Source of the DNA: a virus
Strand: one strand, 5' to 3'
Length of the DNA: 64,000 nt
IMG/VR virus record: IMGVR_UViG_3300009161_000031
Span: 1 to 64,000 of that record
Shown: piece after piece, positions 1 through 64,000 of the stretch
Numbering within the stretch: the first letter of the stretch is position 1
Layout of the letters: each line of letters opens with the position of its first letter
Position numbers and translations under genes: made by a program
Notes under the pieces: model-generated
The model's input: only the letters and a program-made list of their open reading frames with translations
Told to the model about the DNA's origin: nothing
Databases searched by the model: none

Positions 1-1
1 A

Positions 2-676
2 TATTTGGATGGATTTTATTTTGTAATAACCGCTAAACATACTAATGCCGCAACAGATAAAAATGTGTTTACTGAAATACAAAACACAAATCAAGAAAGT
101 TTGTTTAGCGACATTCAAAAAGATGGTGCGTGGCAGCATGATAGACCTAAAGCGACTGCATCTATTGGTGCAGTCATCGCTAGAGCGTCTTTTGTAATAT
201 CAGGTCAGGCAGTTCCGGTTGCGGCTACTGGCTATAAATGGCTTAATGAAGGTGATTCAGTAGCATGGGATGTTTATACTTATGTTGCCAATAACAATAA
301 AGACTTACTGAGTTCACCTGAGCGCAATTATGGACGCATTGTAATGAATTCACGACAAGCTTCTTCCGTTGCCATGGGGTATGGCTCTCCTAGATTGTAT
401 AAATATGGTGGAGCCTCGGGAACTAGCGCAACTGTACCATCTACCGCCATTGACTACCCATCGGCTTCACCAAGCGCCGTCAATGCCACTAATAACTATA
501 AAACTATATCTACTATCATTGCTCCCAATGATGACAGCAACAGGTCTTCTTTGCTGATGATTTCTTTTGTCGGTCAGGGGGGCATGCCGGGAATTGGTTC
601 TATGACAGGGTCTTTGGAGAAAGATTTAAATGAAGAAATTCTGTATGGAGAACAAGGTATAGCCTACGAGGTATAA
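2..676 (+). CDS. Possible virion protein, 5'-truncated by window edge
   Basis: The frame is already open at the left edge, so the N-terminus lies outside the window; a TTG at 5 is the first start-like codon but has no supporting ribosome site. The visible ~224 residues are rich in Ser, Thr, Asn, Ala and Gly, contain no Cys and no membrane segment, a texture common in beta-rich tail or capsid-surface proteins. The HNH gene starts 1 nt after its stop, so they are co-transcribed. I do not recognise the family; a structural role is inference. Confidence 0.6.
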   Translation, partial: YLDGFYFVITAKHTNAATDKNVFTEIQNTNQESLFSDIQKDGAWQHDRPKATASIGAVIARASFVISGQAVPVAATGYKWLNEGDSVAWDVYTYVANNNKDLLSSPERNYGRIVMNSRQASSVAMGYGSPRLYKYGGASGTSATVPSTAIDYPSASPSAVNATNNYKTISTIIAPNDDSNRSSLLMISFVGQGGMPGIGSMTGSLEKDLNEEILYGEQGIAYEV

Positions 677-677
677 T

Positions 678-1109
678 ATGGGTGGGCTAATATCAAGACG
701 CGCAGATATAACATGGGGTGCCAAATCTCAAGAAGGTTCAGATAACCCCAACTTTAAGGGCGGGAAATATATTGATGACAAAGGCTATGTCAGAGTATTA
801 AGGCCCGATCACCCCAACGAAAATCATGGATATGTATATGAACATAGGCTTGTGATGGAACAATTCTTTGGAAGAATTCTCCAAGTGACTGAGTCGGTAC
901 ACCATGTCAATGAATTAAAATTAGATAATCGCCTAGAAAACCTCTTTCTTACTACTAGATCAGAGCATTCTGCTTTACACGCAGAGGGAAAGGTGGTATC
1001 ATTAGAGCGTCGAACGGCGTTGCGAAATAAAGTCCGAGAAAAAAGAAAACAAGAGGGGCCTCGTCAGAGGGACTCATCCGGGCATTTCATTAAAAAGGAT
1101 ACTGAATAA
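678..1109 (+). CDS. HNH homing-type endonuclease
   Basis: A 143-residue protein with a compact HNH nuclease core at about residues 55-90: HRLVMEQ followed by HHVNELKLDNRLENL, the His-His-Asn ... Asp-Asn-Arg ... Asn-Leu signature of phage HNH_3-type nucleases, which cut DNA with one metal ion. The N-terminal Gly-Gly-Lys-Tyr ... Gly-Tyr-Val-Arg-Val stretch is the usual lead-in. The C-terminus is basic and may bind DNA. It sits freely between two genes as homing nucleases do; a role in packaging is not indicated. Confidence 0.9.
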   Translation: MGGLISRRADITWGAKSQEGSDNPNFKGGKYIDDKGYVRVLRPDHPNENHGYVYEHRLVMEQFFGRILQVTESVHHVNELKLDNRLENLFLTTRSEHSALHAEGKVVSLERRTALRNKVREKRKQEGPRQRDSSGHFIKKDTE

Positions 1110-1115
1110 TATATT

Positions 1116-2363
1116 ATGAGCACACAACCATGGTTGGAAGAACAGACACTAAAGAATATCTATGATCTCCCTGAGATTAATACAGATTTAGATGTGGTTC
1201 ACTACTTTAAAGACCGTGGAGTTGTTGTAGCTAGAAGAACCATTGCAGATGCCAGAGTAAAGTTTGGCATTCCTACTTCCAAGCCCAAAGGGGCATATAT
1301 GACAGATACAGAGGATGCAAGTCTAGAGAAAAGAGTCATCAGATTAGAGCGAGAATTGATGACGGCCAGAAGTGAGAGGAACACCGCACGACAGGCTCAC
1401 AAGGTGGCAGAGCAGGACACTGTTAAGTATAAGGCAGCTAATGATGTCCTACTTAAAGCTAGTAAGTTATCGGTGCAGAGCGCACCTTGGTCTAAATCAA
1501 AAGTGCGCCGCAAGGGTGCAGCTACAGCCCTCATCATGCTTTCCGATTTACATCTTGATGAAATAGTCAAGCCATCTGAGGTAGGCGGCTTGAACGCCTA
1601 TAACCGTGAGATAGCCCTACAGCGCCTTCAGAGGACTGCTGAGGGTGCGGTCAACATGGGCAAGAACCTTATGGGCGGTTTTGAGTATGAAGGCGCAATA
1701 GTCATTCTGGGCGGAGACATGGTTGCAGGGAATCTGCATGATGATGACATCTTCAATGAAGAGTCTTCAATGATACCAACGGTAGATTTCTGGGTAGACC
1801 ATCTAGCCAAGTTTTTAGAAACAATTGCTGATGCCTATGGCTCTACGCACGTTGTATCGGTTGTTGGAAACCATGGAAGGCTGTCGATGAAGCCCCGCAT
1901 GAAAGGGCGCACTGAAGATTCCTGGGACCACTTATTGGCTCTTATGCTACAGCGTCATCTTAAGGGAGATAAGAGATTTACTTGGAATATCCCGTTGTGC
2001 GCTGATGCCTATGTAGAAATTTATGGACGTAGAATGTTGATCACTCATGGCGATCAGATGAAAGGCGGGGGAGGTCTAGCTGGTCTAGTAAATCCTGCTT
2101 CTATCTTCGATGCGCGAAAGCGTAAGCGTAATGCTTCTATGGGCGATGAACACGATCATATGTGGGTGGGCCATTTCCATTCTTATACTCGCACAGGCAA
2201 GGTAACTGTTAATGGTTCGCTTAAAGGTTTAGACGAGTATGCATTTCTGGGTAACTTCGCTTATGAAGAACCTATCCAGGCATTTGCAGTAATTACTCGG
2301 GAACACGGCGTTACTCTTGAAGCTGGCATCTATTCTGTAGATCGCATTGCTGAGGGCTGGTAG
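1116..2363 (+). CDS. Calcineurin-like metallophosphoesterase
   Basis: 415 residues. The phosphoesterase core runs from about 138 to 360 with all metal motifs visible: SDLHLD (D144, H146), GGD (D201), GNHGR (N252, H253), THGD (H311) and GHFH (H353, H355). It should hydrolyse phosphodiester or phosphomonoester bonds with two metal ions; the substrate is unknown. The N-terminal 60 residues look like a small helical DNA-binding domain and residues ~68-110 form a charged coiled coil, so the enzyme may be tethered to nucleic acid or a partner. It follows the HNH gene by 6 nt. Confidence 0.92.
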   Translation: MSTQPWLEEQTLKNIYDLPEINTDLDVVHYFKDRGVVVARRTIADARVKFGIPTSKPKGAYMTDTEDASLEKRVIRLERELMTARSERNTARQAHKVAEQDTVKYKAANDVLLKASKLSVQSAPWSKSKVRRKGAATALIMLSDLHLDEIVKPSEVGGLNAYNREIALQRLQRTAEGAVNMGKNLMGGFEYEGAIVILGGDMVAGNLHDDDIFNEESSMIPTVDFWVDHLAKFLETIADAYGSTHVVSVVGNHGRLSMKPRMKGRTEDSWDHLLALMLQRHLKGDKRFTWNIPLCADAYVEIYGRRMLITHGDQMKGGGGLAGLVNPASIFDARKRKRNASMGDEHDHMWVGHFHSYTRTGKVTVNGSLKGLDEYAFLGNFAYEEPIQAFAVITREHGVTLEAGIYSVDRIAEGW

Positions 2364-2379
2364 CGCTTTATTAAGAATT

Positions 2380-2398
2380 ACTATAAATACATTATAGT
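2380..2398 (+). promoter_or_regulatory. Inverted repeat ACTATAA-ATACA-TTATAGT
   Basis: A perfect 7-bp inverted repeat with a 5-nt loop lies 25 bp upstream of the membrane-protein start. It could be an operator or a leader hairpin; AT-rich content makes chance possible. Confidence 0.35.
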
Positions 2399-2423
2399 AT
2401 GTAATATAAATTAAAGGAGAAAT

Positions 2424-2714
2424 ATGGATAATTCAAGTATGTTTTTACTAATTGTTGCTGGTATGATTGCTACTCCGTTAGTTTCTTTCCTAAAAGGAAA
2501 CTCATGGCCAAGCAATGTTAAGGTGGCATTCTCTATGGCCTTTTGTCTAGTAATTGCTCTTGCTGGAGCCTTTCTGGGCGGTACGCTAAATTCGTTGAGT
2601 GATGTTGTTTCCAACTTTGCTATTGTATGGGCTTCATCGCAAGCTTTGTATTCTACTTGGTTTGCTGACACAAGTGCTAATGACAGCCTTTCGTCTATGA
2701 AAGTATTAGGCTAG
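2424..2714 (+). CDS. Small membrane protein, possible holin
   Basis: 96 residues with two clear hydrophobic segments (about 5-22 and 33-55) and a third weakly hydrophobic stretch near 65-82, ending in a polar tail. A strong AAAGGAGA ribosome site precedes the ATG. Size and topology fit a holin, but the NlpC/P60 endolysin is 54 kb away on the other strand and no lysis gene adjoins it, so the assignment stays tentative. Confidence 0.7.
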   Translation: MDNSSMFLLIVAGMIATPLVSFLKGNSWPSNVKVAFSMAFCLVIALAGAFLGGTLNSLSDVVSNFAIVWASSQALYSTWFADTSANDSLSSMKVLG

Positions 2715-2721
2715 GATTAGT

Positions 2722-2943
2722 TTGTTGCAAGGGTTTGGTGGCTTTTGGTGTAAAAGATGTGACGGTAGAGTTTTTTTTGATGAAGTCTATTGGGAGCCAG
2801 AGTCGCTAAACAGTACGCAAAAAATTAAAAAAGTAGAACTTGTATGTACAATGTGTGGAAAACGCGGTCGTTGTACATATAAAGAATATCAACACTTGCT
2901 TAAAGAGATTGCTAATGTTCTTAGAAAACAGAAATCAAGCTAA
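2722..2943 (+). CDS. Zinc-ribbon protein
   Basis: 73 residues from a TTG start. Two CxxC knuckles (CKRC near residue 9, CTMC near 42) about 30 residues apart make a typical zinc ribbon, followed by a basic helix. The end overlaps the MerR-like gene by 29 nt. Probably a nucleic-acid or protein adaptor; function unknown. Confidence 0.65.
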   Translation: MLQGFGGFWCKRCDGRVFFDEVYWEPESLNSTQKIKKVELVCTMCGKRGRCTYKEYQHLLKEIANVLRKQKSS

Positions 2944-3382
2944 ACTAATTAAAAATAGATTATTCTTTAATGATAAGAATGATTTAATTAGAATAATTTC
3001 TATTGTCAAACGTGAAAATATTATTCATATATTTGACTATTCTAAGTTTGATAAACAGATTATTGAATACGATACTGCTGCATATTATCTAACACCTGTT
3101 TTTAGGATTGGTGAAGTATCTCGCATTATTGATAAGAAACCAGATACTATTAGAAAATATGAGCAAACTGGAGTAATACCGAAAGCTCGCAAAGTTTCTT
3201 TGAATATTGAAGGATCATCTTCGATTAGAATATATAGCCTAAGAGATGTATATGATTTACTTGAGATCTTTGCTACTAGAAGCAAAGCGGGTCGTCCGAA
3301 GCAACATGCTAGTATTAACCAAGTTGATGCAATTAAACGCATCAATGCCAGATTCCAAAAAATTAAAAATGTTGGAGCCTAG
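2915..3382 (+). CDS. MerR-like winged-helix regulator
   Basis: 155 residues from the ATG at 2915. Residues ~65-125 read as a MerR-type domain: FRIGEVSRIIDKKPDTIRKY is the helix-turn-helix, then GVIPKAR and a wing, then RIYSLRDVYDL as the next helix. The usual effector-binding or cysteine-rich C-terminus is missing; instead there is a short basic tail. It likely binds promoter DNA as a dimer. It lies just upstream of a promoter candidate at 3396 and may control it. Confidence 0.8.
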   Translation: MFLENRNQAKLIKNRLFFNDKNDLIRIISIVKRENIIHIFDYSKFDKQIIEYDTAAYYLTPVFRIGEVSRIIDKKPDTIRKYEQTGVIPKARKVSLNIEGSSSIRIYSLRDVYDLLEIFATRSKAGRPKQHASINQVDAIKRINARFQKIKNVGA

Positions 3383-3395
3383 TCTCGGTGACAAC

Positions 3396-3424
3396 TTGCG
3401 CTCGCTCAACTGAGGGTGTATAGT
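3396..3424 (+). promoter_or_regulatory. Sigma70-type promoter
   Basis: TTGCGC (3396-3401), 17-bp spacer, TATAGT (3419-3424), 42 bp before the next ATG. The spacing equals that of the promoters in the right-hand array. Confidence 0.6.
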
Positions 3425-3466
3425 GGCTCATCGGGGCTAAGGCCCAACCACAGACAGGAGAATAAA

Positions 3467-3679
3467 ATGGGTAAAAAAGGAACAATCAACGTAACCGTAG
3501 GACTTACTCGCAACTTAGGTAACTACCAGTCGCTACGAATTGATGCAGGTATGACTGTAGACTCAGACGACGTAATGTCTGACTCCGAGTGGGCAGATGC
3601 TTGGCAGAAAGTAGAACTAGAAGTTGAGCGTCGTCTCGCTGAACTAGACGGAGAACTGTCTAGTGGGGCTTCTAAGTAA
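3467..3679 (+). CDS. Hypothetical 70-aa protein
   Basis: ATG at 3467 with AGGAG 7 nt upstream. A beta-strand-like N-terminus (GTINVTVGLTRNLGNYQSLRI) is followed by an acidic helix with WADAWQKVELEVERRLAEL. Similar small phage proteins are common, but I cannot assign a function. Its 3' end overlaps the WhiB gene by 17 nt, so both are read from the 3396 promoter. Confidence 0.75.
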   Translation: MGKKGTINVTVGLTRNLGNYQSLRIDAGMTVDSDDVMSDSEWADAWQKVELEVERRLAELDGELSSGASK

Positions 3680-3974
3680 CGTATCTTGGATGGGCAAGGC
3701 TGCTTGCATTGACGAGAGCCATCGTATTTTTATTTCATACGAAACCCATGACATAACTAGAGCAAAAGCGATATGCTCCCAATGCCCAGTGCGAGTGCCA
3801 TGCCTAGAGCAATATGCGGATATTTCCTGCGTTGCTGGCGGGTACTCACATCATGATAGACTTATGGCCTCATGGCAAAGGATAAGTGATACCAATGACT
3901 CTAACTGGAGAAGTTCTGCTTACTTACTTCGCAGACTCAGCCGAGAGATCAAAGAAAATATACTTCCAGACTGA
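3663..3974 (+). CDS. WhiB-like iron-sulfur regulator (first copy)
   Basis: 103 residues from a GTG (an ATG at 3690 is an alternative). The four cluster cysteines are present as C15 ... C38-x2-C41-x5-C47 (CSQCPVRVPC), followed by a GGYS turn in place of the usual GxWGG. WhiB proteins hold a 4Fe-4S cluster and work with the primary sigma factor in Actinobacteria; phage copies can mimic or inhibit the host ones. It is co-transcribed with the gene before it. Confidence 0.9.
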   Translation: MGLLSNVSWMGKAACIDESHRIFISYETHDITRAKAICSQCPVRVPCLEQYADISCVAGGYSHHDRLMASWQRISDTNDSNWRSSAYLLRRLSREIKENILPD

Positions 3975-4224
3975 GAAGGATGATACCAACGCAGAGCGCA
4001 TGGTTAAGTTCTTTGCTCGTGAAGGAGGAGTAGATATATGCAAGGATGCAATTGATAGATTTATTGCATCAGAAAAGCAGCCGGTAGTATTCCTGCACGA
4101 TTTTGTGGTTAAGTTAGGATCTATTGTCGAATCCATAAATCTAGAGAACAAAGATAGAGACGAGTTCCGTCGCCTAGTTCAGCAAACCAAAGATCGCATG
4201 GAGAGTGATTCTAATGAATTATGA
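3895..4224 (+). CDS. Hypothetical 109-aa protein
   Basis: ATG at 3895, overlapping the WhiB gene by 80 nt in another frame. The sequence is mostly alpha-helical and charged, with one Cys and no recognised motif. It overlaps the helicase start by 11 nt, so it is translationally coupled to the replication genes; a helicase-loader-like role is only a positional guess. Confidence 0.7.
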   Translation: MTLTGEVLLTYFADSAERSKKIYFQTEKDDTNAERMVKFFAREGGVDICKDAIDRFIASEKQPVVFLHDFVVKLGSIVESINLENKDRDEFRRLVQQTKDRMESDSNEL

Positions 4225-5431
4225 AATGAGTTTGCTTAATAGCCTCATTGATGCGGAGAGTATCATCTCAGCAGTGGAGCAAAATGTAGATGAGTCTTTT
4301 GTGGACCATAAAGATATCTGGGAGTTCATTCATGGATATTATTCCAAGTACTCCAAGCTTCCTACTAAGGCGATTGTTAAAAATCAATTTCGTGAGTTTG
4401 AGTTTATTGACACAACCACTGCGCCCCTACAGTTTTATGTAGACGAAGCTAGGAAGCACGCTCTATCTGAGAATGTTAGAACTACATTGCACGACACTAT
4501 TCAGATATTGAGAGATAGCGGTCCTAATGCTGCTCTTAACTTTGTTGCTATGAATAGTCTCCGCTTGATGAAAAATACTGGAGCGCTTAAAGACACAAAC
4601 CTTGCTGGAGATTTTGCGGATAGGGTTGGAGACTACAAAGAACGTCACGACGACCCTACTAAGAACATTATGGGTATCCCTACAGGCTTTAGTGTCATTG
4701 ATAAGCATTTTGGGGGCTGGCAGAAAGGTGACTTTATTGTCATACTTGGCTGGACAGGTTCTGGTAAGAGTTGGCTAGCTAGGCTATTTGCTGCAAACGC
4801 ATGGCAGGCTGGCTATAGCCCTCTTATTATCTCTCTTGAGATGAACAAAGAACAAGAGGGATATCGCTTTGACACTATCCTCAATCAGGGTGAGACATTT
4901 AAGAACTCTGACCTGATGTTCGGTAGGGGAGTAAATCCTGAGGCATATAATGAGTGGGCTGAGAGAACTTTTAAGGACAAGCCACCTATACATCTTGTGA
5001 CTTCAGATGGCATTGAGGCTGCTAATCAAAATGTTGTTGAAGCAAAAGTTGAACAATATCAGCCTGATCTGCTAATATTAGACTATCATGGTTTATTCGA
5101 TGATGCTAAAAAAGGTAACACAGAAACTGAGAGGGCCAAAAATCTCTCTAAAGATTTTAAGCGCATAGCAGTGCGCCATAATATACCCGTAATCGACATT
5201 GCTGCTGTTACTATGGATGCGAATCACGGAGAAAGGGCACCGGCATTGGCTGAGGTGGCATGGAGCAAGCAACTTGCTTATGACGCTGACTTAGTTATGG
5301 CGGTTCATCGAAATGCAGAGTCGCAACTTTTTGAAGTGGTTAGTCGCAAAGTTCGAAGAGGTCATCCTTTTGCTTTCTATCTTGAGTGGGACTTGGACAC
5401 GGGCAAGCGAAAAGAATTGTTTGATGCCTGA
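4214..5431 (+). CDS. dnaB: DnaB-like replicative helicase
   Basis: 405 residues. A short helical N-terminal domain (about 1-120) precedes a RecA-like helicase core. Walker A is GWTGSGKS (~179-186), followed by LIISLEMNKEQ, the DnaB H1a-type strand; Walker B is LLILDYHGLF near 290. It should be the hexameric helicase that opens the fork, partnered by the primase encoded 160 nt downstream. The protein is shorter than bacterial DnaB (~450), as in many phages. Confidence 0.93.
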   Translation: MNYEMSLLNSLIDAESIISAVEQNVDESFVDHKDIWEFIHGYYSKYSKLPTKAIVKNQFREFEFIDTTTAPLQFYVDEARKHALSENVRTTLHDTIQILRDSGPNAALNFVAMNSLRLMKNTGALKDTNLAGDFADRVGDYKERHDDPTKNIMGIPTGFSVIDKHFGGWQKGDFIVILGWTGSGKSWLARLFAANAWQAGYSPLIISLEMNKEQEGYRFDTILNQGETFKNSDLMFGRGVNPEAYNEWAERTFKDKPPIHLVTSDGIEAANQNVVEAKVEQYQPDLLILDYHGLFDDAKKGNTETERAKNLSKDFKRIAVRHNIPVIDIAAVTMDANHGERAPALAEVAWSKQLAYDADLVMAVHRNAESQLFEVVSRKVRRGHPFAFYLEWDLDTGKRKELFDA

Positions 5432-5618
5432 TGAGGATAGAGAAGCAGACCATATAATCGATGGTGAAGCCAAAGATCAAGAAACTATAATCAGGCAACG
5501 TAGCCATATTGAAGAATTTGTTACAGATACAATAGCGCCGTTTACTCGAAGTAAATTATACTGGGATATGACTGACAGAGGAACATTCCATTTTGAACTC
5601 CATTTTTGGTTTAAATAA
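5424..5618 (+). CDS. Small acidic hypothetical protein
   Basis: 64 residues from the ATG at 5424, overlapping the helicase stop by 8 nt and the primase start by 26 nt. N-terminal half is acidic (DEDREADHIIDGEAKDQE), C-terminal half aromatic. No family recognised. The tight overlaps on both sides favour a real gene. Confidence 0.55.
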   Translation: MPDEDREADHIIDGEAKDQETIIRQRSHIEEFVTDTIAPFTRSKLYWDMTDRGTFHFELHFWFK

Positions 5619-6555
5619 TAGCAAAACTATTGACATGTTTGTCAATCAGTATCTGACTGTAGTCAGCGAGTTGCCAGACGAGTATGCCTGTTATTGCCCA
5701 TTTCACTCCAACACCTCTAGCCCAGCTTTTTATGTAAATAAGAAAACTGGACTATGGCATTGTTTCAATCCATCTTGCGCTCGCAAGGGGTCGTTTGTGA
5801 CATTGGCAAAAGAATTGTCTGGAGAAGAGATTGCTTGGAATCATGCTCCAAGCTATTCTAGCGATGATTTGCTCAGCATGCTTAACGACGATGATATAGT
5901 TGTTGATATATCTCAGAATTGGGATGAGGCATTAGATCGTATTGTTATTGATTACGACAATGAAGAAGAATGTTTGTCTAAGCTATCGTACCTGATAGAT
6001 AGAGGATTTGACTTAGATGTATTAAAACATTTTGGAGTGGGATATTCCAAGAGTCAAGGCAGGATAGTCATCCCAGCTAGAGACGAGTACTATTCTGTAG
6101 TGGGGTTTATTGGAAGAGGAACATCGTCTTCGCAGTTCCCTAAATATCTATATTCAGATAAGTTTCCTAGGCGCTCGACTTTGTTTAATCTACAAAATGC
6201 TAAAGCATATAGCGAGGTAATTTTAACTGAGGGAAGTTTAGATGCTATTAGAGTGCATCAGGCAGGATTCCCAAATGTAGTAGCAACTCTTGGTGCCTCT
6301 ATTCCAAAAGAGCATCACGAAATCCTCAATAGGCACTTTGATAGTTTAGTCTTATTTTTTGACAATGATGAGGCTGGACATTCGGCTATGCGTGCTATAA
6401 TGGAGGGTAATCCCCGAAAAGATCTTTGGATTGTTCCATATCCGTCTGGAATCAAAGACCCGGGAGAAATGACGGAACAACAAATTACACACAGCATAAA
6501 CAACAAGGTAAACTACCTTGATTGGTTATTTCAAACTAAGGAGAAAATATCATGA
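5593..6555 (+). CDS. dnaG: DnaG-type DNA primase
   Basis: 320 residues from a TTG. The N-terminus has a CHC2-type zinc finger (C35-x2-H38 ... C57-x4-C62), used to recognise the template. The Toprim domain follows at about 205-285 with the invariant Glu in LTEGSLDAIR and the metal-binding DxD-like FFDNDEAG. No C-terminal helicase domain is fused, in keeping with the separate DnaB gene upstream. It makes RNA primers at the phage fork. Confidence 0.92.
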   Translation: MNSIFGLNNSKTIDMFVNQYLTVVSELPDEYACYCPFHSNTSSPAFYVNKKTGLWHCFNPSCARKGSFVTLAKELSGEEIAWNHAPSYSSDDLLSMLNDDDIVVDISQNWDEALDRIVIDYDNEEECLSKLSYLIDRGFDLDVLKHFGVGYSKSQGRIVIPARDEYYSVVGFIGRGTSSSQFPKYLYSDKFPRRSTLFNLQNAKAYSEVILTEGSLDAIRVHQAGFPNVVATLGASIPKEHHEILNRHFDSLVLFFDNDEAGHSAMRAIMEGNPRKDLWIVPYPSGIKDPGEMTEQQITHSINNKVNYLDWLFQTKEKIS

Positions 6556-7202
6556 CTGTATATAACACACTTGCAAACCTAAAGAATAAAGTAGAGAATG
6601 AGTCTCGTGGCTCTGGTGGAAAGAAGTTCTTGACACTCAAAGACCGAGATGCACATAAGATTCGGTTCCTCCAGGAATTAACAATTGATAGTAAGAACTA
6701 CAACGAAGAGCGTGGAACCGCAGCTATTGTTGCCGTACACAAGTCTCCTCTTGATTTCAAGAAGCAGATGGCCTGTACCGCAGATAGCGAGGAACTTGGA
6801 TTTAAGTGCTGGGCCTGTGAGCAGACAGTAAAAGATCCAAAGTGGCGTGCACAAACTCACTTTGTAGTTAATGTGGCTGTCCTAGACGATAACAGCAATT
6901 GGACTACGATGGTACTAGACCAGACGTTTAACCAGCGTCATATCGGTGCAACTCTGGTAGAGTATGCTACCGAGTTTAGTACTATCACTGATCGTGGATA
7001 TAAGGTCGGTCGTACCGGCTCTAAGATGCACGATACTAACTATACATTGATCCCCATTGACATTTCAGAAGAGCCTAAAGAGTTCTCAGACCTTGAGATG
7101 CATGATGTCAATAGCGTTTATCGCATGCTTCCATACAACGAGCAAGGCGAGTTTATGACTTCCGTTGAGGAATCCGGTAAGACCAGCTCTTCTAGCTGGT
7201 AA
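6552..7202 (+). CDS. Putative single-stranded DNA-binding protein
   Basis: 216 residues, ATG overlapping the primase stop, AAGGAGA upstream. The N-terminus (LANLKNKVENESRGSGGKKFLTL...) and a central Cys pair (CWAC near 88, with C76 before it) resemble the gp32/UvsY-region style of zinc-containing phage SSBs, and the Ser-rich C-terminus ends in Trp. Position between primase and polymerase fits. I infer SSB from layout and texture, not from a decisive motif. Confidence 0.6.
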   Translation: MTVYNTLANLKNKVENESRGSGGKKFLTLKDRDAHKIRFLQELTIDSKNYNEERGTAAIVAVHKSPLDFKKQMACTADSEELGFKCWACEQTVKDPKWRAQTHFVVNVAVLDDNSNWTTMVLDQTFNQRHIGATLVEYATEFSTITDRGYKVGRTGSKMHDTNYTLIPIDISEEPKEFSDLEMHDVNSVYRMLPYNEQGEFMTSVEESGKTSSSSW

Positions 7203-7215
7203 CTAAAGGGAGGTT

Positions 7216-7258
7216 GGGGGCCAGGTATTTAGCACATCGCAAAGAATATCTGGCCCCC
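7216..7258 (+). terminator. Hairpin terminator after SSB gene
   Basis: GGGGGCCAGGTATT pairs with AATATCTGGCCCCC across a 15-nt loop (one G-U), followed by TTCT. It closes the replication sub-operon, but the weak T-tract suggests partial read-through. Confidence 0.7.
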
Positions 7259-7265
7259 TTCTACT

Positions 7266-7745
7266 ATGATTATTGGAATTACACTTGATGGAATCATTAG
7301 CAATCAATATCTTTATGATGATATTGTAGATGATGACCTCTATTGCTTGAATCAAACCGCTACTGAAAGTGGTTGGTATGCTTCTAATCGCTGGTTTGCT
7401 AAAGGGCACGATGTTTTCTTTATGACATCTCGCTCTAATAGCACTGCAACTAATCGCTGGTTAGATGAATGGAATCTCACATTCAATAATGTTTTCTACA
7501 ATGTTGATAAAAATATGCATGCTGTCTATGCACAATCTCTTAAGTGTGATATTGTTGTATTAGACCATGTGGATCATGCCCCAAAACTTCCTTTATCGTG
7601 TATTTCATTCTTGCTTGCAGAGACTGCTGCAGCTAATGTTACTACTCCCCACTTATATAAGCTAAGTAGCTTAAATGATTTAGATAGGGTTATAAATAGA
7701 TGGCCAACATGCAAAAAAGATTTCACTGTGTCTCCTGTCGCATAA
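7266..7745 (+). CDS. HAD-like protein lacking the nucleophile
   Basis: 159 residues. IGITLDGIIS at residues 3-12 aligns with the HAD motif I (hhhDxDGT), FMTSRSN near 58 with motif II, and CDIVVLDHVD near 98 with the acidic motif IV. The first Asp, the phospho-acceptor of HAD enzymes, appears as Thr. The fold looks like the NT5C/phage 5'-nucleotidase group; without the nucleophile it may be inactive or regulatory. Family assignment is by motif spacing only. Confidence 0.6.
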   Translation: MIIGITLDGIISNQYLYDDIVDDDLYCLNQTATESGWYASNRWFAKGHDVFFMTSRSNSTATNRWLDEWNLTFNNVFYNVDKNMHAVYAQSLKCDIVVLDHVDHAPKLPLSCISFLLAETAAANVTTPHLYKLSSLNDLDRVINRWPTCKKDFTVSPVA

Positions 7746-7861
7746 AGCAAGATATTGCCGACATTCATCGTAGATATGAATGGTCTGACGAAGAATCTAT
7801 ATGGTACAGAGTTTACGAATGTGGACGATGCGGAATAGAAATTACTCGCAATGCCCTATAG
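7700..7861 (+). CDS. Zinc-ribbon microprotein (53 aa)
   Basis: ATG at 7700 (or 7709). Two CxxC pairs, CVSC at ~10-13 and CGRC at ~42-45, frame an acidic helix. It overlaps the preceding gene by 46 nt and the following one by 11 nt, a layout typical of this genome. Function unknown. Confidence 0.65.
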   Translation: MANMQKRFHCVSCRIKQDIADIHRRYEWSDEESIWYRVYECGRCGIEITRNAL

Positions 7862-8294
7862 CCCAATGAACGCCATTTTTTACGGCAGCGACGATTGGAA
7901 AGATGAGCAGGCTATTTGGCTTATCCTTTGGGGCCTTTATGAAATTGTAGATAACCGTGATGATATATTGACCATAATTCACGGTGGCGATGTAGATGAA
8001 GAACTATATCGGGGAGTTAGCTTCTTAGCGGAAAAATGTGTCAAGAAACTAAACTACTTGACAAACAAGCAACTGAGGGCTGACTGCATACATACTGTAG
8101 AATTCCCGTTAAGCCCAGGAAGTTTGGGCGGCTCTGCAGAGTATATTCGCAATCAGACTATGATTAATGAAGGCAAACCGGATATAGTGTTTGTGTTTTC
8201 AGAGTCTTCTGACCCCAATCCTGTGGCACTAAATATGTTAGAATTGTGTAGAGAGTATAAAATACCATCGTATCTTATAAAGAGGTATAGTTAA
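7851..8294 (+). CDS. SLOG-like (DUF2493-type) nucleotide-binding protein
   Basis: 147 residues. TIIHGGDVDEELYRG near 41-55 and the later IRNQTMINEGKPDIVFVFS near 101-119 match the glycine-rich loop and the 'R-N-x-x-M ... D-x-x-x-x-F' segment of DUF2493/YspA-like SLOG proteins, which are thought to bind nucleotide derivatives. Phage members are common beside nucleotide-metabolism genes, as here next to dCMP deaminase. Ligand unknown. Confidence 0.65.
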   Translation: MPYSPMNAIFYGSDDWKDEQAIWLILWGLYEIVDNRDDILTIIHGGDVDEELYRGVSFLAEKCVKKLNYLTNKQLRADCIHTVEFPLSPGSLGGSAEYIRNQTMINEGKPDIVFVFSESSDPNPVALNMLELCREYKIPSYLIKRYS

Positions 8295-8295
8295 A

Positions 8296-8499
8296 ATGAT
8301 TAATCAAGAAGAATCTTTTTTTGTTTATTTAGACGGATTGTCTGATGGCATAGATTCATGGACTAATGCGTATAATGCATACATTAAATCCGGCAATAAA
8401 TTTGCTTACGCTAAAGGCATAGAAAAGTTATTTAAAATAGAGTCTAAAATATCTAAACTGAAAGTGGAGATGATATTACATGCGACCGAGTTGGGATGA
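8296..8499 (+). CDS. Hypothetical 67-aa protein
   Basis: A short helical protein with an aromatic, acidic N-terminus and a Lys/Glu-rich C-terminal helix. ATG 1 nt after the previous stop; it overlaps the dCMP deaminase start by 20 nt. No family recognised. Confidence 0.65.
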   Translation: MINQEESFFVYLDGLSDGIDSWTNAYNAYIKSGNKFAYAKGIEKLFKIESKISKLKVEMILHATELG

Positions 8500-8893
8500 A
8501 TATTTCTTAAGCATTGCCGCTGCTGTATCTGAGCGCGCCACCTGCCCCTCCAGAAAAGTTGGTGCGGTGCTGGTGGATCAAGAAACTAATGCTATCCTGT
8601 CTACGGGATACAATGGAGCGCCTCGTGGTGGCAACCATTGTCCCGATCACGAAGCTGGTTCGCCAGATTGCATTGCAACTCACGCTGAGTTAAATCTGTT
8701 GCTCAACGCGTGCTTCAATGGAATAAAAACTCGCAATGCTTGTTTGTATATAACATGCACACCCTGTATCGAATGCGCTCCGCACATCTTGAGCGCAGGT
8801 ATTTCTAGGGTAGTATGCGGGGGAGAGTATCGTAGTTTAGAGGGTTTCAACTACTTGGTTGATTCTGGAGTATCAATTCGCATTGGAGCGTAA
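8480..8893 (+). CDS. dCMP deaminase
   Basis: 137 residues. The zinc-dependent deaminase signature is intact: HAE (H68, E70) and PCIEC (C96, C99), with the extra Cys/His cluster (C22, H53, C54, H57) seen in ComEB-type dCMP deaminases. It converts dCMP to dUMP, which the phage ThyX at 59.4 kb can methylate to dTMP, so the two genes form one pathway despite their distance. Start ATG overlaps the previous gene. Confidence 0.93.
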   Translation: MRPSWDEYFLSIAAAVSERATCPSRKVGAVLVDQETNAILSTGYNGAPRGGNHCPDHEAGSPDCIATHAELNLLLNACFNGIKTRNACLYITCTPCIECAPHILSAGISRVVCGGEYRSLEGFNYLVDSGVSIRIGA

Positions 8894-11800
8894 TGTCAGA
8901 CTTTGTTCACCTTCATGTCCATAGTGAGTATTCACTATTAGACGGAATGAGCAGGCCAGAGGAAATTGCTCAAATTGCAAAACGCAATAATCAGTCCGCA
9001 TGCGGAATTACTGATCACGGAACTATGGCTGGAACATTGCAGTTTCAGCAGGCTTGCACTAAGCATGGAATAAAACCCATCTTTGGTTGCGAGTTTTATT
9101 ATGTTCCGACCCTTGCTGCCGACAGTGAGGATAAAAAAGCAGAGCGATTTCATCTCATTATTCACGCCAAAAATCAGACAGGTCTGCATAAGTTATTTCA
9201 GATCATGCAGAAATCATGGACTACTGGTTTCTACCACAAGCCTAGAATTGAGTGGGCTGATTTAGAATTTCTTGCTGGCGATGTAGTTGTTTTATCTGGA
9301 TGCATGGGTTCTCACCTGAGCAAGCAAATTATGAATGGCGAAGAAGCCAAAGCTGAAGCAACTGCCAAGCAGTTCTATGATCGCTTTGGTAATGACTATT
9401 ATCTAGAACTTCAGCCATGGAATGATGCCAACCTAAATAAGACTTTGTTGTCGTTTAGTGACGCTATGGGCATTAAAGCAGTAGGAACTCTTGACTGTCA
9501 TTATCCAACATTGTCTGATAGGGGCATTGAGGAAGTTCTTTTATGCGTTGCTCAGGTTCCGAGCATGAATGCCTCTCAGGATAGGCACTTAAGAGCTACT
9601 GCCGATTCTGCCAAGAAAGAGCGTGATCTCGTTAAGAGAATGAATATGTTGTTCCCAGATCGCAGGCTTAGGTTTGATGATATTCACCCTTATCTTATGG
9701 GCACCGACGAGGTTGCTGAATATTTTGCCGAGCATGGTTGGCCTCAACCATTCTTGCTGGAGAATACTCTAGAAGTTGCAGATAAATGCAATGCTGAGAT
9801 TGAGATGGGGCGTAAGTTGCTGCCTTCTTATTCAAAGATTCTAGATAGCTCAGACTATTTATCAGAGTTGGCTGAGTGGGGCCTTCGAGAGAAGGGCTTG
9901 AATGAAGCCGATGGGTACATGGAAAGACTTAATGAAGAACTCGGGATAATCAAGAAACTTGATTTCTCTGATTACTTTTTGATTATCTGGGACATTATCA
10001 AGTGGGCTGACTCTCAAGGCATCGCCAGAGGGCCCGCTAGAGGCTCCGTAGGAGGCTCTCTGTTGGCGTATGCGCTCGATATAACATCTGTTGACCCTCT
10101 GGTGCACGATTTGCTATTTGCACGCTTTATAAGCGATGAGCGCAACGATTATCCAGACATTGACTTAGACTTTGATGATAGAAAAAGATATTTAATCAAG
10201 CAATATATCAAAGATAAGTGGGGCAACGACAATGTTGCATCTATCTCAACATTTGGTGAGTTTAAAGCCAAGTCTATCATCAAGGACGTAAGCAGAGTCT
10301 TTGGTGTCCCATATAGTGATGTCAACAAGATGACACCATTGTTTGAAACTCTTGGTGAGTTTCAAGATAAGTGCGGCAAATTTGCGGACGAGTATCCAGA
10401 TATATTGACTATTGCTCGCAGGATTGAAGGCAGGATTAGAACTGCTGGTGCCCATGCTGCTGGGGTCGTGGTATCCAATGTTCCCTTATGGCAGGTGTGC
10501 CCTATTGAGAGTAGATCAGACCCCAGCGCAGATGGTCGTGTAGAAGTAATAGCCTATGACATGGTTCAGGCTGAACAGTTAGGGCTAATCAAATTTGATA
10601 TTCTTGGAGTCAAGGCTATTGCTGTGGTCGATGACACTATTCAAGCTATCAAGCAGCGACATAATATTGATGTCTCTAAAGACTCAGTTACCTTAGACGA
10701 TGCAAGAGTCTATGCTGAGTTGCGTAATGGGAATACTCTTGGAGTATTTCAGGCAGAAGCCTCTGCCTATACTCGCCTGCTATTAGACTTGGAAGTGCAG
10801 AACTTTAGTGATTTAACTGCGTCTAATGCTTTGGTAAGACCTGGAGCTATGTTAACTCAGGGTGAGCAATACATTGCTTGCAAGAATCACGGAAGAGTTG
10901 TTGAGTATCATCACCCCATGCTTGAGGGAATCCTTAAAGACACCTATGGAACTTTCATCTATCAAGAGCAACTGATGCAAACAGTAGTTATGCTTGCTGA
11001 CTTCTCTTGGTCTGAGGCCGATAAGCTTCGTAAAATCATTGGTAAAAAGCGAGATGGAAGCGGATTCGATATCTATAAAGATAAGTTCTTAGATAATGCA
11101 TCTAAGCACATTGAGCGCAAAGCCGCAACTAAGATGTGGGATGACTTTGAGAAAGCAGCATTATATAGCTTTAACAAGAGCCATGCTGTGGGATATTCTA
11201 TATTAACATATCAGACTATGTGGCTAAAAATCAATTATCCGCTAGAATATATGTGGGCACTGTTAGCCAATGAGAATGAAAAAGAGAGAATCTCCACTCT
11301 ATTGCTTGAGGCTAATAGGCTTGAAATTGATATACAGATGCCTGACATCAATAAGTCGGAGATAAGCTTCTCACTAGATGGAGACAGCATTCGTTTCGGT
11401 CTTAGCAATGTTCTCGGTGTCGGTAAAGGAGCATTAGATGAAATCTTGCGTAATAGACCTTTTAGTTCATTCGAAGAATTTAATGGCAAGTGTCGCAAAA
11501 CCTATGTTAGATCCAATGTTATCGAGAATCTCTCACGAGTTGGCGGTTTCACGAGCATTGGCTATAGCGGAGATTACGACACGAAGCAATACTATTTGTC
11601 GATTCTAAATTATCCAATTCATGCAAATGATGACAAAACTTTTGCTGACCTATTGACTAACTGTTCAGAGATTGATATAGATACTAACGAGTATCATTTC
11701 ATGCGTGGCATTACTAAAAGCACAGCAAGAAAGCCTCATTATTTCAGGGTAGAGATTGAAGATTCAACTTCATCTATTACAGGTTTTGGGGATATTGAGA

Positions 11801-12300
11801 TGAACCTAAAGACTCGTGAGCACATATACGCATTAGTTGGAGATAAATCTCTCATTGCTTACTGCGCTACAGATGAACCTCAGAAGTGGTTGGACTCTAC
11901 AATCAATGATTTAATTCATGGGTCTATGCTAGATACTGAAAAGTTTGCGATATTTCTCAATCTTTTAAACTCTGGGGCCTTTGATGAATTAAGTAAATCT
12001 CTATCTGAACACGGTGTTGGTGACTTTGATGAAGAGAAAAGTCTGGGCATAGTTATGCGCTGTAGGATTTTTACTACGAAAACTGGAAAGAAGATGGCAT
12101 CGCTTTATATTTATGATCCAATGAAGAATAAAGTGTTTAAGATAGTAATCTTCAATAAGACTTTGAATTCAGTAATTCATGTCGTTCGACATACATTTTG
12201 GCCACTGATTTATCGAAAATCTGTACGCAACTCTGATATAATTTTCGAAGATGCGATCTCTTTAGATAAATTCAAGGAGATCAAAGGAATAACCAGTTAA
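8893..12300 (+). CDS. dnaE: DNA polymerase III alpha subunit (DnaE-type)
   Basis: 1135 residues, close to the usual length. The PHP domain begins at once (FVHLHVHSEYSLLDG, H6/H8/H10) and retains further His/Asp residues. The polymerase palm shows GPARGSVGGS near 380 and the catalytic PDIDLDFDD at 421-429. Fingers and a helix-hairpin-helix region follow (FGLSNVLGVGKGALDEI). It is the phage replicase; no clamp or clamp loader is visible here, so host ones may serve. The ATG overlaps the deaminase stop by 1 nt. Confidence 0.96.
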   Translation: MSDFVHLHVHSEYSLLDGMSRPEEIAQIAKRNNQSACGITDHGTMAGTLQFQQACTKHGIKPIFGCEFYYVPTLAADSEDKKAERFHLIIHAKNQTGLHKLFQIMQKSWTTGFYHKPRIEWADLEFLAGDVVVLSGCMGSHLSKQIMNGEEAKAEATAKQFYDRFGNDYYLELQPWNDANLNKTLLSFSDAMGIKAVGTLDCHYPTLSDRGIEEVLLCVAQVPSMNASQDRHLRATADSAKKERDLVKRMNMLFPDRRLRFDDIHPYLMGTDEVAEYFAEHGWPQPFLLENTLEVADKCNAEIEMGRKLLPSYSKILDSSDYLSELAEWGLREKGLNEADGYMERLNEELGIIKKLDFSDYFLIIWDIIKWADSQGIARGPARGSVGGSLLAYALDITSVDPLVHDLLFARFISDERNDYPDIDLDFDDRKRYLIKQYIKDKWGNDNVASISTFGEFKAKSIIKDVSRVFGVPYSDVNKMTPLFETLGEFQDKCGKFADEYPDILTIARRIEGRIRTAGAHAAGVVVSNVPLWQVCPIESRSDPSADGRVEVIAYDMVQAEQLGLIKFDILGVKAIAVVDDTIQAIKQRHNIDVSKDSVTLDDARVYAELRNGNTLGVFQAEASAYTRLLLDLEVQNFSDLTASNALVRPGAMLTQGEQYIACKNHGRVVEYHHPMLEGILKDTYGTFIYQEQLMQTVVMLADFSWSEADKLRKIIGKKRDGSGFDIYKDKFLDNASKHIERKAATKMWDDFEKAALYSFNKSHAVGYSILTYQTMWLKINYPLEYMWALLANENEKERISTLLLEANRLEIDIQMPDINKSEISFSLDGDSIRFGLSNVLGVGKGALDEILRNRPFSSFEEFNGKCRKTYVRSNVIENLSRVGGFTSIGYSGDYDTKQYYLSILNYPIHANDDKTFADLLTNCSEIDIDTNEYHFMRGITKSTARKPHYFRVEIEDSTSSITGFGDIEMNLKTREHIYALVGDKSLIAYCATDEPQKWLDSTINDLIHGSMLDTEKFAIFLNLLNSGAFDELSKSLSEHGVGDFDEEKSLGIVMRCRIFTTKTGKKMASLYIYDPMKNKVFKIVIFNKTLNSVIHVVRHTFWPLIYRKSVRNSDIIFEDAISLDKFKEIKGITS

Positions 12301-12344
12301 GCGTCTGGTTTGCAAACGCTACTAAATCAAAATAGGAGAAAAAA

Positions 12345-13298
12345 ATGTTAAGAATTAATCGCGGAGAACGTATGCCGCTACACGATATAATCCCGACTCC
12401 TTCAGTCGGACTAAACCATGTATTGGGTGGAGGACTTTGGACTGGACGATTCAGTTTAGTTTGGGGCACTCCCTCTGCTGGGAAAACAACTATGTTGTTA
12501 CATCTTCTAGCTAATGCTCAGAAGAAAGGGTATACCGCAGTCATTGTAGATACCGAAGGGTCTATTACCGACAATTGGGCAGAAAAATGCGGAATAGATT
12601 TAACAAATAGAATCTTGCTTCAAAGTCGTATTGCTGAAGATATCCTGAAGCACATCATCCCCATGATGCAAGAGCCTGATAGCAAGTATATTTTTCTTAT
12701 TGACAGCATCAATGGCATTGCCTCTGAGTCTTTCTATAAATCAGACGAGGGGGGCGGGGGAATTGCCTCGCAGGCTAGGTCTAGGCGTTTGATGTATCAG
12801 AAAATGTCTGAGTATCTTAGCGTAGACAATGCTGTTATTATGGTGGCTCAACAGACTATGGACTTAAGCGGCAATCATCCTCGCCTAATGGCTAAGATCG
12901 GCAATGCTGAGTTACATTGGACTACAAATATTGTAAACCTATTTGCTTCGGCGGCTAAGGACTCTATCGAACGTGCAGGGGATTCTAACCTTATTGTCAA
13001 TAGAGAGGTTAGATGGACTATTGAGAAGTCTAAGCAGTCTCCAGTAGAGGGAACTCGTGGTTCTTATTGGTTCTCACCTCAAAATGCCGATATTGACATT
13101 AAGATGGAGCTAATTGATTTGGCGGTAATCAATGGAATTATTGAGAAGCGTGGTGCATGGTTCTATATCGGAGAAACAAAATTTCACGGTATGAAAAACT
13201 TAGTTGAAGGGGCCACCGATGAGCTAGTTCTTGATATCAAGAATAAGTTGGAGAATGGACTACTAACAACGGACAGTGGCAGCGCAGATGCCACATAA
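12345..13298 (+). CDS. recA: RecA-like recombinase/ATPase
   Basis: 317 residues with AGGAGAA before the ATG. Walker A is GTPSAGKTT (41-49); VIVDTEGSITDNWAE carries the catalytic Glu region and FLIDSINGIAS is Walker B. The core then gives MVAQQTMDLSG, equivalent to the RecA L2-side strand. It lacks the long RecA C-terminal domain, as do many phage recombinases. Expected to pair strands with the RuvC-like and Cas4-like enzymes encoded downstream. Confidence 0.9.
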   Translation: MLRINRGERMPLHDIIPTPSVGLNHVLGGGLWTGRFSLVWGTPSAGKTTMLLHLLANAQKKGYTAVIVDTEGSITDNWAEKCGIDLTNRILLQSRIAEDILKHIIPMMQEPDSKYIFLIDSINGIASESFYKSDEGGGGIASQARSRRLMYQKMSEYLSVDNAVIMVAQQTMDLSGNHPRLMAKIGNAELHWTTNIVNLFASAAKDSIERAGDSNLIVNREVRWTIEKSKQSPVEGTRGSYWFSPQNADIDIKMELIDLAVINGIIEKRGAWFYIGETKFHGMKNLVEGATDELVLDIKNKLENGLLTTDSGSADAT

Positions 13299-13590
13299 AA
13301 AAGATAAGCTTGAGTCTAAAGAGGCCGCTAAAGATGGTGCATCGCTTGTTGCAAATTCTGGAAGAGGTAAAGACAAAGGTGACGCAAGGTTGCCGGGTTA
13401 TCTGCTAGACTACAAGCATAATGAAAAAACATTTACCATCACTGCAGAGAACTGGTCTAAGCATCGTAAGGATGCTTGGAAAGATAGATACAGGGAGCCT
13501 GTTATCTCTGTAGTTTTTGGTGATGGAACAAAGTTGGCAATAATCGATTGGCAAATTTTTATGGACTTTATAGGAGAAAACAATGAGTGA
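13276..13590 (+). CDS. Hypothetical 104-aa protein
   Basis: The N-terminal ~35 residues are lysine-rich and disordered-looking; the rest is a compact domain (PGYLLDYKHNEKTFTITAENW ... VVFGDGTKLAIIDW). It overlaps the recA-like gene by 23 nt and the next gene by 8 nt. Function unknown; an accessory role in recombination is suggested only by position. Confidence 0.7.
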   Translation: MAAQMPHKKDKLESKEAAKDGASLVANSGRGKDKGDARLPGYLLDYKHNEKTFTITAENWSKHRKDAWKDRYREPVISVVFGDGTKLAIIDWQIFMDFIGENNE

Positions 13591-13921
13591 AGATATTAGC
13601 ATGACCGTAGAGCAGCTTCGTGAAAGCCTGGGCGAAGATGCTGAAGAATTTATTGAGGTAATGGCTGTCGTACAAGACATTATTGACAATCCAAATAGTT
13701 ATCATTCTACTAAAGCAGTTAAGTACGCCGCTATTCTAGCAGCTTATAGATATAAGGTTGGCATTAAAGCGCAGCACTATAAAACTTCAGGCAATAGTAG
13801 CATTATCAATCGCAGGCGTAAGGATGTTTTTCAGACTATGTATCACGCACTTGAGGAGAATATTAATACGCTCAAATTGCTCGGACGTATCGACGCAGTT
13901 TCTGCTGGCATCCTTCGATGA
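13583..13921 (+). CDS. Hypothetical 112-aa protein
   Basis: Helical throughout, acidic N-terminus, ending in a basic helix (INRRRKDVFQTMYHALEENINTLKLLGR). Such a small helical protein between recombinase and nuclease could bind ssDNA or act as adaptor, but no motif proves it. Overlaps both neighbours by a few nucleotides. Confidence 0.7.
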   Translation: MSEDISMTVEQLRESLGEDAEEFIEVMAVVQDIIDNPNSYHSTKAVKYAAILAAYRYKVGIKAQHYKTSGNSSIINRRRKDVFQTMYHALEENINTLKLLGRIDAVSAGILR

Positions 13922-14667
13922 GGAAACTTGTCGATTTAATGGCCTTGGCTCCAGTAAAAACTGCCAAGCCTATTGTAGTCGCTGAGCCTAGTCAGATGGA
14001 AGAAGATTTAGTTGCGGCCATTGATGCTGCGATTACTGAGAAGTATATTGTAGAGCGCACTCGTAAGATAGGCGGGTTTCATCCAAGCACAACTAATGAG
14101 TGCGGTAGATATGCTGTCTATCTTTTTAGGGGTGTAACCTATCAGCCTAAGTATGATGCCAGAACTCAGCGCATCTTTGACAACGGCCATGCTACTCACG
14201 ACCGCATCTACAAATATCTAGATGATATGGGCATTTTGCTTGAGTGCGAAATACCTCTTTCATATTCTGAGCCCCCCATTGAGGGAACTGCTGATGGGAT
14301 TATTGAGTGGAATGGCAGAAAGTTAATTGAGCTTAAGTCTATCTCAGACCAAGGCTTTATGATTAGAAAAGCTCATCATAAGCCAAAAGATGATCACTAC
14401 AGACAGGCTCAGATTTATATGAGATGCCTAGATTTAGATGGCGGCTTTGTAATATATGAAAATAAGAACAATCAAGAAATCCTGCCACTGTATCTTGAGC
14501 GTAATGATGAGTTTATTGATAAGCTTTTCAAGAAATATGGTAAGATATATAACATGTATACGGAAGGCAGCCTACCAAAGCGCCCATATAAGCAAATTAC
14601 CTCTGCTACTTGCAGGATGTGTGATATATCAAGTATGTGCTGGGCTGATAAGGACGATGGAATATGA
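13918..14667 (+). CDS. Cas4/RecB-like PD-(D/E)XK nuclease
   Basis: 249 residues. The nuclease core shows GTADGIIEWNGRKLIELKS (D126, E138-x-K140) and an upstream His (H91). Cysteines at 62 and in CRMCDISSMC (~232-241) match the four-Cys iron-sulfur site of Cas4-family exonucleases. No cas genes or CRISPR array are present, so it most likely processes phage DNA ends during recombination or replication. Confidence 0.9.
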   Translation: MRKLVDLMALAPVKTAKPIVVAEPSQMEEDLVAAIDAAITEKYIVERTRKIGGFHPSTTNECGRYAVYLFRGVTYQPKYDARTQRIFDNGHATHDRIYKYLDDMGILLECEIPLSYSEPPIEGTADGIIEWNGRKLIELKSISDQGFMIRKAHHKPKDDHYRQAQIYMRCLDLDGGFVIYENKNNQEILPLYLERNDEFIDKLFKKYGKIYNMYTEGSLPKRPYKQITSATCRMCDISSMCWADKDDGI

Positions 14668-14968
14668 TGTAATATTATGTGGCGAATGTGGTGTAGAGTT
14701 TTCACCTAAAGCACATAATGGTAAGTATTGTTCAGTAGATTGTCGCAAGGTTGCCACTAATAAAAAAGTTCTAGACAGATACTATGAAAATAAAGATAGA
14801 CGGTCTGGAAAAAATCAACAAAAATGCAGCAGAAAAGGCTGTACGACAATACTGAGCCGATATAACGCCGAAGATATATGCGAGGCCCACAAAATAGATC
14901 GTTTTGCTAAGAGATTAGGAAAATGGGGATGGGATGAGCAAAAAATTAGAGAAGAGTATAGCATATGA
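14657..14968 (+). CDS. Zinc-finger protein (103 aa)
   Basis: ATG at 14657, overlapping the nuclease stop by 11 nt. CGECGVEF ... YCSVDCRK forms one four-Cys finger (about 8-31), and CSRKGC ... C further on suggests a second. The C-terminal helix is basic. Probably DNA-binding; the overlap with the RuvC-like gene (4 nt) suggests a recombination role. Confidence 0.75.
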   Translation: MEYDVILCGECGVEFSPKAHNGKYCSVDCRKVATNKKVLDRYYENKDRRSGKNQQKCSRKGCTTILSRYNAEDICEAHKIDRFAKRLGKWGWDEQKIREEYSI

Positions 14969-15528
14969 GCCTGTCTGCAGCAATGCATTCAGGCACTGTG
15001 CTTTCTATAGACCCTTCGACTAAATCTCTTGCTTTTGCGGTTGTGGAGCGAAACGGTAATAGTATTTCACTTAAAGCTAAGGGCAAGATACTCTTTACCG
15101 GCGAGGATGATATTCAGTCAAAACTCAAGTTTATCGGCAGGGTGCTGCCCGAGTTAATTAAGTATCATACTCCTAAGTATGTGGTAATTGAACAAACAAT
15201 TTATATTCAGAATCCTCAGACTAGCAGGCTATTGTCTTATGTTGTTGGACACATGATAGGTTTAAGTTTAATGCACAACATAAAGACTATTGATGTCGGC
15301 CCTATTACTTGGAAAAGATGGCTTGGATATAAGAACGTATCCAAGGGTGAAATTGCTGCATGGTCTGCGGACATTGGCGAGAAAGAAGCGAAGAAAAAAG
15401 CATCTTTTGAAAGAAAAAATCGTGTCAAGATAATACTTGAAGAGCGCATACCAAATCTTGATGAGTCAGACTATGACATTCTGGATGCTATTGCAATTGG
15501 CGTATGGGCTGCTAGTACGGTCTTTTAA
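14965..15528 (+). CDS. RuvC-like Holliday junction resolvase
   Basis: 187 residues. Four acidic positions of the RNase H-fold resolvases are in place: D16 (VLSIDPSTKSLAFAV), E76 (YVVIEQTIY), and the C-terminal Asp pair in ESDYDILDAIAIG. The segment KASFERKNRVK is basic and could grip DNA. It should cut four-way junctions before packaging. Confidence 0.88.
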   Translation: MSLSAAMHSGTVLSIDPSTKSLAFAVVERNGNSISLKAKGKILFTGEDDIQSKLKFIGRVLPELIKYHTPKYVVIEQTIYIQNPQTSRLLSYVVGHMIGLSLMHNIKTIDVGPITWKRWLGYKNVSKGEIAAWSADIGEKEAKKKASFERKNRVKIILEERIPNLDESDYDILDAIAIGVWAASTVF

Positions 15529-15537
15529 GGAGTTAGT

Positions 15538-15834
15538 ATGGAACCATATAAACAAAAAGAATGGCTTTATGCTCATTACGTTCAAAAACGCATGAACTTG
15601 AAGGATATTCAAAAGTTGCTGAAGGATAGCTACAATGTCAGCATAACCGTTCAGGCTTTATATAACTGGGTAGAAAGATATGATCTACTTAAGTTCAGAG
15701 GCAAGGGCCGCAATTTGCGGGCTAAAACTCAACATAAGAACGCTGCCCCAAAGTCTCCGATGCAATTAAAAATGGAGGCATTGAAGAGAGAACAGCGCAG
15801 GCGGCAGAGAATGAACAAAGACAAAAGACGCTAG
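15538..15834 (+). CDS. Helix-turn-helix protein with basic tail
   Basis: 98 residues with AAGGAG before the ATG. KDIQKLLKDSYNVSITVQALYNWVERY reads as a helix-turn-helix with the recognition helix ending in YNWV. Residues 55-98 are very rich in Lys, Arg and Gln. A DNA-binding regulator or small terminase-like adaptor. Confidence 0.75.
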   Translation: MEPYKQKEWLYAHYVQKRMNLKDIQKLLKDSYNVSITVQALYNWVERYDLLKFRGKGRNLRAKTQHKNAAPKSPMQLKMEALKREQRRRQRMNKDKRR

Positions 15835-15931
15835 TTTTAAAAAAAACTAAGAAAAATTGCGTTTTTGTAACAAATCATGTATTAGACCTGATAATATATT
15901 TTTTGCTTACCCCCCTACAAGGAGATTTAAA
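15835..15931 (+). promoter_or_regulatory. Leader with possible promoter
   Basis: A 97-bp gap, unusual in this dense region. It has an inverted repeat TAGTTTT/AAAACTA just after the stop, and a GATAAT box near 15889 with TTGTAA 19 bp earlier. AAGGAGA precedes the next ATG. A promoter here is plausible but poorly matched. Confidence 0.3.
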
Positions 15932-16900
15932 ATGACTACAGTAATGGAATATCTCTCAGATAGAGATACCAACACCACCCACAAGCGCTTTATGCTTGGG
16001 GATATGAAGTATGAGAACAATGCGATTGTATACCAGGATGAAAGATATAACCTTTCAGACAATGCTTTTGGTCAGGTCTGCGATCTATTGAGCGTTCCTA
16101 AGGCATATGCTGAGAGGTGTCCTGAGGACATTAAATCAGTAACTATGAATTATTGGCTGAACCTTAGAAGTGAGATGATGTGGGCTGGACTGTTTGAAGG
16201 CTCTACGCTTCGTTCATTGATGAGTCCTTCTTATGCCTATGTTCCCGCTATCCAAATTTTTGAGACTGTTGAAGATTCTATTGAGGGCAGTCTTGAGATT
16301 GGTGAATGGAGCGTCAAGGGAGATACTATCGAGTATGTAGGATTTTCACCTAAGTATGATACTCACATTGTAGACTCAGAGGTTAGAGCCGGGTTAAGAG
16401 TTGTCTATTCAGATGCTTGGTCAGTCTTTCCAAAGTTTGATAGTTATCTCTGTAGAATTGCTTGTCTAAACTCTGCTGTTACTCCGATTGTGAGTCGCAA
16501 GTTTAGGGTTAATGGGAAATCATCTAGTGAACTAATTGAGCAGTCTCGTGAGTATATTACCTCAGCGGTTGGGCAAATTCAGCCAATGTTAGATGGCTTT
16601 GCTAATCTTGCGAATATTGAGATTACTAACTTTATCTCTTTGATTGGGAAGATTTGTACAGAGAATGGTCTGCCAAATAAACTTAAGAATCTTATTCTTG
16701 AATCGGTAGACAATCAGCAGTTTAAATCTACTGTGTCTGGTGAGATGCGTACTATGTATGATGTCATCAACCTTTTAACTTGGGTTGCTTCACACGCTAA
16801 TTTGACTGATGCTCATCGTGAGCATTTATTCGCTATTGCAGGCTCCGCTATGGTTCACAACACTACTCGCTGTGATTCTTGCGGAGGGTCTGTTGAGTGA
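15932..16900 (+). CDS. DUF932-like phage protein
   Basis: 322 residues from the ATG at 15932 (good AAGGAGA). The middle (LRSLMSPSYAYVPAIQIFETVED ... GLRVVYSDAWSVFPKFDSYLCRIACLNSAV) resembles the DUF932/phage-plasmid family found in many large phages, often near recombination genes. The C-terminus ends with a Cys pair (CDSC). Biochemical role not established. Confidence 0.65.
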   Translation: MTTVMEYLSDRDTNTTHKRFMLGDMKYENNAIVYQDERYNLSDNAFGQVCDLLSVPKAYAERCPEDIKSVTMNYWLNLRSEMMWAGLFEGSTLRSLMSPSYAYVPAIQIFETVEDSIEGSLEIGEWSVKGDTIEYVGFSPKYDTHIVDSEVRAGLRVVYSDAWSVFPKFDSYLCRIACLNSAVTPIVSRKFRVNGKSSSELIEQSREYITSAVGQIQPMLDGFANLANIEITNFISLIGKICTENGLPNKLKNLILESVDNQQFKSTVSGEMRTMYDVINLLTWVASHANLTDAHREHLFAIAGSAMVHNTTRCDSCGGSVE

Positions 16901-17249
16901 TTTACAAATAGGCAAGATGTATCTGCCTCCAAGAGGTGATGATATAATGCGCTCTCTTAAATCTGAGAACCCAGATGTTTGGCGCAGAATGCAGAGATTG
17001 CTGGATGCCTTTCAGATGGAGACGGTAGGAGCAGAGTATAGTAGATATTTTTCTGCAGATGTCATGAAACTGATTGAGGGCGGACTAATGAAGCCGGTAG
17101 TGAGCATAAATCCAGACTCCGGTGACGCAGATGTGCATTTTGTGGTATGGTCATATCTTTCTCCTGAATACAAGGTAATAGAGGATATGGAAGATGAAGA
17201 GTTTGACATCGTAGATGCGATGTTGGAATATTTTGGAAGGATGAATTAA
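16893..17249 (+). CDS. Hypothetical 118-aa protein
   Basis: The TTG at 16893 is chosen because GGAGGG lies 4 nt upstream and the codon overlaps the previous stop by 8 nt. Sequence is acidic, especially the C-terminus (IEDMEDEEFDIVDAM). No family recognised; likely a small accessory protein of the pre-terminase gene group. Confidence 0.65.
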   Translation: MSDLQIGKMYLPPRGDDIMRSLKSENPDVWRRMQRLLDAFQMETVGAEYSRYFSADVMKLIEGGLMKPVVSINPDSGDADVHFVVWSYLSPEYKVIEDMEDEEFDIVDAMLEYFGRMN

Positions 17250-17632
17250 TGGAACACGAAGATTTAGTCAAGTTTTGGTATGCCTTAGACGCTAAGGTAT
17301 CTAGCATCGGGTCAGCTACTCATGCGAGAAAATGTCGCAACAGATACTTTGCCTCTGATATTACCGATGAGCGCTACGAAAAAATATATGCAATTGTAGC
17401 CACTGAGGTGCGTCAGGCTATGGAATCAGAGTTTGAGAAGTGGAATGTATCTCCAGATGATTTAGAGGCGGTGTCTAGGATTAAGCGCTCTAGGATGCCT
17501 AAGCCACCTAAGGCTACCGAGTGGGCTACTACAGCGCCTTCTAAGGCCCCTACAGGCTCCGTAAAGAGGCGTAAGTCATCTTCGGGTCTAGTTGTTCGGG
17601 ATGCTGAAATGCCTTCTGAATTTGACGAATAG
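17249..17632 (+). CDS. Hypothetical 127-aa protein
   Basis: N-terminal half helical and charged, C-terminal third low-complexity with Pro, Lys, Ser and Thr (PKPPKATEWATTAPSKAPTGS) and an acidic end. The ATG overlaps the previous stop. Its tail could be a flexible linker. The terminase promoter lies within its last codons. Confidence 0.7.
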   Translation: MEHEDLVKFWYALDAKVSSIGSATHARKCRNRYFASDITDERYEKIYAIVATEVRQAMESEFEKWNVSPDDLEAVSRIKRSRMPKPPKATEWATTAPSKAPTGSVKRRKSSSGLVVRDAEMPSEFDE

Positions 17633-17651
17633 CCATGTTTAGTGATACAAT
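17622..17651 (+). promoter_or_regulatory. Leaderless-type promoter of terminase genes
   Basis: TTGACG (17622-17627), 18-bp spacer, TACAAT (17646-17651). The -10 box ends 6 nt before the ATG, so a start 7 nt downstream of it would place +1 on the A of the start codon. Confidence 0.75.
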
Positions 17652-17657
17652 AGACTT

Positions 17658-18257
17658 ATGAGTCAAGAAATAGAAAAAGCTGGACTTGGACTTTCCGATG
17701 AACTTCGGTTAGTCGAAGAGGCTGGCACTTTATCTATCAAGGGCTACAACTATAGCAATATAGCTGAACTTCTAGAGATTAGCCCGTACAAGGCTAAGCA
17801 ATATGTCAAGGAATATTTTCGAATAGTTCGGGATCAAGCCGATGAAGATCCATATTTCCTAGAAAGAGTCCAGCAAAATACACTAAGATTTCTCAATGAA
17901 CTAGATGAAATCTCTAAAGAGGCATGGGAGACTGTCAATGTAGCCACCGATAATGGTATGGTTACGGCAAGAACTCAGGCTTTAAAGCTTGCATTAGAAG
18001 TCACAGTTAAGAAAGCCCAGCTTCATCAGCTAATGGGTGGCACTAAATCTGACTCAGAGTATATTGCAAGAATGCAAAAAGCAGAATCGGTAAATCAGAT
18101 TCTGTCATCAGTTTTACGTGATGTAATTTCCGACTGCGAAAGGTGTCGGGATATGGCTCGCATAAAACTTGCTGAAGCGTTTTCTCTTATGGATAGCGCC
18201 GATAGCGAACCCGTTGATGAGGCTGAACTAGCCGATGACGACGACCTTGACGTATGA
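17658..18257 (+). CDS. terS: Putative terminase small subunit
   Basis: 199 residues with an N-terminal helix-turn-helix region (IKGYNYSNIAELLEISPYKAK), a long helical middle suited to oligomerisation and a highly acidic C-terminus. It overlaps the large terminase gene by 4 nt, the standard partner position. It would recognise the packaging site and load the motor. No ribosome site; the promoter predicts a leaderless message. Confidence 0.8.
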   Translation: MSQEIEKAGLGLSDELRLVEEAGTLSIKGYNYSNIAELLEISPYKAKQYVKEYFRIVRDQADEDPYFLERVQQNTLRFLNELDEISKEAWETVNVATDNGMVTARTQALKLALEVTVKKAQLHQLMGGTKSDSEYIARMQKAESVNQILSSVLRDVISDCERCRDMARIKLAEAFSLMDSADSEPVDEAELADDDDLDV

Positions 18258-19981
18258 CAGATTTTTGGGGACTTAACTTTAATTACGAGGACTTTGACCG
18301 CCTTCTTAAGAAAGAAGAGCTGGAAGAAGAGCCTGTGTCTTTGGAGGTTTTTGTACAAGATAGGAAATATCTTGGACTACCTCCACTCTCTGAAGTTCAG
18401 ACTGAGATTGCGAAACACATAACTCAGATATTTAAGCCTCATACTCTAGTTCAGTTGCATGGTGAAGAAAAAGGCTTAGAGCTATATGAGAAATATACTG
18501 TAAACGAAGTCATTTGTATGCTAGGTAAGGGTTCTGGTAAAGACCATACCTCTAGAGTTTCACTCGCATACATCACATACTTGCTTCATTGCCTGAGAGA
18601 TCCGCTGGAGTATTATAATAAAGCTCCTGGTATCTATATTGACCTTCTAAACCTTGCTGTTAATGCTCAGCAGGCTCAGCGAGTCTTTTTCGAGCCGTTT
18701 AAGAACCTTCTGCTGCGTTCTCCATACTTTAATGAAGTTGGATTTGAGCCTAGAGTTGGAGAAGTATTTTTCTTTAGCCGCCCTATTCGCTGTTTCTCTG
18801 GTCACTCGGAGTCAGAAGGTTGGGAAGGATATGAAGTTATGGTTGTAGTCTTGGACGAGATTGCAGCATTTAAGACGGATATAGAACTTAAGGGCGAATC
18901 TAGGGCTAAAGGCTCTGCTTCTGCTATCTATAAGATGAGTAAGGCTTCTATTATGTCTCGTTTCCCAGCAGTTGGTAAAGTAGTATTGCTTTCTTTCCCT
19001 CGCTTTAAGGGTGACTTTATTGAAGAACGCTACTATGGCTCAATTGCTAATAACGAACCTAAAACTTGGGGAATTAAGAAAGCAACTTGGGAAGTAAATC
19101 CGACTATCACTAGAGAAGATTTAGATTCCGAGTATATTCGCAACCCTCAAGAAGCAAGGTCGAGGTTTGAGTGTGAGCCTCCAGAGATGGAAGATGCTTA
19201 CTTTAAGGAACCAGATAGGGTTAGAGCTGCTTTTAATTATGCAGTTAGTCCGGTAGAGGAGAATGGAACTTGGAAGCCGTGGTTTAATGGCACAGATAAC
19301 TTCCCAAGATTTATTCACGTTGACCTTGGACTTAAGCGAGATAAAGCAGCGCTATGCATGGTTCATATGTCTGGAATGAAGGAAGTCAATACGGGAAACC
19401 ATATTGAAACTTTACCCATCATTAACATGGACTATATTACTTCGTGGAAAGCGGCGGTCAACTCTGAGGTTCCATTCGCTGAAGTTCGTGGAATGATTAT
19501 GGAACTATGTCGCAAATTTAATGTAGCGGCTGTTACTTTCGACTATTGGCAGAGTGCTGATATGATTCAGTCACTTAGACATAATGGCATTAATGCAGAT
19601 GCATTCACCGTAAAGAAATCTGCATACGATACATTGTCTACAACTATTTATGACGGAAGACTTCGTGGATATTGGAGTGAACAACTTGTTGAAGGTGAAA
19701 TCCTGAAATTACGTCTAATCAACAATACTAAGATTGACCATCCGTCTAAGGGTGAAAAGGATATGGCCGATGCACTTGCTGGAGCGGTCTATATGTGTAT
19801 GACTAATTTTGGAGTAGTGCAGGATATAGATATTGAAATTTGGGGTGGGGATGATCTCGATTATGAGAAATATGATGGCGAAGCGGCGATTGAGGCAATA
19901 AGCACTTTCCTACCAAATAAGCAGGAACCGATGAGAGCTATTCCTAGTGATTTAGAAGAGTGGTTAATAGAAATGATATAG
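18254..19981 (+). CDS. terL: Terminase large subunit
   Basis: 575 residues. ATPase part: Walker A GKGSGKD (91-97) and Walker B VVVLDEIAAF (~197-206). Nuclease part: RNase H-like acidic residues in FIHVDLGLKRDKAALCMV, AAVTFDYWQS and KDMADALAGAVYM. It cuts concatemers and drives DNA into capsids. No portal or capsid gene follows, so the head genes must be elsewhere in the genome. Confidence 0.93.
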   Translation: MTDFWGLNFNYEDFDRLLKKEELEEEPVSLEVFVQDRKYLGLPPLSEVQTEIAKHITQIFKPHTLVQLHGEEKGLELYEKYTVNEVICMLGKGSGKDHTSRVSLAYITYLLHCLRDPLEYYNKAPGIYIDLLNLAVNAQQAQRVFFEPFKNLLLRSPYFNEVGFEPRVGEVFFFSRPIRCFSGHSESEGWEGYEVMVVVLDEIAAFKTDIELKGESRAKGSASAIYKMSKASIMSRFPAVGKVVLLSFPRFKGDFIEERYYGSIANNEPKTWGIKKATWEVNPTITREDLDSEYIRNPQEARSRFECEPPEMEDAYFKEPDRVRAAFNYAVSPVEENGTWKPWFNGTDNFPRFIHVDLGLKRDKAALCMVHMSGMKEVNTGNHIETLPIINMDYITSWKAAVNSEVPFAEVRGMIMELCRKFNVAAVTFDYWQSADMIQSLRHNGINADAFTVKKSAYDTLSTTIYDGRLRGYWSEQLVEGEILKLRLINNTKIDHPSKGEKDMADALAGAVYMCMTNFGVVQDIDIEIWGGDDLDYEKYDGEAAIEAISTFLPNKQEPMRAIPSDLEEWLIEMI

Positions 19982-19987
19982 CCCACC

Positions 19988-20016
19988 TTGACTTGCTTCA
20001 CGCTGCCGTGTACGGT
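19988..20016 (+). promoter_or_regulatory. Sigma70-type promoter before second WhiB
   Basis: TTGACT (19988-19993), 17 bp, TACGGT (20011-20016), 50 bp before the ATG. Confidence 0.55.
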
Positions 20017-20066
20017 GGCACCAGTTAGTCACGGAGTCCTGCCATAGTCCACCACAAGGAGACACG

Positions 20067-20387
20067 ATGAACAATAGACATCACATAGAAGCATTGTCTG
20101 AATCCAACAGCGATTGGATGAAAGACGCTAAGTGTAGGAGCGAGCAGAAAGCCACTTCACATTTCTTTGAAGAGTTTGAACGGGCTGGTCATTTTGTAAA
20201 AAAAGAATTAGTGACGTTCTGCAACAGTTGCGAAGTTATAACTAATTGCTATGACCACGCTAAAGCAGTTGGAGAAACAGGACTCTGGGGTGGCACTTAC
20301 TTCACATCAGGGAAGCCAAAGAATCCAATGAAGGCAAGATACCTTGAGACACAAAGAGATATTGCGTCAACGGTTAAGGAAAAATAA
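20067..20387 (+). CDS. WhiB-like iron-sulfur regulator (second copy)
   Basis: 106 residues, AAGGAG before the ATG. Cluster cysteines are C23 ... C52-x2-C55-x5-C61, and GLWGG (72-76) is the classic WhiB turn, better preserved than in the copy at 3.7 kb. It has its own promoter and is probably monocistronic. Likely to act on host RNA polymerase or to compete with host WhiB proteins. Confidence 0.92.
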   Translation: MNNRHHIEALSESNSDWMKDAKCRSEQKATSHFFEEFERAGHFVKKELVTFCNSCEVITNCYDHAKAVGETGLWGGTYFTSGKPKNPMKARYLETQRDIASTVKEK

Positions 20388-20420
20388 GTCTAGGCATTAA
20401 TAAAAAATAATGGCTCCGAC

Positions 20421-20449
20421 TTGAAATCGCAGTTAGGGCCATGTAAGGT
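20421..20449 (+). promoter_or_regulatory. Sigma70-type promoter
   Basis: TTGAAA (20421-20426), 17 bp, TAAGGT (20444-20449). A small hairpin TCCGAC-ATCGG-GTCGGA follows in the leader of the next gene. Confidence 0.55.
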
Positions 20450-20503
20450 AACTACCACTAGCCTCCGACATCGGGTCGGAAGCAAGAAAATATAGGAGCA
20501 ATC

Positions 20504-20761
20504 ATGGATATTAAAGACGTAACAGAACTTCCACCTCTTGTTCGTGGAGGAGGCAAGCGTACTTCAGAAGAGACTCGCCACCTTCAGGAGCTTCTTCAGA
20601 CTTTTAAGCCTAAGGCGATTGAGAATGTTGAAGAAGGCAGGGCTTACAATTCGCTATCGCAGCGTATTCGTACAGCAGCAAAGGCTATTGGTATTACTGT
20701 AGAGATTCGCTACCGCAAGGATGAGCAGACTCTATATTTTCAGGGAAAGCAATCTAACTAA
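20504..20761 (+). CDS. Hypothetical 85-aa protein
   Basis: Monocistronic between a promoter (20421) and a strong terminator (20782). Residues 45-80 (YNSLSQRIRTAAKAIGITVEIRYRKDEQTLYFQGK) look like a compact alpha-beta DNA-binding domain rich in Arg. Strong individual expression signals suggest an abundant small DNA-associated protein, but no family is recognised. Confidence 0.75.
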   Translation: MDIKDVTELPPLVRGGGKRTSEETRHLQELLQTFKPKAIENVEEGRAYNSLSQRIRTAAKAIGITVEIRYRKDEQTLYFQGKQSN

Positions 20762-20781
20762 GATTACATAGTTATTGTTCT

Positions 20782-20826
20782 AATAGGGGTGGCCTGTATA
20801 TATATCCCCATCAGGCCACCTCTATT
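20782..20826 (+). terminator. Long hairpin terminator
   Basis: AATAGGGGTGGCCTG pairs with CAGGCCACCTCTATT (15 bp, one G-U) over a 15-nt loop, then ATTATTATATA. A clear stop for the 85-aa gene. Confidence 0.75.
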
Positions 20827-20890
20827 ATTATATATAGGAGAAATATAGAATACAGCAAGTTAGTCACATTAGTTGACGGAAGGAGAAAAT

Positions 20891-21406
20891 ATGAGAGAAG
20901 TTATAAATACTATATTATTGTTATTGATGGTAGGATGGACTGCTGTGACAGGAAGTCATAGTCAGGAAAGTCCAAAGAAACAGACTGCACTTGGGGTGCA
21001 GCAAGATTATCAGATAGTTAAACCACCGAAAGTAATAACAGCCGCACAGCAAGCAAAGATAGATGCAGATGCTGCGCTGGCACAGGAAGTATTAAATGAA
21101 GCAGGCAGTCGCCTTGCGAAACAGAGGGAATATGATGCATTGATTGCATCAGCCGGTCGCACCGGAGTCAATTGGGACGGAATTGCTCGTTGTGAAACGG
21201 GTGGCGATTGGAGCGTCAGGGGTCCAATATACTCAGGGGCGCTTGGTATGAGAAATGACGGCTGGCGACAGTCAATAAAAGATTATTGGGATGGCTGGTT
21301 CCCTTCAGATGCGGGATTGGCCAGCAAAGAGCAGCAGATAGTTGTTGCCGAATGGCAGCACGATGGGACTGGACTTAGCGGCTGGGGCTGTAAAGCATAC
21401 GGGTGA
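20891..21406 (+). CDS. Rpf-like transglycosylase with membrane anchor
   Basis: 171 residues from the ATG at 20891 with AAGGAGA. A hydrophobic stretch (INTILLLLMVGWTAV) acts as signal or anchor; residues ~35-80 are an Ala/Gln-rich stalk; the C-terminal domain WDGIARCETGGDWSV ... KEQQIVVAEWQHDGTGLSGWGC matches resuscitation-promoting-factor/lysozyme-like domains that cleave peptidoglycan glycan strands. The catalytic Glu would be in RCETGG. Could aid lysis or DNA entry. Confidence 0.85.
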   Translation: MREVINTILLLLMVGWTAVTGSHSQESPKKQTALGVQQDYQIVKPPKVITAAQQAKIDADAALAQEVLNEAGSRLAKQREYDALIASAGRTGVNWDGIARCETGGDWSVRGPIYSGALGMRNDGWRQSIKDYWDGWFPSDAGLASKEQQIVVAEWQHDGTGLSGWGCKAYG

Positions 21407-21424
21407 TACATTGGCACTATTTGC

Positions 21425-21451
21425 TGGTAACCTATGGTGAATAAGTTACCA
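21425..21451 (+). promoter_or_regulatory. Inverted repeat TGGTAAC/GTTACCA
   Basis: A perfect 7-bp inverted repeat with 13-nt centre between two genes. Possible weak terminator or operator; TCTTGATTT follows. Confidence 0.4.
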
Positions 21452-21471
21452 TCTTGATTTAAGGAGCAATA

Positions 21472-21858
21472 ATGTTACAGCATGGAGATAGAGTAGAAAT
21501 CTATTGGAACCTTCATAAACATTGTTACAGCATCAAAGCCTGCGACGGACCTAAGAAGGGTCGGGTCGTACAATATGTTTGGAGTTTTAATCTTAGTGAT
21601 GCCAAGTTTGTTGTGCGACCTGCAGGCCGTGAAAAAGTTCGCAAAGAAGGCCGCAAAAATGTTCACGCTTTTGTGCGAGGATACTGGAATAAAGAGCTAG
21701 AGTATAGCAAGAAAATTCCGGTGACTTATAATCCTTATAAGAATGATACCTTTGTATCCAGGTTAGATGCATCGCCTATAACTTTTTCTAAGAAAGTTTG
21801 CGGCTGGACTTGCTTCGAGCAATCTAAGCCTGTAATGTACGCAGCACCAACCAACTAA
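21472..21858 (+). CDS. Hypothetical 128-aa basic protein
   Basis: AAGGAG before the ATG. Sequence begins MLQHGDRVEIYWNLHK and continues with strands and many Lys, Arg and Tyr, suggesting a small beta-barrel-like nucleic-acid-binding protein (a KYC-x-S type start is common in actinophage proteins). One family guess is not justified. First gene of a run of six small genes up to 23 kb. Confidence 0.7.
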   Translation: MLQHGDRVEIYWNLHKHCYSIKACDGPKKGRVVQYVWSFNLSDAKFVVRPAGREKVRKEGRKNVHAFVRGYWNKELEYSKKIPVTYNPYKNDTFVSRLDASPITFSKKVCGWTCFEQSKPVMYAAPTN

Positions 21859-21868
21859 GGAGAAACCA

Positions 21869-22078
21869 ATGGAACTTGAAGCCTTTGACGCAGACACAGA
21901 CCGTAAGCACTCACTCTACGAACTAGAGCATCTCTCATTCGATGATTTAGTAAATCGTGTGTATGCACTAGAGAATCGACCTAACCTGCCTGATGTAGTT
22001 ATAACAGTAAGAGGCGGGGTAGCGGTAGTTGCAAAATGTCCCGATGAAATCTTTGTCCAAATTATAGATTTAGATTGA
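21869..22078 (+). CDS. Hypothetical 69-aa acidic protein
   Basis: AAGGAGA before the ATG. Helical, strongly acidic N-terminus (FDADTDRKHSLYELEHLSFDD) followed by a beta-like end. Unknown function. Confidence 0.7.
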   Translation: MELEAFDADTDRKHSLYELEHLSFDDLVNRVYALENRPNLPDVVITVRGGVAVVAKCPDEIFVQIIDLD

Positions 22079-22087
22079 TATATAGTT

Positions 22088-22243
22088 ATGGAAAACGAAA
22101 AACTAATAAAAATGCGTATCGAAGCGGAAGAAGCATCGGCGTTAGCAGAAACTTATCAAGCGCTCTACGAAACGGCGCTTAAAAAATACTACGCAGCGAA
22201 ATCCGCTACGTACTGGGGACGCGAGATTGACGAGGAGATATAA
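22088..22243 (+). CDS. Hypothetical 51-aa helical protein
   Basis: ATG at 22088, stop TAA 1 nt before the next ATG. Composition is Glu/Ala/Lys-rich, likely one long helix. Short but well placed in the run of co-directional genes; TATAGTT precedes the ATG without a clear ribosome site. Confidence 0.6.
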   Translation: MENEKLIKMRIEAEEASALAETYQALYETALKKYYAAKSATYWGREIDEEI

Positions 22244-22244
22244 A

Positions 22245-22457
22245 ATGGCAATGCCCGGAGAAACCATTAATTTAGGCGCACCAAGCACTTGTGAAGATTG
22301 TGGGGTACATGTGCAGCTAGAAGTATTAAGAAGCGCTGCTGGCTCATATATAGGCACTCAATGCAACTGTGGCCCATACTCTAGAGAGTCGGGATACTAT
22401 GCAAACTCTTCAGATGCTAGGGATGCCTTAGAAACAGACACTTGGATTAGGAGATAA
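22245..22457 (+). CDS. Zinc-binding protein (70 aa)
   Basis: ATG at 22245 after GAGGAGAT. CEDC near 15 and CNC near 45 supply four-metal-ligand potential with intervening strands. Belongs to the many small Cys-rich proteins of this phage. Function unknown. Confidence 0.7.
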   Translation: MAMPGETINLGAPSTCEDCGVHVQLEVLRSAAGSYIGTQCNCGPYSRESGYYANSSDARDALETDTWIRR

Positions 22458-22461
22458 CATA

Positions 22462-22707
22462 ATGACTGAACCAGAAATTACTTCATGGCCAGTAGGACAG
22501 AAAATAGTAGCAATAAACTACCTACGTCCTTCCATATTTGAGAAAGAAGGATGGGAACAAAGATTGTCACATCCTGGAGTTGAAATAGTATTAGAAGATG
22601 GGTCTGTTCTTTACCCGAGCGCAGATGATGAAGGTAATGGAGTAGGCGCACTATTTGCAATAGATAACTATGAGCGTTCAGTAACTATTCACGGACTAAA
22701 GGAGTAA
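22462..22707 (+). CDS. Hypothetical 81-aa protein
   Basis: ATG after AGGAGATAACATA. Contains strands around KIVAINYLRPS and HPGVEIVLEDGSVLYPSADDEGNG, with a repeated hydrophobic/acidic pattern. No cysteine and no known motif. Co-transcribed with neighbours. Confidence 0.7.
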   Translation: MTEPEITSWPVGQKIVAINYLRPSIFEKEGWEQRLSHPGVEIVLEDGSVLYPSADDEGNGVGALFAIDNYERSVTIHGLKE

Positions 22708-22711
22708 GATT

Positions 22712-23023
22712 ATGAAAATATTATTTGAGGATTGGTACGAAAGCACAGCAATTACTATTACAGAGATACCATTAAAAGACAGAGCAATGAGAGGATATTG
22801 CCTTACATGGTCAGAGCCATTTAATGAAGATAGCACCGAATATTATTCTTCACTTCCTGTGGTTATGATGAGAGCTGCGGCTTTGATGAAATGTGTTGAA
22901 GTTGAAGGAATGTTCAAGCAAGGCGAGAATGGATTTAACATTATGGCAGATAACTTCTTTAGCAAAACTGTAGAAGGAACTGCTTGTCCAACTTGCCACC
23001 AGAAAGTAAAAGGTGGCCTATAA
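22712..23023 (+). CDS. Hypothetical protein with C-terminal CxxC
   Basis: 103 residues, AAGGAG before the ATG. Aromatic/acidic N-terminal domain, then a terminal CPTCHQKVKG knuckle that could bind zinc with one more ligand pair from a partner. Last gene before the ferredoxin promoter. Confidence 0.7.
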   Translation: MKILFEDWYESTAITITEIPLKDRAMRGYCLTWSEPFNEDSTEYYSSLPVVMMRAAALMKCVEVEGMFKQGENGFNIMADNFFSKTVEGTACPTCHQKVKGGL

Positions 23024-23024
23024 C

Positions 23025-23054
23025 TTGACATTCTGCGGGCATATGTGAGATACT
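23025..23054 (+). promoter_or_regulatory. Leaderless-type promoter of ferredoxin
   Basis: Consensus TTGACA (23025-23030), 18 bp, GATACT (23049-23054); the box ends 6 nt before the ferredoxin ATG. Confidence 0.78.
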
Positions 23055-23060
23055 TTATAT

Positions 23061-23309
23061 ATGAGAGTATGGATAGATCAAGACTTATGTACCGGAGATG
23101 GGCTATGCGTAGAAATAGTGCCACCCGTATTCGTGATGATGGACGACGGATTAGCTTACGTTAAAGAAGACGATAAGATATTTGCTGCTGCCTTAGGGAA
23201 CCCTGAAGGCGCTCTAGGTTTGGCTATCGTACCGGCAGGCTTGGAAGAATCTGTAATAGAAGCAGCCGACGAATGTCCAGGCGAATGCATATTTATCGAA
23301 ACCGATTAA
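23061..23309 (+). CDS. 3Fe-4S-type ferredoxin
   Basis: 82 residues. VWIDQDLCTGDGLC (C10, C16, with Asp13 where a 4Fe-4S protein would have Cys) and AADECPGECIFIE (C72-P) match the single-cluster ferredoxins that feed cytochromes P450 in Actinobacteria; C76 is extra. An electron carrier in a phage is unusual: no P450 or reductase is in the window, so it must use host or remote partners. Own promoter, no ribosome site, strong terminator downstream. Confidence 0.88.
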   Translation: MRVWIDQDLCTGDGLCVEIVPPVFVMMDDGLAYVKEDDKIFAAALGNPEGALGLAIVPAGLEESVIEAADECPGECIFIETD

Positions 23310-23435
23310 TTTTCTAATAACTTAAAAAGCAAAATTTAATCCGCATTCCATTTCGTGTCACACTTGCTTCCAAGTGAGGTTACTGTAGCAATACAAAAAA
23401 TGGTCGCTGTGATCCGTATTCAAGTTTAAAAAGTT

Positions 23436-23494
23436 TTCCCCCTCCATGAGGGGAGGGCGTAGCCGTCGAGCGGTTGCTCCCTCCCCCTTTTTTT
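23436..23494 (+). terminator. Strong intrinsic terminator
   Basis: GAGGGGAGGG pairs with CCCTCCCCC around a 20-nt loop and is followed by CTTTTTTTG. It ends the ferredoxin transcript. Confidence 0.8.
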
Positions 23495-23596
23495 GTCTTT
23501 ATTTGTATTGTTCAATAATTAATTTCAATAATTGTTTTTGATAAAAATTTGCAACTTCTATTGCAATATTTATATTCGACATCTAACTTCGAGCTC

Positions 23597-23632
23597 TATA
23601 GATTAGACATAGATTAGACATAGCACAATTAG
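23597..23632 (+). repeat. Shared upstream element, copy 1
   Basis: TATAGATTAGACATAGATTAGACATAGCACAATTAG contains two direct copies of ATAGATTAGACAT and ends in AGCACAATTAG. A close relative occurs at 29568-29592. Both precede promoters of the AT-rich block, so a phage regulator site is likely. Confidence 0.55.
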
Positions 23633-23651
23633 CGCAACCGATATCCAAACT

Positions 23652-23659
23652 GCTATACT
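23652..23659 (+). promoter_or_regulatory. Extended -10 promoter
   Basis: TGCTATACT: an extended -10 motif without a good -35. Start would be near 23666, giving an ~80-nt leader ending in the next terminator. Confidence 0.45.
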
Positions 23660-23694
23660 AACATCTAACACCCAATCTCTAACCGATAATTATT

Positions 23695-23745
23695 AAGGAT
23701 AAGAATAATAACTAATAATTAGTTATTATCTTGTCCTTTTTTGTA
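23695..23745 (+). terminator. Leader terminator/attenuator
   Basis: A near-perfect palindrome of ~21 bp (AAGGATAAG ... CTTGTCCTT outside, ATAATAACTAAT/ATTAGTTATTAT inside) followed by TTTTTTG, 25 bp before the first gene of the AT-rich block. Confidence 0.72.
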
Positions 23746-23769
23746 TTTTAAGAAAGGTATAAATATTTT

Positions 23770-23949
23770 ATGAATATATATAAATGTCAATTCTGTGATA
23801 ATCAAGTTTCTGAAGCAAGATTTAATTTAGGATACGAATGGTGTATGACTAAGTTATGTGTTTATAAAGGTCTATATCCAGCAAGACAATCTTATGTGTT
23901 AGTTAATAATCATAAAAGTAATTATGAGCCTATGAGATTAAGGAGATAA
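23770..23949 (+). CDS. Zinc-finger protein (59 aa)
   Basis: ATG at 23770, GAAAGG 14 nt upstream. CQFC near 6-9 and C25/C30 form a probable finger; the tail is polar and basic. First gene of the long AT-rich operon, behind a leader terminator. Confidence 0.65.
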   Translation: MNIYKCQFCDNQVSEARFNLGYEWCMTKLCVYKGLYPARQSYVLVNNHKSNYEPMRLRR

Positions 23950-23952
23950 TGA

Positions 23953-24219
23953 GTGGAATCAGATATAAAGTTATTTGCTAGAGCAATGTTAACAAGTATG
24001 GTTGGTGAGAATAGAAATGAAGATATGGAAATGTTGTTACCAACATTAGAAGATATTTTTGAAGATGCTCAAGAAGCATTAAACTTATTATTTGCAGTAG
24101 TAGATATTACATTGTCTATTGCTTATGGTGCAGCGTATATGCTTGAGTTAGAGCCAACAGAAATATTCAGATTAGAAGCAATAGATAGTATGGAAAAGGA
24201 GATTATAGATAATGGATAA
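23953..24219 (+). CDS. Hypothetical 88-aa helical protein
   Basis: GTG start with AAGGAGAT upstream. Acidic, all-helical, with a hydrophobic helix near 44-66 (ALNLLFAVVDITLSIAYGAAY) that is amphipathic rather than clearly membrane-spanning. Unknown function. Confidence 0.7.
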   Translation: MESDIKLFARAMLTSMVGENRNEDMEMLLPTLEDIFEDAQEALNLLFAVVDITLSIAYGAAYMLELEPTEIFRLEAIDSMEKEIIDNG

Positions 24220-24358
24220 TGATGGTGAACTATGTTCAGAGCATGGAGTTCTATTAACTGAAGGTTGTTATTTTTGTGACCCTGATGACTATGTGCAAAT
24301 TGATGGACATTGGATTCAGAAATTTTTAATGTTTGCTCAAGAAGAAATGGAAAACTAA
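24212..24358 (+). CDS. Small Cys-containing protein (48 aa)
   Basis: ATG at 24212 overlaps the previous gene by 8 nt; the stop abuts the next ATG. C8, H11, C19 and C22 (CSEH ... CYFC) could bind one zinc. Unknown function. Confidence 0.65.
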   Translation: MDNDGELCSEHGVLLTEGCYFCDPDDYVQIDGHWIQKFLMFAQEEMEN

Positions 24359-24619
24359 ATGGAAAATGAAGACTACTATATTGATGAAAGACCTATAATT
24401 AATTATTGGGATGGGTCTTATTGTATGATATGTCAAGATAATTATGGAGATGCAAATGATACTTGTGTTGAGAATTTTCTTTGTACATATTGTATGACTT
24501 CTATTCGTAATGGAAACATTAAACAAAGAATGACTTTGCTAGAAAAATCGTCATCGCCATCTTTAAATTTAATGGCTAAAAATGTATTGTTTATAATGGA
24601 AAATGGAGAAGATGAATAA
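24359..24619 (+). CDS. Zinc-finger protein (86 aa)
   Basis: CMIC (22-25) and CTYC (42-45) frame a loop, a B-box- or HNH-like knuckle pair without the His of a nuclease. Lys-rich helix follows. The stop overlaps the next ATG by 1 nt. Confidence 0.7.
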   Translation: MENEDYYIDERPIINYWDGSYCMICQDNYGDANDTCVENFLCTYCMTSIRNGNIKQRMTLLEKSSSPSLNLMAKNVLFIMENGEDE

Positions 24620-24975
24620 TGAATTATAGTTTGCAAGAGAGAATAGATAGAGCTGAAGATATTGCTAAGAATATGACTATTAGTAAACGTCATAATTTTG
24701 ATAACGCTAGTCGAGAAGAGTTAATTGGATATATTAATTCTATGGAACATGATTATAGAAGTATTGTTCAAGATTATCAGCAAGTAATTTTGAATATCAA
24801 AATTGATTCTGCTCCCAAAAAAGATATTGGATATAACTTGAACTTTGAGATTCGCACCAATATTGAGATGGATTTAGATCCTATTATTGATAAGATTCTA
24901 AATGTTGTAGATGATGAAAATGTTACATACTTTGACCTAATAACCGTAACACCTAAAAATAAGGAGATAGTATAA
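24619..24975 (+). CDS. Tandem paralogue A of an alpha-beta family
   Basis: 118 residues: helical, coiled-coil-like first half, then GYNLNFEIRTNIEMDLDPIIDKILNVVDD ... YFDLITVTP. This C-terminal domain (strand, linker with Asp, helix, strand) recurs in the genes at 24975 and 25651, so the three are likely diverged duplicates. Function unknown. Confidence 0.7.
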   Translation: MNYSLQERIDRAEDIAKNMTISKRHNFDNASREELIGYINSMEHDYRSIVQDYQQVILNIKIDSAPKKDIGYNLNFEIRTNIEMDLDPIIDKILNVVDDENVTYFDLITVTPKNKEIV

Positions 24976-25409
24976 TGACTATGACACCCGAAGAAATTAA
25001 TGACATTAGAGAAGGTAGACTTATTAATTACAAGCTTTTAAGTACAGATTATCTTGCTAATAAACTTATTGAAATTGAAGATGAGTTGGCTAAGCAAAAA
25101 ACTTATGCTCACGATAGAATAAATAATCTACAGTCAATTGTTTATGATGAGCAAAGGCTTTTTAGAAATTTCAAAGAAGAAGCAGTTACTGTTATTATGG
25201 ATTCAGATGCTCTTGATGATGGTGAAAAAGTTGAACTATTAGAGCAACTTGGTCTTGAGCCTCCTGTTAGAACTTATACTATTAGTTTTACTGTTGAAAT
25301 TGGTCATACTGTTAATATTGATGATGTTGAGTCTAGTATGATTGATGCTGTTTATGGTTGCCAAGATGATGATATTGATATTGATCATTATGATACAAGT
25401 GAGGGATAA
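24975..25409 (+). CDS. Tandem paralogue B of an alpha-beta family
   Basis: 144 residues with AAGGAGA before the ATG. A helical N-terminal two-thirds ends in VELLEQLGLEPP, then RTYTISFTVEIGHTVNIDDVESSMIDAV ... DDIDIDHYD, the same domain as in its neighbours. Possibly an oligomerisation module. Confidence 0.7.
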   Translation: MTMTPEEINDIREGRLINYKLLSTDYLANKLIEIEDELAKQKTYAHDRINNLQSIVYDEQRLFRNFKEEAVTVIMDSDALDDGEKVELLEQLGLEPPVRTYTISFTVEIGHTVNIDDVESSMIDAVYGCQDDDIDIDHYDTSEG

Positions 25410-25412
25410 GCA

Positions 25413-25661
25413 ATGGCTAATGTGTTAGTGTCTTCTATTGACTCTAAACGAGTTGAGAATATTCTCAAAAAGCATGGAACTCAGTTTAAGGTTATTAGAA
25501 AAGCTGGAGCTTTAGATTTTATTGGTTCTAGTTTTTTAACTAATCAGAATGAGTTTAATATGATTGAGTGTAAATGTTGTGAACCGCCTGTTGGTTATTG
25601 GGTTTCACATAATGAGGCTAAAATTACTTATGAGACTGGAGAAAATTATAATGACAAGTAA
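25413..25661 (+). CDS. Hypothetical 82-aa protein
   Basis: Opens with SKRVENILKKHGTQFKVIRK, a helix-strand pattern that recurs in the 70-aa protein at 34911, and contains CKCCEPP near 53-58. May be a small metal-binding protein. Lies between two of the three paralogues. Confidence 0.65.
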   Translation: MANVLVSSIDSKRVENILKKHGTQFKVIRKAGALDFIGSSFLTNQNEFNMIECKCCEPPVGYWVSHNEAKITYETGENYNDK

Positions 25662-26055
25662 TAAAGATAATAATCTTAATGAATGGGCTAAAGATAGCAT
25701 TGCTACTGCAGATATTATTGCTAAAATGCATATCAATAATGATGCAGCAGAGCGTAGGTTTAATAATTTTCTTATTGACAATGTTGCCTGTAATAGGCGT
25801 ATAGATGAGATAACTCGTAGAGATATTATGGAAGCATCAAATGTAGATATTCCTAAGCAGGGTTTTCTAATTACATATAGTATTGAATGTAGTTGGGATA
25901 CAGACCCATCTAAGAAAGAAGAAATTATAGAAAAATTGAATGATGCTGTTATCGATCTTCATTTAGATGAGATATATGAAATTCTAATAGAAGATGTTAC
26001 GCCATTTGAAGGTTGGTCAGAATCAGCAATATCTAATAGTGATTTGATTCAATAA
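25651..26055 (+). CDS. Tandem paralogue C of an alpha-beta family
   Basis: 134 residues from the ATG at 25651, overlapping the previous stop by 11 nt. Helical first half, then GFLITYSIECSWDTDPSKKEEIIEKLNDAVIDLH ... IYEILIEDV, the shared C-terminal domain. Confidence 0.7.
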   Translation: MTSNKDNNLNEWAKDSIATADIIAKMHINNDAAERRFNNFLIDNVACNRRIDEITRRDIMEASNVDIPKQGFLITYSIECSWDTDPSKKEEIIEKLNDAVIDLHLDEIYEILIEDVTPFEGWSESAISNSDLIQ

Positions 26056-26342
26056 TGACTTTAAGTAATTATCCCCCAGGAATGAAAGATAGTGATATTC
26101 CAGGTTGGTTTGATATTGAGAAAGAGATAGAGGGTAATTGTGAGTCTTGTGGTTTTGAGGGTTCTCAATTTGTTACTACTGATAATGACCCATCTAAATC
26201 TACTCATCTTTATGAATGGGAATGCCCTAAGTGTGGAGTAATTACTGAGGGTGAAGAAGATGATGATATGGAATATGATGGTGGAGATTTTGATGATGAT
26301 GTCAAAGTTCCTAGAAGTTGGTCTAATAATGATTGGATTTAA
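26055..26342 (+). CDS. Zinc ribbon with acidic tail (95 aa)
   Basis: CESCGFEG (~29-32) and CPKCGVI (~57-60) form a standard zinc ribbon. The remaining 30 residues are almost all Asp, Glu and Gly, like DNA-mimic or charge-tail proteins. ATG overlaps the upstream stop by 1 nt. Confidence 0.75.
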   Translation: MTLSNYPPGMKDSDIPGWFDIEKEIEGNCESCGFEGSQFVTTDNDPSKSTHLYEWECPKCGVITEGEEDDDMEYDGGDFDDDVKVPRSWSNNDWI

Positions 26343-26347
26343 TAGAT

Positions 26348-27211
26348 ATGTTATCTAATTTAAATGCAAGACATATAACTGATATATCTACTGCTAAAGA
26401 GATATATACAGAAGTGCGTAAAGATTGTGGCTTTAAAGAATCTAATGGTAGTTGGGTTACTCCTCCTGCTAGTTCTCATAAGTTTAGTCATACATTATTT
26501 CCTACATATGGTTGGTCTGGTTTGCCTAATACATTATCTAGTCGTATGGCTAAAGACTTAGGTTTATTAAATAAATATCCTAGTCTGCGTGGACTTAATA
26601 CTTGTGGTAATAATTCTACTGAATGTACTAAATTGTGTATTAATTTGTCAGGGTCTGGAGTTTATCCTGCTGTTCAGAAGTCACGATTGGCTAGAACTAT
26701 TGTGTTTGCTGAATATTTTGATGCATCTATATCTTTAACTATTAATGCTATTGATAAGATGTTGAGGAAGCATACAGATGTAGCATATAGACCTGATGTT
26801 TTTACTGACACTAGGTGGGAAGATAAATATCCTGAGTTATTTGATATGTATCCTACTGTTAATTTCTATGGTTACACTAAGCATTGGGATAGGGTTCCAA
26901 ATCCAGCTCCTAATTATAGTTTGACTTTTTCTGCTGATGAGCGTAGAAGTTTATCTGAGATTAGAGATAAAGTATCTCAAGGTCATAATGTTGCTGTAGT
27001 AGTAGATATTAAATCTAAATCTCCAAAGCCTGATATTTGGGCTGGAATGAATGCTGTTGATGGTGATGACCCTATTAGAGGAGATTCAAGATTTTTAGAC
27101 CCTAAAGGAGTTGTTGTTCTTTTATCGCCTAAAGGTAAAGCAAGACATTTAAAGCATAGAGATTCTAAATTTATTTGGCCGGTTAATCCTGAATTAAATG
27201 GAAGAGGTTGA
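26348..27211 (+). CDS. Gp88-like phage protein with Cys cluster
   Basis: 287 residues from the ATG at 26348 (a TTG at 26333 is possible). The signature NTCGNNSTECTKLCINLSGSG followed by QKSRLARTIVF matches a family widespread in mycobacteriophages (gene 88 type). The three closely spaced Cys could hold a metal or iron-sulfur site. Rest is alpha-beta with a basic end. Its activity is not established. Confidence 0.7.
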   Translation: MLSNLNARHITDISTAKEIYTEVRKDCGFKESNGSWVTPPASSHKFSHTLFPTYGWSGLPNTLSSRMAKDLGLLNKYPSLRGLNTCGNNSTECTKLCINLSGSGVYPAVQKSRLARTIVFAEYFDASISLTINAIDKMLRKHTDVAYRPDVFTDTRWEDKYPELFDMYPTVNFYGYTKHWDRVPNPAPNYSLTFSADERRSLSEIRDKVSQGHNVAVVVDIKSKSPKPDIWAGMNAVDGDDPIRGDSRFLDPKGVVVLLSPKGKARHLKHRDSKFIWPVNPELNGRG

Positions 27212-27212
27212 T

Positions 27213-28715
27213 ATGACAAAATATATTCGCTTTAGCAATGAAGCAAATGATGTACCTAGAATTCGTTTGGAGAAGATGGGGATATCTTCTAAACGTGGTG
27301 ATGAGAATACTGTTGGACAATTTGGTTCAGGTGCAAAATTGGCTCCTGTTGCTGCTGTTCGTAAAGGTTGGGAATGGATTTGCCTTGGTACAGATGTTAG
27401 AGGTAATTATAAGTTAGAGTATGTCTCTAAAGAAGTTGATGGTTATGATATTGTTTACTATCGTTATACTGATAATATTGGTACAGATAATGAGATAGTT
27501 ACAGATATTCCATCTTCTTTTTCTCTTGATGCTGGTATATTGTCTTGGGATACTAATTTCCAGATATATCGTGAAGCATTTGCTAATGCTTTTGATGCGT
27601 TTACAGAGTTTGATGCTCAATATACTATTGATGTTGTTGATGAAGTTGTGTTTAGACCTGGATATTTTGAGGTATATTTAACTGCTTCTGATGAACTATT
27701 AGATATTTATAACAATCAAGATGTATATTTTAAGCATGATGCTATTGCTGATTATGTTGTGCCTGAGCATAGTTATGGCGCTCGTGGTGCCAAACTATAT
27801 AAAAATTATTATATGCCAACTGAAAATGATTCGCACGAAGAAATTATCTTTGACAAAGAATCTAAGTTATATGGTAAAGCTGGCATTTGGGTAGGCGATA
27901 TAATGCACGAATTTTCTTTATTCTCATATCAGTATAACGATTTTACTTTAAATGAAGAAAGACGTTTGTCTCAACCATATCAAGTAGATTCACTTATTAC
28001 TGCTTGTTTAAAAAATCTTGATGATATGAGTATCATTTCTGAGATTATAAAAATTGACTCTATGGATATAGACACTATCTCAGTTAAAGAGTTTGATATG
28101 CCAAGTTATCTCTTTAATGGTATAGATAGCAGCAATGCGTGGGGTGATACATTTAAATCAATGTATGGAGATAAATGTGTCCCATTATGTCAAAGTTCAA
28201 GTACGGGACTATTCTCAAGTGAAATTATTATCAAGTTAAATATGCGAAACTACACTCATAAAGAAATTACTACTGAAGCAGTCTACGATTTAATTACAGG
28301 TAGTCACCCTATGATAGAGCAAACAGTTAGTGCTGTTCTTGGAGTTGATGCAGATTTTGATATTGTAGATAGTCTTCCAAATAGCCTACAAACAATATTT
28401 GATAAAGCATTGAAAATTGTTAATACATATGAAAATATGCCTAGCAATCTAGATATAAAAGTGTTTGATAATAGAGGATATCAAGAGAAATTAATGGGAA
28501 TATATATACCACCAAAAATTGGTGCGGATAATGAGCGTATTCTTCTTTCTCTATTGACATTAGAAGCTGGAATAGAGTCTACTGTAACTACTTTAATTCA
28601 TGAAATAGATCATCTAGTTACTGGACATTCAGATACCGATAGAGAATTCCGTGATGTTGCAGATAGGCGCATAGGTAGACTTATTATGCGTCTAGCGGAA
28701 GTAGATAACATATAA
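27213..28715 (+). CDS. GHKL-ATPase-like protein with HExxH protease site
   Basis: 500 residues, AGAGG before the ATG. N-terminus: RLEKMGISSKRGDENTVGQFGSGAK looks like the glycine-rich ATP lid of GHKL ATPases; EAFANAFDA near 120 looks like the N-box, but the order is the reverse of the usual one. C-terminus: TLIHEIDHLVTGHSDTD (~460) is an HExxH zinc-protease motif with a downstream His/Asp. A fusion of an ATP-sensing and a protease module is the simplest reading; neither activity is proven. Confidence 0.7.
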   Translation: MTKYIRFSNEANDVPRIRLEKMGISSKRGDENTVGQFGSGAKLAPVAAVRKGWEWICLGTDVRGNYKLEYVSKEVDGYDIVYYRYTDNIGTDNEIVTDIPSSFSLDAGILSWDTNFQIYREAFANAFDAFTEFDAQYTIDVVDEVVFRPGYFEVYLTASDELLDIYNNQDVYFKHDAIADYVVPEHSYGARGAKLYKNYYMPTENDSHEEIIFDKESKLYGKAGIWVGDIMHEFSLFSYQYNDFTLNEERRLSQPYQVDSLITACLKNLDDMSIISEIIKIDSMDIDTISVKEFDMPSYLFNGIDSSNAWGDTFKSMYGDKCVPLCQSSSTGLFSSEIIIKLNMRNYTHKEITTEAVYDLITGSHPMIEQTVSAVLGVDADFDIVDSLPNSLQTIFDKALKIVNTYENMPSNLDIKVFDNRGYQEKLMGIYIPPKIGADNERILLSLLTLEAGIESTVTTLIHEIDHLVTGHSDTDREFRDVADRRIGRLIMRLAEVDNI

Positions 28716-28716
28716 A

Positions 28717-28781
28717 CATTACTGATATACTTATTTCATTATATTCAAAAATATATAACAGAATTGGTGGTATCAGTAATG
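28717..28781 (+). promoter_or_regulatory. Inverted repeat over a start codon
   Basis: CATTACTGATA (28717-28727) is a perfect 11-bp complement of TATCAGTAATG (28771-28781); the second arm contains the ATG of the next gene, so a folded message would hide its start. Confidence 0.6.
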
Positions 28782-28901
28782 AATGTAGGCATATTTTTTA
28801 GATATTTGTTTGTAGGAATTTTGCTATTCTTTGCAGCTGGATTATCTATATCTATTCTAGTTATAGGTTGGCCATTGTTTCTATTGCTATTGTTTATATG
28901 A
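28779..28901 (+). CDS. Membrane microprotein (40 aa)
   Basis: ATG at 28779. About 33 of 40 residues are hydrophobic, enough for one long or two short membrane helices (FVGILLFFAAGLSISILVIGW). No ribosome site, and its start lies in the arm of an inverted repeat. A toxin-like or superinfection-exclusion peptide is conceivable. Confidence 0.6.
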   Translation: MNVGIFFRYLFVGILLFFAAGLSISILVIGWPLFLLLLFI

Positions 28902-28911
28902 GAGGTATAAA

Positions 28912-29214
28912 ATGTCACAAGAAAAAAATTATTGGGTAGTAGAATATAGGTTTCCTATTGTAGTAGGAGAAGCGGCTTCTGTTGAAGAAGCAGCAAAAAC
29001 AGCGAAAGAAAGTTTCTCTAAGGAATTTGGATTTAAGCCATCTTCTTGGTATACCAGAGTATTTGAGTATGGCCCATCGTTAGATATTGTTGGTCCAATT
29101 AATGAATATTTCTGTAATCCTACTGGAGCAACTTTTAGGATATTAGATAAGAATGATGAAGCACACGGAAGAATGTATCACGAATCAGTTGATGGAGAAA
29201 ATGATAATGAATGA
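28912..29214 (+). CDS. Hypothetical 100-aa protein
   Basis: GAGAGGTATAAA precedes the ATG. NYWVVEYRFPIVVGEAASVEEAAKTAKE looks like a small alpha-beta (ferredoxin-like) domain with a strand-helix start. Acidic C-terminus. No known function. Confidence 0.7.
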   Translation: MSQEKNYWVVEYRFPIVVGEAASVEEAAKTAKESFSKEFGFKPSSWYTRVFEYGPSLDIVGPINEYFCNPTGATFRILDKNDEAHGRMYHESVDGENDNE

Positions 29215-29428
29215 TGAAATGATCGATGTAGAAAAAATGGATCATAAGATTGCTAGAAATAGTGCAATTCTTAAATTGGCTAATGACGGAGTATCTTATA
29301 CAGATATTGGAAAGCAGTTTAATTTAACTAAGGCTAGGGTATCTCAAATTGCTATAGATGCTGGATATAAGAAACGAACTAAAGCAGTAAAAGATATTAA
29401 TCTAACTGATGAAGTTATAGCCTCTTAA
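29207..29428 (+). CDS. Helix-turn-helix protein
   Basis: 73 residues from the ATG at 29207 (29201 is an alternative). LKLANDGVSYTDIGKQFNLTKARVSQIAIDAGY is a clear sigma-region-4/resolvase-like HTH ending in a typical RVSQI recognition helix. A small regulator, perhaps acting at the motif shared by 23.6 and 29.6 kb. It is the last gene before a terminator. Confidence 0.8.
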   Translation: MNDEMIDVEKMDHKIARNSAILKLANDGVSYTDIGKQFNLTKARVSQIAIDAGYKKRTKAVKDINLTDEVIAS

Positions 29429-29468
29429 ATATATTCCAGATTAGAGTCATAATGAGACTAAAGTTGCT

Positions 29469-29515
29469 GGGCGTTAGATATTATCGAAAATATCATTTCA
29501 TAATATCTAGCGCCC
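29469..29515 (+). terminator. Perfect long hairpin
   Basis: GGGCGTTAGATATTAT pairs with ATAATATCTAGCGCCC (16 bp, one G-U) around a 15-nt loop. No U-tract, but position after the HTH gene fits a terminator. Its second arm resembles AACATCTAACACC motifs at 23.66 and 40.53 kb. Confidence 0.6.
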
Positions 29516-29567
29516 ACACTTTATCGGCCAATAGCTGGACTTAAATCTTAATCTAAACAACAACACT

Positions 29568-29592
29568 TATAGATTAGATAGAGCACAATTAG
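29568..29592 (+). repeat. Shared upstream element, copy 2
   Basis: TATAGATTAGATAGAGCACAATTAG: 22 of 25 positions can be aligned with the element at 23597-23632. Located 16 bp upstream of a promoter. Confidence 0.55.
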
Positions 29593-29607
29593 ACACACAA
29601 ATAGCAT

Positions 29608-29636
29608 TTGTGATAGTGTTCCTGTTATCGTAACAT
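29608..29636 (+). promoter_or_regulatory. Sigma70-type promoter
   Basis: TTGTGA (29608-29613), 17 bp, TAACAT (29631-29636). Start near 29643, 18 nt ahead of the ATG with GAAAGAG as ribosome site. Confidence 0.6.
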
Positions 29637-29660
29637 TAGTCCCTACAGAAAGAGTCAATT

Positions 29661-30131
29661 ATGAGTGAAGTTATTATTTCTAATAATATTGAAGATTATA
29701 AAAAATATATTGGAATTACATTACGCAATAAATCTGGTTTTCCTATTGCCAATATTGTTGATGTTATTTCTTACACTAATACTTGGAATGTTAATAAAGC
29801 AGTATTTGTGTTAGATAACGGCAAAAAGGTATTTGTTAATAATACAAAAATGGCTAGGCGTATTCGTTCAGTTAATACTGCGATGAAAGTATCGAGAAAA
29901 GTATCTGTTCACGATACAGTTTGTAATCGCACTTTAGATGTTAGTTCACCTTTTGCTATTGGTAAAAGTTTTTACAGAGATGGTGAATATGTTGGAACTA
30001 TTGTTTCTAAAGGTTGTGACGATAAAGGTTCTTATGTTCAGTTAAATAATGGACATAAGATTTCTACTGTTAATTCATCAAAAGATGAGTTTATTGACCC
30101 ACTATTGTTTGAGAATGGAGATGATTACTAA
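29661..30131 (+). CDS. Hypothetical 156-aa beta-rich protein
   Basis: Repeats of short strands (VFVLDNGKKVFVNN ... GSYVQLNNGHKISTV) and many Lys suggest two KOW- or SH3-like small barrels. First gene after the 29608 promoter. No established family. Confidence 0.7.
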   Translation: MSEVIISNNIEDYKKYIGITLRNKSGFPIANIVDVISYTNTWNVNKAVFVLDNGKKVFVNNTKMARRIRSVNTAMKVSRKVSVHDTVCNRTLDVSSPFAIGKSFYRDGEYVGTIVSKGCDDKGSYVQLNNGHKISTVNSSKDEFIDPLLFENGDDY

Positions 30132-30133
30132 TA

Positions 30134-30328
30134 ATGAAAATACCTATGGAAGATAGAGTTGAAGAAGTATTAATCAGATTAACATTGTCTGATGTATTAG
30201 GCATTGCTGCTTTGATTGATGAAAAAGTAATAAATCAAAGAAACAACAATGAAGATATAAAAGACATTATGCCTAATATGAAACTATGGCATAAAATTGT
30301 TCCTGATTATTTAAAATTAGACGATTAG
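30134..30328 (+). CDS. Hypothetical 64-aa protein
   Basis: Helical; starts 2 nt after the previous stop. Contains EDRVEEVLIRLTLSDVLGIAAL and an Asn/Asp-rich linker. No ribosome site of note; probably translated by coupling. Confidence 0.65.
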   Translation: MKIPMEDRVEEVLIRLTLSDVLGIAALIDEKVINQRNNNEDIKDIMPNMKLWHKIVPDYLKLDD

Positions 30329-30345
30329 AAAAGAGGCGATTAATA

Positions 30346-30567
30346 ATGAAAATAATTAAACATTCAGAACGCATTGTTGATGAATTCAATAATGTTGATT
30401 ACACTGATGCTATTGGTGAGTGTGATGATTGTAAATCAGAAGTTCATTTATTTCAAGATGAAATGACAATTGTTTGTCCATTATGTCTTGCTAGTTACAA
30501 TGTGTTTGGACAAAGATTGAAAGAACAGTTTACTCCAGATGTTTACGATAGAGGAGAAGATGACTAA
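30346..30567 (+). CDS. Zinc-ribbon protein (73 aa)
   Basis: AGAGGCGAT precedes the ATG. CDDC (~27-30) and CPLC (~46-49) form the ribbon, followed by an acidic tail. Stop overlaps next ATG. Confidence 0.72.
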   Translation: MKIIKHSERIVDEFNNVDYTDAIGECDDCKSEVHLFQDEMTIVCPLCLASYNVFGQRLKEQFTPDVYDRGEDD

Positions 30568-30920
30568 TGCCTAATGTTAATGAAACAGACTTTCTGATTA
30601 TTAAAGATGATGGAACTATCATTACCAAATCAGATACTTATAATATAGATGTTTATCCAAAAGATGCTGAAGAAGAATTAATTTATAATTCTGATTTTAC
30701 TTCTACTAGTGATGAAAAAGCAATTAAGTATGGACAAAAAAATGCTGTTAGATATATAGATAGTCTATGGCTTAATGATTATGATATGTATACTTTAGAG
30801 TTTAAAGTTACTAATTATGTATGGAGCTCAGAAAAAGGCTATTCTCTTGGTAGTAGAATAGTTCATTGTGGTATGTTAATGGATGGCGTAACCGAAAGGG
30901 ATTTTAGTGAGTATATGTAA
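30567..30920 (+). CDS. Hypothetical 117-aa acidic protein
   Basis: Acidic, Tyr-rich, mixed alpha-beta; the C-terminal part (EFKVTNYVWSSEKGYSLGSRI) is strand-like. No cysteine cluster or motif recognised. Overlaps the next gene by 14 nt. Confidence 0.68.
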   Translation: MPNVNETDFLIIKDDGTIITKSDTYNIDVYPKDAEEELIYNSDFTSTSDEKAIKYGQKNAVRYIDSLWLNDYDMYTLEFKVTNYVWSSEKGYSLGSRIVHCGMLMDGVTERDFSEYM

Positions 30921-31419
30921 AAATTGTAACTTAGAGACTGTTGGTAAATCTAAATATTGTGCTGAGCATAAAGTAATTGCTCATAAAGCATTTAATGAAA
31001 TGATTGCCTCTAAAAAGAATGATAAAGAAACTCAGTTGAAAGATTATCAAAATCTTTTGGATAGTGCTATTACTGCTGGTGAGATTGCTGCTAGTAATTG
31101 TGTTCCTAAACCAATGATTGTTGTTCAAAGAGAATCAGTTTGGGATGATAATTCTCCCATTGTTGAAGTTTTTGAACCTGTTATGGGTGGAGTTTGTGGG
31201 TTTGCTTGGGTTACGATTAAACCTGCTAATTCTGCTTTTGCTAACTTTATAAAGAAGCAAACTTATATTCAGTCTCATAAAGCCTATAAGGGTGGACTTA
31301 GTATTTGGGTTAGTGCTTATGGTCAAAGTATGGAATTAAAGCAGGCTTTTGCTAGTGCGTTTGCTAAAGTTCTTAAAGATGCCGGTATTAATGCTTATTC
31401 AGAATCGAGGATGGATTAA
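30907..31419 (+). CDS. Zinc-finger protein with globular domain (170 aa)
   Basis: GTG start. An N-terminal knuckle (CKNCNLETVGKSKYCAEH) is followed by a helix and a ~90-residue globular domain (GFAWVTIKPANSAFANFIKKQ ... GLSIWVSAYGQSMELKQAFASAF). The domain pattern recurs in actinophage proteins I cannot name. Possibly nucleic-acid binding. Confidence 0.7.
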   Translation: MSICKNCNLETVGKSKYCAEHKVIAHKAFNEMIASKKNDKETQLKDYQNLLDSAITAGEIAASNCVPKPMIVVQRESVWDDNSPIVEVFEPVMGGVCGFAWVTIKPANSAFANFIKKQTYIQSHKAYKGGLSIWVSAYGQSMELKQAFASAFAKVLKDAGINAYSESRMD

Positions 31420-31421
31420 TT

Positions 31422-32063
31422 ATGAGTAATACAGGAAAAATATTTATTGGTGGTCAAGGTGAGTTTATAGTTGGTGAAACCTTTACTTCTGCTGATGAGT
31501 GGTGGTTAAGTCAAACTGTTATTGCTACCGTTAGAGGTGGGAAATGGCTTGATACTATTGTTCCTGATTGGGAATTTAAAATTAATATTGATAACCTTGA
31601 CCTTTCTGACCCAAAAATGTGTATTGCTGGTCAGTTGTTTATGGATAAAGTAAGTAGTGTTACTAATGGATATGTTATTTACGATTGTAATAATGGTTTT
31701 GATTATGCATCACGCCTTTTGGCTAACAATCAAGTTGATGTTGAAAGTGATGATTTTTTAGACAGCGACATTGAACTTGAGAATAAAGCCTGTTATTACG
31801 GTTTTGAAGATTATGTTAATGGTCTTAGAGATGTTGAAGAATATGATGGTGATTTCTATGACGAATATCAAGACTATGTTCTTCCTACAGAGAAAGAAAC
31901 TATTGAAGTTTCTGAAGTAGAGAAAATGTTTGAGTCTGGATATAATCCTTGGGCTTATTCTGATTACAGTGTTTTTCAAAAATCTAATGATAGATATGAA
32001 GAACTTGCCAAACTATGGATTGCCCTTATTATTACAAAACGAAAACTTAAAGGAGTTAGATAA
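31422..32063 (+). CDS. Hypothetical 213-aa acidic protein
   Basis: Acidic (notably YDGDFYDEYQDYVLPTEKE), mixed fold, with C-terminal basic helix (IALIITKRKLKGVR). No known motif. Its TAA overlaps the next ATG. Confidence 0.7.
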   Translation: MSNTGKIFIGGQGEFIVGETFTSADEWWLSQTVIATVRGGKWLDTIVPDWEFKINIDNLDLSDPKMCIAGQLFMDKVSSVTNGYVIYDCNNGFDYASRLLANNQVDVESDDFLDSDIELENKACYYGFEDYVNGLRDVEEYDGDFYDEYQDYVLPTEKETIEVSEVEKMFESGYNPWAYSDYSVFQKSNDRYEELAKLWIALIITKRKLKGVR

Positions 32064-32212
32064 TGCCAGCATTTCCTAATAAACTAATTGAGCAGAAAAA
32101 AGATAATAACGATAAAGTTATTTCAGAAGTTTGGGAAACTCCTTGGGGTACTCTTACTTTTGATTTTATTAAGAATGTATCTAAACTCGATAAAGAAACG
32201 GAGTATAAGTAA
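32063..32212 (+). CDS. Hypothetical 49-aa protein
   Basis: AAAGGAG before the ATG; TAATG overlaps at both ends show tight coupling. Lys-rich start then EVWETPWGTLTFDFI. No function assignable. Confidence 0.65.
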   Translation: MPAFPNKLIEQKKDNNDKVISEVWETPWGTLTFDFIKNVSKLDKETEYK

Positions 32213-32538
32213 TGCCTATTATTTATAAAGACTTTTATGATGTATCTTTGCCTAGTCGTAAAGATGTTTGCTATAGGTGTAGTGGTAATGGTTCTATTGC
32301 TAATCCTGTTTATGATGGTATGAGTGTTGCAACTATTGTTGAGAATGACCCTTATGATGAGACTGGTTTTTTAACTATGTATGCTAAGGGTGATTTGAAT
32401 ATTGTTTGTGATGTTTGTTTAGGTCAGAATGTTATTGATTCTCCTGACTTTGATTCTTTTACTAAAGAAGAGTTTGAGCTTTGGAGTGATGCTGAAGAAC
32501 GTAATTACCAATCACAACAGGCAAATCTAGAGTATTAA
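32212..32538 (+). CDS. DnaJ-like zinc-knuckle protein (108 aa)
   Basis: CYRCSGNGS (20-28) and CDVCLGQN (63-70) match the CxxCxGxG knuckles of DnaJ zinc domains, here as a single pair with an insertion. Acidic tail. Could bind unfolded protein or act as adaptor. Confidence 0.72.
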   Translation: MPIIYKDFYDVSLPSRKDVCYRCSGNGSIANPVYDGMSVATIVENDPYDETGFLTMYAKGDLNIVCDVCLGQNVIDSPDFDSFTKEEFELWSDAEERNYQSQQANLEY

Positions 32539-32545
32539 CATAAAA

Positions 32546-32617
32546 GTCCCTATCGTCTAACGGTTAGGACATTAGACTTTCAATCTGAAAATAGGAGTTC
32601 GATTCTCCTTAGGGATG
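32546..32617 (+). tRNA. trnE: tRNA-Glu (anticodon TTC)
   Basis: Acceptor GTCCCTA/TAGGGAT, D-loop GTCTAACGGTTAGGAC, anticodon stem TTAGA/TCTGA with loop CTTTCAA, and T-loop GTTCGATTC are all visible; no encoded CCA. Reads GAA, abundant in the surrounding AT-rich genes. Confidence 0.93.
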
Positions 32618-32652
32618 CTGTAATTATTAACCAAACAATGAAAGGAAGTGAT

Positions 32653-33018
32653 ATGGAATCTGAAATTGTATATTCTATATATCCAAAAAATAAACAATAT
32701 CCAGATGTTTATTGTGACAATTGTAATGAGTATATGCCTAGAGATGATACTGAGAATTTACCTCAGGCTTTAGGTATTGTATTTGTTGGTGGATATGGTT
32801 GGTTTATTGACTCTTTAGTTAGCAATCTTGAAGCCACTATTTGTTTCAAATGCATTATGGTATTGAAAAATTCAATGCCAGGTCTATTTAAAGTACTTAT
32901 TAGTGATGGCATTGATATGTCTAGTGGTCACGTTCATAATGGTGAGTATTCTAGTGTTAATTATATGGACTGTTTAGAATGTTCTATCAGTCGTCACCCG
33001 TCTAATGGAGGTAAATAG
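32653..33018 (+). CDS. Zinc-finger protein (121 aa)
   Basis: ATG at 32653 chosen because AAAGGAAG is well spaced before it. CDNC ... CFKC near 21-24 and 64-67 and a further CLEC near 109 give several metal ligands. The middle is hydrophobic. Starts just after the tRNA. Confidence 0.7.
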   Translation: MESEIVYSIYPKNKQYPDVYCDNCNEYMPRDDTENLPQALGIVFVGGYGWFIDSLVSNLEATICFKCIMVLKNSMPGLFKVLISDGIDMSSGHVHNGEYSSVNYMDCLECSISRHPSNGGK

Positions 33019-33020
33019 TA

Positions 33021-33581
33021 ATGCCTAATTGGTGTGAGAATACAGTATCTATTTTTGGTTCTAAGGAAGTATTAGAATCTGTTATGGAGTTTGTTAAGCC
33101 TAATGCTTCTAATATGGCTGTATTAGATGAGGCTGAGCCAAGTGCTATGTCTTTGCAGTCAATATTTCCAATGGACACTGAGTTACTTAATGGAGATGCT
33201 TTTACTTCTGATAGTACGGGTTGGTATGATTGGAGAGTTGAGAATTGGGGTACTAAATGGGATATAAAAGCAGAAGCAAGTGAATTACATTCATATCAAG
33301 GTGTTTATTCTGTAGATTATACTTTCGATAGTGCTTGGGCTCCACCTACTGAAGTGTTTGTTAAGTTGTCTAAAACATTTCCAGAAATAGTAATTCATTT
33401 ATCTTATGATGAACCTGGAATGGACTTTTCAGGTTATGCTGTTATAAGTAACGATGAAATTTTTGAAGAACAGCAATTCGACAATAGTTATCAAAGTATG
33501 TCTGTTTGGTTAGATGCTTATAGGTGTATGGAATATACAGATTTAAACCTTGATGAAATTATTAATGGAAAGGTTGAGTAA
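33021..33581 (+). CDS. Api92-like protein
   Basis: 186 residues. MPNWCENTVSIFG at the start, ENWGTKWDI near 79 and YTFDSAWAPP near 100 are the landmarks of the Api92/DUF1281-type family, a ferredoxin-like fold found in phages and plasmids. Molecular role unknown; often encoded among early or accessory genes as here. Confidence 0.82.
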   Translation: MPNWCENTVSIFGSKEVLESVMEFVKPNASNMAVLDEAEPSAMSLQSIFPMDTELLNGDAFTSDSTGWYDWRVENWGTKWDIKAEASELHSYQGVYSVDYTFDSAWAPPTEVFVKLSKTFPEIVIHLSYDEPGMDFSGYAVISNDEIFEEQQFDNSYQSMSVWLDAYRCMEYTDLNLDEIINGKVE

Positions 33582-34252
33582 TGGGATACAATGTTAGAAT
33601 TGAAGAATCTACTTTCAATATTCCTCATTTTTATTTAGACAAGGCTTATAAAGCAATGTGTGATTTAAATAAAGATAATAGTAAGAAACGTGGTGGTTCT
33701 GGTAATATTCTTGAGCTTCAGAAAAGCAATGAGTATAGTGATAGTATTTGGTTTGCTTTTATGGTTCCTGATTATCCTAATCATTATGCTAATGCTGCTG
33801 ATATCTTTTATTCTTTGGGGTTTGATATAACTCTAGATTTAAGAGGATTGAATATTATTGGCTATGACAATAAACAAGGTCAGGAAGATTTATTTCTAGA
33901 AGCAGTTGCTCCATATGCTAATGGTTTTATTATCTGGAGAGGTGAAGATGGTGAAGTTTGGCGTAACGTATTTTCAGATAATAAGTTATTGACTCAACCA
34001 TCTGAGTTAACATTTGTTGTTGATAAAGAAATGGTTTATAATCATTGGTATTATGATTCTGTTACTGTTACTCTTGTTGCTGACTATTTTACTTTGACTA
34101 CTACAGTAAACATAGATACGCATAGTAATGTTGATGAAGAACATAGTGTTGAAGATTATATCTTTGAAGAAGTATGTCGTCAGTTAAAAAGTGAATATGG
34201 TTTTGATGTTACATATTCTATGATTAACGATATTGAGTATTCTTTTGAGTAG
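33581..34252 (+). CDS. Conserved phage protein (223 aa)
   Basis: GYNVRIEESTFNIPHF at the start, a GGSG-containing segment, the pairing GYDNKQGQEDLFLEAVAPYANG and IIWRGEDGEVW are landmarks of an unnamed family common in phages. Mixed alpha-beta; no catalytic motif. ATG overlaps the stop of the Api92-like gene. Confidence 0.75.
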   Translation: MGYNVRIEESTFNIPHFYLDKAYKAMCDLNKDNSKKRGGSGNILELQKSNEYSDSIWFAFMVPDYPNHYANAADIFYSLGFDITLDLRGLNIIGYDNKQGQEDLFLEAVAPYANGFIIWRGEDGEVWRNVFSDNKLLTQPSELTFVVDKEMVYNHWYYDSVTVTLVADYFTLTTTVNIDTHSNVDEEHSVEDYIFEEVCRQLKSEYGFDVTYSMINDIEYSFE

Positions 34253-34262
34253 CCATCACAAT

Positions 34263-34517
34263 ATGGGTTCTAAAGATAGAAGAAAACGTAGGTCTGCTTT
34301 GTTAAAACAAGATGGTAACATATGTTTCTATTGTAGAGAAATCAAATCTAAAGATAGTTTACAAATGGATCATGTTATTCCTAGGTCTAAAGGTGGGAGT
34401 AATGGTATGGATAATCTAGTTTTATGTTGTAGAGAGTGTAATACTCTTAAAGCAGATAGTTTTATGTCCGCAAATGAAATCCAACAAAAGAAAAGAGAAT
34501 CAGAATGGAAAATGTAG
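34263..34517 (+). CDS. HNH endonuclease (84 aa)
   Basis: ATG at 34263. CFYC (21-24) and CREC (56-59) bind the structural zinc, and MDHVIPRSKGG (D36-H37) with N51 and N60 form the HNH active site. Small free-standing enzyme; overlaps the next gene by 13 nt. Confidence 0.92.
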   Translation: MGSKDRRKRRSALLKQDGNICFYCREIKSKDSLQMDHVIPRSKGGSNGMDNLVLCCRECNTLKADSFMSANEIQQKKRESEWKM

Positions 34518-34702
34518 AACAGTTAGTAGAGTTAGCAACCCTATTTGAGTTTGATAATGTTACTTTAAAGAATGATGGTTCTCCATATATGAATGCTTTG
34601 CTAGAATTGACAAAGTATGCTAATGATGCTGAGAGTATTCTTTATATTATGAATGACTTTCAGGCTCAGGCTCGTTTTAAGATTAAATATGGAGAGAGGT
34701 AA
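34505..34702 (+). CDS. Hypothetical 65-aa protein
   Basis: Helical, ends in a basic FKIKYGER. AAAGAGA and an overlapping start indicate coupling with the HNH gene. Unknown. Confidence 0.65.
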   Translation: MENVEQLVELATLFEFDNVTLKNDGSPYMNALLELTKYANDAESILYIMNDFQAQARFKIKYGER

Positions 34703-34896
34703 TGATAACTAATAAAAAGTTTGCAGTTGAACTTAGTCGTACAGATTGGGTTATATTAGAAGATATTATCCAAAAAGAGGCTGATGTTTATTTTGATAAA
34801 ACAGGCATTGCTGCTGAGTCTTATAGATATAAATTAACTAAGATGTTAAAAGTAATTAAGAATACAGTCCATAATGACAATCGTTATACATTTTAA
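34702..34896 (+). CDS. Hypothetical 64-aa protein
   Basis: GAGAGG before the TAATG junction. Pattern FAVELSRTDWVILEDIIQKEA suggests an alpha-beta start with a following basic helix. Unknown. Confidence 0.68.
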   Translation: MITNKKFAVELSRTDWVILEDIIQKEADVYFDKTGIAAESYRYKLTKMLKVIKNTVHNDNRYTF

Positions 34897-34910
34897 CTAA
34901 GGAGATAAAA

Positions 34911-35123
34911 ATGGAACTTACGAAACACGCAATTGTTACACCTAATGATGGTGTAATTGGACATAGAGCAAGGCAAGTAATAGAAAAGCATGGTAATAGA
35001 TTTATTGCTGTTACTGAACAAAGTGGAACTATTATTACGTTATTGCTAGATGGTTCTACTGGAGTTCTGTTTAGTGGTAAAGAAGCGTCTTGGAGAATTG
35101 TAGATGCAGATCATGTTGAATAA
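34911..35123 (+). CDS. Hypothetical 70-aa protein
   Basis: AAGGAGA before the ATG. Small beta-rich protein (RFIAVTEQSGTIITLLLDG). Shares a helix-turn-strand start (RQVIEKHGNRFIAV) with the gene at 25413. Unknown. Confidence 0.68.
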   Translation: MELTKHAIVTPNDGVIGHRARQVIEKHGNRFIAVTEQSGTIITLLLDGSTGVLFSGKEASWRIVDADHVE

Positions 35124-35367
35124 CAATATACCTATTTCATTTACTAGGGTAGTTACTATTACTGATAGCAGCAATATTGATGTTATTAAGTATGACCCTA
35201 ATACAAATAATATGACTGTATCTTTTTTAACGGGTGCTACATATCTTTATAATCCAGTTAATAATGTTTTATTTGGAAGTATTGTTTCTGCTGATTCTGT
35301 TGGAGCATTTTTTGCTGCTTCTATTAGAGGCAATAAGAATATTTCCTTTGTTGAGTATACTGAGTAA
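35104..35367 (+). CDS. KTSC-domain protein
   Basis: 87 residues. ATG at 35104 preferred because GGAG sits 8 nt upstream. SSNIDVIKYDPNTNNMTVSFLTGATYLYNPVNNVLFGSIVSADSVGAFF follows the KTSC pattern (S-x-I ... YD ... L-x-V-x-F ... G-x-Y-x-Y). KTSC domains are small beta domains of unclear role, often on phage-encoded nucleases or alone. Confidence 0.8.
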   Translation: MQIMLNNNIPISFTRVVTITDSSNIDVIKYDPNTNNMTVSFLTGATYLYNPVNNVLFGSIVSADSVGAFFAASIRGNKNISFVEYTE

Positions 35368-35387
35368 GTATTGAAAATTTAATAGGG

Positions 35388-35545
35388 GTCACGAAATGTA
35401 CATTCGTGACTTAATGTGAGGTATATATATAGTGATGTATATAGCCTATAAGATGCTAGAGGTTGAATACAAGAATACCTTATGATGCTAGAAAACCTCA
35501 ATATGTGTTGAATAGGTTTCAAGAGAAACCTCTCCCTATTAGTTT
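35388..35545 (+). ncRNA. Candidate structured RNA before tRNA-Leu
   Basis: Gene-free 180 bp with three stems: GTCACGAA/TTCGTGAC (35388-35410), GAGGTT/AACCTC (35459-35499), which lies between two copies of GATGCTAGA, and AGGTTTC-AAGA-GAAACCT (35514-35531). It leads straight into the tRNA. Could be a leader, processing signal or separate RNA. Confidence 0.45.
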
Positions 35546-35547
35546 TT

Positions 35548-35628
35548 GCTCCTGTGGCGGAATGGCATACGCAATTGACTTAAAATCAATGATCGAAAGA
35601 TATATGGGTTCGAATCCCATCAGGAGTA
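35548..35628 (+). tRNA. trnL: tRNA-Leu (anticodon TAA)
   Basis: Acceptor GCTCCTG/CAGGAGT, anticodon stem ATTGA/TCAAT with loop CTTAAAA, long variable arm GATCGAAAGAT and T-loop GGTTCGAATCC identify a class II tRNA-Leu. It reads TTA, rare in GC-rich actinobacterial hosts but frequent in this block. Confidence 0.94.
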
Positions 35629-35658
35629 CCCTATAAATATAAATAGAAAGAGGAAGCA

Positions 35659-35841
35659 ATGGAAATATCACAAAAAGACATTATTGCATTAGCAGATGAT
35701 TTAGTTACTTTTAGTTGGCAAAGACATTGTCCAGAGAAAAGTATTATATATATGGAATCAGGAGTCATTTTTTATGTTCCTGAAGCGCAAGAAGAATTTG
35801 ATAAGATTGTCGATATTATTGAAAATGCTTTAAACCTATAA
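35659..35841 (+). CDS. Hypothetical 60-aa protein
   Basis: AGAGGAAG before the ATG. Acidic helix pair around a short aromatic stretch (VTFSWQRHCPEK). Unknown function. Confidence 0.66.
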   Translation: MEISQKDIIALADDLVTFSWQRHCPEKSIIYMESGVIFYVPEAQEEFDKIVDIIENALNL

Positions 35842-35856
35842 TAGAAAAGAGATGAT

Positions 35857-36108
35857 ATGAAAGAGTTTGAGTATAAACCTTTATGTGTTGTTATTAATGA
35901 AGAGTATTGGTGTTTTAGTTGCGCCGATGGAAATAAATGGTTATTGAACGATATTATATTCAATACAGATGAATGGTATGATAGCGATAAAGCTAGAGTT
36001 CTTCAAACTCTAGTTTGTGTTGTTTGTGATAAAGAGTTAGATAGTTATGTTTATGGTTGCGAGTGTGGAGAATGTACAAAATGTCTAATAGATAGGATAG
36101 CAAATTGA
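35857..36108 (+). CDS. Zinc-finger protein (83 aa)
   Basis: Eight cysteines: CFSC near 19-22, CVVC near 54-57 and the cluster CECGECTKC near 68-76. Probably two zinc sites of ribbon or RING-like type. Overlaps the next TTG start. Confidence 0.7.
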   Translation: MKEFEYKPLCVVINEEYWCFSCADGNKWLLNDIIFNTDEWYDSDKARVLQTLVCVVCDKELDSYVYGCECGECTKCLIDRIAN

Positions 36109-36500
36109 GTTTAAACTTTAACTTTACAAATTGTGATGTAGATAAAGATACGTTGTGGCATAAGGTTACTGATATGTTTGGGGAGCAGGAAGATTTAACT
36201 GCTATTCCTAAAGTATTAGTATTTACTGCTATGGCTATTGGTGTTCCTAATATTAGTGAAGCGAATAAAGATGAGTTTTGGCGTAGGACTGAGATTCATC
36301 AAGATATTGTTGGTTCCTTGTTTAATTATGTTGACAAAGAGACTAATGATTTAGTTCCTATTCTTCTAACTCAAGAAGATGTCTATAAATATGTTGGAAT
36401 GAAAACTAACTCTAATATTAAAACTAAGACTGAGTTTAGGAATAAGATGAGAAAAGAGCAAGAATACTATTCGAATAGTTCAACATTGGGGAGTGTATAA
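36105..36500 (+). CDS. Hypothetical 131-aa protein
   Basis: TTG start overlapping the previous stop. Charged, helical, with FWRRTEIHQDIVGSLFNYVD in the middle and a basic region near the end. Unknown. Confidence 0.66.
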   Translation: MSLNFNFTNCDVDKDTLWHKVTDMFGEQEDLTAIPKVLVFTAMAIGVPNISEANKDEFWRRTEIHQDIVGSLFNYVDKETNDLVPILLTQEDVYKYVGMKTNSNIKTKTEFRNKMRKEQEYYSNSSTLGSV

Positions 36501-36503
36501 GAT

Positions 36504-37004
36504 ATGGCAAATGATGTTATAACATCAAAGATTCGTGTAGCATTTACTAATGCAGGTGATATTACTGCCTGTCTATGTTCAATAACTGAAGTATGTTTAA
36601 TTCATAATATATATGATGAGAATCGTACTAATCATGATGTTATTGCTGATTGGGTTCAACGCTTAAGAAGTGGTGATTATCTTCAAGGTAAGGAAAATCT
36701 TAGAACTGATGATGATTGTTATTGTTGTCTTGGTGTATTGGCTGATATTGTTGCGCCTAAGGGTTGGCTTGAAGATACAACTGAAGAAACATATATCTTA
36801 AATGTTATTAGTGATGGCAATGGAATATTCTTGCTTCAAGATATAATTGATGCGTTAGGTATTGAAGATTGGACTCAGCGAATTTTAGCGAGTCTTAATG
36901 ATATAGGTATTTCTTTTGATGAGATTGCTGATTGTATTGAGGCTAATTCTTTTGCTAGTCTTGTAAAAGATATTCCTGAGTTGGCACAAAGAGAAGGGTT
37001 CTAA
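36504..37004 (+). CDS. CCLGVL-family protein, paralogue 1
   Basis: 166 residues. VQRLRSGDYLQGKENLRTDDDCYCCLGVLADI and SLNDIGISFDEIADCIEAN are landmarks of a small family widely seen in phages. The next gene is a clear duplicate (same landmarks, same length). Function not known. Confidence 0.78.
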   Translation: MANDVITSKIRVAFTNAGDITACLCSITEVCLIHNIYDENRTNHDVIADWVQRLRSGDYLQGKENLRTDDDCYCCLGVLADIVAPKGWLEDTTEETYILNVISDGNGIFLLQDIIDALGIEDWTQRILASLNDIGISFDEIADCIEANSFASLVKDIPELAQREGF

Positions 37005-37005
37005 T

Positions 37006-37509
37006 ATGAAAGATATTACAGATATATACAATTCAGATGCATATGGCAGACTTTTTAATACTGTTGCTGATATATATGAATGTGAATGTGAAGAAGATTT
37101 AGTATGTGTTGCTCATAATATTTACAATGAGAATAGAACTAACCACTATACTATCCAAGATTGGATTCTTAATTTAAGAAGTAAAGAATATGAGCAAGGT
37201 ATGCAAGCCTTAAGAACTTTAGATGATAAATATTGTTGTCTTGGAGTATTGTGTGATATAACTCCTAACAATGTTTGGTTTGAAGATGGAAATTTAGACC
37301 TTAGAAGTAATTATACAAATCAGAGTGGTACCTTGCTAGATAATGATATTCTTCATGATTTAGGTATTGCTGATGTTACTCAAAAGATTCTAGCTGGTCT
37401 TAATGATATGGGTACTTCTTTTGATGATATTGCTGATTGCATTGAGGCTAATTCTTTTGCTTCATTGTTATTTCATGCTCCAGAGTTTAATAAGAAAGGT
37501 AGTGAATAA
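37006..37509 (+). CDS. CCLGVL-family protein, paralogue 2
   Basis: 167 residues, starting 1 nt after its paralogue. ILNLRSKEYEQGMQALRTLDDKYCCLGVLCDI and GLNDMGTSFDDIADCIEANSFASL repeat the family pattern; the last segment is nearly identical to that of the neighbour. Product of tandem duplication. Confidence 0.78.
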   Translation: MKDITDIYNSDAYGRLFNTVADIYECECEEDLVCVAHNIYNENRTNHYTIQDWILNLRSKEYEQGMQALRTLDDKYCCLGVLCDITPNNVWFEDGNLDLRSNYTNQSGTLLDNDILHDLGIADVTQKILAGLNDMGTSFDDIADCIEANSFASLLFHAPEFNKKGSE

Positions 37510-37510
37510 T

Positions 37511-37891
37511 ATGAGTGGCGTTACTTATAAGTCAATGGTTATGTTTGAGAATAATTGGGGTGTGTATGGATATCAGTCCCACAACTTGGGAATGTTTACC
37601 TGTATTGAATGTACTCCGAAAAAGAATATAGATTCGTTAGATGTATTTGAGGTAAATTCTGATACCCGTTGGGCTATTGATGATGAAGATACACAAGGGT
37701 TACAAGGATTAGAATGTTATGATTGTGGGGAAGTTTTATGTGTAGCATATGTACCTTATACTAACGAACAAAACTTGCGTTCTAACTTGCCTGATTTAGA
37801 TTTATTGAATAAAGCATTTGAGTTATTAGTAGAAGCAAACCAAGCCACTAGTGATTGGACTTATTTAAGCATACCAAAGGAGTTAACATAA
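37511..37891 (+). CDS. Cys-containing protein (126 aa)
   Basis: ATG at 37511, 1 nt after the stop of the previous gene. CIEC (31-34) and CYDCGEVLC (~68-76) give two CxxC knuckles about 35 residues apart, followed by a helical acidic C-terminus. A zinc ribbon with insertion is likely. Confidence 0.7.
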   Translation: MSGVTYKSMVMFENNWGVYGYQSHNLGMFTCIECTPKKNIDSLDVFEVNSDTRWAIDDEDTQGLQGLECYDCGEVLCVAYVPYTNEQNLRSNLPDLDLLNKAFELLVEANQATSDWTYLSIPKELT

Positions 37892-38043
37892 TGGGTGACG
37901 ATTGGATTTGGACTAGTTATCCAGAAACTATGACGTTAGAAGAATATCGTAAGAATAGAGATAAAGTTGAGCCTAAGAACTCTGAGTTTGTTTCGGCATT
38001 GTTTCCTATTGAGGCTACACTTAAAGAAATGGGAGAAAAATGA
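37891..38043 (+). CDS. Hypothetical 50-aa protein
   Basis: AAGGAG 8 nt before the ATG, which overlaps the upstream stop. Trp- and Glu-rich (GDDWIWTSYPETMTLEEYRK). Unknown. Confidence 0.65.
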   Translation: MGDDWIWTSYPETMTLEEYRKNRDKVEPKNSEFVSALFPIEATLKEMGEK

Positions 38044-38405
38044 GTAATGGTAATGTAGTTATTGTCCAGCCTAAGATTGATGATGAGCATATAGATAGTT
38101 ATTGGTATGATGGTTTAATTGCTCATACTATTGATTATGAATTATATGCTCGTGGTGAGATTAAGATTATGATGGTAGATGAAGATGGTAATTATGTGGG
38201 TATGTATGATGGTAAGGCTAGAGATAATTATCGTAAACCATTGAATGACAATGACTTGAAGAAAGTCTATGCTTGTGAGGGTGGCTATATTACTGATAAT
38301 AATAACTGGTTTGAAATCAATATAATCAATGAACCAGACTTTGGGGTTATTGTTGATACCTATGATGAGGGTATCGAACGTCTAATAGAAATGAGTGGTA
38401 AGTAA
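38040..38405 (+). CDS. Hypothetical 121-aa protein
   Basis: GGGAGAAA before the ATG. Beta-rich with many Asp and Tyr; central EIKIMMVDEDGNYVGMYDGK looks like a beta hairpin. Unknown. Confidence 0.68.
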   Translation: MSNGNVVIVQPKIDDEHIDSYWYDGLIAHTIDYELYARGEIKIMMVDEDGNYVGMYDGKARDNYRKPLNDNDLKKVYACEGGYITDNNNWFEINIINEPDFGVIVDTYDEGIERLIEMSGK

Positions 38406-38656
38406 TGAGTATATTTAATAATGACACATATGTGATATTTAAAGATTCAATCCTTGACGAACTTTTTGAGGAGACTAATGGCTCTGTTCATATTGTTTGG
38501 TATGGTGGTAATATGTTTAATGTTTTTATAGACAATGTTGAGATTGACGTATTTACCTATGGTGGAGTTCCTGAGATTACTTTCGATATTGCCTATGCTT
38601 TATGTCAAGATCATTTTGATGAAATAAAGCAAGAATGGAACAGTGAAAATGAGTGA
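38405..38656 (+). CDS. Hypothetical 83-aa protein
   Basis: ATG overlaps the stop before it. Alternating hydrophobic strands (GSVHIVWYGGNMFNVFIDNVEI) then an acidic helix. Unknown. Confidence 0.66.
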   Translation: MSIFNNDTYVIFKDSILDELFEETNGSVHIVWYGGNMFNVFIDNVEIDVFTYGGVPEITFDIAYALCQDHFDEIKQEWNSENE

Positions 38657-38900
38657 GGGCTATTCTCATATCTTATGGCTCGATGCTATTCTCAAAGACT
38701 TATTGGAGTCAGATGTACAACCAATTCATCCAGATTGGGATAGTAAAGAAAGTTATAAATCTGTTCAGTTAGCGAGAGCAACTTCAGATTTTAGTAATCT
38801 ATCAGGCCAAGAAAAGAGAGATATTTTTCTCTTTTTGTGTGGTTGGGTATTAGACAAACATAGCGGGTTAGATTTAGAGGAAAAAGAAAATGATGAGTAA
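38649..38900 (+). CDS. Hypothetical 83-aa protein
   Basis: ATG at 38649 overlaps the previous gene by 8 nt. Helical, Trp-containing, with acidic tail (LDLEEKENDE). Unknown. Confidence 0.66.
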   Translation: MSEGYSHILWLDAILKDLLESDVQPIHPDWDSKESYKSVQLARATSDFSNLSGQEKRDIFLFLCGWVLDKHSGLDLEEKENDE

Positions 38901-39210
38901 TCACGAAACTAAAGAATCATTGAAGAAACAGTCTGAGTATTCAGATTTATCTAGAGCATTGTTAATGGCTAGGTCTATGGAAGATACAGAAATGGTTGTT
39001 GGGCTACTTAAAGAAGTAGATGTAATTCTAGATTCCAACCCTGTAGATAGACTTATTATGCTTGGGTGTCTAGTTAATCTTTCACATTCGTGTGCTAGTG
39101 GAATGGCTGCACTTCTTGATATAGAAATTGCGGATATTGTATTAATGGATGCTACTGCTCAATATCATATTGAAGCTGAGACTATGAATAACTTTACAGA
39201 TGAGGCTTAG
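38890..39210 (+). CDS. Hypothetical 106-aa protein
   Basis: GAGGAAA before the ATG. All-helical with two Cys (IMLGCLVNLSHSCASGMAALL). Last protein of the AT-rich block before the structured intergenic region. Unknown. Confidence 0.68.
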   Translation: MMSNHETKESLKKQSEYSDLSRALLMARSMEDTEMVVGLLKEVDVILDSNPVDRLIMLGCLVNLSHSCASGMAALLDIEIADIVLMDATAQYHIEAETMNNFTDEA

Positions 39211-39246
39211 TATTTAATGTAAGCAATGTGGTGTTTTAAAGATGTT

Positions 39247-39390
39247 GAAATAGGGCTAGCGGGTTTTTTCCTTTCTGTCGTGATGGGAAACCTGCACTAT
39301 TTGTTGTAATAGTGTTTACTAACCAGAGTTGTTTGTTGTCTTACTTTTCTTAAGATAATGGGAAAGGTTTCCCGCCCTATTTCTACTTTT
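39247..39390 (+). terminator. Branched terminator of the AT-rich operon
   Basis: GAAATAGGGC (39247-39256) pairs with GCCCTATTTC (39374-39383), extended by CGGG/CCCG, and encloses CACTATT/AATAGTG (39295-39314). CTACTTTTTATA follows. A long closing stem with internal hairpins rather than a simple loop. Confidence 0.6.
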
Positions 39391-39645
39391 TATATTCTAA
39401 GTATATCCATAATCTGTAAACTATATATCGTTAGGATATTAATAAAACTATTTTACAATCATATTGTTATTTTCGGGGGTTTTTAGAGAGTCTAATATCC
39501 CTATATAGAATAGAATCTAAGGGGTCTAGAAGGCTAGCTGATGGCCTTTGTTATTCGGGCGGGACATTGGGATATCATATCTCCCTAGTAAGAGAATAAG
39601 ATAAGAGGCAAGCCAAAAAAGATACCTACCAACAAGGAGAAAAGA

Positions 39646-39711
39646 ATGTTAACGATAATAACAATACTATTCATAATAACCCTAAGCATACTAATAACAA
39701 AAGTTAGTTAA
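39646..39711 (+). CDS. Membrane micro-ORF (21 aa)
   Basis: ATG at 39646 with an excellent AAGGAGA 8 nt upstream. The peptide (MLTIITILFIITLSILITKVS) is a single hydrophobic helix with a Lys near the end, like type I toxin or holin-like peptides. Size alone makes it uncertain. Confidence 0.45.
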   Translation: MLTIITILFIITLSILITKVS

Positions 39712-39744
39712 AACAAACATAAAGACAGAGAACAAGGTTCCGCT

Positions 39745-39816
39745 ATGATAACGGAACTAATGACGGGGGTCTGCTGTGCCATAATGTGCATTCTATTTGA
39801 GAGTTTTTTGATATAG
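39745..39816 (+). CDS. Possible second micro-ORF (23 aa)
   Basis: ATG inside the loop of GTTCCG/CGGAAC; AAGG lies 9 nt upstream. Hydrophobic with three Cys. May simply be part of a structured RNA. Confidence 0.25.
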   Translation: MITELMTGVCCAIMCILFESFLI

Positions 39817-40116
39817 AATAGGCTATTTCTAGCTGTTTGTAGATGATATTCGCCTATATATAAAAGAATTTAATATAAAACACTCCCTTATATAACCCTT
39901 ACTAGGAGAATATAAGAGTCGTTTAGACCCGCCGGTTATGGGTTTTGTTGGTGTTTGGTTCATATGTATAGTATATCAAGATTATTGTAAAGTTAGAGGT
40001 TGAGTATCTCCCTCCGCAAATATGATATTAAATTATTTTATTTGTGTTTTTGTAGAAAAAGTCAAAATTTGTTCCGCTGGCGTTTTTTACATATAATGTT
40101 TCTTTATAGGTAAGTT

Positions 40117-40177
40117 GGCGATAATTGTTGGCGGTATTTGTTGTATTCAGTTATTGCCCGCAAATATCCTCAACAAT
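40117..40177 (+). ncRNA. Candidate pseudoknot RNA
   Basis: ATTGTTG (40124-40130) pairs with CAACAAT (40171-40177) and TATTTG (40135-40140) with CAAATA (40161-40166); GGCGATAA just before (40117-40124) complements TTATTGCC (40151-40158) inside the loop, an H-type pseudoknot. Confidence 0.45.
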
Positions 40178-40238
40178 TGTGGCATTCTTTAACTCCATAA
40201 ATAAAAAAGAAAAATATCTTTTCATAAATTCGGGACTC

Positions 40239-40422
40239 TATTGTTTTCCTCTATTCTTAGAGTAATTAAAACAATAAATACTAACCGTTATATCCCCGCA
40301 AATAGTTTAGACGGGATTTGAAGAATTTATCCTCTAGTCTAAACTCATATATCTACCAGCAAGTAATTACTCCAAGGTTAGACTGTCACTTTTGTGGCAG
40401 CCGAATCTGGAGTATTTTTTTT
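40239..40422 (+). ncRNA. Candidate small structured RNA with terminator
   Basis: Three successive stems: TATTGTTTT/AAAACAATA (9 bp, with CTCTA-TTCT-TAGAG inside), AGTTTAGAC/GTCTAAACT (9 bp), and a terminator TACTCCA/TGGAGTA enclosing CTGTCAC-TTTT-GTGGCAG and ending in eight Ts. No open frame. The combination suggests a discrete non-coding RNA read on the + strand. Confidence 0.65.
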
Positions 40423-40554
40423 GCCCTCATTTAACGCAGTAAAAAAAAGTTTCTTTTTTCAGTTTTAGAATCAAAAACTCGAGAAAATATAAAGTTTATT
40501 TATTTCCAAATAGGTAGACGTTAAAATAACCCCAACATCTAACACCAGATAAAA

Positions 40555-40594
40555 CGGTCGTTTTTTGCTCCTTCGTCGCAAAAAGGGACGACCG
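40555..40594. repeat. Hairpin CGGTCGT ... ACGACCG
   Basis: Outer 7-bp and inner 7-bp stems (TTTTTGC/GCAAAAA). Lies next to AACATCTAACACC, a 13-mer also found at 23.66 kb. Confidence 0.55.
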
Positions 40595-40674
40595 CCTAAT
40601 GTGGCTGTCTGATGTTGATGTTTGTGTGTGCGGTATTTATTACACATCCCATTTGTTATCGCACCAGAGGAGGC

Positions 40675-40713
40675 TGTTGTTCCAAAACAGCCGCAGGCTG
40701 TTTTGGAACAACA
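40675..40713. repeat. Clamp hairpin A
   Basis: TGTTGTTCCAAAACAGCC, 3-nt loop GCA, perfect 18-bp complement. It uses a different sequence but the same long-arm, 3-nt-loop design as the array hairpins. Confidence 0.8.
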
Positions 40714-40731
40714 GGCCAACAGCTATTAGAC

Positions 40732-40780
40732 AAAAAAAAGGGGAGAGGCTGAGGGAACGTGAAACCCCCAACCTCTCCCC
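40732..40780 (-). terminator. Terminator of the 41-kb operon
   Basis: Read on the - strand: GGGGAGAGG ... CCTCTCCCC with TTTTTTTT after it. Ends the three-gene operon 40790-41550. Confidence 0.82.
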
Positions 40781-40789
40781 TAATCTTAT

Positions 40790-40960
40790 TTAGAAGTTTA
40801 CGTCTTTTACGCTAACTCCAACATTTACGAGATTAGTTTCATCATTTAGAATCCCACTCATTTGAGCGGTAACTAAATCTTCCATTTCTCTATCTGTAAG
40901 CATTTTTCCTTCATCGCATTCCATACCGATTATCATTGTAAATAGTCTTAGTGTTTTCAT
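40790..40960 (-). CDS. Hypothetical 56-aa protein
   Basis: ATG (complement of 40958-40960) with AAAGGAC upstream. Begins MKTLRLFTMIIGMECDEGKM, then an acidic helix and VNVGVSVKDVNF. Third gene of the operon; starts directly after the stop of the one before it. Unknown. Confidence 0.68.
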   Translation of the reverse strand: MKTLRLFTMIIGMECDEGKMLTDREMEDLVTAQMSGILNDETNLVNVGVSVKDVNF

Positions 40961-41260
40961 TTAGAAGTCCTTTCCAAAGTGTTCATTTATTTTATAGGCT
41001 AGGTATTCTTTATTTCCATTAGCGGGGTGATTCTTTATGCTGTTTTCTAATGATGACTCTTCAGCCAACTTTACTTCAGACTTATTACCGTAAGTCTGAA
41101 CATAAAGTTGATGCCAAGCACTTTCTGCTTCTGATTTGAGAATGTCAATCTCAAACTCTAAGTCTGCTATCTTTCCATCTTTCTTACCTTTACCCATAAG
41201 GTATCCGGCAAGAACAGAACCCATCATTAGTACTACCTGAAACCAAAATAGATTTCTCAT
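40961..41260 (-). CDS. Membrane-anchored protein (99 aa)
   Basis: One N-terminal membrane helix (LFWFQVVLMMGSVLAGYLM), a Lys/Gly loop, then a charged coiled-coil-like segment. Could be a spanin-like or membrane-attachment protein, without firm evidence. Overlaps the upstream gene by 4 nt. Confidence 0.72.
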   Translation of the reverse strand: MRNLFWFQVVLMMGSVLAGYLMGKGKKDGKIADLEFEIDILKSEAESAWHQLYVQTYGNKSEVKLAEESSLENSIKNHPANGNKEYLAYKINEHFGKDF

Positions 41261-41550
41261 TGAATAAAATCTCCCGTCAACTCAAACAAACCATCTAGTT
41301 TGTTATTTACAACAATAAGCACTCTCTTTAGTTGAGCATTTTGTTCTTCTAAGTCATAAAGATTATTTAGTTTTTTGTGTATCTCTTCCATAGTTCTTGT
41401 TATTCTGGCAATCTCAACATCTTTCTCTACAACAGTCATTTCTAAAGAAGTAATCACTTCTGCTAACTCAAAGTTAGAATAGTTCTCTAACTCAAAGATT
41501 CTTGCTTGTCTAACACTACTAGGAATAAATACTTCTTCTCTATTCTCCAT
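41257..41550 (-). CDS. Coiled-coil protein (97 aa)
   Basis: TAGGAAA before the ATG. Long heptad-rich helix (FELAEVITSLEMTVVEKDVEIARITRT...) typical of a coiled coil; likely partner of the membrane-anchored protein encoded next. First gene of this operon. Confidence 0.72.
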   Translation of the reverse strand: MENREEVFIPSSVRQARIFELENYSNFELAEVITSLEMTVVEKDVEIARITRTMEEIHKKLNNLYDLEEQNAQLKRVLIVVNNKLDGLFELTGDFIQ

Positions 41551-41799
41551 TTTTATTTCCTATCTATTAGGCCCGATTAGTCGGGGGTAAGGGGTGGAAC
41601 CGATAAGGCCACCCTAGCACACTCTCCCGCTTGTCTCGCATTGGCAAACTAAAAAAGAAAAAACCAAAATTTTGATCCGGGGAATAGTTCTACATAATGT
41701 TTTCGCATAGAGATGTTTGAGATTATTATTGTTGATTATTGTTGCCGTTAGTTATTCGCTTATTTATTCCAGTTTATTGTTGAGATAAGACGAAGAGAT

Positions 41800-41842
41800 G
41801 CTGGCGTGCCAAAATCGCCGGAGGCGATTTTGGCACGCCAGC
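41800..41842. repeat. Clamp hairpin B
   Basis: GCTGGCGTGCCAAAATCGCC, loop GGA, perfect 20-bp complement. First member of the intercassette hairpin family. Confidence 0.9.
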
Positions 41843-41858
41843 CCTGAAGCGGACGCGT

Positions 41859-41887
41859 CAAGGGGAGGGGCCGTCGCCCCTCCCCTA
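41859..41887 (-). terminator. GC-rich terminator
   Basis: GGGGAGGGGC/GCCCCTCCCC after the stop of the 88-aa gene at 41968; followed on the - strand by TTGACG. Confidence 0.6.
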
Positions 41888-41967
41888 TTCGCCGCAGACC
41901 TTCGGTGCCTGCCTTCCCTTCGGGTCGGGGGCTTGTTCCCCTACCCGCTACTAGTAACCATCGCAGG

Positions 41968-42234
41968 CTAGGCTCTCACCCGTACTTGGGCGAAACCCTC
42001 GGGCGAGAAGTCTACGCGGCACTCTCCCGCTTGAACCTCCGCCCAATGCTTGCGAATGGTTGCGGACACCGTAGGCCGGTCGCTTTTGGCGACAGCGCCG
42101 AATGTCCCCTTGAGGGCTACGCCTTGCTTGGGGGTAACCTTCGCAAGAGTCTCAAGAAGTTCTACAATAAGAACCTTCTTACGACCTCGTGGGGAAACCT
42201 GTACGGAATCCGCTGAAATGAACTCATCGTTCAT
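41968..42234 (-). CDS. Triplicated 88-aa family, copy 1
   Basis: Start ATG chosen by alignment with two paralogues (43042, 44662). Common core: VQVSPRGRKK ... LL-TL-VT-QGVALKGTFG, VAKSDRPTV-ATIRKHW and ECR-DFSPEG-AQVR-R. The SPRGRKK and TIRKHW parts suggest DNA binding. No known family. Own promoter (42317-42345). Confidence 0.85.
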   Translation of the reverse strand: MNDEFISADSVQVSPRGRKKVLIVELLETLAKVTPKQGVALKGTFGAVAKSDRPTVSATIRKHWAEVQAGECRVDFSPEGFAQVRVRA

Positions 42235-42316
42235 TTGTCTAATCACCTCCCGTCTTGAGCCGTTGCTCTTAGTGTTTCGAAGAATCCGAACTTTACCGGA
42301 TTACCTGACAAAGAAC

Positions 42317-42345
42317 AGACTACCGGCCTAGAGCTATTGAGTCCA
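42317..42345 (-). promoter_or_regulatory. Array promoter 1
   Basis: - strand TGGACT, 17 bp, TAGTCT. Drives the 41968 gene. AT-rich tract upstream. Confidence 0.7.
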
Positions 42346-42420
42346 CTTCTGCTCATTCTTTTATTTTTATTCTCAATAACTAACCTACTAAAAAAGCCTC
42401 ATTATTTGACACCACTAGAT

Positions 42421-42463
42421 GCTGTCGTGCCAGGATCGCCTGCGGCGATTTTGGCACGACAGC
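42421..42463. repeat. Clamp hairpin C
   Basis: GCTGTCGTGCCAGGATCGCC with 3-nt loop and complement (one mismatch). Differs from B by a compensated G-C to T-A change in the clamp. Confidence 0.88.
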
Positions 42464-42507
42464 CCACTCCGTAGCCTCGGGGGTTTCCCCCCGAGGATTT
42501 GCGGAAC

Positions 42508-42717
42508 TTAGACGTACTGCTTCTCACATAGGCAGCATTTGTCGTTGTAGTAAAAATCTGATTCCTTGCGCTGTTTGATGGTCTGCCTGCGAACGATTAG
42601 GGGTATGTAACTACCGCCTTTGGCTCGGGGGTCATTGTGAAAACAGTCGTGACAGACTAAGCCGTTACCGCCTAGGCGATGAACAAAATAACAGCCTTTG
42701 AGTTTTGGAGAAGTCAT
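42508..42717 (-). CDS. Zinc-finger protein (69 aa)
   Basis: AAAGG before the ATG. CHDC (~22-25) and CCLCEKQY near the end form a treble-clef-like pair; basic linker with RRQTIKQRK. Similar to small HNH-like proteins but lacking the His motif. Driven by array promoter 2. Confidence 0.75.
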   Translation of the reverse strand: MTSPKLKGCYFVHRLGGNGLVCHDCFHNDPRAKGGSYIPLIVRRQTIKQRKESDFYYNDKCCLCEKQYV

Positions 42718-42756
42718 TATGAGCCTTTCGGACTAGGGGACTTGATTACATACTGA

Positions 42757-42785
42757 AATCTACTAGCTAACGGCCTGCGAGTCAA
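42757..42785 (-). promoter_or_regulatory. Array promoter 2
   Basis: TTGACT, 17 bp (CGCAGGCCGTTAGCTAG), TAGATT on the - strand, with an AT-rich tract upstream. Confidence 0.85.
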
Positions 42786-42835
42786 GCCTTAGCGAGTATT
42801 TATTCTATTTATTTATTTATCTAACCCCAAGCAAT

Positions 42836-42876
42836 GCTGGCGCTCCAAATCGCCGGAGGCGATTTGGAGCGCCAGC
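42836..42876. repeat. Clamp hairpin D
   Basis: GCTGGCGCTCCAAATCGCC, loop GGA, perfect 19-bp complement. Identical 41-bp copies at 43992, 44566 and 45545. Confidence 0.92.
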
Positions 42877-42888
42877 CCCGAGCGCGAC

Positions 42889-42920
42889 AAGGCCCGCTCT
42901 GAGGGGGCAGAGCGGGCCTT
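42889..42920 (-). terminator. Terminator hairpin
   Basis: AAGGCCCGCTCT/AGAGCGGGCCTT, perfect 12 bp, near-copy at 45598. Confidence 0.65.
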
Positions 42921-43041
42921 GAGCTAGAGTAATTCGGGGGAGAGGTTCGCACCTCTCCCCCTACGGCTGCGGCTATCGGGATTGCCGCTGGCACCTCGCA
43001 CCCCGTAGCAAGCGGGGGGCGCTACTGATACGATTCATCCG

Positions 43042-43308
43042 CTAGCGGATACGCACCTGCGCGTATCCCTCCGGTGAGAAATCAATACGGCATTCGCCGC
43101 TTTGTATAACGCACCAGTGCTTCCGAATCGTTGCTGCTACCGTCGGGCGGTCACTCTTGGCGACTACTCCAAAGGTTCCCTTAAGCGCAACACCCTGCTC
43201 GGGTGTGACGTTCGAGAGAGTGTCAAGCAAATCCTGAATAAGAATTTTCTTGCGCCCTCGCGGGGATACCTGTACGGCATCAGCAGGTAGAAATTCATCT
43301 GCTGGCAT
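43042..43308 (-). CDS. Triplicated 88-aa family, copy 2
   Basis: ATG with GAGG 9 nt upstream; protein starts MPADEFLPADAVQVSPRGRKK and keeps every conserved block of the family. Roughly four fifths of residues are shared with copies 1 and 3 by eye. Monocistronic, promoter 43384-43412. Confidence 0.87.
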   Translation of the reverse strand: MPADEFLPADAVQVSPRGRKKILIQDLLDTLSNVTPEQGVALKGTFGVVAKSDRPTVAATIRKHWCVIQSGECRIDFSPEGYAQVRIR

Positions 43309-43383
43309 AATAATCACCTCGATTCTTGGGCCGTTGCCCGATAGTTACGATGGGAACCTTGCCGTTCCCTGCTGACAAAGACC

Positions 43384-43412
43384 AAACTAATCGCGATGCC
43401 GTTCCCAGTCAA
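43384..43412 (-). promoter_or_regulatory. Array promoter 3
   Basis: TTGACT, 17 bp, TAGTTT on the - strand. Confidence 0.82.
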
Positions 43413-43492
43413 TTTCTGTACGTCATTATTACCTCAAGAAACTTATCATTTGCGCACATTCCATAAAATGTAAATACCGCTACGACTTGACA

Positions 43493-43530
43493 CGGGCGTG
43501 CCTTTTTGCGAGAGCAAAAAGGCACGCCCG
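43493..43530. repeat. Clamp hairpin E
   Basis: CGGGCGTGCCTTTTTGC, loop GAGA, perfect 17-bp complement; preceded by CTTGACA. Same arms with another loop at 45109. Confidence 0.9.
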
Positions 43531-43580
43531 CCCTGAGCAACCGGCATCAGGGCGAGCGTACGGCCTTTGGAGGCTCGCTG

Positions 43581-43871
43581 TTAGGCGAAATCCTCGGGGG
43601 TGATGGAGTCCCAATCCATTGCGTCTACGACTTCCTCGGGGCTAATCCCGAGGAGTTCGGTCACCTCTAGGTGACTAACGCCTAAATCTAGCGCTCGGGC
43701 GATAATGGCGGGGCCGAGAGCGTCAAAGGCGCGTGACATAAGAAGCACACCCGTTATGGCGTGACGGATAGAGTCGGGGTCGCCATTGACGACCAACTCG
43801 TGAAGGTTAAACATTGCCTGTACGCTTACCTCTAGCGTTTCTGTTAGTAGATTACGCTCTTGCTCGTTCAT
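43581..43871 (-). CDS. Hypothetical 96-aa helical protein
   Basis: GAGAGG before the ATG. All-helical: TETLEVSVQAMFNLHELVV ... IIARALDLGVSHLEVTELLGISPEEVVDAM; the last part reads like a short helix-turn-helix. Acidic end. Own promoter. Unknown family. Confidence 0.75.
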   Translation of the reverse strand: MNEQERNLLTETLEVSVQAMFNLHELVVNGDPDSIRHAITGVLLMSRAFDALGPAIIARALDLGVSHLEVTELLGISPEEVVDAMDWDSITPEDFA

Positions 43872-43912
43872 TCGGTGGAGCCTCTCTGTTAGGTGACTTG
43901 CTTACAAAAGAG

Positions 43913-43941
43913 AAACTACTAGCTATTGGCCTGCGAGTCAA
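43913..43941 (-). promoter_or_regulatory. Array promoter 4
   Basis: TTGACT, 17 bp (CGCAGGCCAATAGCTAG), TAGTTT, AT-rich upstream tract. Confidence 0.87.
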
Positions 43942-43991
43942 GTCGGAGCGGGGATTTATTCTATTTTATTTACAATGCCAAGCCAAGAGAT

Positions 43992-44032
43992 GCTGGCGCT
44001 CCAAATCGCCGGAGGCGATTTGGAGCGCCAGC
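43992..44032. repeat. Clamp hairpin F (identical to D)
   Basis: Exact copy of the 41-bp hairpin at 42836. Confidence 0.92.
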
Positions 44033-44039
44033 GCATAGC

Positions 44040-44070
44040 AAAGCCCCCACCGTTGCCGGTAGGGGCTTTT
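44040..44070 (-). terminator. Terminator hairpin
   Basis: AAAGCCCC ... GGGGCTTT; T-rich on both sides, so it may work in either direction. Confidence 0.7.
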
Positions 44071-44089
44071 ATTGCTAAGGCGGGGTGGC

Positions 44090-44446
44090 TTAGTTATCCA
44101 GCCCCTTAAACGTGCGTTCGATGTCTCGGATTGTCTGCGCTGCCCACGCATAGGCGAGTCCCTGTAACTCGTCTGCGATAGGCTCCCCCACTAGAAGGCA
44201 GAGAGCGATTCTCAAGCCCTCTTGCTCTCCCTCTATTTTTAGGGCTTCGGCATTGTGCGGGTAGTTAAATGCGTCTAGGCGTAACTCGCTTATTCCTAGT
44301 CGAATGGCTATGGCCTCAACAGCCGATTTGAGGTCTTTAACCCTTTCCATTATCGGATAATGGAAACCTGCCTGATAGTGAAAAAAGTTAAAGATCGCGT
44401 CTTTAAGTTTTTTTTCGTATGCTTCTGCGCTAGTCGCGATGTCCAT
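44090..44446 (-). CDS. Hypothetical 118-aa helical protein
   Basis: AAAGG before the ATG. Long helices with EAYEKKLKDAIFNFFHYQAGF at the start and AWAAQTIRDIERTFKGLDN at the end; no Cys-rich or catalytic motif. Own promoter 44487-44515. Confidence 0.75.
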   Translation of the reverse strand: MDIATSAEAYEKKLKDAIFNFFHYQAGFHYPIMERVKDLKSAVEAIAIRLGISELRLDAFNYPHNAEALKIEGEQEGLRIALCLLVGEPIADELQGLAYAWAAQTIRDIERTFKGLDN

Positions 44447-44486
44447 TGGGAGAGCCTTTCGGTTGGGTGGCTTGGGTACAAATGAG

Positions 44487-44515
44487 AAACTACCAGCTCA
44501 CGGCCTGCGAGTCAA
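44487..44515 (-). promoter_or_regulatory. Array promoter 5
   Basis: TTGACT, 17 bp (CGCAGGCCGTGAGCTGG), TAGTTT. Confidence 0.86.
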
Positions 44516-44565
44516 GCCGGAGCGGGTATTTATTCTATTTATTTTTGTTAGCGATACCAGATAAT

Positions 44566-44606
44566 GCTGGCGCTCCAAATCGCCGGAGGCGATTTGGAGC
44601 GCCAGC
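44566..44606. repeat. Clamp hairpin G (identical to D)
   Basis: Third exact copy of the 41-bp hairpin. Confidence 0.92.
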
Positions 44607-44612
44607 GCATAG

Positions 44613-44642
44613 GAAAGCCCCCGCCTCACGGCAGGGGCTTTC
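44613..44642 (-). terminator. Terminator hairpin
   Basis: GAAAGCCCC ... GGGGCTTTC after the stop of the third 88-aa paralogue. Confidence 0.68.
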
Positions 44643-44661
44643 CCGTATTCCGCTAAGGGGG

Positions 44662-44928
44662 TTAGCGGATTCTTACCTGAGCGTATCCCTCAGGCGAAAA
44701 GTCAATACGGCACTCTGAAGCCTGAACCTCGCTCCAATGCTTGCGGATAGTCGCCGCAACCGTTGGCCGGTCAGACTTAGCAACCTCACCGAACGTACCT
44801 TTGAGAGATACGCCTTGCTTTGCGGTTACTTTCTTTAGTGTTGCGAGTAGGTCGGGGATTAGGATTTTCTTTCGACCTCGGGGCGATACCTGAACATCGC
44901 TAGCGTCAATAAACTCATCTACGGGCAT
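44662..44928 (-). CDS. Triplicated 88-aa family, copy 3
   Basis: ATG with AAAGGAAA upstream; begins MPVDEFIDASDVQVSPRGRKK. Retains KSDRPTVAATIRKHW and DFSPEGYAQVRIR. Between the copies at 43042 and 44662 lie two unrelated genes, so the copies spread as cassettes, not as a simple tandem. Confidence 0.87.
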   Translation of the reverse strand: MPVDEFIDASDVQVSPRGRKKILIPDLLATLKKVTAKQGVSLKGTFGEVAKSDRPTVAATIRKHWSEVQASECRIDFSPEGYAQVRIR

Positions 44929-44989
44929 TTGGCACTTTCCTTTTCTTAGTAGGTAGTTAGAGTAGAAAGTCTCCGCTCCAACAGAGATA

Positions 44990-45018
44990 AATCTACTCCT
45001 CCCTACTAAGTGAGTCAA
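44990..45018 (-). promoter_or_regulatory. Array promoter 6
   Basis: TTGACT, 17 bp, TAGATT. An inverted repeat CTTAGTAGG (44944) / CCTACTAAG (45001) spans the leader and spacer. Confidence 0.82.
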
Positions 45019-45108
45019 GTTGGAGCGAGAGTTTTTCTAGAAACTTTTTGAGTAGCTGTCGGCCCGAGCGTTTATTCCACCTAACATAAAACCTAAGACG
45101 ACTTGACA

Positions 45109-45151
45109 CGGGCGTGCCTTTTTGCGAGGAACGAGCAAAAAGGCACGCCCG
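45109..45151. repeat. Clamp hairpin H
   Basis: Same 17-bp arms as hairpin E but with the 9-nt loop GAGGAACGA. Confidence 0.9.
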
Positions 45152-45198
45152 CCCTGAGCAACCGGCATCAGGGCGAGCGTGCGGCCTTGCGGAGCGGA

Positions 45199-45426
45199 CT
45201 AGATAATCACGCCCTCCATCAGGTTTACCAACGCATCAGCCGTAGTTACCGGAGCGTAGCCGTAGGCAATAGCGGCGATTATTTCTCTATCGCCATTTTT
45301 TGCGGCGACTCTTAGAACGTGAGAGATAATGGCGACGACATTAGAGTCATTGCTTATCTTATGGGCGATAGAATCGGTGCGATTTATTAGAGCGCTTCTT
45401 ATGGCTTGAGTTTGTTCAGGATTCAC
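45199..45426 (-). CDS. Hypothetical 75-aa protein
   Basis: GTG start with AAAGG upstream. Helical, rich in Ala and Ile (IAHKISNDSNVVAIISHVLRVAA). Pattern resembles the 73-aa gene at 53073 in length and helix content. Unknown. Confidence 0.72.
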   Translation of the reverse strand: MNPEQTQAIRSALINRTDSIAHKISNDSNVVAIISHVLRVAAKNGDREIIAAIAYGYAPVTTADALVNLMEGVII

Positions 45427-45465
45427 GTTGGAGCCTTTCGGTTAGGCGACTTGCTTACAAGAGAG

Positions 45466-45494
45466 AAACTACCAGCTATTGGCCTACGAGTCAA
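45466..45494 (-). promoter_or_regulatory. Array promoter 7
   Basis: TTGACT, 17 bp (CGTAGGCCAATAGCTGG), TAGTTT. Confidence 0.86.
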
Positions 45495-45544
45495 GCCGGA
45501 GAAGGTATTTATTCTATTTTATTTTAGAACTGATACCGAGCAAT

Positions 45545-45585
45545 GCTGGCGCTCCAAATCGCCGGAGGCGATTTGGAGCGCCAGC
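45545..45585. repeat. Clamp hairpin I (identical to D)
   Basis: Fourth exact copy of the 41-bp hairpin. Confidence 0.92.
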
Positions 45586-45597
45586 CCTGAACGCAAC

Positions 45598-45629
45598 AAA
45601 GCCCGCTCTGAGGGGGCAGAGCGGGCTTT
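45598..45629 (-). terminator. Terminator hairpin
   Basis: AAAGCCCGCTCT/AGAGCGGGCTTT, perfect 12 bp with TTTGTTG after it on the - strand. Confidence 0.7.
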
Positions 45630-45712
45630 GCGATAATGGCGGCCCCCCACGCCCCGTATGCGGGCGTAATGCCTTCAGCAAACCCAACGGGTTATGCGGG
45701 GGGGGCCACGAA

Positions 45713-45853
45713 CTAGAAGTTGAGAGACTCAATCCACGCTGCGACAATCGGCAGGACTATGAACGCCGAGATGCCGAGCAGATACGGGAAGACCTGCCTC
45801 CACCTATCTTGGAGACTAAAGAATACCTCTACGCTATCGAAACGACGGTTCAT
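45713..45853 (-). CDS. Membrane protein (46 aa)
   Basis: ATG overlaps the stop of the upstream gene by 1 nt. Polar N-terminus (NRRFDSVEVFFSLQDRWRQ) followed by one membrane helix (VFPYLLGISAFIVLPIVAAW). With its neighbour it forms the only two-gene cassette, probably a membrane pair. Confidence 0.68.
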   Translation of the reverse strand: MNRRFDSVEVFFSLQDRWRQVFPYLLGISAFIVLPIVAAWIESLNF

Positions 45854-46038
45854 CAGATTACCTTTCCGATTAGTGTGATGACTAGAGCGCCTAGACCTAT
45901 TAGGGCTAGGAATCCTAGCGTTATTAGGGTCACGCCGAGTAGCCCTGCGGCCACCTCTGCGAAACTATCTTCGCGAACATTCTTGAACCACACGTTAGAT
46001 AGTTTCATAGTTTTCCTTTGCTCGGGGTTGGTTTCCAT
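45853..46038 (-). CDS. Membrane protein (61 or 51 aa)
   Basis: Two possible starts: the ATG at 46038, placed exactly 7 nt after the -10 box (leaderless), and an in-frame ATG at 46008 with AAAGGAAA. The C-terminal half is a long hydrophobic hairpin (AAGLLGVTLITLGFLALIGLGALVITLIG). Likely inserted in the host membrane. Confidence 0.75.
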   Translation of the reverse strand: METNPEQRKTMKLSNVWFKNVREDSFAEVAAGLLGVTLITLGFLALIGLGALVITLIGKVI

Positions 46039-46044
46039 AGTTAG

Positions 46045-46073
46045 AAACTACTAGCTGATGGCCTGCGAGTCAA
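46045..46073 (-). promoter_or_regulatory. Array promoter 8 (leaderless geometry)
   Basis: TTGACT, 17 bp (CGCAGGCCATCAGCTAG), TAGTTT; the box ends 6 nt before the ATG at 46038. Confidence 0.85.
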
Positions 46074-46123
46074 GTCTATTTGGTTATTTATTCTAAGTTT
46101 ATCTAATACCGATACCAGCCTTT

Positions 46124-46169
46124 GCTGTCGTGCCTCACATTTATGTGAGGTGTCGTGAGGCACGACAGC
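46124..46169. repeat. Clamp hairpin J
   Basis: GCTGTCGTGCCTCAC / GTGAGGCACGACAGC with an inner stem CCTCACAT/ATGTGAGG that can form an alternative fold. Confidence 0.88.
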
Positions 46170-46189
46170 CCGATAGGTTTCCGGGCGCG

Positions 46190-46214
46190 AAAAAGCCCCC
46201 CTTGCGGGGGGCTT
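46190..46214 (-). terminator. Intrinsic terminator
   Basis: AGCCCCCC-GCAA-GGGGGGCT followed by TTTT on the - strand; copy at 46787. Confidence 0.82.
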
Positions 46215-46234
46215 CTGCCGACTCTCCGAGGCCG

Positions 46235-46576
46235 CTAGGCGACCTCGGGGCGGTCTTCCCGGCAGTCGTGATGCCCGCTGTAGCAAAACTCGTCGCTATC
46301 GAACTCTATAGAGTCATCGCCCTCAACGAAAATAAGCATCCCTGCGGCCATAGCCTCGTAATGCCCCTCGGGGTTCTGAATGATAGCCATGTAATCCCTG
46401 TCCGTTTGAGGGTCAAGCGCCTCAACGGCATAACCGATTAGAGCAGTTTTATCCGCCCAGTCCGCGTCCCAAAAGTTTCGAGACTCAATAAAGCGCATAA
46501 GTCTCCATTCTTTGACATCAAGTAAGCCGCCAAAGTGAAAATCTAGCAAGTGGCGAACGGTTTCGATGGTCTCCAT
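46235..46576 (-). CDS. Paralogue pair X, copy 1 (113 aa)
   Basis: AAGGGGA before the ATG. Shares ETVRHLLDFH, EW-LMR-I-RNFW-A-W, DY--I--NPEGHYEAMA-GML, and the end CREDRPE with the next cassette (46832). Acidic C-terminus. Unknown family; two related copies in a row. Confidence 0.82.
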   Translation of the reverse strand: METIETVRHLLDFHFGGLLDVKEWRLMRFIESRNFWDADWADKTALIGYAVEALDPQTDRDYMAIIQNPEGHYEAMAAGMLIFVEGDDSIEFDSDEFCYSGHHDCREDRPEVA

Positions 46577-46622
46577 TTTTTCCCCTTAGATCGGGAGTGC
46601 GGGGTGCGCTCCAACAAGGACA

Positions 46623-46651
46623 AAACTAATCGCGTTACCTATTTGAGTCAA
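46623..46651 (-). promoter_or_regulatory. Array promoter 9
   Basis: TTGACT, 17 bp, TAGTTT. Confidence 0.84.
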
Positions 46652-46684
46652 GTTATAGAGGCAAATTGAGGAAAAGAATAGGTT

Positions 46685-46695
46685 CACTCTAAGTA
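46685..46695. promoter_or_regulatory. Array palindrome, copy 1
   Basis: CACTCTAAGTA, a one-base variant of the 11-bp palindrome repeated through the right half of the array. Confidence 0.6.
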
Positions 46696-46718
46696 GCCAA
46701 AAGCTATCACCACTCAAC

Positions 46719-46766
46719 GCTGGCGTGCCTCACATTTTTTTGTGAGGTGCCGTGAGGCACGCCAGC
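46719..46766. repeat. Clamp hairpin K
   Basis: GCTGGCGTGCCTCAC / GTGAGGCACGCCAGC: relative of J with compensated clamp change and inner CCTCACA/TGTGAGG. Confidence 0.88.
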
Positions 46767-46786
46767 CCGATGGGTTTCCGGGCGCG

Positions 46787-46811
46787 AAAAAGCCCCCCTT
46801 GCGGGGGGCTT
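46787..46811 (-). terminator. Intrinsic terminator
   Basis: Copy of the 46190 terminator: AGCCCCCC-GCAA-GGGGGGCT then TTTTT on the - strand. Confidence 0.82.
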
Positions 46812-46831
46812 CTGCCGACTCTCCGAGGCCG

Positions 46832-47179
46832 CTAGGCAGCCTCGGGGCGAGATTCCCGGCAGTCGTCGTGCTGGTCGATACAAAACTCATCAAGGTCGAA
46901 ATCTAAGATACCTGAGGATTCTATGTGGCTAAGCATACCGACAGCCATCGCTTCGTAGTATCCCTCGGGGTTATTCATAATGACCTGATAATCATCGGCG
47001 GTCTGAGGGTTGATAACGCTCACCGCAAAACCGATAAGCGTCATTTTGTTTTCCCAATTTGCTTCCCAAAAGTTACGAAACATAATGGCACGCATTAGTT
47101 TCCATTCATCGTGGAATGGCATAGTAAATGAATCCTGATGAAAATCTAGCAAGTGGCGAACGGTTTCGATGTTGTCCAT
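46832..47179 (-). CDS. Paralogue pair X, copy 2 (115 aa)
   Basis: AAGGGGA before the ATG. Same layout as the gene at 46235 with moderate divergence and a short insertion near residue 20. Duplicated together with its leader, terminator and hairpin class. Confidence 0.82.
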   Translation of the reverse strand: MDNIETVRHLLDFHQDSFTMPFHDEWKLMRAIMFRNFWEANWENKMTLIGFAVSVINPQTADDYQVIMNNPEGYYEAMAVGMLSHIESSGILDFDLDEFCIDQHDDCRESRPEAA

Positions 47180-47225
47180 TTTGTCCCCTTAGGTTGGGAG
47201 TGCCGGTTGCGCTCCAACAAGGACA

Positions 47226-47254
47226 AAACTAATCGCGTTTCGGTTTTGAGTCAA
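47226..47254 (-). promoter_or_regulatory. Array promoter 10
   Basis: TTGACT, 17 bp, TAGTTT. Confidence 0.84.
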
Positions 47255-47287
47255 CTTCTGCTAACGATTTGAGCAAAAGAATAGGTT

Positions 47288-47298
47288 CACTCTAAGTG
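47288..47298. promoter_or_regulatory. Array palindrome, copy 2
   Basis: CACTCTAAGTG followed by GCC. Confidence 0.65.
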
Positions 47299-47321
47299 GC
47301 CACCAGCTACCACCAGACCCA

Positions 47322-47367
47322 GCGGGCGCACGCTACGAGGAACGAGTAGCGGGCAGCGTGCGCCCGC
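47322..47367. repeat. Clamp hairpin L
   Basis: GCGGGCGCACGCT / AGCGTGCGCCCGC around GCTAC ... GTAGC, a nested stem. Two near-identical copies follow at 47876 and 48334. Confidence 0.9.
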
Positions 47368-47380
47368 CCCCGAGGGGGAG

Positions 47381-47410
47381 TCACGGAGAGTGGTTGCCCA
47401 CCCTCCGTGA
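47381..47410 (-). terminator. GC-rich hairpin after the 101-aa gene
   Basis: TCACGGAG ... CTCCGTGA with GTGG/CCAC inside; no U-tract. Close copies at 47934 and 48393. Confidence 0.5.
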
Positions 47411-47422
47411 CCCGACCGGCCC

Positions 47423-47728
47423 CTACAGGTAGTCGTGGGCGATGTTGCGGATTATGTCGTTTACCCAACGGTCGGGCCAATCGAGGTAATCCTGAGACTC
47501 TGCGAATACGTCCACCGCATTGGCAAATGTGGTCACGCCTACGATAGCGTGCGGGAATCCCATACGGACTAAGGATAGGCTCTGAGTCCATTCCATAGAG
47601 TCTAGGGCTAGGATAAGGGGCATTAGGGCATCTATTGAGTGAACAGATCGCGCCTCGCCGCTGGCGTGAGCCTCAATGAGGCTAAGGCGTAGCGCCTTGC
47701 CCTCTGCGTCTAGTGAGTAATTCGGCAT
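47423..47728 (-). CDS. Hypothetical 101-aa protein
   Basis: AAAGG before the ATG. Starts MPNYS like several right-half cassettes. Helical; WPDRWVNDIIRNIAHDYL at the end. Own promoter, unknown family. Confidence 0.75.
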   Translation of the reverse strand: MPNYSLDAEGKALRLSLIEAHASGEARSVHSIDALMPLILALDSMEWTQSLSLVRMGFPHAIVGVTTFANAVDVFAESQDYLDWPDRWVNDIIRNIAHDYL

Positions 47729-47779
47729 AATCGTGGAACCTTTCAGGTGAGGTGCGCCGGTTGCGCTCCAACAAGGACA

Positions 47780-47808
47780 AACCTACTAGCGTTCCGAATC
47801 TGAGTCAA
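47780..47808 (-). promoter_or_regulatory. Array promoter 11
   Basis: TTGACT, 17 bp, TAGGTT. Confidence 0.83.
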
Positions 47809-47841
47809 GGCGGGAGAGCAAATTGAGGAAACAATGATGTT

Positions 47842-47852
47842 CACTCTAAGTG
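47842..47852. promoter_or_regulatory. Array palindrome, copy 3
   Basis: CACTCTAAGTG followed by GCC. Confidence 0.65.
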
Positions 47853-47875
47853 GCCAAAAGCTACCACCACACTCA

Positions 47876-47921
47876 GCGGGCGCACGCTACGAGGAACGAG
47901 TAGCGGGCAGCGTGCGCCCGC
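47876..47921. repeat. Clamp hairpin M
   Basis: Same arms and centre as L. Confidence 0.9.
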
Positions 47922-47933
47922 CCCCGAGGGGGG

Positions 47934-47965
47934 GTCACGGAGAGTGGTTGCCCACTCTCCGTGAC
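47934..47965 (-). terminator. GC-rich hairpin
   Basis: GTCACGGAGAGTGG / CCACTCTCCGTGAC, perfect 14 bp. Confidence 0.55.
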
Positions 47966-47973
47966 CGGGTCGG

Positions 47974-48219
47974 TTAGAAATCGCACTCGTGGTTTACGTC
48001 GTGGTCGTCAAGGTTGGGAAGTTCGTGCCTCCACGCTTGGTAGAGAATCGCTTCCTCTAGCGCTGCTGCGCTGTAGTTTAGGATTGTGTAATCGAGCCAC
48101 TTAGCGCCCGACTCTGCGGAAATCGTGCGAGAAATCTCGCAACGAAATGCGCGAACTAATGGGGCAAGTGCCGAACGCGACGCGGTTTCGGCGGCTAGGA
48201 CTTTCTGTGTGTTGGTCAT
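47974..48219 (-). CDS. Hypothetical 81-aa protein (leaderless)
   Basis: The ATG lies 7 nt after the -10 box and has no ribosome site. Helical Ala-rich protein with Trp residues and an acidic, His-containing end (NLDDHDVNHECDF). Unknown family. Confidence 0.75.
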   Translation of the reverse strand: MTNTQKVLAAETASRSALAPLVRAFRCEISRTISAESGAKWLDYTILNYSAAALEEAILYQAWRHELPNLDDHDVNHECDF

Positions 48220-48225
48220 AAGAGA

Positions 48226-48254
48226 AATCTACCCTAGATTAGATTCTGAGTCTA
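48226..48254 (-). promoter_or_regulatory. Array promoter 12 (leaderless geometry)
   Basis: TAGACT, 17 bp, TAGATT; box ends 6 nt before the ATG. Confidence 0.8.
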
Positions 48255-48299
48255 GTTATGCGGCTAAAGATTGTCTCAAGATGTTGAGGTTAGAATACT

Positions 48300-48310
48300 C
48301 ACTCTAAGTG
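48300..48310. promoter_or_regulatory. Array palindrome, copy 4
   Basis: CACTCTAAGTG followed by GCC. Confidence 0.65.
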
Positions 48311-48333
48311 GCCAAAAGCTATCACCAGCCGTT

Positions 48334-48379
48334 GCGGGCGCACGCTACGAGGAACGAGTAGCGGGCAGCGTGCGCCCGC
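48334..48379. repeat. Clamp hairpin N
   Basis: Third copy of the L/M type. Confidence 0.9.
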
Positions 48380-48392
48380 CCCCGAGGGGGGC

Positions 48393-48420
48393 CACGGAGA
48401 GTGGTTGCCCACTCTCCGTG
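48393..48420 (-). terminator. GC-rich hairpin
   Basis: CACGGAGAGTGG / CCACTCTCCGTG. Confidence 0.55.
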
Positions 48421-48430
48421 ACCGGGTCGG

Positions 48431-48643
48431 TTACTCCTCCCAGCCGACGATGCGGTCGGGGACTTCCCAGTCCTCAACGTCGCCGTCGTCCTCGCTGCGG
48501 ACAGAGCGGGCGTAGACCTCGGGGTCATCGAAACTGAATTCGTAAACCTTGACCTCGATAGGAGCGCCCCACTGAATTCCAGAGAGGGCCGCGTCCCACT
48601 CCATTGCCAATTCGCTTGCGGTCTTGCCAGAGACGTTCGGCAT
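48431..48643 (-). CDS. Hypothetical 70-aa acidic protein
   Basis: Starts MPNVSG after a conserved leader that also holds an out-of-frame ATG 13 nt earlier. The acidic end EDDGDVEDWEVPDRIVGWEE is shared almost exactly with the gene at 49546 although the rest differs, a sign of end swapping. Unknown family. Confidence 0.78.
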   Translation of the reverse strand: MPNVSGKTASELAMEWDAALSGIQWGAPIEVKVYEFSFDDPEVYARSVRSEDDGDVEDWEVPDRIVGWEE

Positions 48644-48696
48644 CTGCCAAATCCATTCTCTCAGGGAGTCCGCCGGTTGCTCGCTCCAATAAGTAC

Positions 48697-48725
48697 AAAC
48701 TACTCGCGTTCGGAATCTGAGTCAA
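48697..48725 (-). promoter_or_regulatory. Array promoter 13
   Basis: TTGACT, 17 bp, TAGTTT. Confidence 0.84.
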
Positions 48726-48758
48726 CTTCTGCGTGCGAATTGAGGTAAAAATGATGTT

Positions 48759-48769
48759 CACTCTAAGTG
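48759..48769. promoter_or_regulatory. Array palindrome, copy 5
   Basis: CACTCTAAGTG followed by GCC. Confidence 0.65.
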
Positions 48770-48792
48770 GCCAAAAGCTATCACCACACAAC

Positions 48793-48838
48793 GCTGGCGC
48801 ACGCTACGAGGGACGAGTAGGCGGCAGCGTGCGCCAGC
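48793..48838. repeat. Clamp hairpin O
   Basis: GCTGGCGCACGCT / AGCGTGCGCCAGC: L-type centre with the GCTGGCG clamp of B/D. Copy at 49911. Confidence 0.9.
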
Positions 48839-48850
48839 CCGGGCCAAGGT

Positions 48851-48861
48851 CACTCTGAGTG
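48851..48861. promoter_or_regulatory. Array palindrome, variant 1
   Basis: CACTCTGAGTG, perfect palindrome around a central T, here after the hairpin instead of before it. Confidence 0.6.
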
Positions 48862-48911
48862 ATGAGGGGGGAGCGCCCCGACCCTTGCGGGCCGGGGCTT
48901 GACCCCTAGAC

Positions 48912-49220
48912 TCAGATTGAGAGTCTAAAGACCCTGGCTAGGTCTATGATTTCATCGCAAGCGGCTATTGCCTCGGTGCGAGGGACATCGTCGCCGCGTA
49001 GTGGGGCTAGGTCACCCAACACGCTTTGCATAGCGTGGCTGTAGGGGTTATCCATTCCCCAAATGCCGGTGGTCATGAGCACGTTGAAGATAACGTGAGC
49101 GTTCATGAACGTGCACCCCCACAATTCCTGTATCCGTTCCTTAATAAGTACGGAATTGGTGCTTACGGTTACCGCCGCATCGGTTGTCGCGGTTGCGACC
49201 TCTCCAGAGAAGTTCGGCAT
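48912..49220 (-). CDS. Paralogue pair Y, copy 1 (102 aa)
   Basis: MPNFSGEVATATTDAAVTV start, then KERIQELW and a helical body; shares start, KRI-ELW centre and length with the gene at 50028. Unknown family. Leader has the conserved out-of-frame ATG. Confidence 0.78.
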   Translation of the reverse strand: MPNFSGEVATATTDAAVTVSTNSVLIKERIQELWGCTFMNAHVIFNVLMTTGIWGMDNPYSHAMQSVLGDLAPLRGDDVPRTEAIAACDEIIDLARVFRLSI

Positions 49221-49274
49221 GTGGCCAAATCCATTCTCTCGGGGAGGGAGCCGGTTGCTCTCTCCAATAAGTAC

Positions 49275-49303
49275 AAACTACCAAACATCAGTATGCGAGT
49301 CTA
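49275..49303 (-). promoter_or_regulatory. Array promoter 14
   Basis: TAGACT, 17 bp, TAGTTT. Confidence 0.8.
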
Positions 49304-49365
49304 TTTGTGCGCCTAATTATTACCTCAAGATTAAAAAAAGAATCCAAAAAAAACCAGCTCCCGGC

Positions 49366-49394
49366 TTGACACGGGCGAGCGGGTGTGATTTGTT
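49366..49394 (+). promoter_or_regulatory. Opposing + strand promoter 1
   Basis: TTGACA, 17 bp, TTTGTT, pointing at hairpin P; palindrome starts 8 nt after the box. Confidence 0.6.
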
Positions 49395-49401
49395 CTGCGG
49401 C

Positions 49402-49412
49402 CACTCTAAGTG
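49402..49412. promoter_or_regulatory. Array palindrome, copy 6
   Basis: CACTCTAAGTG at the expected start site of the + strand promoter. Confidence 0.68.
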
Positions 49413-49436
49413 ACATTTTTTCCCATACCAGCCAAC

Positions 49437-49491
49437 GCGGGCGAGCTTAGCACACGGTAGATCGTGTGTGCGTATGGGGCGGCTCGCCCGC
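49437..49491. repeat. Clamp hairpin P
   Basis: GCGGGCGAGC / GCTCGCCCGC with inner CACACG/CGTGTG; third hairpin type. Confidence 0.88.
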
Positions 49492-49506
49492 CGAACCCCA
49501 AAGGGG

Positions 49507-49534
49507 AGGGGAGAGGCTGGAGCCTCTCCCCTTT
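49507..49534. terminator. Bidirectional terminator hairpin
   Basis: AGGGGAGAGGCT-GG-AGCCTCTCCCCT, perfect 12 bp; TTT follows on the + strand. Confidence 0.65.
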
Positions 49535-49545
49535 GCCCCCGGGAG

Positions 49546-49731
49546 TTACTCCTCCCAGCCGGTGATGCGGTCGGGGACTTCCCAGTCCTCAACATCGCCG
49601 TCATCCTCAAGCGGGAACCGGTCGGGGCTGACCGTGTGGAGGATGCTGTCCAACTGTCCGAGCGGATGCCCGAACATGTGTTCTATCAAGCCGCGTGCGT
49701 CAAACGCGGGGCTAGCAGAGAAGTTCGGCAT
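49546..49731 (-). CDS. Hypothetical 61-aa protein
   Basis: MPNFSASPAF start (pair Y style) but the acidic EDDGDVEDWEVPDRI end of the gene at 48431. A natural chimera of two cassettes. Unknown function. Confidence 0.76.
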   Translation of the reverse strand: MPNFSASPAFDARGLIEHMFGHPLGQLDSILHTVSPDRFPLEDDGDVEDWEVPDRITGWEE

Positions 49732-49785
49732 GTGGCCAAATCCATTCTCTCGGGGAGGGAGCCGGTCGCTCTCTCCAATAAGTAC

Positions 49786-49814
49786 AAACTACCAGCTAAT
49801 GGCTTGCGAGTCTA
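49786..49814 (-). promoter_or_regulatory. Array promoter 15
   Basis: TAGACT, 17 bp (CGCAAGCCATTAGCTGG), TAGTTT. Confidence 0.82.
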
Positions 49815-49866
49815 TTTCTGCGGGCTATTTCTTTGCATTATTTCTTTTTTTATTTGTGAGCAGAAC

Positions 49867-49895
49867 TTGACAGCGTACTAAACTTGTACTAGACT
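49867..49895 (+). promoter_or_regulatory. Opposing + strand promoter 2
   Basis: TTGACA, 17 bp, TAGACT, the best + strand match; points at hairpin Q. Confidence 0.65.
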
Positions 49896-49910
49896 ACCCC
49901 ACCACTCTGC

Positions 49911-49956
49911 GCTGGCGCACGCTACGAGGGACGAGTAGGCGGCAGCGTGCGCCAGC
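49911..49956. repeat. Clamp hairpin Q
   Basis: Copy of hairpin O. Confidence 0.9.
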
Positions 49957-49968
49957 CCGGGCCAATGT

Positions 49969-49979
49969 CACTCTGAGTG
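49969..49979. promoter_or_regulatory. Array palindrome, variant 2
   Basis: CACTCTGAGTG, after the hairpin as at 48851. Confidence 0.6.
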
Positions 49980-50027
49980 ATGAGGGGGGGGGGAGCGCCC
50001 CGACCCTTGCGGGCCGGGGCTTGACCC

Positions 50028-50336
50028 CTAGGCTGCGTCTACCCAATCCATCATTAGGTAAACGATTACCTCGGAGGCAATCATCGCCTCGGAGTGTGGA
50101 GTATTAGTCCGACGCAGGCCGATTAGTGAGGCCATTACTCTCTCGCCTGCGGTATGGGCCATTCCCTCGGTTGCCCAAATCATAGTGGACGATAGGGCTC
50201 CGAATACCGCTTGAGCGGTTCTTGAGTCAACATTCCACAATTCTTTGATGCGCTTAGTGATTGCTATTGAGCAAGGCGCTACGGTTACCGCCGTATCGGT
50301 TGCCGCGATTGCGACCTCTCCAGAGAAGGTAGGCAT
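50028..50336 (-). CDS. Paralogue pair Y, copy 2 (102 aa)
   Basis: MPTFSGEVAIAATDTAVTV start, ITKRIKELW centre, same length as the gene at 48912. Body diverged. Unknown family; own promoter. Confidence 0.78.
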   Translation of the reverse strand: MPTFSGEVAIAATDTAVTVAPCSIAITKRIKELWNVDSRTAQAVFGALSSTMIWATEGMAHTAGERVMASLIGLRRTNTPHSEAMIASEVIVYLMMDWVDAA

Positions 50337-50390
50337 TTGGCCAAATCCAGTCTCTCGGGGAGCGAGCCGGTTGCTCTCTCCAATAAGTAC

Positions 50391-50419
50391 AATTTACCAA
50401 ACATCAGTGAGTGAGTCTA
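50391..50419 (-). promoter_or_regulatory. Array promoter 16
   Basis: TAGACT, 17 bp, TAAATT. Confidence 0.75.
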
Positions 50420-50471
50420 TTTCTGCGCCTCATTGTTTCCTCAAGATAATAAAAGAAATCCAGCTCCCGGC

Positions 50472-50500
50472 TTGACACGCAGCCGCGGCTGTGATTTATT
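50472..50500 (+). promoter_or_regulatory. Opposing + strand promoter 3
   Basis: TTGACA, 17 bp containing the palindrome CAGCCGCGGCTG, TTTATT. Confidence 0.6.
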
Positions 50501-50507
50501 CTGCGAC

Positions 50508-50518
50508 CACTCTAAGTG
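50508..50518. promoter_or_regulatory. Array palindrome, copy 7
   Basis: CACTCTAAGTG, 7 nt after the + strand -10 box. Confidence 0.68.
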
Positions 50519-50542
50519 ACCAAAAATGCCAAACCAAGCCGA

Positions 50543-50596
50543 GCGGGCGAGCTTAGCACACGAAGAGCGTGTGTGCGTATGGGGCGGCTCGCCCGC
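50543..50596. repeat. Clamp hairpin R
   Basis: P-type arms with inner CACACG-AAGAG-CGTGTG. Confidence 0.87.
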
Positions 50597-50654
50597 CGAA
50601 CCCCAAAAGGGGAGGGGAGGGGCCGGAGCCCCCCCCCCTTGCTCCCCCGGAGGG

Positions 50655-50960
50655 TTACTCCTCGTCTCGGAAGACGGGGTACCAACGCTCACCCTCGGGG
50701 GTGACGATGAGAACATCGGCAGCCTCGGCAGCGGCGACGAGAATGTCCACCGTCGCTTCGAGTATTAGCAACTCGAAGGTTGTGGTGAACGAGGTGACCG
50801 CGTCAAGCGCCTTGTCCGTAGCCTTGAACGCGTCGGCCAACTCTTGCGCCTCGTAGCGGTTCACGTAGAACCCCTCTAGGCGTTTCGCGAGAACCGTCGC
50901 GTCGGCTACCGCGGGTGCGGTCTTGCTAAGAGAGAGAATCGGCTTCATGCCGTAGTCCAT
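50655..50960 (-). CDS. MDYGM-type cassette protein 1
   Basis: 101 residues from MDYGMKPILSLSK (an in-frame ATG four codons on is possible). Helical, Ala/Val-rich, ending GERWYPVFRDEE. Its first 14 residues match the gene at 51803, while the body does not. Unknown family. Confidence 0.76.
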   Translation of the reverse strand: MDYGMKPILSLSKTAPAVADATVLAKRLEGFYVNRYEAQELADAFKATDKALDAVTSFTTTFELLILEATVDILVAAAEAADVLIVTPEGERWYPVFRDEE

Positions 50961-51000
50961 TCTCTTGGGGAGTCCGCCGGTTGCTCGCTCCGATAAGTAC

Positions 51001-51029
51001 AAACTACCAAACACGCCTATGCGAGTCCA
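51001..51029 (-). promoter_or_regulatory. Array promoter 17
   Basis: TGGACT, 17 bp, TAGTTT. Confidence 0.8.
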
Positions 51030-51091
51030 TTTCTGCGCCTCATTTTTTCCTCAAGATAAAAAAAAGAATCAAAAAAAAACTAGCTCCCGGC

Positions 51092-51120
51092 TTGACACGC
51101 AGCCGCGGCTGTGATTTATT
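51092..51120 (+). promoter_or_regulatory. Opposing + strand promoter 4
   Basis: TTGACA, 17 bp with CAGCCGCGGCTG, TTTATT. Confidence 0.6.
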
Positions 51121-51127
51121 TTATGAC

Positions 51128-51138
51128 CACTCTAAGTG
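51128..51138. promoter_or_regulatory. Array palindrome, copy 8
   Basis: CACTCTAAGTG, same offset from the + strand promoter. Confidence 0.68.
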
Positions 51139-51162
51139 ACCAAAAATGCCAAACCAAGCCGA

Positions 51163-51214
51163 GCGGGCGATCCTAGCACACGGTAGATCGTGTGTGCTTG
51201 GGCGGCTCGCCCGC
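51163..51214. repeat. Clamp hairpin S
   Basis: GCGGGCGA / TCGCCCGC around GCACACG ... CGTGTGTGC. Confidence 0.86.
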
Positions 51215-51270
51215 GTGACCCCAAAGGGGGAGGGGAGAGGCCGGAGCCCCTCCCCTTGTTCCCGGCTCCC

Positions 51271-51480
51271 TTAGACTTCGTACCCGTGGCGGGTAAGAAT
51301 GTCCCGGGTCATTGAGACGATTGTCTCGTTGAGGGCAACCATCTCAGCCCCGAACGATTCGCCGTGAGAGCGAATGTTGATGTCAATCCCCGCATTGCGG
51401 ATTGACATTCTCAGCCGGGACTCAGCGTCGCGAACGAAGTCGCGAAGCACACTTGCCCCACTCTCGGTTATTCCGGCCAT
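51271..51480 (-). CDS. Hypothetical 69-aa protein
   Basis: ATG with AAGGAG. Helical with GASVLRDFVRDAESRLRMSIR and a basic C-terminal MTRDILTRHGYEV. Own promoter and a different leader from its neighbours. Unknown family. Confidence 0.75.
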   Translation of the reverse strand: MAGITESGASVLRDFVRDAESRLRMSIRNAGIDINIRSHGESFGAEMVALNETIVSMTRDILTRHGYEV

Positions 51481-51533
51481 AACTGTCTCCTTAGGTTCGT
51501 GGAGCGAACCGGTTGTTCCCTCCAACAAGTACT

Positions 51534-51562
51534 AACCTATCGCGTCCCCGTGTGCGAGTCCA
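51534..51562 (-). promoter_or_regulatory. Array promoter 18
   Basis: TGGACT, 17 bp, TAGGTT. Confidence 0.78.
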
Positions 51563-51624
51563 CTTCTGCGCCTAAATGTTTCCTCAAGATAAAAAAAAGA
51601 ATCGAAAAAAAACCAGCTCCCGGC

Positions 51625-51653
51625 TTGACACGGCGGCGCGCCTGTGATTTATT
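51625..51653 (+). promoter_or_regulatory. Opposing + strand promoter 5
   Basis: TTGACA, 17 bp with GGCGCGCC, TTTATT. Confidence 0.6.
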
Positions 51654-51660
51654 CTGCGGC

Positions 51661-51671
51661 CACTCTAAGTG
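51661..51671. promoter_or_regulatory. Array palindrome, copy 9
   Basis: CACTCTAAGTG. Confidence 0.68.
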
Positions 51672-51695
51672 ACATTTTTTCCGCCCCCAGTTCTC

Positions 51696-51747
51696 GCGGG
51701 CGATCCTAGCACACGGTAGATCGTGTGTGCTTGGGCGGCTCGCCCGC
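51696..51747. repeat. Clamp hairpin T
   Basis: Near-copy of S. Confidence 0.86.
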
Positions 51748-51802
51748 GTGACCCCAAAGGGGAGGGGAGGGGCCGGAGCCCCCCCCCCTTTTCCCGGGAA
51801 GT

Positions 51803-52060
51803 TTACTTTGTCCACTTAATGGCAAAGTCGATTGCCTTAGGCAACATCACTTGGATGTCGTACTCATCCTCGGTGTAGTAGTCTGTGATGAGGTACTGTA
51901 GCGCCTCACTTATGACCTCGGGGGAGAGTGTGGCAACAAACTCCATGGCCGCCTTGACGCACATGATAGGCATGTGAATCGGGTCAAGGCTAACGGCCTT
52001 GGCGTGTGCCGCGATTGCGGCCTTGCTAAGAGAGAGAATCGGCTCCATGCCGTAATCCAT
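51803..52060 (-). CDS. MDYGM-type cassette protein 2
   Basis: 85 residues, MDYGMEPILSLSKAA start as in the gene at 50655, then an unrelated helical body (FVATLSPEVISEALQYLITDYYTEDE). Indicates exchange of 5' ends among cassettes. Confidence 0.77.
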   Translation of the reverse strand: MDYGMEPILSLSKAAIAAHAKAVSLDPIHMPIMCVKAAMEFVATLSPEVISEALQYLITDYYTEDEYDIQVMLPKAIDFAIKWTK

Positions 52061-52100
52061 TCTCTAGGGGAGTCCGCCGGTTGCGTGCTCCGATAAGTAC

Positions 52101-52129
52101 AAACTACCAAACACGCGTAGGTGAGTCCA
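52101..52129 (-). promoter_or_regulatory. Array promoter 19
   Basis: TGGACT, 17 bp, TAGTTT. Confidence 0.8.
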
Positions 52130-52185
52130 CTTCTGCGCCTCATTATTACCTCAAGATAATAAAAAAAATAAATCCGGCTCCCGAC

Positions 52186-52214
52186 TTGACACGGGGCCGC
52201 GGCTGTGATTTATT
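52186..52214 (+). promoter_or_regulatory. Opposing + strand promoter 6
   Basis: TTGACA, 17 bp, TTTATT. Confidence 0.6.
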
Positions 52215-52221
52215 TCACGGC

Positions 52222-52232
52222 CACTCTAAGTG
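52222..52232. promoter_or_regulatory. Array palindrome, copy 10
   Basis: CACTCTAAGTG, flanked as GGC ... GTC. Confidence 0.68.
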
Positions 52233-52256
52233 GTCAAAAAAGCGTATCCATATTTA

Positions 52257-52306
52257 GCGGGCGATCCTAGCACACGAAGAGCGTGTGTGCTGTCCGGGCC
52301 GCCCAC
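52257..52306. repeat. Clamp hairpin U, degenerate
   Basis: Inner AGCACACG/CGTGTGTGCT is kept; the outer clamp is broken (GGGCCGCCC). End member of the series. Confidence 0.7.
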
Positions 52307-52331
52307 GTAACTGTTGTTCTGGGGGGCCGCT

Positions 52332-52441
52332 GGGCGCGGCGAGCCGCGATGTGGGGCGCGGCGAGCCGCGATGTGGGGCGCGGCGAGCCGCGATGTGGGG
52401 CGCGGCGAGCCGCGATGTGGGGCGCGGCGAGACGCGATGTG
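52332..52441. repeat. Five 22-bp tandem repeats
   Basis: Unit GGGCGCGGCGAGCCGCGATGTG, each containing the small palindrome GCGGC-GA-GCCGC; the fifth unit has one change. No coding frame is credible here. Confidence 0.9.
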
Positions 52442-52538
52442 GGGTACGTCAAGCTGACTCCAGGCCAGAACCAGGGCTCGGGCCTGGGCGCGCAGAGGGG
52501 GGAGAGGCCGGAGCCCCTCCCCCGCCTCGCCTGCGGGG

Positions 52539-52652
52539 TTATGCGATGCAGTAGATTAGGAAGCAGAGCAGCTCTGCCCTGCGCTCTTCGCTCAAGAGCG
52601 GGGTCGTGTGGTACGTGTAGTCGAGCAACATAATCAGTTCGCCGTGTGTCAT
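52539..52652 (-). CDS. Hypothetical 37-aa protein
   Basis: ATG with AAAAGGAAA upstream. MTHGELIMLLDYTYHTTPLL then an acidic-basic helix and hydrophobic end (LLCFLIYCIA). Short, but promoter 20 and the ribosome site point only at it. Confidence 0.65.
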   Translation of the reverse strand: MTHGELIMLLDYTYHTTPLLSEERRAELLCFLIYCIA

Positions 52653-52693
52653 AGTTTTCCTTTTTTCGGGGAGCCGGTTGCTCCGATAAAGAT

Positions 52694-52722
52694 AACTTAT
52701 CACCGGCCCTAGTGTGAGTCAA
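52694..52722 (-). promoter_or_regulatory. Array promoter 20
   Basis: TTGACT, 17 bp, TAAGTT, with AT-rich tract upstream. Confidence 0.8.
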
Positions 52723-52848
52723 GTTGGAGCGGGTATTTCTTTTATTTTATTTATCGGGCCGCGCTGTTGGCCGCGCTGTCGGGGTAGGTCGCGTGGTGTG
52801 TGCTGTTGTGTGAGTAGGGCAGGGCGGGTACGCCCTGCTGGCTCTGCC

Positions 52849-52940
52849 CTGGCCTGACCCAGGGTCGCGAGCTGGCCTGACCCAGGGCCGCGAGCTGGCC
52901 TGACCCAGGGCCGCGAGCTGGCCTGACCCAGGGCCGCGAG
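52849..52940. repeat. Four 23-bp tandem repeats
   Basis: Unit CTGGCCTGACCCAGGGCCGCGAG, nearly identical in all four. The apparent long frames across it are repeat artefacts. Confidence 0.9.
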
Positions 52941-53011
52941 CTGGCCGCGTCCTGGCCTACACGCGACAACGCCGCGACCCACGCTATCGGGTCGCGGTGT
53001 TCGCCTATGGC

Positions 53012-53078
53012 GGTACGATAACCCGCACCCCTTGAGACTCTCGCACTAGGCGAGAGTCTCGCGGGCTACGTGCTAGGC
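53012..53078. repeat. 67-bp duplicated terminator, copy 1
   Basis: Contains GAGACTCTCGC-ACTAG-GCGAGAGTCTC, an 11-bp stem. A near-identical copy at 53322-53388 ends the neighbouring gene. Confidence 0.8.
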
Positions 53079-53294
53079 GCTTAGGGCTATTAGTTCGGTT
53101 GCGACGTTACCGGCGTTGGCGATTGTGTGGACTAGTGCGGCCTCAAGCGCGGTAGTCTGTCCATCGGTCGCAAGCATTAGCAACATCTCGCGGATAGTCC
53201 GGTCGGCGTTGGAATGGCCAAGAATCGCCTCGGTCACTCGGCGCGTTATTTCGTCAAGCCGTATTTCTACTGCGCGGTGCTGGTGGTGATTCAT
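53073..53294 (-). CDS. Hypothetical 73-aa protein
   Basis: AAAGGGGA before the ATG. His-rich start (MNHHQHRAVEIR) and helical body. Similar in style to the 75-aa gene at 45199. No array promoter upstream; the duplicated terminator separates it from the next gene. Confidence 0.73.
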   Translation of the reverse strand: MNHHQHRAVEIRLDEITRRVTEAILGHSNADRTIREMLLMLATDGQTTALEAALVHTIANAGNVATELIALSA

Positions 53295-53321
53295 TATGTC
53301 CCCTTTGGTTGGTTGGTTGGT

Positions 53322-53388
53322 GGTACGGTAACCCGCACCCCTTGAGACTCTCGCACTAGGCGAGAGTCTCGCGGGCTACGTGCTAAAC
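53322..53388. repeat. 67-bp duplicated terminator, copy 2
   Basis: Same stem GAGACTCTCGC/GCGAGAGTCTC and flanks as copy 1. Confidence 0.8.
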
Positions 53389-53664
53389 GCTTACGTGGTG
53401 GAACGCTATCACCGCGTTCGCGTTCTCGGCACCGATTACGTTCCCACCGATTACGTGACCGGCGAGACGCGCAAGCCATACGCGGCGCTCTTTAGTTGGC
53501 ATCGCGGCTATTGCTATCGCGGCACCACGTAGGCGAGGCTCTGACTCAAACAGTAGGGCCGCGTTTGCCTTGAGGCGGAGACTCAAGGCATCTTGCTCCC
53601 CTACTACTTGCGCGCGGTCCGCGTTGCCACCGGTGTCCGGTAGGTCTAGCGTGGAATCGAACAT
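53383..53664 (-). CDS. Hypothetical 93-aa protein
   Basis: AAAGGGGA before the ATG. Ala- and Arg-rich helices (LRLKANAALLFESEPRLRGAAIAIAAMP). The leader carries a 9-bp hairpin CCGAGCGGG/CCCGCTCGG. The rightmost gene of the array. Confidence 0.73.
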   Translation of the reverse strand: MFDSTLDLPDTGGNADRAQVVGEQDALSLRLKANAALLFESEPRLRGAAIAIAAMPTKERRVWLARLAGHVIGGNVIGAENANAVIAFHHVSV

Positions 53665-54100
53665 TTGTTCCCCTTTGGTTAGATTCCGAGCGGGTGTCTC
53701 CCGCTCGGCCTTGCCCCTAAAGCGTACCGCGTCGCGGGTGCCGCGCATAGCATCGGGGCCGCGATTAGGCGAAGAATCGGGAGCTTGACCGCGCAGCGTG
53801 GCCAGCTATGGGCCGATTCTCACGCCGCGTGGTCGTTGGAGGTCGTTCTGGCAGATGGTGCGCCAGCACGACAGACTTCTCCTAATATTTATTCAATTTT
53901 TCAAAAATATGTATTCAAGTTTTTGAATTCTTGCATTCAAGTTTTTGAATTTTTGGGTTGTTGTATATTTATGATGAAAGGGGGGCTTTTGGGGTTGTTT
54001 GGTTATATTTATTGGTATGTAGGCACTCTCTGTAAGGTTCGCATGTTTCGTCGCTCTACGGGGCACACAGGGGGCTCTCCGGGGATTGTACACGCCTATA
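53665..54100. other. Array edge, no confident gene
   Basis: Leader hairpin at 53686-53707, then composition falls sharply from GC-rich to AT-rich near 53880. Two copies of ATTCAAGTTTTTGAATT (53913, 53935) follow. A weak + strand frame from 53970 with hydrophobic residues overlaps the methyltransferase end and lacks a ribosome site. Confidence 0.5.
53913..53951. repeat. Two direct copies of ATTCAAGTTTTTGAATT
   Basis: Each copy is itself an inverted repeat (ATTCAA/TTGAAT), 22 bp apart. Iteron- or operator-like. Confidence 0.6.
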
Positions 54101-55093
54101 TCATGGGCCTGTTTGCATACCTATTGTTGCTTTGTTGTGTTTGATGATTTGGCTTGCTACCCATTGGGCGACGGGTGCTGCGATGCCGTTTCCGATCATG
54201 CGGAGTCTGGGTGTATCTTTGACGGCTCTGCCGTCTGCGAGCGTGGCGCAATGGCCTTCGGGCCAGCCCATGAGTCGTTCGCATTCCAATGGGCTAAGCC
54301 GCCGGAGTTGATGGGTCCCGCCCGTTTCGGGTCTGAGGTTATCGACCGCAATGAGGGTCGATTCGCGTTCATGGGTGCTCGCGACCAATGATGGGGCTAT
54401 TGTTCCTTCGCCGTATTTTCCATATCCTGTTGATACAAAGATGCTTGGCGCTGGAGGATCTCCAAGAGTTGTTCCGGGATCGGGGCGTTGCGGCTTTGAA
54501 TTCGTTTCATGATGCCTGCGCAAGCTTTTGGGCTGAGGGTATATCGTGGGTGCGGACTCTCCTCCAGCATGGAAATCAGCGATGAGAAAGACTCTTCGCC
54601 TGCGTTGGGATAAGCCGAAGTTTTGAGCATCCAGGATTCGCCATTCGATTGCCATTGCCCCCAGCCCAACCATACTTTCGAGTACACGGAGAAATGACTG
54701 TCCATGTTCGGCACTAAGGAGTCCAACAACATTTTCTGCAACGGCGTATCGGGGATAAATTCCATCTGTGGCCTCTCTCATTTCTCGGATAATGCGGGCC
54801 GCTTCAAAGAAGAGAACTGACCGCTGACCTTTAAAGCCCTGCCGGGTGTCACCATAGACACCAGCGTTGCTTACATCCTGACAGGGGAACCCAAATGTGA
54901 TGATATCAACAGGCTCTATGTCATATCCGTTGATATCAACTATATCACCATATCTAGTGACGTTAGGCCAATGCCGTTCTAGGATGCTAGTGCAGCGCTC
55001 GTCTTTTTCGACTTGCCACTTGCATTCTAGTCCCGCAGCATCAAAGCCTAAATCTAATCCACCTACTCCAGCAAAAAGTGACCCATAGGTCAT
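54101..55093 (-). CDS. DNA (cytosine-5)-methyltransferase
   Basis: 330 residues from the ATG at 55093 (TTG at 55108 possible). All main motifs are visible: SLFAGVGGLDLGF (I), GFPCQDVSNAG with the catalytic Cys (IV), AENVVGL (VI), QRRRRVFLIA (VIII), RRLSPLECERLMGWPEGH (IX) and MIGNGIAAPVAQW (X). No restriction enzyme adjoins it, so self-protection of phage DNA is likely. Confidence 0.95.
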   Translation of the reverse strand: MTYGSLFAGVGGLDLGFDAAGLECKWQVEKDERCTSILERHWPNVTRYGDIVDINGYDIEPVDIITFGFPCQDVSNAGVYGDTRQGFKGQRSVLFFEAARIIREMREATDGIYPRYAVAENVVGLLSAEHGQSFLRVLESMVGLGAMAIEWRILDAQNFGLSQRRRRVFLIADFHAGGESAPTIYPQPKSLRRHHETNSKPQRPDPGTTLGDPPAPSIFVSTGYGKYGEGTIAPSLVASTHERESTLIAVDNLRPETGGTHQLRRLSPLECERLMGWPEGHCATLADGRAVKDTPRLRMIGNGIAAPVAQWVASQIIKHNKATIGMQTGP

Positions 55094-55113
55094 TGTTTTA
55101 GATATCAAGTGTT

Positions 55114-55332
55114 TTACTTAGTATAGAAAAGACCGCTCGGCCCCTGAGGACCCGTAGGTCCAATCGGACCAGTAACATATTCAATTTTATCAGAAATAGT
55201 TGCTGGAATATTGTTTATATTCGAACGGCTATCTACATATATAAAAATACCAACTGCAACAATAATTAAAAGAAGCGCTATTGTTAATACATCGTTTAGA
55301 CGTTCACTGTTATAGAGTAACCAGTTTTTCAT
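55114..55332 (-). CDS. Membrane protein with collagen-like tail (72 aa)
   Basis: AAAGGATG before the ATG. One membrane helix (VLTIALLLIIVAVGIFIYV) and an outer segment ending GPIGPTGPQGPSG, four Gly-x-Pro-type triplets. Could trimerise at the cell surface. Its stop is 5 nt before the methyltransferase TTG. Confidence 0.75.
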   Translation of the reverse strand: MKNWLLYNSERLNDVLTIALLLIIVAVGIFIYVDSRSNINNIPATISDKIEYVTGPIGPTGPQGPSGLFYTK

Positions 55333-55350
55333 ATTTCCATCCTTTGTCTA

Positions 55351-55698
55351 TCAGGGCATATAAGCTTTTGCATACCCTTTTACTATCATATGACTATTGA
55401 CAGATCGACCTTGAAGGTGGGGGAACAATAGTTCGTCTAAAACAAGCGTTCCTAGGATGCGCCCATATTTCTCTGTCTTGTCTTTCGATGATTTCAAAAT
55501 TACAGGTGTCCCAACGGGGATAAGTTCTTTGAGGTAAGTCTTGGAAACTATGCCCTCGGGGGTAGAAATTTCTGGAGCATTGATTCCAATAAGTCTAACA
55601 GGTGTCTTGCGCAATATGACATTAAAACCTAAATCAATGTCTAATTTTACTGTATCCCCATCAGTTACTGAAGCAACAGTTGCGTAATACTCATACAT
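55351..55698 (-). CDS. Staphylococcal nuclease-like nuclease
   Basis: 115 residues. VTDGDTVKLDID (D20, D22), VRLIGINAPE (R35, E43) and KYGRILGTL keep the SNase catalytic pattern. No signal peptide, so probably cytoplasmic; might degrade host or invading nucleic acid. ATG overlaps the stop of the upstream gene. Confidence 0.87.
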   Translation of the reverse strand: MYEYYATVASVTDGDTVKLDIDLGFNVILRKTPVRLIGINAPEISTPEGIVSKTYLKELIPVGTPVILKSSKDKTEKYGRILGTLVLDELLFPHLQGRSVNSHMIVKGYAKAYMP

Positions 55699-55961
55699 TA
55701 CTGAGCAGCGCGCCAGATTGTCTTGCGGAAAGGCCAGCGGCCTTTAGCAAATTCTGTAATCCGTTCGGCTTCATTGTCCTCGTTGATTACGTCAATAGTT
55801 TCAGTCTGAGGGAAAGTGCTCAAGAGTCTGGTGATTGCGTAGTTGCGAGTCTTAAAACCTTCTTCGCTGGCTCCAACTGTCTTCCAGTTTCCACCACGAG
55901 CAACAAAACGCCACTCTCCTGCATTGTCTGTGTATACCTGTGCATTGCGTACTCTAATCAT
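55698..55961 (-). CDS. Hypothetical 87-aa basic protein (leaderless)
   Basis: The ATG at 55961 lies 7 nt after TATAAT and has no ribosome site. MIRVRNAQVYTDNAGEWRFVARGGNWKTV forms a beta-rich YegP/DUF1508-like start (W-R-x-x-A-x-N-G type), followed by a basic tail. The domain guess is tentative. Confidence 0.72.
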   Translation of the reverse strand: MIRVRNAQVYTDNAGEWRFVARGGNWKTVGASEEGFKTRNYAITRLLSTFPQTETIDVINEDNEAERITEFAKGRWPFRKTIWRAAQ

Positions 55962-55967
55962 ATTGAG

Positions 55968-55976
55968 ATTATAGCA
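55968..55976 (-). promoter_or_regulatory. Leaderless-type extended -10 promoter
   Basis: TGCTATAAT on the - strand, box ends 6 nt before the ATG. Confidence 0.72.
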
Positions 55977-56151
55977 CATCAAATTTGGGATTTAGGTGAT
56001 TGCAACCACAATTCTTTGGAGAATGTTTTACCAACTTTGACAACTCATTATTCTTAACGGTCAAAATCTGGACATTATTCTCCAATTCAGCAATTTCTCG
56101 CTTCAACATAAGAATTTCAGTGTAACTGGTAGCAAAAATATCTTGATTCAT
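55969..56151 (-). CDS. Coiled-coil protein (60 aa)
   Basis: AAGGAG before the ATG. Heptad-like helix (YTEILMLKREIAELENNVQILTVKNNEL) and a short CGCNHLNP end with potential metal ligands. TAATG junction with the gene before. Confidence 0.7.
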   Translation of the reverse strand: MNQDIFATSYTEILMLKREIAELENNVQILTVKNNELSKLVKHSPKNCGCNHLNPKFDVL

Positions 56152-56258
56152 TATTTCTCCTTGTCGCACAATAGACCAAAATTGGCAATAGCCCACAATA
56201 TACATAGAATGCCAATGTAGGAAACTCCAAAAAATATCTCCCAAAAAATATCACTCAT
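56151..56258 (-). CDS. Membrane microprotein (35 aa)
   Basis: ATG at 56258. Mostly one membrane helix (EIFFGVSYIGILCILWAIANFG) with a charged end. Coupled to the coiled-coil gene by TAATG. Confidence 0.6.
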   Translation of the reverse strand: MSDIFWEIFFGVSYIGILCILWAIANFGLLCDKEK

Positions 56259-56571
56259 CGTCTTCATCCTCATCTGCATCGGGGTCTTCATAATCCTCTG
56301 GAAAGGCGCTCCAGAATTTTCCAAGATTTTTCATCCTAAACTCTTCATCCCACATATAGGGTAGAGCTTCTTCGTTTGCATCTGAGTTAAACATGTAGTT
56401 TACTTCACGAGCTATCTTTAAATCGACAAGCATCTGACGCTGAAGAATATTTACAATAATCTGCCAAGATAGAGCATTATCTAAATGACGGGCAGTCTCA
56501 ACTATCTCAAGAAGAGATTCGCCATTATCCAACCAAGGAGGTACCCAATCACCAATCTGTGAATCGCCCAT
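56251..56571 (-). CDS. Hypothetical 106-aa acidic protein
   Basis: Helical with Trp-rich start (GDWVPPWLDNGESLL) and an almost all-acidic end (PEDYEDPDADEDEDDE). Overlaps the next gene by 8 nt. Unknown. Confidence 0.7.
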   Translation of the reverse strand: MGDSQIGDWVPPWLDNGESLLEIVETARHLDNALSWQIIVNILQRQMLVDLKIAREVNYMFNSDANEEALPYMWDEEFRMKNLGKFWSAFPEDYEDPDADEDEDDE

Positions 56572-56778
56572 TTAGAAAGAGTCATCCTCGTCGTCCTCAT
56601 GTCTTGCACCGTTGACAAGATGATCTCGCATAATTTCTAGGGCACCATTCAACATGCCATATATAGCCCAACCTTCAGAGAAACTGCCGATGTCGTAATC
56701 GATTTCGAGGTCGCCTGTTTCTTCATCTAGTGTGATGGTAACAATCTTGATGTCAGGCATTCCGTCTAATCGTTGCAT
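56572..56778 (-). CDS. Hypothetical 68-aa acidic protein
   Basis: ATG at 56778 chosen because GGAGG lies 5 nt upstream. IKIVTITLDEETGDLEIDYDIG is a beta hairpin, followed by a helix and an acidic tail. Unknown. Confidence 0.7.
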   Translation of the reverse strand: MQRLDGMPDIKIVTITLDEETGDLEIDYDIGSFSEGWAIYGMLNGALEIMRDHLVNGARHEDDEDDSF

Positions 56779-56888
56779 CGGTTCCTCCAAACTGGACTTG
56801 CTTTTCTTTGTCTCGCTTTGGTCTATATACAAACTTCGTGTTCTGCCGTCTAGCCTCGGGACTAAAAGACTCATTAATATCATTGATA

Positions 56889-57590
56889 TTAACGAATAGA
56901 GATGTTGTAGACCATAAGCGAGCGAGACTTGGGTCCCACAATACCATCAGGCACGAGCCTCCAGAACCGTTGAAAATCTTTGGTCGCCGCAGTGGTTTGC
57001 GGGCCGAAGGAACCATCTCCAATAAGATGTGTCCCATTGGCATAGTTCAACGCACACTGCCAATACTTGACCTCTTCATTTTGGGACCCTCCCTTAAGAA
57101 TAGGACCATCTTTAACTTTATTAATAAGATCACCTTTAAGAACATCACTCGCTTTAATTTGCGGGACATTATATGTAACACCAGGAACGAGGCATGCATT
57201 AGTCCAAGGACGATTATAAGCAGACCAGGAGCCAACACCATATGCTGTTCCGCGGGCTTCTGCGGTACTACCATTCCCTAGCGATATGGCTACATGCCCA
57301 GAAGGACCATACCCAGAGTATCCGCTGTTCGCTCCCATAAAGAGCAATGCTCCGGGAGTATGGATAGCTTGGTCGATAGAGATTAACGTATGGTTATCTC
57401 TTCCCATGATTGCTTGATTCCAACTCCCATTCGGAAGTGATACCCCATTTCGACCAAAAACCCAATGGGTATATCCAGAACAATCAAAAGAACGAGGATT
57501 ACGAACTGAAACAGCAGGGGCAGACGCATAGACATATGGCTTCCCGAACTGAGATCTTGCTGTATCAACAATTTGATTTGGTGTTGTCAT
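56889..57590 (-). CDS. Endolysin: NlpC/P60 peptidase with binding domain
   Basis: 233 residues, AGGAGAA before the ATG. NlpC/P60 domain with SFDCSGYTHWVF (C37), GPSGHVAISLG (H99) and a downstream polar residue; C-terminal peptidoglycan-binding domain from ~160 (KYWQCALNYANGTHLIGDGSFGPQTTAATKDFQRF). It should cleave peptide stems of the wall. No signal peptide, so a holin is needed. Confidence 0.93.
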   Translation of the reverse strand: MTTPNQIVDTARSQFGKPYVYASAPAVSVRNPRSFDCSGYTHWVFGRNGVSLPNGSWNQAIMGRDNHTLISIDQAIHTPGALLFMGANSGYSGYGPSGHVAISLGNGSTAEARGTAYGVGSWSAYNRPWTNACLVPGVTYNVPQIKASDVLKGDLINKVKDGPILKGGSQNEEVKYWQCALNYANGTHLIGDGSFGPQTTAATKDFQRFWRLVPDGIVGPKSRSLMVYNISIR

Positions 57591-57600
57591 TATTCTCCTT

Positions 57601-57762
57601 TTACCATGTCACTTGACATTGGCTACAACGATAGTGTTCCCAAAGTACAGGAAACTCACATTTACATTTATCTGACTCCTCATCACAAAGAATGCAATGA
57701 TGAGACTGTTTACCCATTTTACCGCAATTCCAGCAAATGAGCAAGTGCTCAAATACTGACAT
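57601..57762 (-). CDS. Zinc-ribbon protein (53 aa)
   Basis: ATG at 57762, overlapping the preceding gene by 14 nt. CWNC, CILC, CKC and CSQC pairs give seven to eight Cys, enough for two zinc sites. Unknown. Confidence 0.65.
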   Translation of the reverse strand: MSVFEHLLICWNCGKMGKQSHHCILCDEESDKCKCEFPVLWEHYRCSQCQVTW

Positions 57763-57928
57763 AGTCGGTATATTCAAAAAGTTCCATTTGAACATATCCT
57801 TGCTGAACAAATAAAGTGGCACATTGCTTATGCACTATCCGATTGCCTGTATTTAATAAACACCATGATATCCTGTTTTCAACTCTAAGACCACACAAAT
57901 TACAGAAAAAATCTGTAAGGGGTATCAC
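57749..57928 (-). CDS. Zinc-binding protein (59 aa)
   Basis: GTG overlaps the stop of the upstream gene. CNLCG near 9-13 and HKQC near 33-36 suggest a zinc finger. Unknown. Confidence 0.62.
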   Translation of the reverse strand: MIPLTDFFCNLCGLRVENRISWCLLNTGNRIVHKQCATLFVQQGYVQMELFEYTDYVSI

Positions 57929-58245
57929 TTATTTAAGCCAGTCTCTTTTTTTTTATCAAGGCTTATCATATATAGAACTAGATATCCAATGAGATCAATG
58001 ATAACATCTTCGTCTTCATCCGACTGACTAGAGGCAACCCGAGAAATCTTGTCATCAATTCGGACCTTAAGCTGCTCTGCGGGATCAGCCTTAGAGAAGA
58101 TTCGCACTGGCGAGAGGGCAGAGTCGCCATAGCGACGATTTTTCTCAATCAACAATGCTTCTATCTTATCTAGAGTAGCAATAATTGCATATTGAGTATC
58201 AGTCTTAAGACCGTTAACATAACCTACTGAATAATCAGACAGCAT
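57925..58245 (-). CDS. DUF1599-like protein (106 aa)
   Basis: LIEKNRRYGDSALSPVRIFSKADPAEQLKVRIDDKISRV ... DEDVIIDLIGYLVLYMI matches the DUF1599/nucleotide-modification-associated pattern (K-N-x-x-Y-G, D-D-K-x-x-R, D-L-x-x-Y). Such proteins accompany nucleotide metabolism in phages. Role unproven. Confidence 0.78.
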   Translation of the reverse strand: MLSDYSVGYVNGLKTDTQYAIIATLDKIEALLIEKNRRYGDSALSPVRIFSKADPAEQLKVRIDDKISRVASSQSDEDEDVIIDLIGYLVLYMISLDKKKETGLNK

Positions 58246-58540
58246 TGCGTTTACCTTGTCTTTTAAAGAAACGAAGAAGCATTTTATACAATAAACTTTC
58301 AGCTTCTGGCGATGAATAGTATACTCTCATATATGCATAATGAGTAATATTGTCTAAAAACACACAATCATCATTGTGACATTGATATATTACTTTAAAA
58401 TCCATAGGGTTGTTTTCAATATGGCAAGTGGTTTCAATAATCAACGCCTGCTCACAATGTGGGCAGTATCTATCTGGATAAGGAAATCCGGGGATTCTAT
58501 GCGGAATGGCAATTCCGCCATTGTCAAGTATTGAACCCAT
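58235..58540 (-). CDS. Zinc-finger protein (101 aa)
   Basis: CPHC near 26-29 and a second pair (CHND-DC) near 53-59 form the ribbon; basic C-terminal helix (LLRFFKRQGKRNAV). Overlaps the DUF1599-like gene by 11 nt. Confidence 0.7.
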   Translation of the reverse strand: MGSILDNGGIAIPHRIPGFPYPDRYCPHCEQALIIETTCHIENNPMDFKVIYQCHNDDCVFLDNITHYAYMRVYYSSPEAESLLYKMLLRFFKRQGKRNAV

Positions 58541-58748
58541 TATCAAAAATCTCCAAGAGTTGCTCCATTTTATATTTTGCAGTTGTTATTCCCAATATCA
58601 AACTTTTAAATTCTTCAATCTCAACATCCCGATCTGGAATGGATAGAAAAAAAGTTGATAGATAATCATCGTTATCTTTAAATACCTTTACAGATATTGC
58701 AAGGCTATTATCTGTTTCAATATGATCAGCTGAGGAAAATTCACTCAC
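58524..58748 (-). CDS. Hypothetical 74-aa protein
   Basis: GTG start overlapping the upstream stop by 8 nt. Alpha-beta, acidic. Unknown. Confidence 0.66.
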   Translation of the reverse strand: MSEFSSADHIETDNSLAISVKVFKDNDDYLSTFFLSIPDRDVEIEEFKSLILGITTAKYKMEQLLEIFDNGFNT

Positions 58749-58926
58749 TGGAGAATGTTCCTTTAACTACCGTGTAAACCAACCTTGCAGTCAGTAAAGC
58801 GCTGATGGTTAAAGAATATGAAATTTTATATTGAAGAGCCCCTAGGGTTAACATTGTGATCCATGCCACAAAAAATACATATAGCAAATATGATATTGCA
58901 ATTGCCGCTACATTAGGTTTTTCCAT
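58741..58926 (-). CDS. Small membrane protein (61 aa)
   Basis: Two membrane helices (VAAIAISYLLYVFFVAWITML and SYSLTISALLTARLVYTVV). The ATG is 7 nt after TGATAGGAT, but AGGA also lies in ribosome-site distance, so the message may be leaderless or not. Holin candidate near the endolysin. Confidence 0.72.
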   Translation of the reverse strand: MEKPNVAAIAISYLLYVFFVAWITMLTLGALQYKISYSLTISALLTARLVYTVVKGTFSSE

Positions 58927-58932
58927 ATTTAA

Positions 58933-58941
58933 ATCCTATCA
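58933..58941 (-). promoter_or_regulatory. Leaderless-type extended -10 promoter
   Basis: TGATAGGAT on the - strand; box ends 6 nt before the ATG. Confidence 0.5.
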
Positions 58942-58972
58942 TATTTAGTAGTACAAAATGAATAATTGCAAA

Positions 58973-59341
58973 TTAATCTTCAATAGGGTGTTGCTGAATT
59001 TGCAGAGAGCCTGAAATTTTGTCTTGATTGATAGATAGTCTATCTACACATATCTGAAGGTGCCTAATTTCAGTAGTAAGTTTTTTGTTACTTTCGTCAC
59101 ATCTGTACATCTCTGCTCTAATGGCATCTAACGCATTCTGGAGTCTAGTGACTTCTGTTTGAAGATTCTGAACAACATCGTTATACGCTGCAAACAGAGT
59201 TGTGTCGGCTTCTACTTCAACTTTTTCTTTTACCCCACGCCAATTTATAATGGAAGAAATTGCGGCTACAATAATAGAACTGCTGGCTGCAATAATCGCG
59301 ACATTTGTGGTTGACATAGCTGCGAAAAAGAGGTGTGACAT
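58973..59341 (-). CDS. Membrane-anchored coiled-coil protein (122 aa)
   Basis: N-terminal membrane helix (TTNVAIIAASSSIIVAAISSII) and a long coiled coil (YNDVVQNLQTEVTRLQNALDAIRAEMYR...). Spanin- or holin-like accessory protein by topology. Leaderless promoter upstream, no ribosome site. Confidence 0.76.
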   Translation of the reverse strand: MSHLFFAAMSTTNVAIIAASSSIIVAAISSIINWRGVKEKVEVEADTTLFAAYNDVVQNLQTEVTRLQNALDAIRAEMYRCDESNKKLTTEIRHLQICVDRLSINQDKISGSLQIQQHPIED

Positions 59342-59347
59342 AGATAA

Positions 59348-59356
59348 ATTATGACA
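59348..59356 (-). promoter_or_regulatory. Leaderless-type extended -10 promoter
   Basis: TGTCATAAT on the - strand; box ends 6 nt before the ATG at 59341. Confidence 0.65.
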
Positions 59357-59365
59357 TAGATATTG

Positions 59366-60046
59366 CTATACAGCAACCCTGCCAAATTCAAGAAATGACT
59401 GGTGAGTGACTGGCATAATTTGACTAAAAAGATATTCTATGGCTGAAGCAAACTCTCTGATTTCAAGCATGGCTTCTGGGGCATTTCTAAGGGAGACAAA
59501 GTTCATTAAACTTCTAGCATTGATGCTCCAATAAAATTCTGTATAAGTTCCTACTGGGAGAACAATGCGAGCAATTTCTTTTGCTACGCCTTGAGCCAGA
59601 AGTTGCTTGTAAGTTTGATGAGCAAAATCATAAACTTCTTGAACTTGACGTTGACTAAAACCTACCTGTCCAGTGGAGTCGTCCATTGGTTCAAAAGTAT
59701 AAGAACCAGGCTTCCCTGTTTGAGTTCTAAAGTGATCTATTTCTGGCATATAAAATTCTGACTCTGAAACAGAGTAACGCATGCTGAACTCATTGAAACT
59801 TCCGATCCGATGACGCATCCATTCTCTAGCTACGAAGATTGGGGTCTTGATATGAAATCTGAAAAAGTTATGTTCAAATGGAGTCCCGTGACGATTTTTC
59901 ATCAGAAATTTTATCAGTCCAACGTCAGATTCATCCATGAAATCTTTTTTCTGACCGAACGATACGCGCGCGGCATTCACTACGCTAAGATCAGTAGCCT
60001 CATAGCCATCTAGCCTTACAAAACCCTTATGTATATCTATCTTCAT
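59366..60046 (-). CDS. thyX: Flavin-dependent thymidylate synthase
   Basis: 226 residues with the ThyX signature RHRIGSFNEFSMRYS and the C-terminal R-x-x-x-N-FVSLR-N-APEAMLEIREFA region. It makes dTMP from dUMP with FAD, NADPH and methylene-tetrahydrofolate, completing the path started by the phage dCMP deaminase. AAGGAT lies 8-12 nt before the ATG. Confidence 0.95.
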   Translation of the reverse strand: MKIDIHKGFVRLDGYEATDLSVVNAARVSFGQKKDFMDESDVGLIKFLMKNRHGTPFEHNFFRFHIKTPIFVAREWMRHRIGSFNEFSMRYSVSESEFYMPEIDHFRTQTGKPGSYTFEPMDDSTGQVGFSQRQVQEVYDFAHQTYKQLLAQGVAKEIARIVLPVGTYTEFYWSINARSLMNFVSLRNAPEAMLEIREFASAIEYLFSQIMPVTHQSFLEFGRVAV

Positions 60047-60106
60047 TAGTAGTTAGTATCCTTAGAATGGAGGCCAGTCTATATCTAGCTGGCTAGCTAG
60101 TATAAG

Positions 60107-60135
60107 AGCAGAGTATCAGAGATTTTTGCTCGGCG
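60107..60135 (-). promoter_or_regulatory. Promoter candidate for thyX
   Basis: - strand TTGCGC, 17 bp, TACTCT in the gap upstream of thyX. Confidence 0.5.
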
Positions 60136-60169
60136 CAAGCGAAACGAGAATTTTTTTTTGTCAAACTAG

Positions 60170-60198
60170 TTGATCGGCTGGTTTGGAACTGCTATCAT
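60170..60198 (+). promoter_or_regulatory. Sigma70-type promoter
   Basis: TTGATC, 17 bp, TATCAT; ATG follows 8 nt after the box, near-leaderless. Confidence 0.6.
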
Positions 60199-60205
60199 TG
60201 CCTTG

Positions 60206-60328
60206 ATGGACAAGAGCGCTGCTATTCAAATTTTGTTAAATGAAATCAACAATACCGTCTTTCACGATGAGCGTACTTTGATTGTAGCAACCCGTATTTG
60301 GATGTCAAAAAACATACTCAATAATTAA
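60206..60328 (+). CDS. Hypothetical 40-aa protein
   Basis: First gene of the right-hand + strand group; no ribosome site, promoter directly upstream. Helical, MDKSAAIQILLNEINNTVF. Unknown. Confidence 0.58.
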   Translation: MDKSAAIQILLNEINNTVFHDERTLIVATRIWMSKNILNN

Positions 60329-60341
60329 CTGGAGATAAAAC

Positions 60342-60512
60342 ATGCAATTAAGTTTTTATAATACTGATGCATTTCAATATTCTGGAGTAATTGATATTCC
60401 AGACAATCTTGCTTTATCTATTGAAAAATTTGCAGAGCAAGCCGGATTAAATATAGAAGATTATATTATATATTTGCTTACAGCTCATTTTGAGTCTTTA
60501 ACTCAAGAATAA
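60342..60512 (+). CDS. Hypothetical 56-aa protein
   Basis: GGAGA before the ATG. Acidic, helical C-terminus (LSIEKFAEQAGLNIEDYIIYLL) that resembles a CopG/Arc-like helical pair without the basic strand. Unknown. Confidence 0.62.
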   Translation: MQLSFYNTDAFQYSGVIDIPDNLALSIEKFAEQAGLNIEDYIIYLLTAHFESLTQE

Positions 60513-60523
60513 AATAAACTGCT

Positions 60524-60826
60524 ATGTTAATAGACAATCAAAGAATAGTTTTTGAAAAAGAATTTGAAATCTCTGTTGCAAATGCAGCAAAAATGCTTGA
60601 CGGAGAATTTATTCCCGAAGGCACTGAAGATGCTTACCTAGACTGCTGGGAAGATATACACCATTGCGGTACCTGCATCACTCGCGAAGTTTTGAATACC
60701 GTTTGGCCCTCAGTGGAAAAATATATTGACTCCCTTGAGTTTATAATTAATCAATTAGATCCTTCCGATGTCTTGAGTGCGTTAAAAAAAAAGAAAGATA
60801 TGTTGACGCACCAGCTCCCTGAGTGA
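60524..60826 (+). CDS. Hypothetical 100-aa protein
   Basis: Acidic first half with C and H residues (CWEDIHHCGTC), helical C-terminus. No clear ribosome site. Unknown. Confidence 0.66.
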   Translation: MLIDNQRIVFEKEFEISVANAAKMLDGEFIPEGTEDAYLDCWEDIHHCGTCITREVLNTVWPSVEKYIDSLEFIINQLDPSDVLSALKKKKDMLTHQLPE

Positions 60827-60873
60827 TGTATGCTGCCTTGCAACATCCACACCACCCGCCCAAAGGGGACTAA

Positions 60874-61275
60874 GTGACTATCAATCAAGAAATATCAGAA
60901 TTTTTAATGACCGAGCTTGCTCAAACTCGTTGCGATTTTGAAGACGATAGTAGTTTTTCATATAGTGTAATTGTTAACATTGCAATTTTAGGAAATACTA
61001 TTTCCGAATCACTTATTGAATTGTATCTTGTGCCAATTAAAGATGTTATCTCTGAAGAGTTAATTATGGGTACTTTATCTTATTTTCATGGTGCGGAGTT
61101 ATTAGTTGTTGCTTGTGATTGCTCATCTAGAAATACAAAGTGTTTAGTTTCAGATATTGAGTCTACATCTTGGCATCTATTTGGCCGTGGAGAAAAAATA
61201 GCTAAATCAGAATTTTATGACAGAGCTGCTCTAGATATTTTAGAATTAAGAGAAAGTCTTTTTGACGGTGGATGA
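60874..61275 (+). CDS. Hypothetical 133-aa protein
   Basis: GTG start with AAAGGGGA. Mixed fold with hydrophobic strands and CDCSSRNTKC near 90. Unknown. Overlaps the next gene. Confidence 0.68.
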   Translation: MTINQEISEFLMTELAQTRCDFEDDSSFSYSVIVNIAILGNTISESLIELYLVPIKDVISEELIMGTLSYFHGAELLVVACDCSSRNTKCLVSDIESTSWHLFGRGEKIAKSEFYDRAALDILELRESLFDGG

Positions 61276-61501
61276 AATAAATTCTATTGCATCTGATTGG
61301 TTTATTGAGATGCATGAGTGTGGACATATTGTCCATTGGCCTAATGATTGGCCAGAAGGTCACGGACAATCTGCTCCTAGGTTTATAAACTCTGTAGTCA
61401 GATGTCCAGGTTGTTATAAGGGACCAAAGAATTGGTTTGAGTATAGGAGAGTCAAAGCTTTGGCTATTCGTCCAGATTTATTGGGTAACAGTAAAGTATA
61501 A
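61262..61501 (+). CDS. Zinc-binding protein (79 aa)
   Basis: TTG start (a GTG two codons on is possible). HECGHIVH near 14-21, further His and CPGC near 51-54 suggest one zinc site. Unknown. Confidence 0.66.
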   Translation: MTVDEINSIASDWFIEMHECGHIVHWPNDWPEGHGQSAPRFINSVVRCPGCYKGPKNWFEYRRVKALAIRPDLLGNSKV

Positions 61502-61526
61502 TCTTTGCTATATACTAAAACTGTGG

Positions 61527-61532
61527 TAACAT
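61527..61532 (+). promoter_or_regulatory. Leaderless-type -10 box
   Basis: TAACAT, ending 6 nt before the ATG at 61539; TTTGCT lies 17 bp upstream. Confidence 0.55.
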
Positions 61533-61538
61533 AGTCTC

Positions 61539-61673
61539 ATGGCTATTACTACAGGTACGATAGGAGCAGGCGGTGGGGGAATCAAAAATCCCCAGCAAGC
61601 ATCTTCTTCTAATAAACCAAAGGCAATAGATGTTACCCCTCAGAAGGTGTCTGTTGTTACAATTAAAAAATAG
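61539..61673 (+). CDS. Small Gly/Lys/Pro protein (44 aa)
   Basis: Starts AITTGTIGAGGGGIKNPQ; low-complexity and basic, ending VVTIKK. No ribosome site; leaderless promoter. Could be a minor virion or linker peptide. Unknown. Confidence 0.6.
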   Translation: MAITTGTIGAGGGGIKNPQQASSSNKPKAIDVTPQKVSVVTIKK

Positions 61674-61720
61674 TCGATAAGTTTTAGCTTATGCTAAAAT
61701 ATGCTTACTGATTAGGTTTG

Positions 61721-61763
61721 CATACCCCAATTGCTGGGGACTCCCCCGAATTGCTCGGGGACT
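61721..61763 (+). promoter_or_regulatory. Tandem leader hairpins
   Basis: CCCC-AATTGCT-GGGG and CCCCGA-ATTGC-TCGGGG side by side, sharing AATTGCT and GGGGAC, 14 nt before the ATG at 61777. They may stabilise the message or control translation. Confidence 0.5.
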
Positions 61764-61776
61764 TTGGAGAAATATT

Positions 61777-62034
61777 ATGGCTGCTTATGCTGGCATTAAA
61801 GTACTTTACAAGACAGAGGCAGGATTTATTCCTGCTACGACTGTAGCTCACCGTACAGGAGCAACTGCTGCTGCTTCGGTGATTGCTGATGTTGCTATTA
61901 GTGGTGCAACATTTGTTGACATCGTTACAACGGGCTATCAGCCCACTCGCATTACGGCTGCGCCTGTTGCTGCAGCGTCGACCTTTGCTGCTCGACTTAC
62001 GAATGCCGTTGGAAGCGTTTGGCTTCCTGCGTAA
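61777..62034 (+). CDS. Ala/Val/Thr-rich 85-aa protein
   Basis: TTGGAGAAA before the ATG. Alternating small hydrophobics (VIADVAISGATFVDIVTTGY) suggest a beta-rich virion component, such as a decoration protein; the double leader hairpin and a strong terminator fit high expression. Family not recognised. Confidence 0.7.
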   Translation: MAAYAGIKVLYKTEAGFIPATTVAHRTGATAAASVIADVAISGATFVDIVTTGYQPTRITAAPVAAASTFAARLTNAVGSVWLPA

Positions 62035-62063
62035 TTTAATTTAAGGTTCCGCTACCTTATGAG

Positions 62064-62090
62064 AAGCCCGCTGGAAACGGCGGGCTTTTC
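62064..62090 (+). terminator. Intrinsic terminator
   Basis: AAGCCCGC-8 nt-GCGGGCTT followed by TTC; 8-bp GC-rich stem. Confidence 0.82.
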
Positions 62091-62096
62091 TATGCC

Positions 62097-62125
62097 TTGA
62101 CTCAAAGTCATTTATTTGATAATAT
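62097..62125 (+). promoter_or_regulatory. Leaderless-type promoter
   Basis: TTGACT, 17 bp, TAATAT; box ends 6 nt before the ATG at 62132. Confidence 0.78.
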
Positions 62126-62131
62126 AGAGAT

Positions 62132-63109
62132 ATGGCAGAAACTTGGTATAATCATCTTGGCCTATGCGCCGACTATTCAACAGCAAACCTTGATTTAGCA
62201 GCCAGTATTGGCGCTCAGTGGATACGCACATCACCCGAGTATGGGTGGAATATTTCTGCCGCTATTATCAAAACTCAGACCGACGCTATACGTGCTAAAG
62301 GTATGAAGCATCTTGCTGTAGTTCAATATAACTCTGGGGGAACTCAAACTCATAACTACGATAATATGTTTACTGCTCCAACAATAAGAGCATCTTTTAT
62401 TAGTTGGGTAGCATCGTTAGCACCATGTTGCGATGCTATAGAAATTGGCAATGAATGGAATTTGACTGCAGTATTCTGGCAAGGCACTTTTGATAAAACA
62501 TGGAAGCAGCAAGCTCAACTTATGTATGACGTTGCCGTTGCTTGCAAAAAAAAGAATCCTGATATCATTCTCGTTACCGCAGGAATGTCGCCATATGGCA
62601 ACGATGACGGTGGTACTACCAACAAGTGGCCTCAGTCAGCGTTACCGCTACTTATTGCCGAGATAGACCGTCTTGCGAAGGCCGGAGGGCTAACAGGGTT
62701 TAGCGCCCTATTTGGTGGCATAGGACAGCATCTTTATGAGACAAAATATAATCCGAAGTCTGGCCCAGACGCTAACCATCCCGGTTGGTGGGCTGTCAAG
62801 CGTAACCGTACAGTCTGGTTTGGTGGAACCGCTAAAGGAACTTCAGGAACGTGGATTTGGCCGGGAATAGCAAAATATGGTGTCCCTATCTGGAACACAG
62901 AGTTTGGACAAAAGCGTATAGACTTTGCTAGTGGGGCGACTGCTGCAACTCATATGGGTTATTACTTTGAGGAGTATGAATCTCAGAAGGCTGCGGGTAT
63001 AAAGATAGCGATGCACGTTGTCATTTCCAAGAAAGCTTTTGATGGCGATTGGACGCTTGATCCTGATACCAAATTGCGTATCAAAACACAATCACTGAAG
63101 GCTTGGTAA
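62132..63109 (+). CDS. Glycoside hydrolase, clan GH-A type
   Basis: 325 residues reading as a TIM barrel. IEIGNEWN (N107-E108) is the strand-4 acid/base pair and PIWNTEFGQK (E257) the strand-7 nucleophile of GH-A enzymes. It likely cuts a polysaccharide of the host surface or acts as a tail depolymerase; no signal peptide or tail-attachment domain is seen. Leaderless transcript. Confidence 0.85.
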   Translation: MAETWYNHLGLCADYSTANLDLAASIGAQWIRTSPEYGWNISAAIIKTQTDAIRAKGMKHLAVVQYNSGGTQTHNYDNMFTAPTIRASFISWVASLAPCCDAIEIGNEWNLTAVFWQGTFDKTWKQQAQLMYDVAVACKKKNPDIILVTAGMSPYGNDDGGTTNKWPQSALPLLIAEIDRLAKAGGLTGFSALFGGIGQHLYETKYNPKSGPDANHPGWWAVKRNRTVWFGGTAKGTSGTWIWPGIAKYGVPIWNTEFGQKRIDFASGATAATHMGYYFEEYESQKAAGIKIAMHVVISKKAFDGDWTLDPDTKLRIKTQSLKAW

Positions 63110-63117
63110 ATAATATT

Positions 63118-63267
63118 ATGAGTCAATCTGAAACTGAAACTAGATGTGTTTGTGCTAGGTGTGGACTAATTGCAATTGTCCCCAGCGACGGACGTTCAAT
63201 ATGGAGACTGGGCACTTGCCCTAGTTGCGATATGGTTGCATGGGTTGCCGATGAGTCAACTGCATAG
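63118..63267 (+). CDS. Zinc-ribbon protein (49 aa)
   Basis: CARC near 13-16 and CPSC near 35-38 form a compact ribbon. 8 nt after the hydrolase stop, probably co-transcribed. Confidence 0.66.
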   Translation: MSQSETETRCVCARCGLIAIVPSDGRSIWRLGTCPSCDMVAWVADESTA

Positions 63268-63311
63268 TTATATTATATAAGTTATTTATAGCTATATTTT
63301 TTGATGTAACG

Positions 63312-63317
63312 TATAAT
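63312..63317 (+). promoter_or_regulatory. Leaderless-type -10 box
   Basis: Perfect TATAAT ending 6 nt before the ATG at 63324; -35 weak. Confidence 0.65.
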
Positions 63318-63323
63318 AGCTTT

Positions 63324-63506
63324 ATGTATGTTAGCTATTTTATTGGTGGACCATTGCATAGAAAAAAAACTAACAGCCGTGTAGTTCCAGCTGTAAAAAT
63401 TGTATTTAAAGATTCAAATAAAGTTATTCATATTTATGACAAGCTTAAAGTAACTAGCAATGAATTTCATGCGTGTTATCGATATGCTGGCGTATCTAAG
63501 ATCTAA
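63324..63506 (+). CDS. Hypothetical 60-aa basic protein
   Basis: MYVSYFIGGPLHRKK start and basic strands (VVPAVKIVFKDSNKVIHIYDK). Resembles a small beta-rich nucleic-acid-binding protein. No ribosome site. Unknown. Confidence 0.68.
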   Translation: MYVSYFIGGPLHRKKTNSRVVPAVKIVFKDSNKVIHIYDKLKVTSNEFHACYRYAGVSKI

Positions 63507-63519
63507 TGGTAAATACGTC

Positions 63520-63539
63520 ACCACAAGTTGTGGTACACT
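63520..63539 (+). promoter_or_regulatory. Palindrome overlapping -10 box
   Basis: ACCACAA-G-TTGTGGT (63520-63534), with TACACT starting on its last base. A repressor site over a promoter is the natural reading. Confidence 0.5.
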
Positions 63540-63558
63540 GTTTCTCGGAGGATAGTAA

Positions 63559-63723
63559 ATGAGATGTATTAAGTGTGGAAATTTTGCGTCATCTAAAGTA
63601 GAGATGCATGATGATTATCGATTTAAGATGCGCTATTACTGTACTCCTTGTCTTAAAATCTCTAAAAAAGGTGAACTTTTAAAATGGCAAATAAAAATAA
63701 GCTTGTTAGACCAATCAACTTAA
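63559..63723 (+). CDS. Zinc-binding protein (54 aa)
   Basis: GGAGGAT before the ATG. CIKC at 3-6 and CTPC at ~28-31 form the metal site; basic C-terminus. Overlaps the next gene by 40 nt. Confidence 0.65.
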   Translation: MRCIKCGNFASSKVEMHDDYRFKMRYYCTPCLKISKKGELLKWQIKISLLDQST

Positions 63724-63908
63724 GTATTCACGCTATTGAAGATAGTCGTGGAGGTTATACTGTTGATACATACTTTGGTGACCGAAAGATAAGAATTAAT
63801 TCTAATTTATATGAGACATCTGATATTGCATTAGATATGGCTGAACGTATTTTGTCTGTTGCTTTTGAGCGAATCTTAACTAAGACTCTTGGCTCTGTTG
63901 ACCTATAA
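63684..63908 (+). CDS. Hypothetical 74-aa protein
   Basis: Basic start (MANKNKLVRPINLSI), beta hairpin, then a long helix (IALDMAERILSVAFERIL). Overlaps the preceding gene. Unknown. Confidence 0.68.
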   Translation: MANKNKLVRPINLSIHAIEDSRGGYTVDTYFGDRKIRINSNLYETSDIALDMAERILSVAFERILTKTLGSVDL

Positions 63909-63943
63909 TTTTCTATCTGTTTTTGCTTTTCATTTAGCGATGG

Positions 63944-63949
63944 TATAAT
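63944..63949 (+). promoter_or_regulatory. Leaderless-type -10 box
   Basis: Perfect TATAAT ending 6 nt before an ATG at 63956. Confidence 0.62.
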
Positions 63950-63955
63950 GTGATT

Positions 63956-64000
63956 ATGGATTTAGAGATAGTGTGTATTATTAATTGTGACGATTGTGGA
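63956..64000 (+). CDS. Start of a Cys-rich gene, cut by window edge
   Basis: 15 codons visible, beginning MDLEIVCIINCDDCG with a CDDC knuckle. Probably another zinc-ribbon protein; the rest lies outside the window. Confidence 0.5.
   Translation, partial: MDLEIVCIINCDDCG

Follow-up and report, generated by a model that had tools for sequence, protein, structure and literature searches.

The terminal repeats of the BE phages carry 20–25 small ORFs, one of them lsr2-like, and were likened in length to those of T5 and SPO1 when first reported on (PMC5764925). In NootNoot, one of the BE phages, bases 1–10,787 recur exactly at the right end of the genome. Near its genome end SPO1 bears a host-takeover module, whose small genes have good sigma-70 promoters and are for the most part unknown, and the terminal-repeat genes of a Herelleviridae phage reach peak expression 5 min after infection (PMC12282133). 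A second precedent is provided by the PeSL cassettes of T4-type phages and a similar motif in the halovirus HGTV-1, in which, as later papers describe them, an early promoter and a stem-loop flank unrelated small ORFs. In the literature searched no description was found of a terminal-repeat module with a promoter for each gene. Here we analyse a window of 64,000 nucleotides (positions 1 to 64,000 of IMG/VR record IMGVR_UViG_3300009161_000031) from a freshwater virus, containing an array of promoter-led small genes. The array most probably represents the early module that a new phage lineage carries in its terminal repeat, and repeated regulatory cassettes are unusually abundant in it.

Results

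Promoters of the array

Twenty minus-strand promoters lie between 42,317 and 52,722, each with a T[T/G/A]GACT −35 box, a spacer of exactly 17 bp and a TAGTTT-like −10 box. The −35 variants are TTGACT (n = 12), TGGACT (n = 4) and TAGACT (n = 4), and the −10 variants TAGTTT (n = 12), TAGATT (n = 3), TAGGTT (n = 2) and TAAGTT, TAAATT and TAGTCT (n = 1 each).

52694..52722, minus, promoter 1, TTGACT-N17-TAAGTT
52101..52129, minus, promoter 2, TGGACT-N17-TAGTTT
51534..51562, minus, promoter 3, TGGACT-N17-TAGGTT
51001..51029, minus, promoter 4, TGGACT-N17-TAGTTT
50391..50419, minus, promoter 5, TAGACT-N17-TAAATT
49786..49814, minus, promoter 6, TAGACT-N17-TAGTTT
49275..49303, minus, promoter 7, TAGACT-N17-TAGTTT
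48697..48725, minus, promoter 8, TTGACT-N17-TAGTTT
48226..48254, minus, promoter 9, TAGACT-N17-TAGATT
47780..47808, minus, promoter 10, TTGACT-N17-TAGGTT
47226..47254, minus, promoter 11, TTGACT-N17-TAGTTT
46623..46651, minus, promoter 12, TTGACT-N17-TAGTTT
46045..46073, minus, promoter 13, TTGACT-N17-TAGTTT
45466..45494, minus, promoter 14, TTGACT-N17-TAGTTT
44990..45018, minus, promoter 15, TTGACT-N17-TAGATT
44487..44515, minus, promoter 16, TTGACT-N17-TAGTTT
43913..43941, minus, promoter 17, TTGACT-N17-TAGTTT
43384..43412, minus, promoter 18, TTGACT-N17-TAGTTT
42757..42785, minus, promoter 19, TTGACT-N17-TAGATT
42317..42345, minus, promoter 20, TGGACT-N17-TAGTCT

The pattern T[TGA]GACT-N17-TA[AG][AGT]TT, sought on both strands of the 101,003-bp genome, gave 19 matches on the array strand and none on the opposite strand or outside the array, the mean in 200 dinucleotide shuffles being 0.005; the twentieth promoter escapes it through its −10 box, TAGTCT. 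Spacers of 12–16, 18–21 and 23 bp gave no match and a 22-bp spacer one. An earlier note on this DNA had listed the twenty promoters, all of which we located with hexamers as claimed, together with an AT-rich tract upstream of the −35 box, which is real as composition (61% A+T from −36 to −60 against 45% array-wide; 0 of 10,000 resamplings). Its array of 'more than 20 single-gene cassettes' exists, but the count was slightly high, since there are 20 promoter cassettes, of which 19 hold one gene and one (promoter at 46,073) two overlapping genes. The coding fraction of the array is 48%. The same array is present in an independent sister contig, IMGVR_UViG_3300027754_000235 (99.97% identity over 20.3 kb), and is therefore not an assembly artefact.

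Genes of the array

52539..52652, minus, gene 1, 37 aa orphan (MTHGELIMLL...)
51803..52060, minus, gene 2, 85 aa, first ~17 codons common to gene 4
51271..51480, minus, gene 3, 69 aa orphan
50655..50960, minus, gene 4, 101 aa
50028..50336, minus, gene 5, 102 aa, paralogue of gene 7
49546..49731, minus, gene 6, 61 aa, last 63 bp common to gene 8
48912..49220, minus, gene 7, 102 aa
48431..48643, minus, gene 8, 70 aa, mosaic with gene 6
47974..48219, minus, gene 9, 81 aa, ATG 6 nt beyond the −10 box (probably leaderless)
47423..47728, minus, gene 10, 101 aa orphan
46832..47179, minus, gene 11, 115 aa, 57% identical to gene 12
46235..46576, minus, gene 12, 113 aa
45853..46008, minus, gene 13a, small hydrophobic (membrane-like) protein, first in the only two-gene unit, start set by Shine-Dalgarno AAAGGA
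45713..45853, minus, gene 13b, 46 aa, hydrophobic
45199..45426, minus, gene 14, 75 aa orphan (GTG start)
44662..44928, minus, gene 15, 88 aa, in paralogue family A, with an AT-hook-like SPRGRKK stretch
44090..44446, minus, gene 16, 118 aa orphan
43581..43871, minus, gene 17, 96 aa orphan
43042..43308, minus, gene 18, 88 aa, paralogue family A
42508..42717, minus, gene 19, 69 aa, Cys/His-rich (zinc-ribbon-like)
41968..42234, minus, gene 20, paralogue family A
53073..53673, minus, two more small genes, at the upstream margin of the array; both have the same hairpin repeat behind them and lack the 17-bp promoter

The array proteins tested against Pfam, PHROGs, NCBIfam and PADLOC gave no match, bearing out the earlier note, which had seen no known family among them. 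No relatives were found in viral contigs beyond the sister contig or in bacterial genomes, no shared protein was detectable in isolate phages, and a profile search of related contigs gave no match, an empty answer that alone shows little. Structure prediction for two of the protein families was of low confidence (pLDDT 48 and 44).

Hairpins and shared cassette DNA

The stretches downstream of the cassettes fold more stably than shuffles in 20 of 20 cases (z −2.9 to −10.1), and the cassettes end in stable hairpins, usually two in tandem. The hairpins that the earlier note had assigned to almost all cassettes stand as folds, but most of its 'terminators' have no long U tail, and only the two after 46,235 and 46,832 look classical. 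A search of the array against Rfam gave no match.

41800..41842, inverted repeat following gene 20, perfect over 20 bp
42421..42463, inverted repeat between cassettes, with 90% complementarity of its 20-bp arms
42836..42876, 43992..44032, 44566..44606 and 45545..45585, inverted repeats between cassettes, perfect over 19 bp
43493..43530 and 45109..45151, inverted repeats between cassettes, perfect over 17 bp
46124..46169, 15-bp inverted repeat with a paired G-C to T-A change relative to that at 46719..46766
46719..46766, 15-bp inverted repeat

Repeats shared between cassettes cover 74% of the DNA outside the ORFs and 29% of that within them, and several unrelated ORFs have in common only a leader plus the first 31–57 bp, or only the last 63 bp. 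Because unrelated ORFs carry common leaders and N-termini, the sequences suggest cassette exchange like that of the PeSLs of T4-type phages, whose conserved promoter and stem-loop units, as later papers describe them, flank unrelated ORFs as they do here; in the array the regulatory unit is larger (about 150–400 bp), the hairpins are paired and the phage is different, its portal placing it with Stanwilliamsviridae and not with the T4-like phages. It is quite possible, if on balance doubtful, that the array is mainly a platform for gene exchange, its ORFs being swapped through homologous promoter-hairpin DNA as an accessory counter-defence or host-range set and not as a fixed takeover programme. 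The repeat cover and mosaic ORFs favour this, as do the PeSL and HGTV-1 precedents and the finding that BE helper phages vary most in their terminal repeats (PMC10690885). Mosaic ORF ends are nevertheless seen within this one genome: the sister contig is nearly identical and no diverged second copy of the array was found, so that swapping between phages is not observed, and exchange is in any case compatible with early host takeover and hence not a full alternative to it. Neither megablast nor blastn found the regulatory DNA in other phages, and the promoter pattern occurred in none beyond the sister contig. An integron cassette array, in which mostly promoterless cassettes depend on one shared promoter, is ruled out by the promoter of each cassette.

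Candidate arrays in freshwater relatives proved to be coding repeats (tail-like proteins) and not cassettes. A 32-promoter array in three IMG/VR contigs (L113, L114 and L116) has dozens of small genes with a near-identical promoter each, like the present one, but its promoter, CTAAAGA[A/T]GTTATAATG, is unlike that of the present array; those contigs gave no portal match to the family of the array phage, and their array looks to be of independent origin.

Comparison with Stanwilliamsviridae terminal repeats

The assembled genome is 101,003 bp long, circularised through a 123-bp overlap, with a single copy of the array. Its portal is 41–43% identical (over >90%) to those of Stanwilliamsviridae, the closest known relatives, which makes the phage, as judged from sequence, a distant relative of these Streptomyces phages, probably outside the described genera; DNA polymerase III alpha, DnaB, RecA and ribonucleotide reductase are also encoded. 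The host is probably an actinobacterium, to which the WhiB family alone points: two matches lie above the cut-off in the phage genome, and the model matches only Corynebacterium glutamicum among 14 control genomes. Bins of portal relatives gave conflicting host labels (cyanobacterium, Cytophagaceae, Actinomycetota) and were set aside.

The array sits at the same position, on the same strand and beside the same neighbours as the ~11-kb direct terminal repeat of NootNoot and the BE phages, the order in both being small minus-strand genes, ThyX and a lysis-like gene (minus), then glycosyltransferase, ribonucleotide reductase and portal (plus). The composition rises in the same way, GC being mostly 52–57% in the array against 32–44% elsewhere (56.7% against 48% for the NootNoot repeat) and GC3 being 0.61 against 0.35 for core genes (0.75 against 0.47 in NootNoot). 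The BE phages also have 20-odd small orphan genes, each with a uniform promoter, which we found in 15 of 15 intergenic gaps of the terminal repeat in NootNoot, 14 of 18 in MindFlayer and 15 of 16 in MulchMansion. In contrast, their −10 box is TAGACT and not TAGTTT, 73% of the NootNoot repeat is coding, their cassettes are not duplicated and mosaic as in the array, and no proteins in common were detected. As the Lsr2-like gene of the BE repeats was not found in the array phage, we do not equate the two modules, and by its position and design we class the array as a variant.

Since position, neighbours, the GC and GC3 rise and the promoter for each gene match the BE repeats, an early module in a terminal repeat is the most likely explanation. 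Counting against it, besides the single assembled copy and the missing Lsr2-like gene and isolate-phage protein matches, are Faust, a member of Stanwilliamsviridae with a terminal repeat of just 772 bp and a promoter-dense segment elsewhere on the plus strand, and a related 110-kb freshwater phage whose equivalent opposite-strand segment has no comparable GC rise and few TTGAC promoters listed. The circular assembly and Faust would also fit an internal early region in a circularly permuted or short-ended genome, which we consider unlikely given the exact agreement with the NootNoot repeat in position and composition.

Candidate operator and coding nature of the ORFs

46695..52232, minus, near-palindrome (C/T)ACT(T/C)AGAGTG, 12 copies, candidate operator, 44–165 bp before the −35 box

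All 12 copies of this motif, CACTTAGAGTG, lie in the array on one strand upstream of promoters, and none was found elsewhere in the genome. They could mark a regulon, with a factor at the near-palindrome activating or repressing the promoters at a set time in place of a constitutive early block; the motif is however missing before eight equally good promoters (42.3 to 46.1 kb) and its distance to the −35 box is variable, which makes such control distinctly improbable. A reading of the ORFs as spurious, with small regulatory RNAs as the products of the units, for which the long structured non-coding DNA and the empty Pfam searches might speak, is hardly credible in view of the strong purifying selection on two sets of paralogues (pS 0.79–0.90 and pN 0.14–0.16 in a trio; dN/dS 0.2 for genes 11 and 12), the coding-type GC by codon position, the plausible Shine-Dalgarno sites and the absent Rfam match.

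Discussion

The array is probably an early-gene module of insulated units within a long direct terminal repeat, in a phage distantly related to Stanwilliamsviridae. On entry of the DNA, host RNA polymerase with the housekeeping sigma factor, probably that of an actinobacterium, would fire each near-consensus promoter in the chain of 20 units; one small protein would be translated from each short transcript, and transcription would halt at the hairpins behind the gene, ahead of the next promoter. In the first minutes of infection the small proteins would most likely bind host machinery and redirect it, or block defences. The likeness to SPO1-like terminal redundancies drawn in the earlier note is fair as an analogy of architecture, in keeping with the synteny to the 10.8-kb NootNoot repeat and with a presumed place near the genome end, but does not extend to descent: the closest portals are those of Stanwilliamsviridae and not of a Herelleviridae lineage. 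SPO1 belongs to another phage family with a host of another phylum, and the genes of its module, unlike those of the array, occupy both strands, with a coding share of 77% in the repeat; our promoter scan of SPO1 used a strict pattern and so did not count all of its early promoters.

The promoter-per-gene terminal-repeat module points to a trait common to Stanwilliamsviridae and a freshwater relative, and the leader-plus-N-terminus mosaics argue clearly for an exchange of cassettes in phages that are not T4-type. It is possible, if rather speculative, that the module is a self-renewing arsenal of early proteins, whose cassettes act as homologous joints so that new host-directed proteins slot in behind a ready-made promoter and even N-terminus, with a codon composition unlike the rest of the phage. 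With GC3 elevated in the module of both lineages, one may ask whether the phage genes expressed first are adapted to the host at a stage when phage tRNAs are not yet present. The about 20 orphan proteins are candidate early host-takeover factors, and the takeover idea is testable in culturable Streptomyces phages.

Results

The 20 minus-strand promoters with 17-bp spacers that the earlier note had claimed are all present, between 42,317 and 52,722. A scan for T[TGA]GACT-N17-TA[AG][AGT]TT returned 19 matches in the array and none on the opposite strand or in the remaining genome (shuffled sequence, mean 0.005); the twentieth promoter departs from the pattern solely in its -10 element, TAGTCT, and at spacers other than 17 bp there were essentially no matches. 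The AT-rich tract said to adjoin the -35 element was also found (A+T 61% vs 45%). Each cassette runs from a variable upstream stretch through this tract, the promoter and a leader, usually of 33-76 nt, to one small ORF and stable hairpins. The assembly was circularised through a 123-bp overlap between the ends of the 101,003-bp IMG/VR record, of which the window covers bases 1-64,000. Within the array one candidate operator recurs:

46695-52232: near-palindrome (C/T)ACT(T/C)AGAGTG, 12 copies, array only, often in the upstream stretch

A 5' hairpin, GGAG...CTCC, can form in the leaders of many cassettes. In the leaders of genes 2 and 4-8 (48600-52065; genes numbered from high to low coordinates) AGAGAA and TTCTCT arms flank the start codon region, so that a hairpin could sequester the start codons; some of these leaders also contain an overlapping, out-of-frame ATG upstream. 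The hairpins predicted after the genes proved stable on folding (z -2.9 to -10.1), and fold models place a tandem pair 3' of most genes. Two of the large inverted repeats are distinguished by a paired change (GCTGGCG/CGCCAGC vs GCTGTCG/CGACAGC), which would be the expected trace of selection on pairing or of conversion between the arms. Long U tails are rare among these hairpins, at which we infer that transcription terminates. GC-rich tandem repeats at 52332-52444 and 52849-52946 (22-bp x5.1, 23-bp x4.3, 98% alike) sit either side of the first promoter cassette.

Inter-cassette repeats cover 74% of non-coding vs 29% of coding bases, most of the latter accounted for by paralogues. Genes 2 and 4 have their leader and first 52 bp in common, genes 5 and 7 diverge only after 57 shared bp, and genes 6 and 8 share their final 63 bp, a pattern expected if recombining homologous regulatory DNA places new ORFs behind old promoters. 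We infer such recombination from a single genome; no diverged copy of the array was found, the sole other copy being a contig 99.97% identical.

Searches of Pfam, PHROGs, NCBIfam and PADLOC gave nothing significant for any array protein tested, in agreement with the proposed absence of known families, as did tblastn against 50,697 phage records; structure prediction for two protein families yielded no fold of useful confidence. The proteins are nevertheless likely to be real, because the three paralogues of family A (genes 15, 18 and 20; protein identity 79-80%) combine pS of 0.79-0.90, with synonymous sites near saturation, with pN of 0.14-0.16, and the paralogous genes 11 and 12 have a dN/dS of 0.2. 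Family A carries a putative AT-hook-like stretch, SPRGRKK.

Portal identity to Streptomyces Stanwilliamsviridae is 41-43%, and two WhiB-family matches in the genome point to an actinobacterial host. Gene order round the array is that of NootNoot, a Streptomyces phage of this family: convergent plus-strand genes, a minus-strand small-gene block, minus-strand ThyX and lysis-like genes, and finally the glycosyltransferase, ribonucleotide reductase and portal genes on the plus strand. A 109.9-kb relative, CAINGU010000031.1 (portal 45%, polymerase 40%), has been binned, probably in error, into a MAG labelled uncultured cyanobacterium. Immediately upstream of the array lies a DNA methyltransferase gene (54101-55108), and Faust, of the same family, likewise carries a DNA methylase close to its left end. 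Between array and methyltransferase gene, at 53913-53990, AT-rich iteron-like palindromes (ATTCAAAAACTTGAAT) mark a possible origin or repeat boundary. The array (GC 52-57%) adjoins a segment at 23000-40000 with GC 29-35%, GC3 0.17, strong GC skew and two tRNA genes, Glu-TTC and Leu-TAA.

Discussion

By position and design the array represents a variant form of the terminal-repeat module of Stanwilliamsviridae. Its NootNoot counterpart is a 10,787-bp direct terminal repeat (PMC5764925), identical at both ends. A TAGACT-like -10 element occurs in 15/15, 14/18 and 15/16 intergenic gaps of the NootNoot, MindFlayer and MulchMansion repeats, with TTG at 17-18 bp at 12, 10 and 13 sites on the array strand and none on the other (NootNoot shuffles, 0 or 1), and GC and GC3 are higher in block than core in both lineages. 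In the present array the promoter hexamers differ, no common proteins were detected, a search found no Lsr2-like gene in the array, and the coding share is 48% vs 73% in NootNoot. The position of the promoter-dense block is not fixed in the family, since the Faust repeat is only 772 bp and its TTGAC-N16-19-TAnnnT promoters (296-13900; 22 plus strand, 1 minus strand) lie in the right arm, many 20-50 bp ahead of a small gene and several with CCCAAGCTTG-like spacers.

The comparison with SPO1 stands for the way the module works but not for descent, and the SPO1 repeat has a coding share of 77% vs 48%. In combining a promoter with a stem-loop, the cassettes are similar to the PeSLs of T4-type phages (PMC4503421, PMC3950731). 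If every gene has a near-consensus housekeeping promoter and is isolated by hairpins, numerous transcripts of similar abundance would arise without a phage factor, and a location at the genome end would have these genes transcribed first, as in a Listeria Herelleviridae phage whose terminal-repeat genes are maximal at 5 min (PMC12282133). Host takeover by the array proteins is likely by analogy, some SPO1 terminal-repeat genes being annotated with host shutoff or cell-division inhibition; a counter-defence role would fit equally well. A second, apparently unrelated array on IMG/VR contigs (L114 1-11000, also L113 and L116) has ~32 small genes, each with a GAAAGGA-type ribosome site and its own promoter of nearly invariant sequence, CTAAAGA[A/T]GTTATAATG (26 exact copies on one strand, 0 on the other), which suggests that the uniform-promoter strategy arose more than once.
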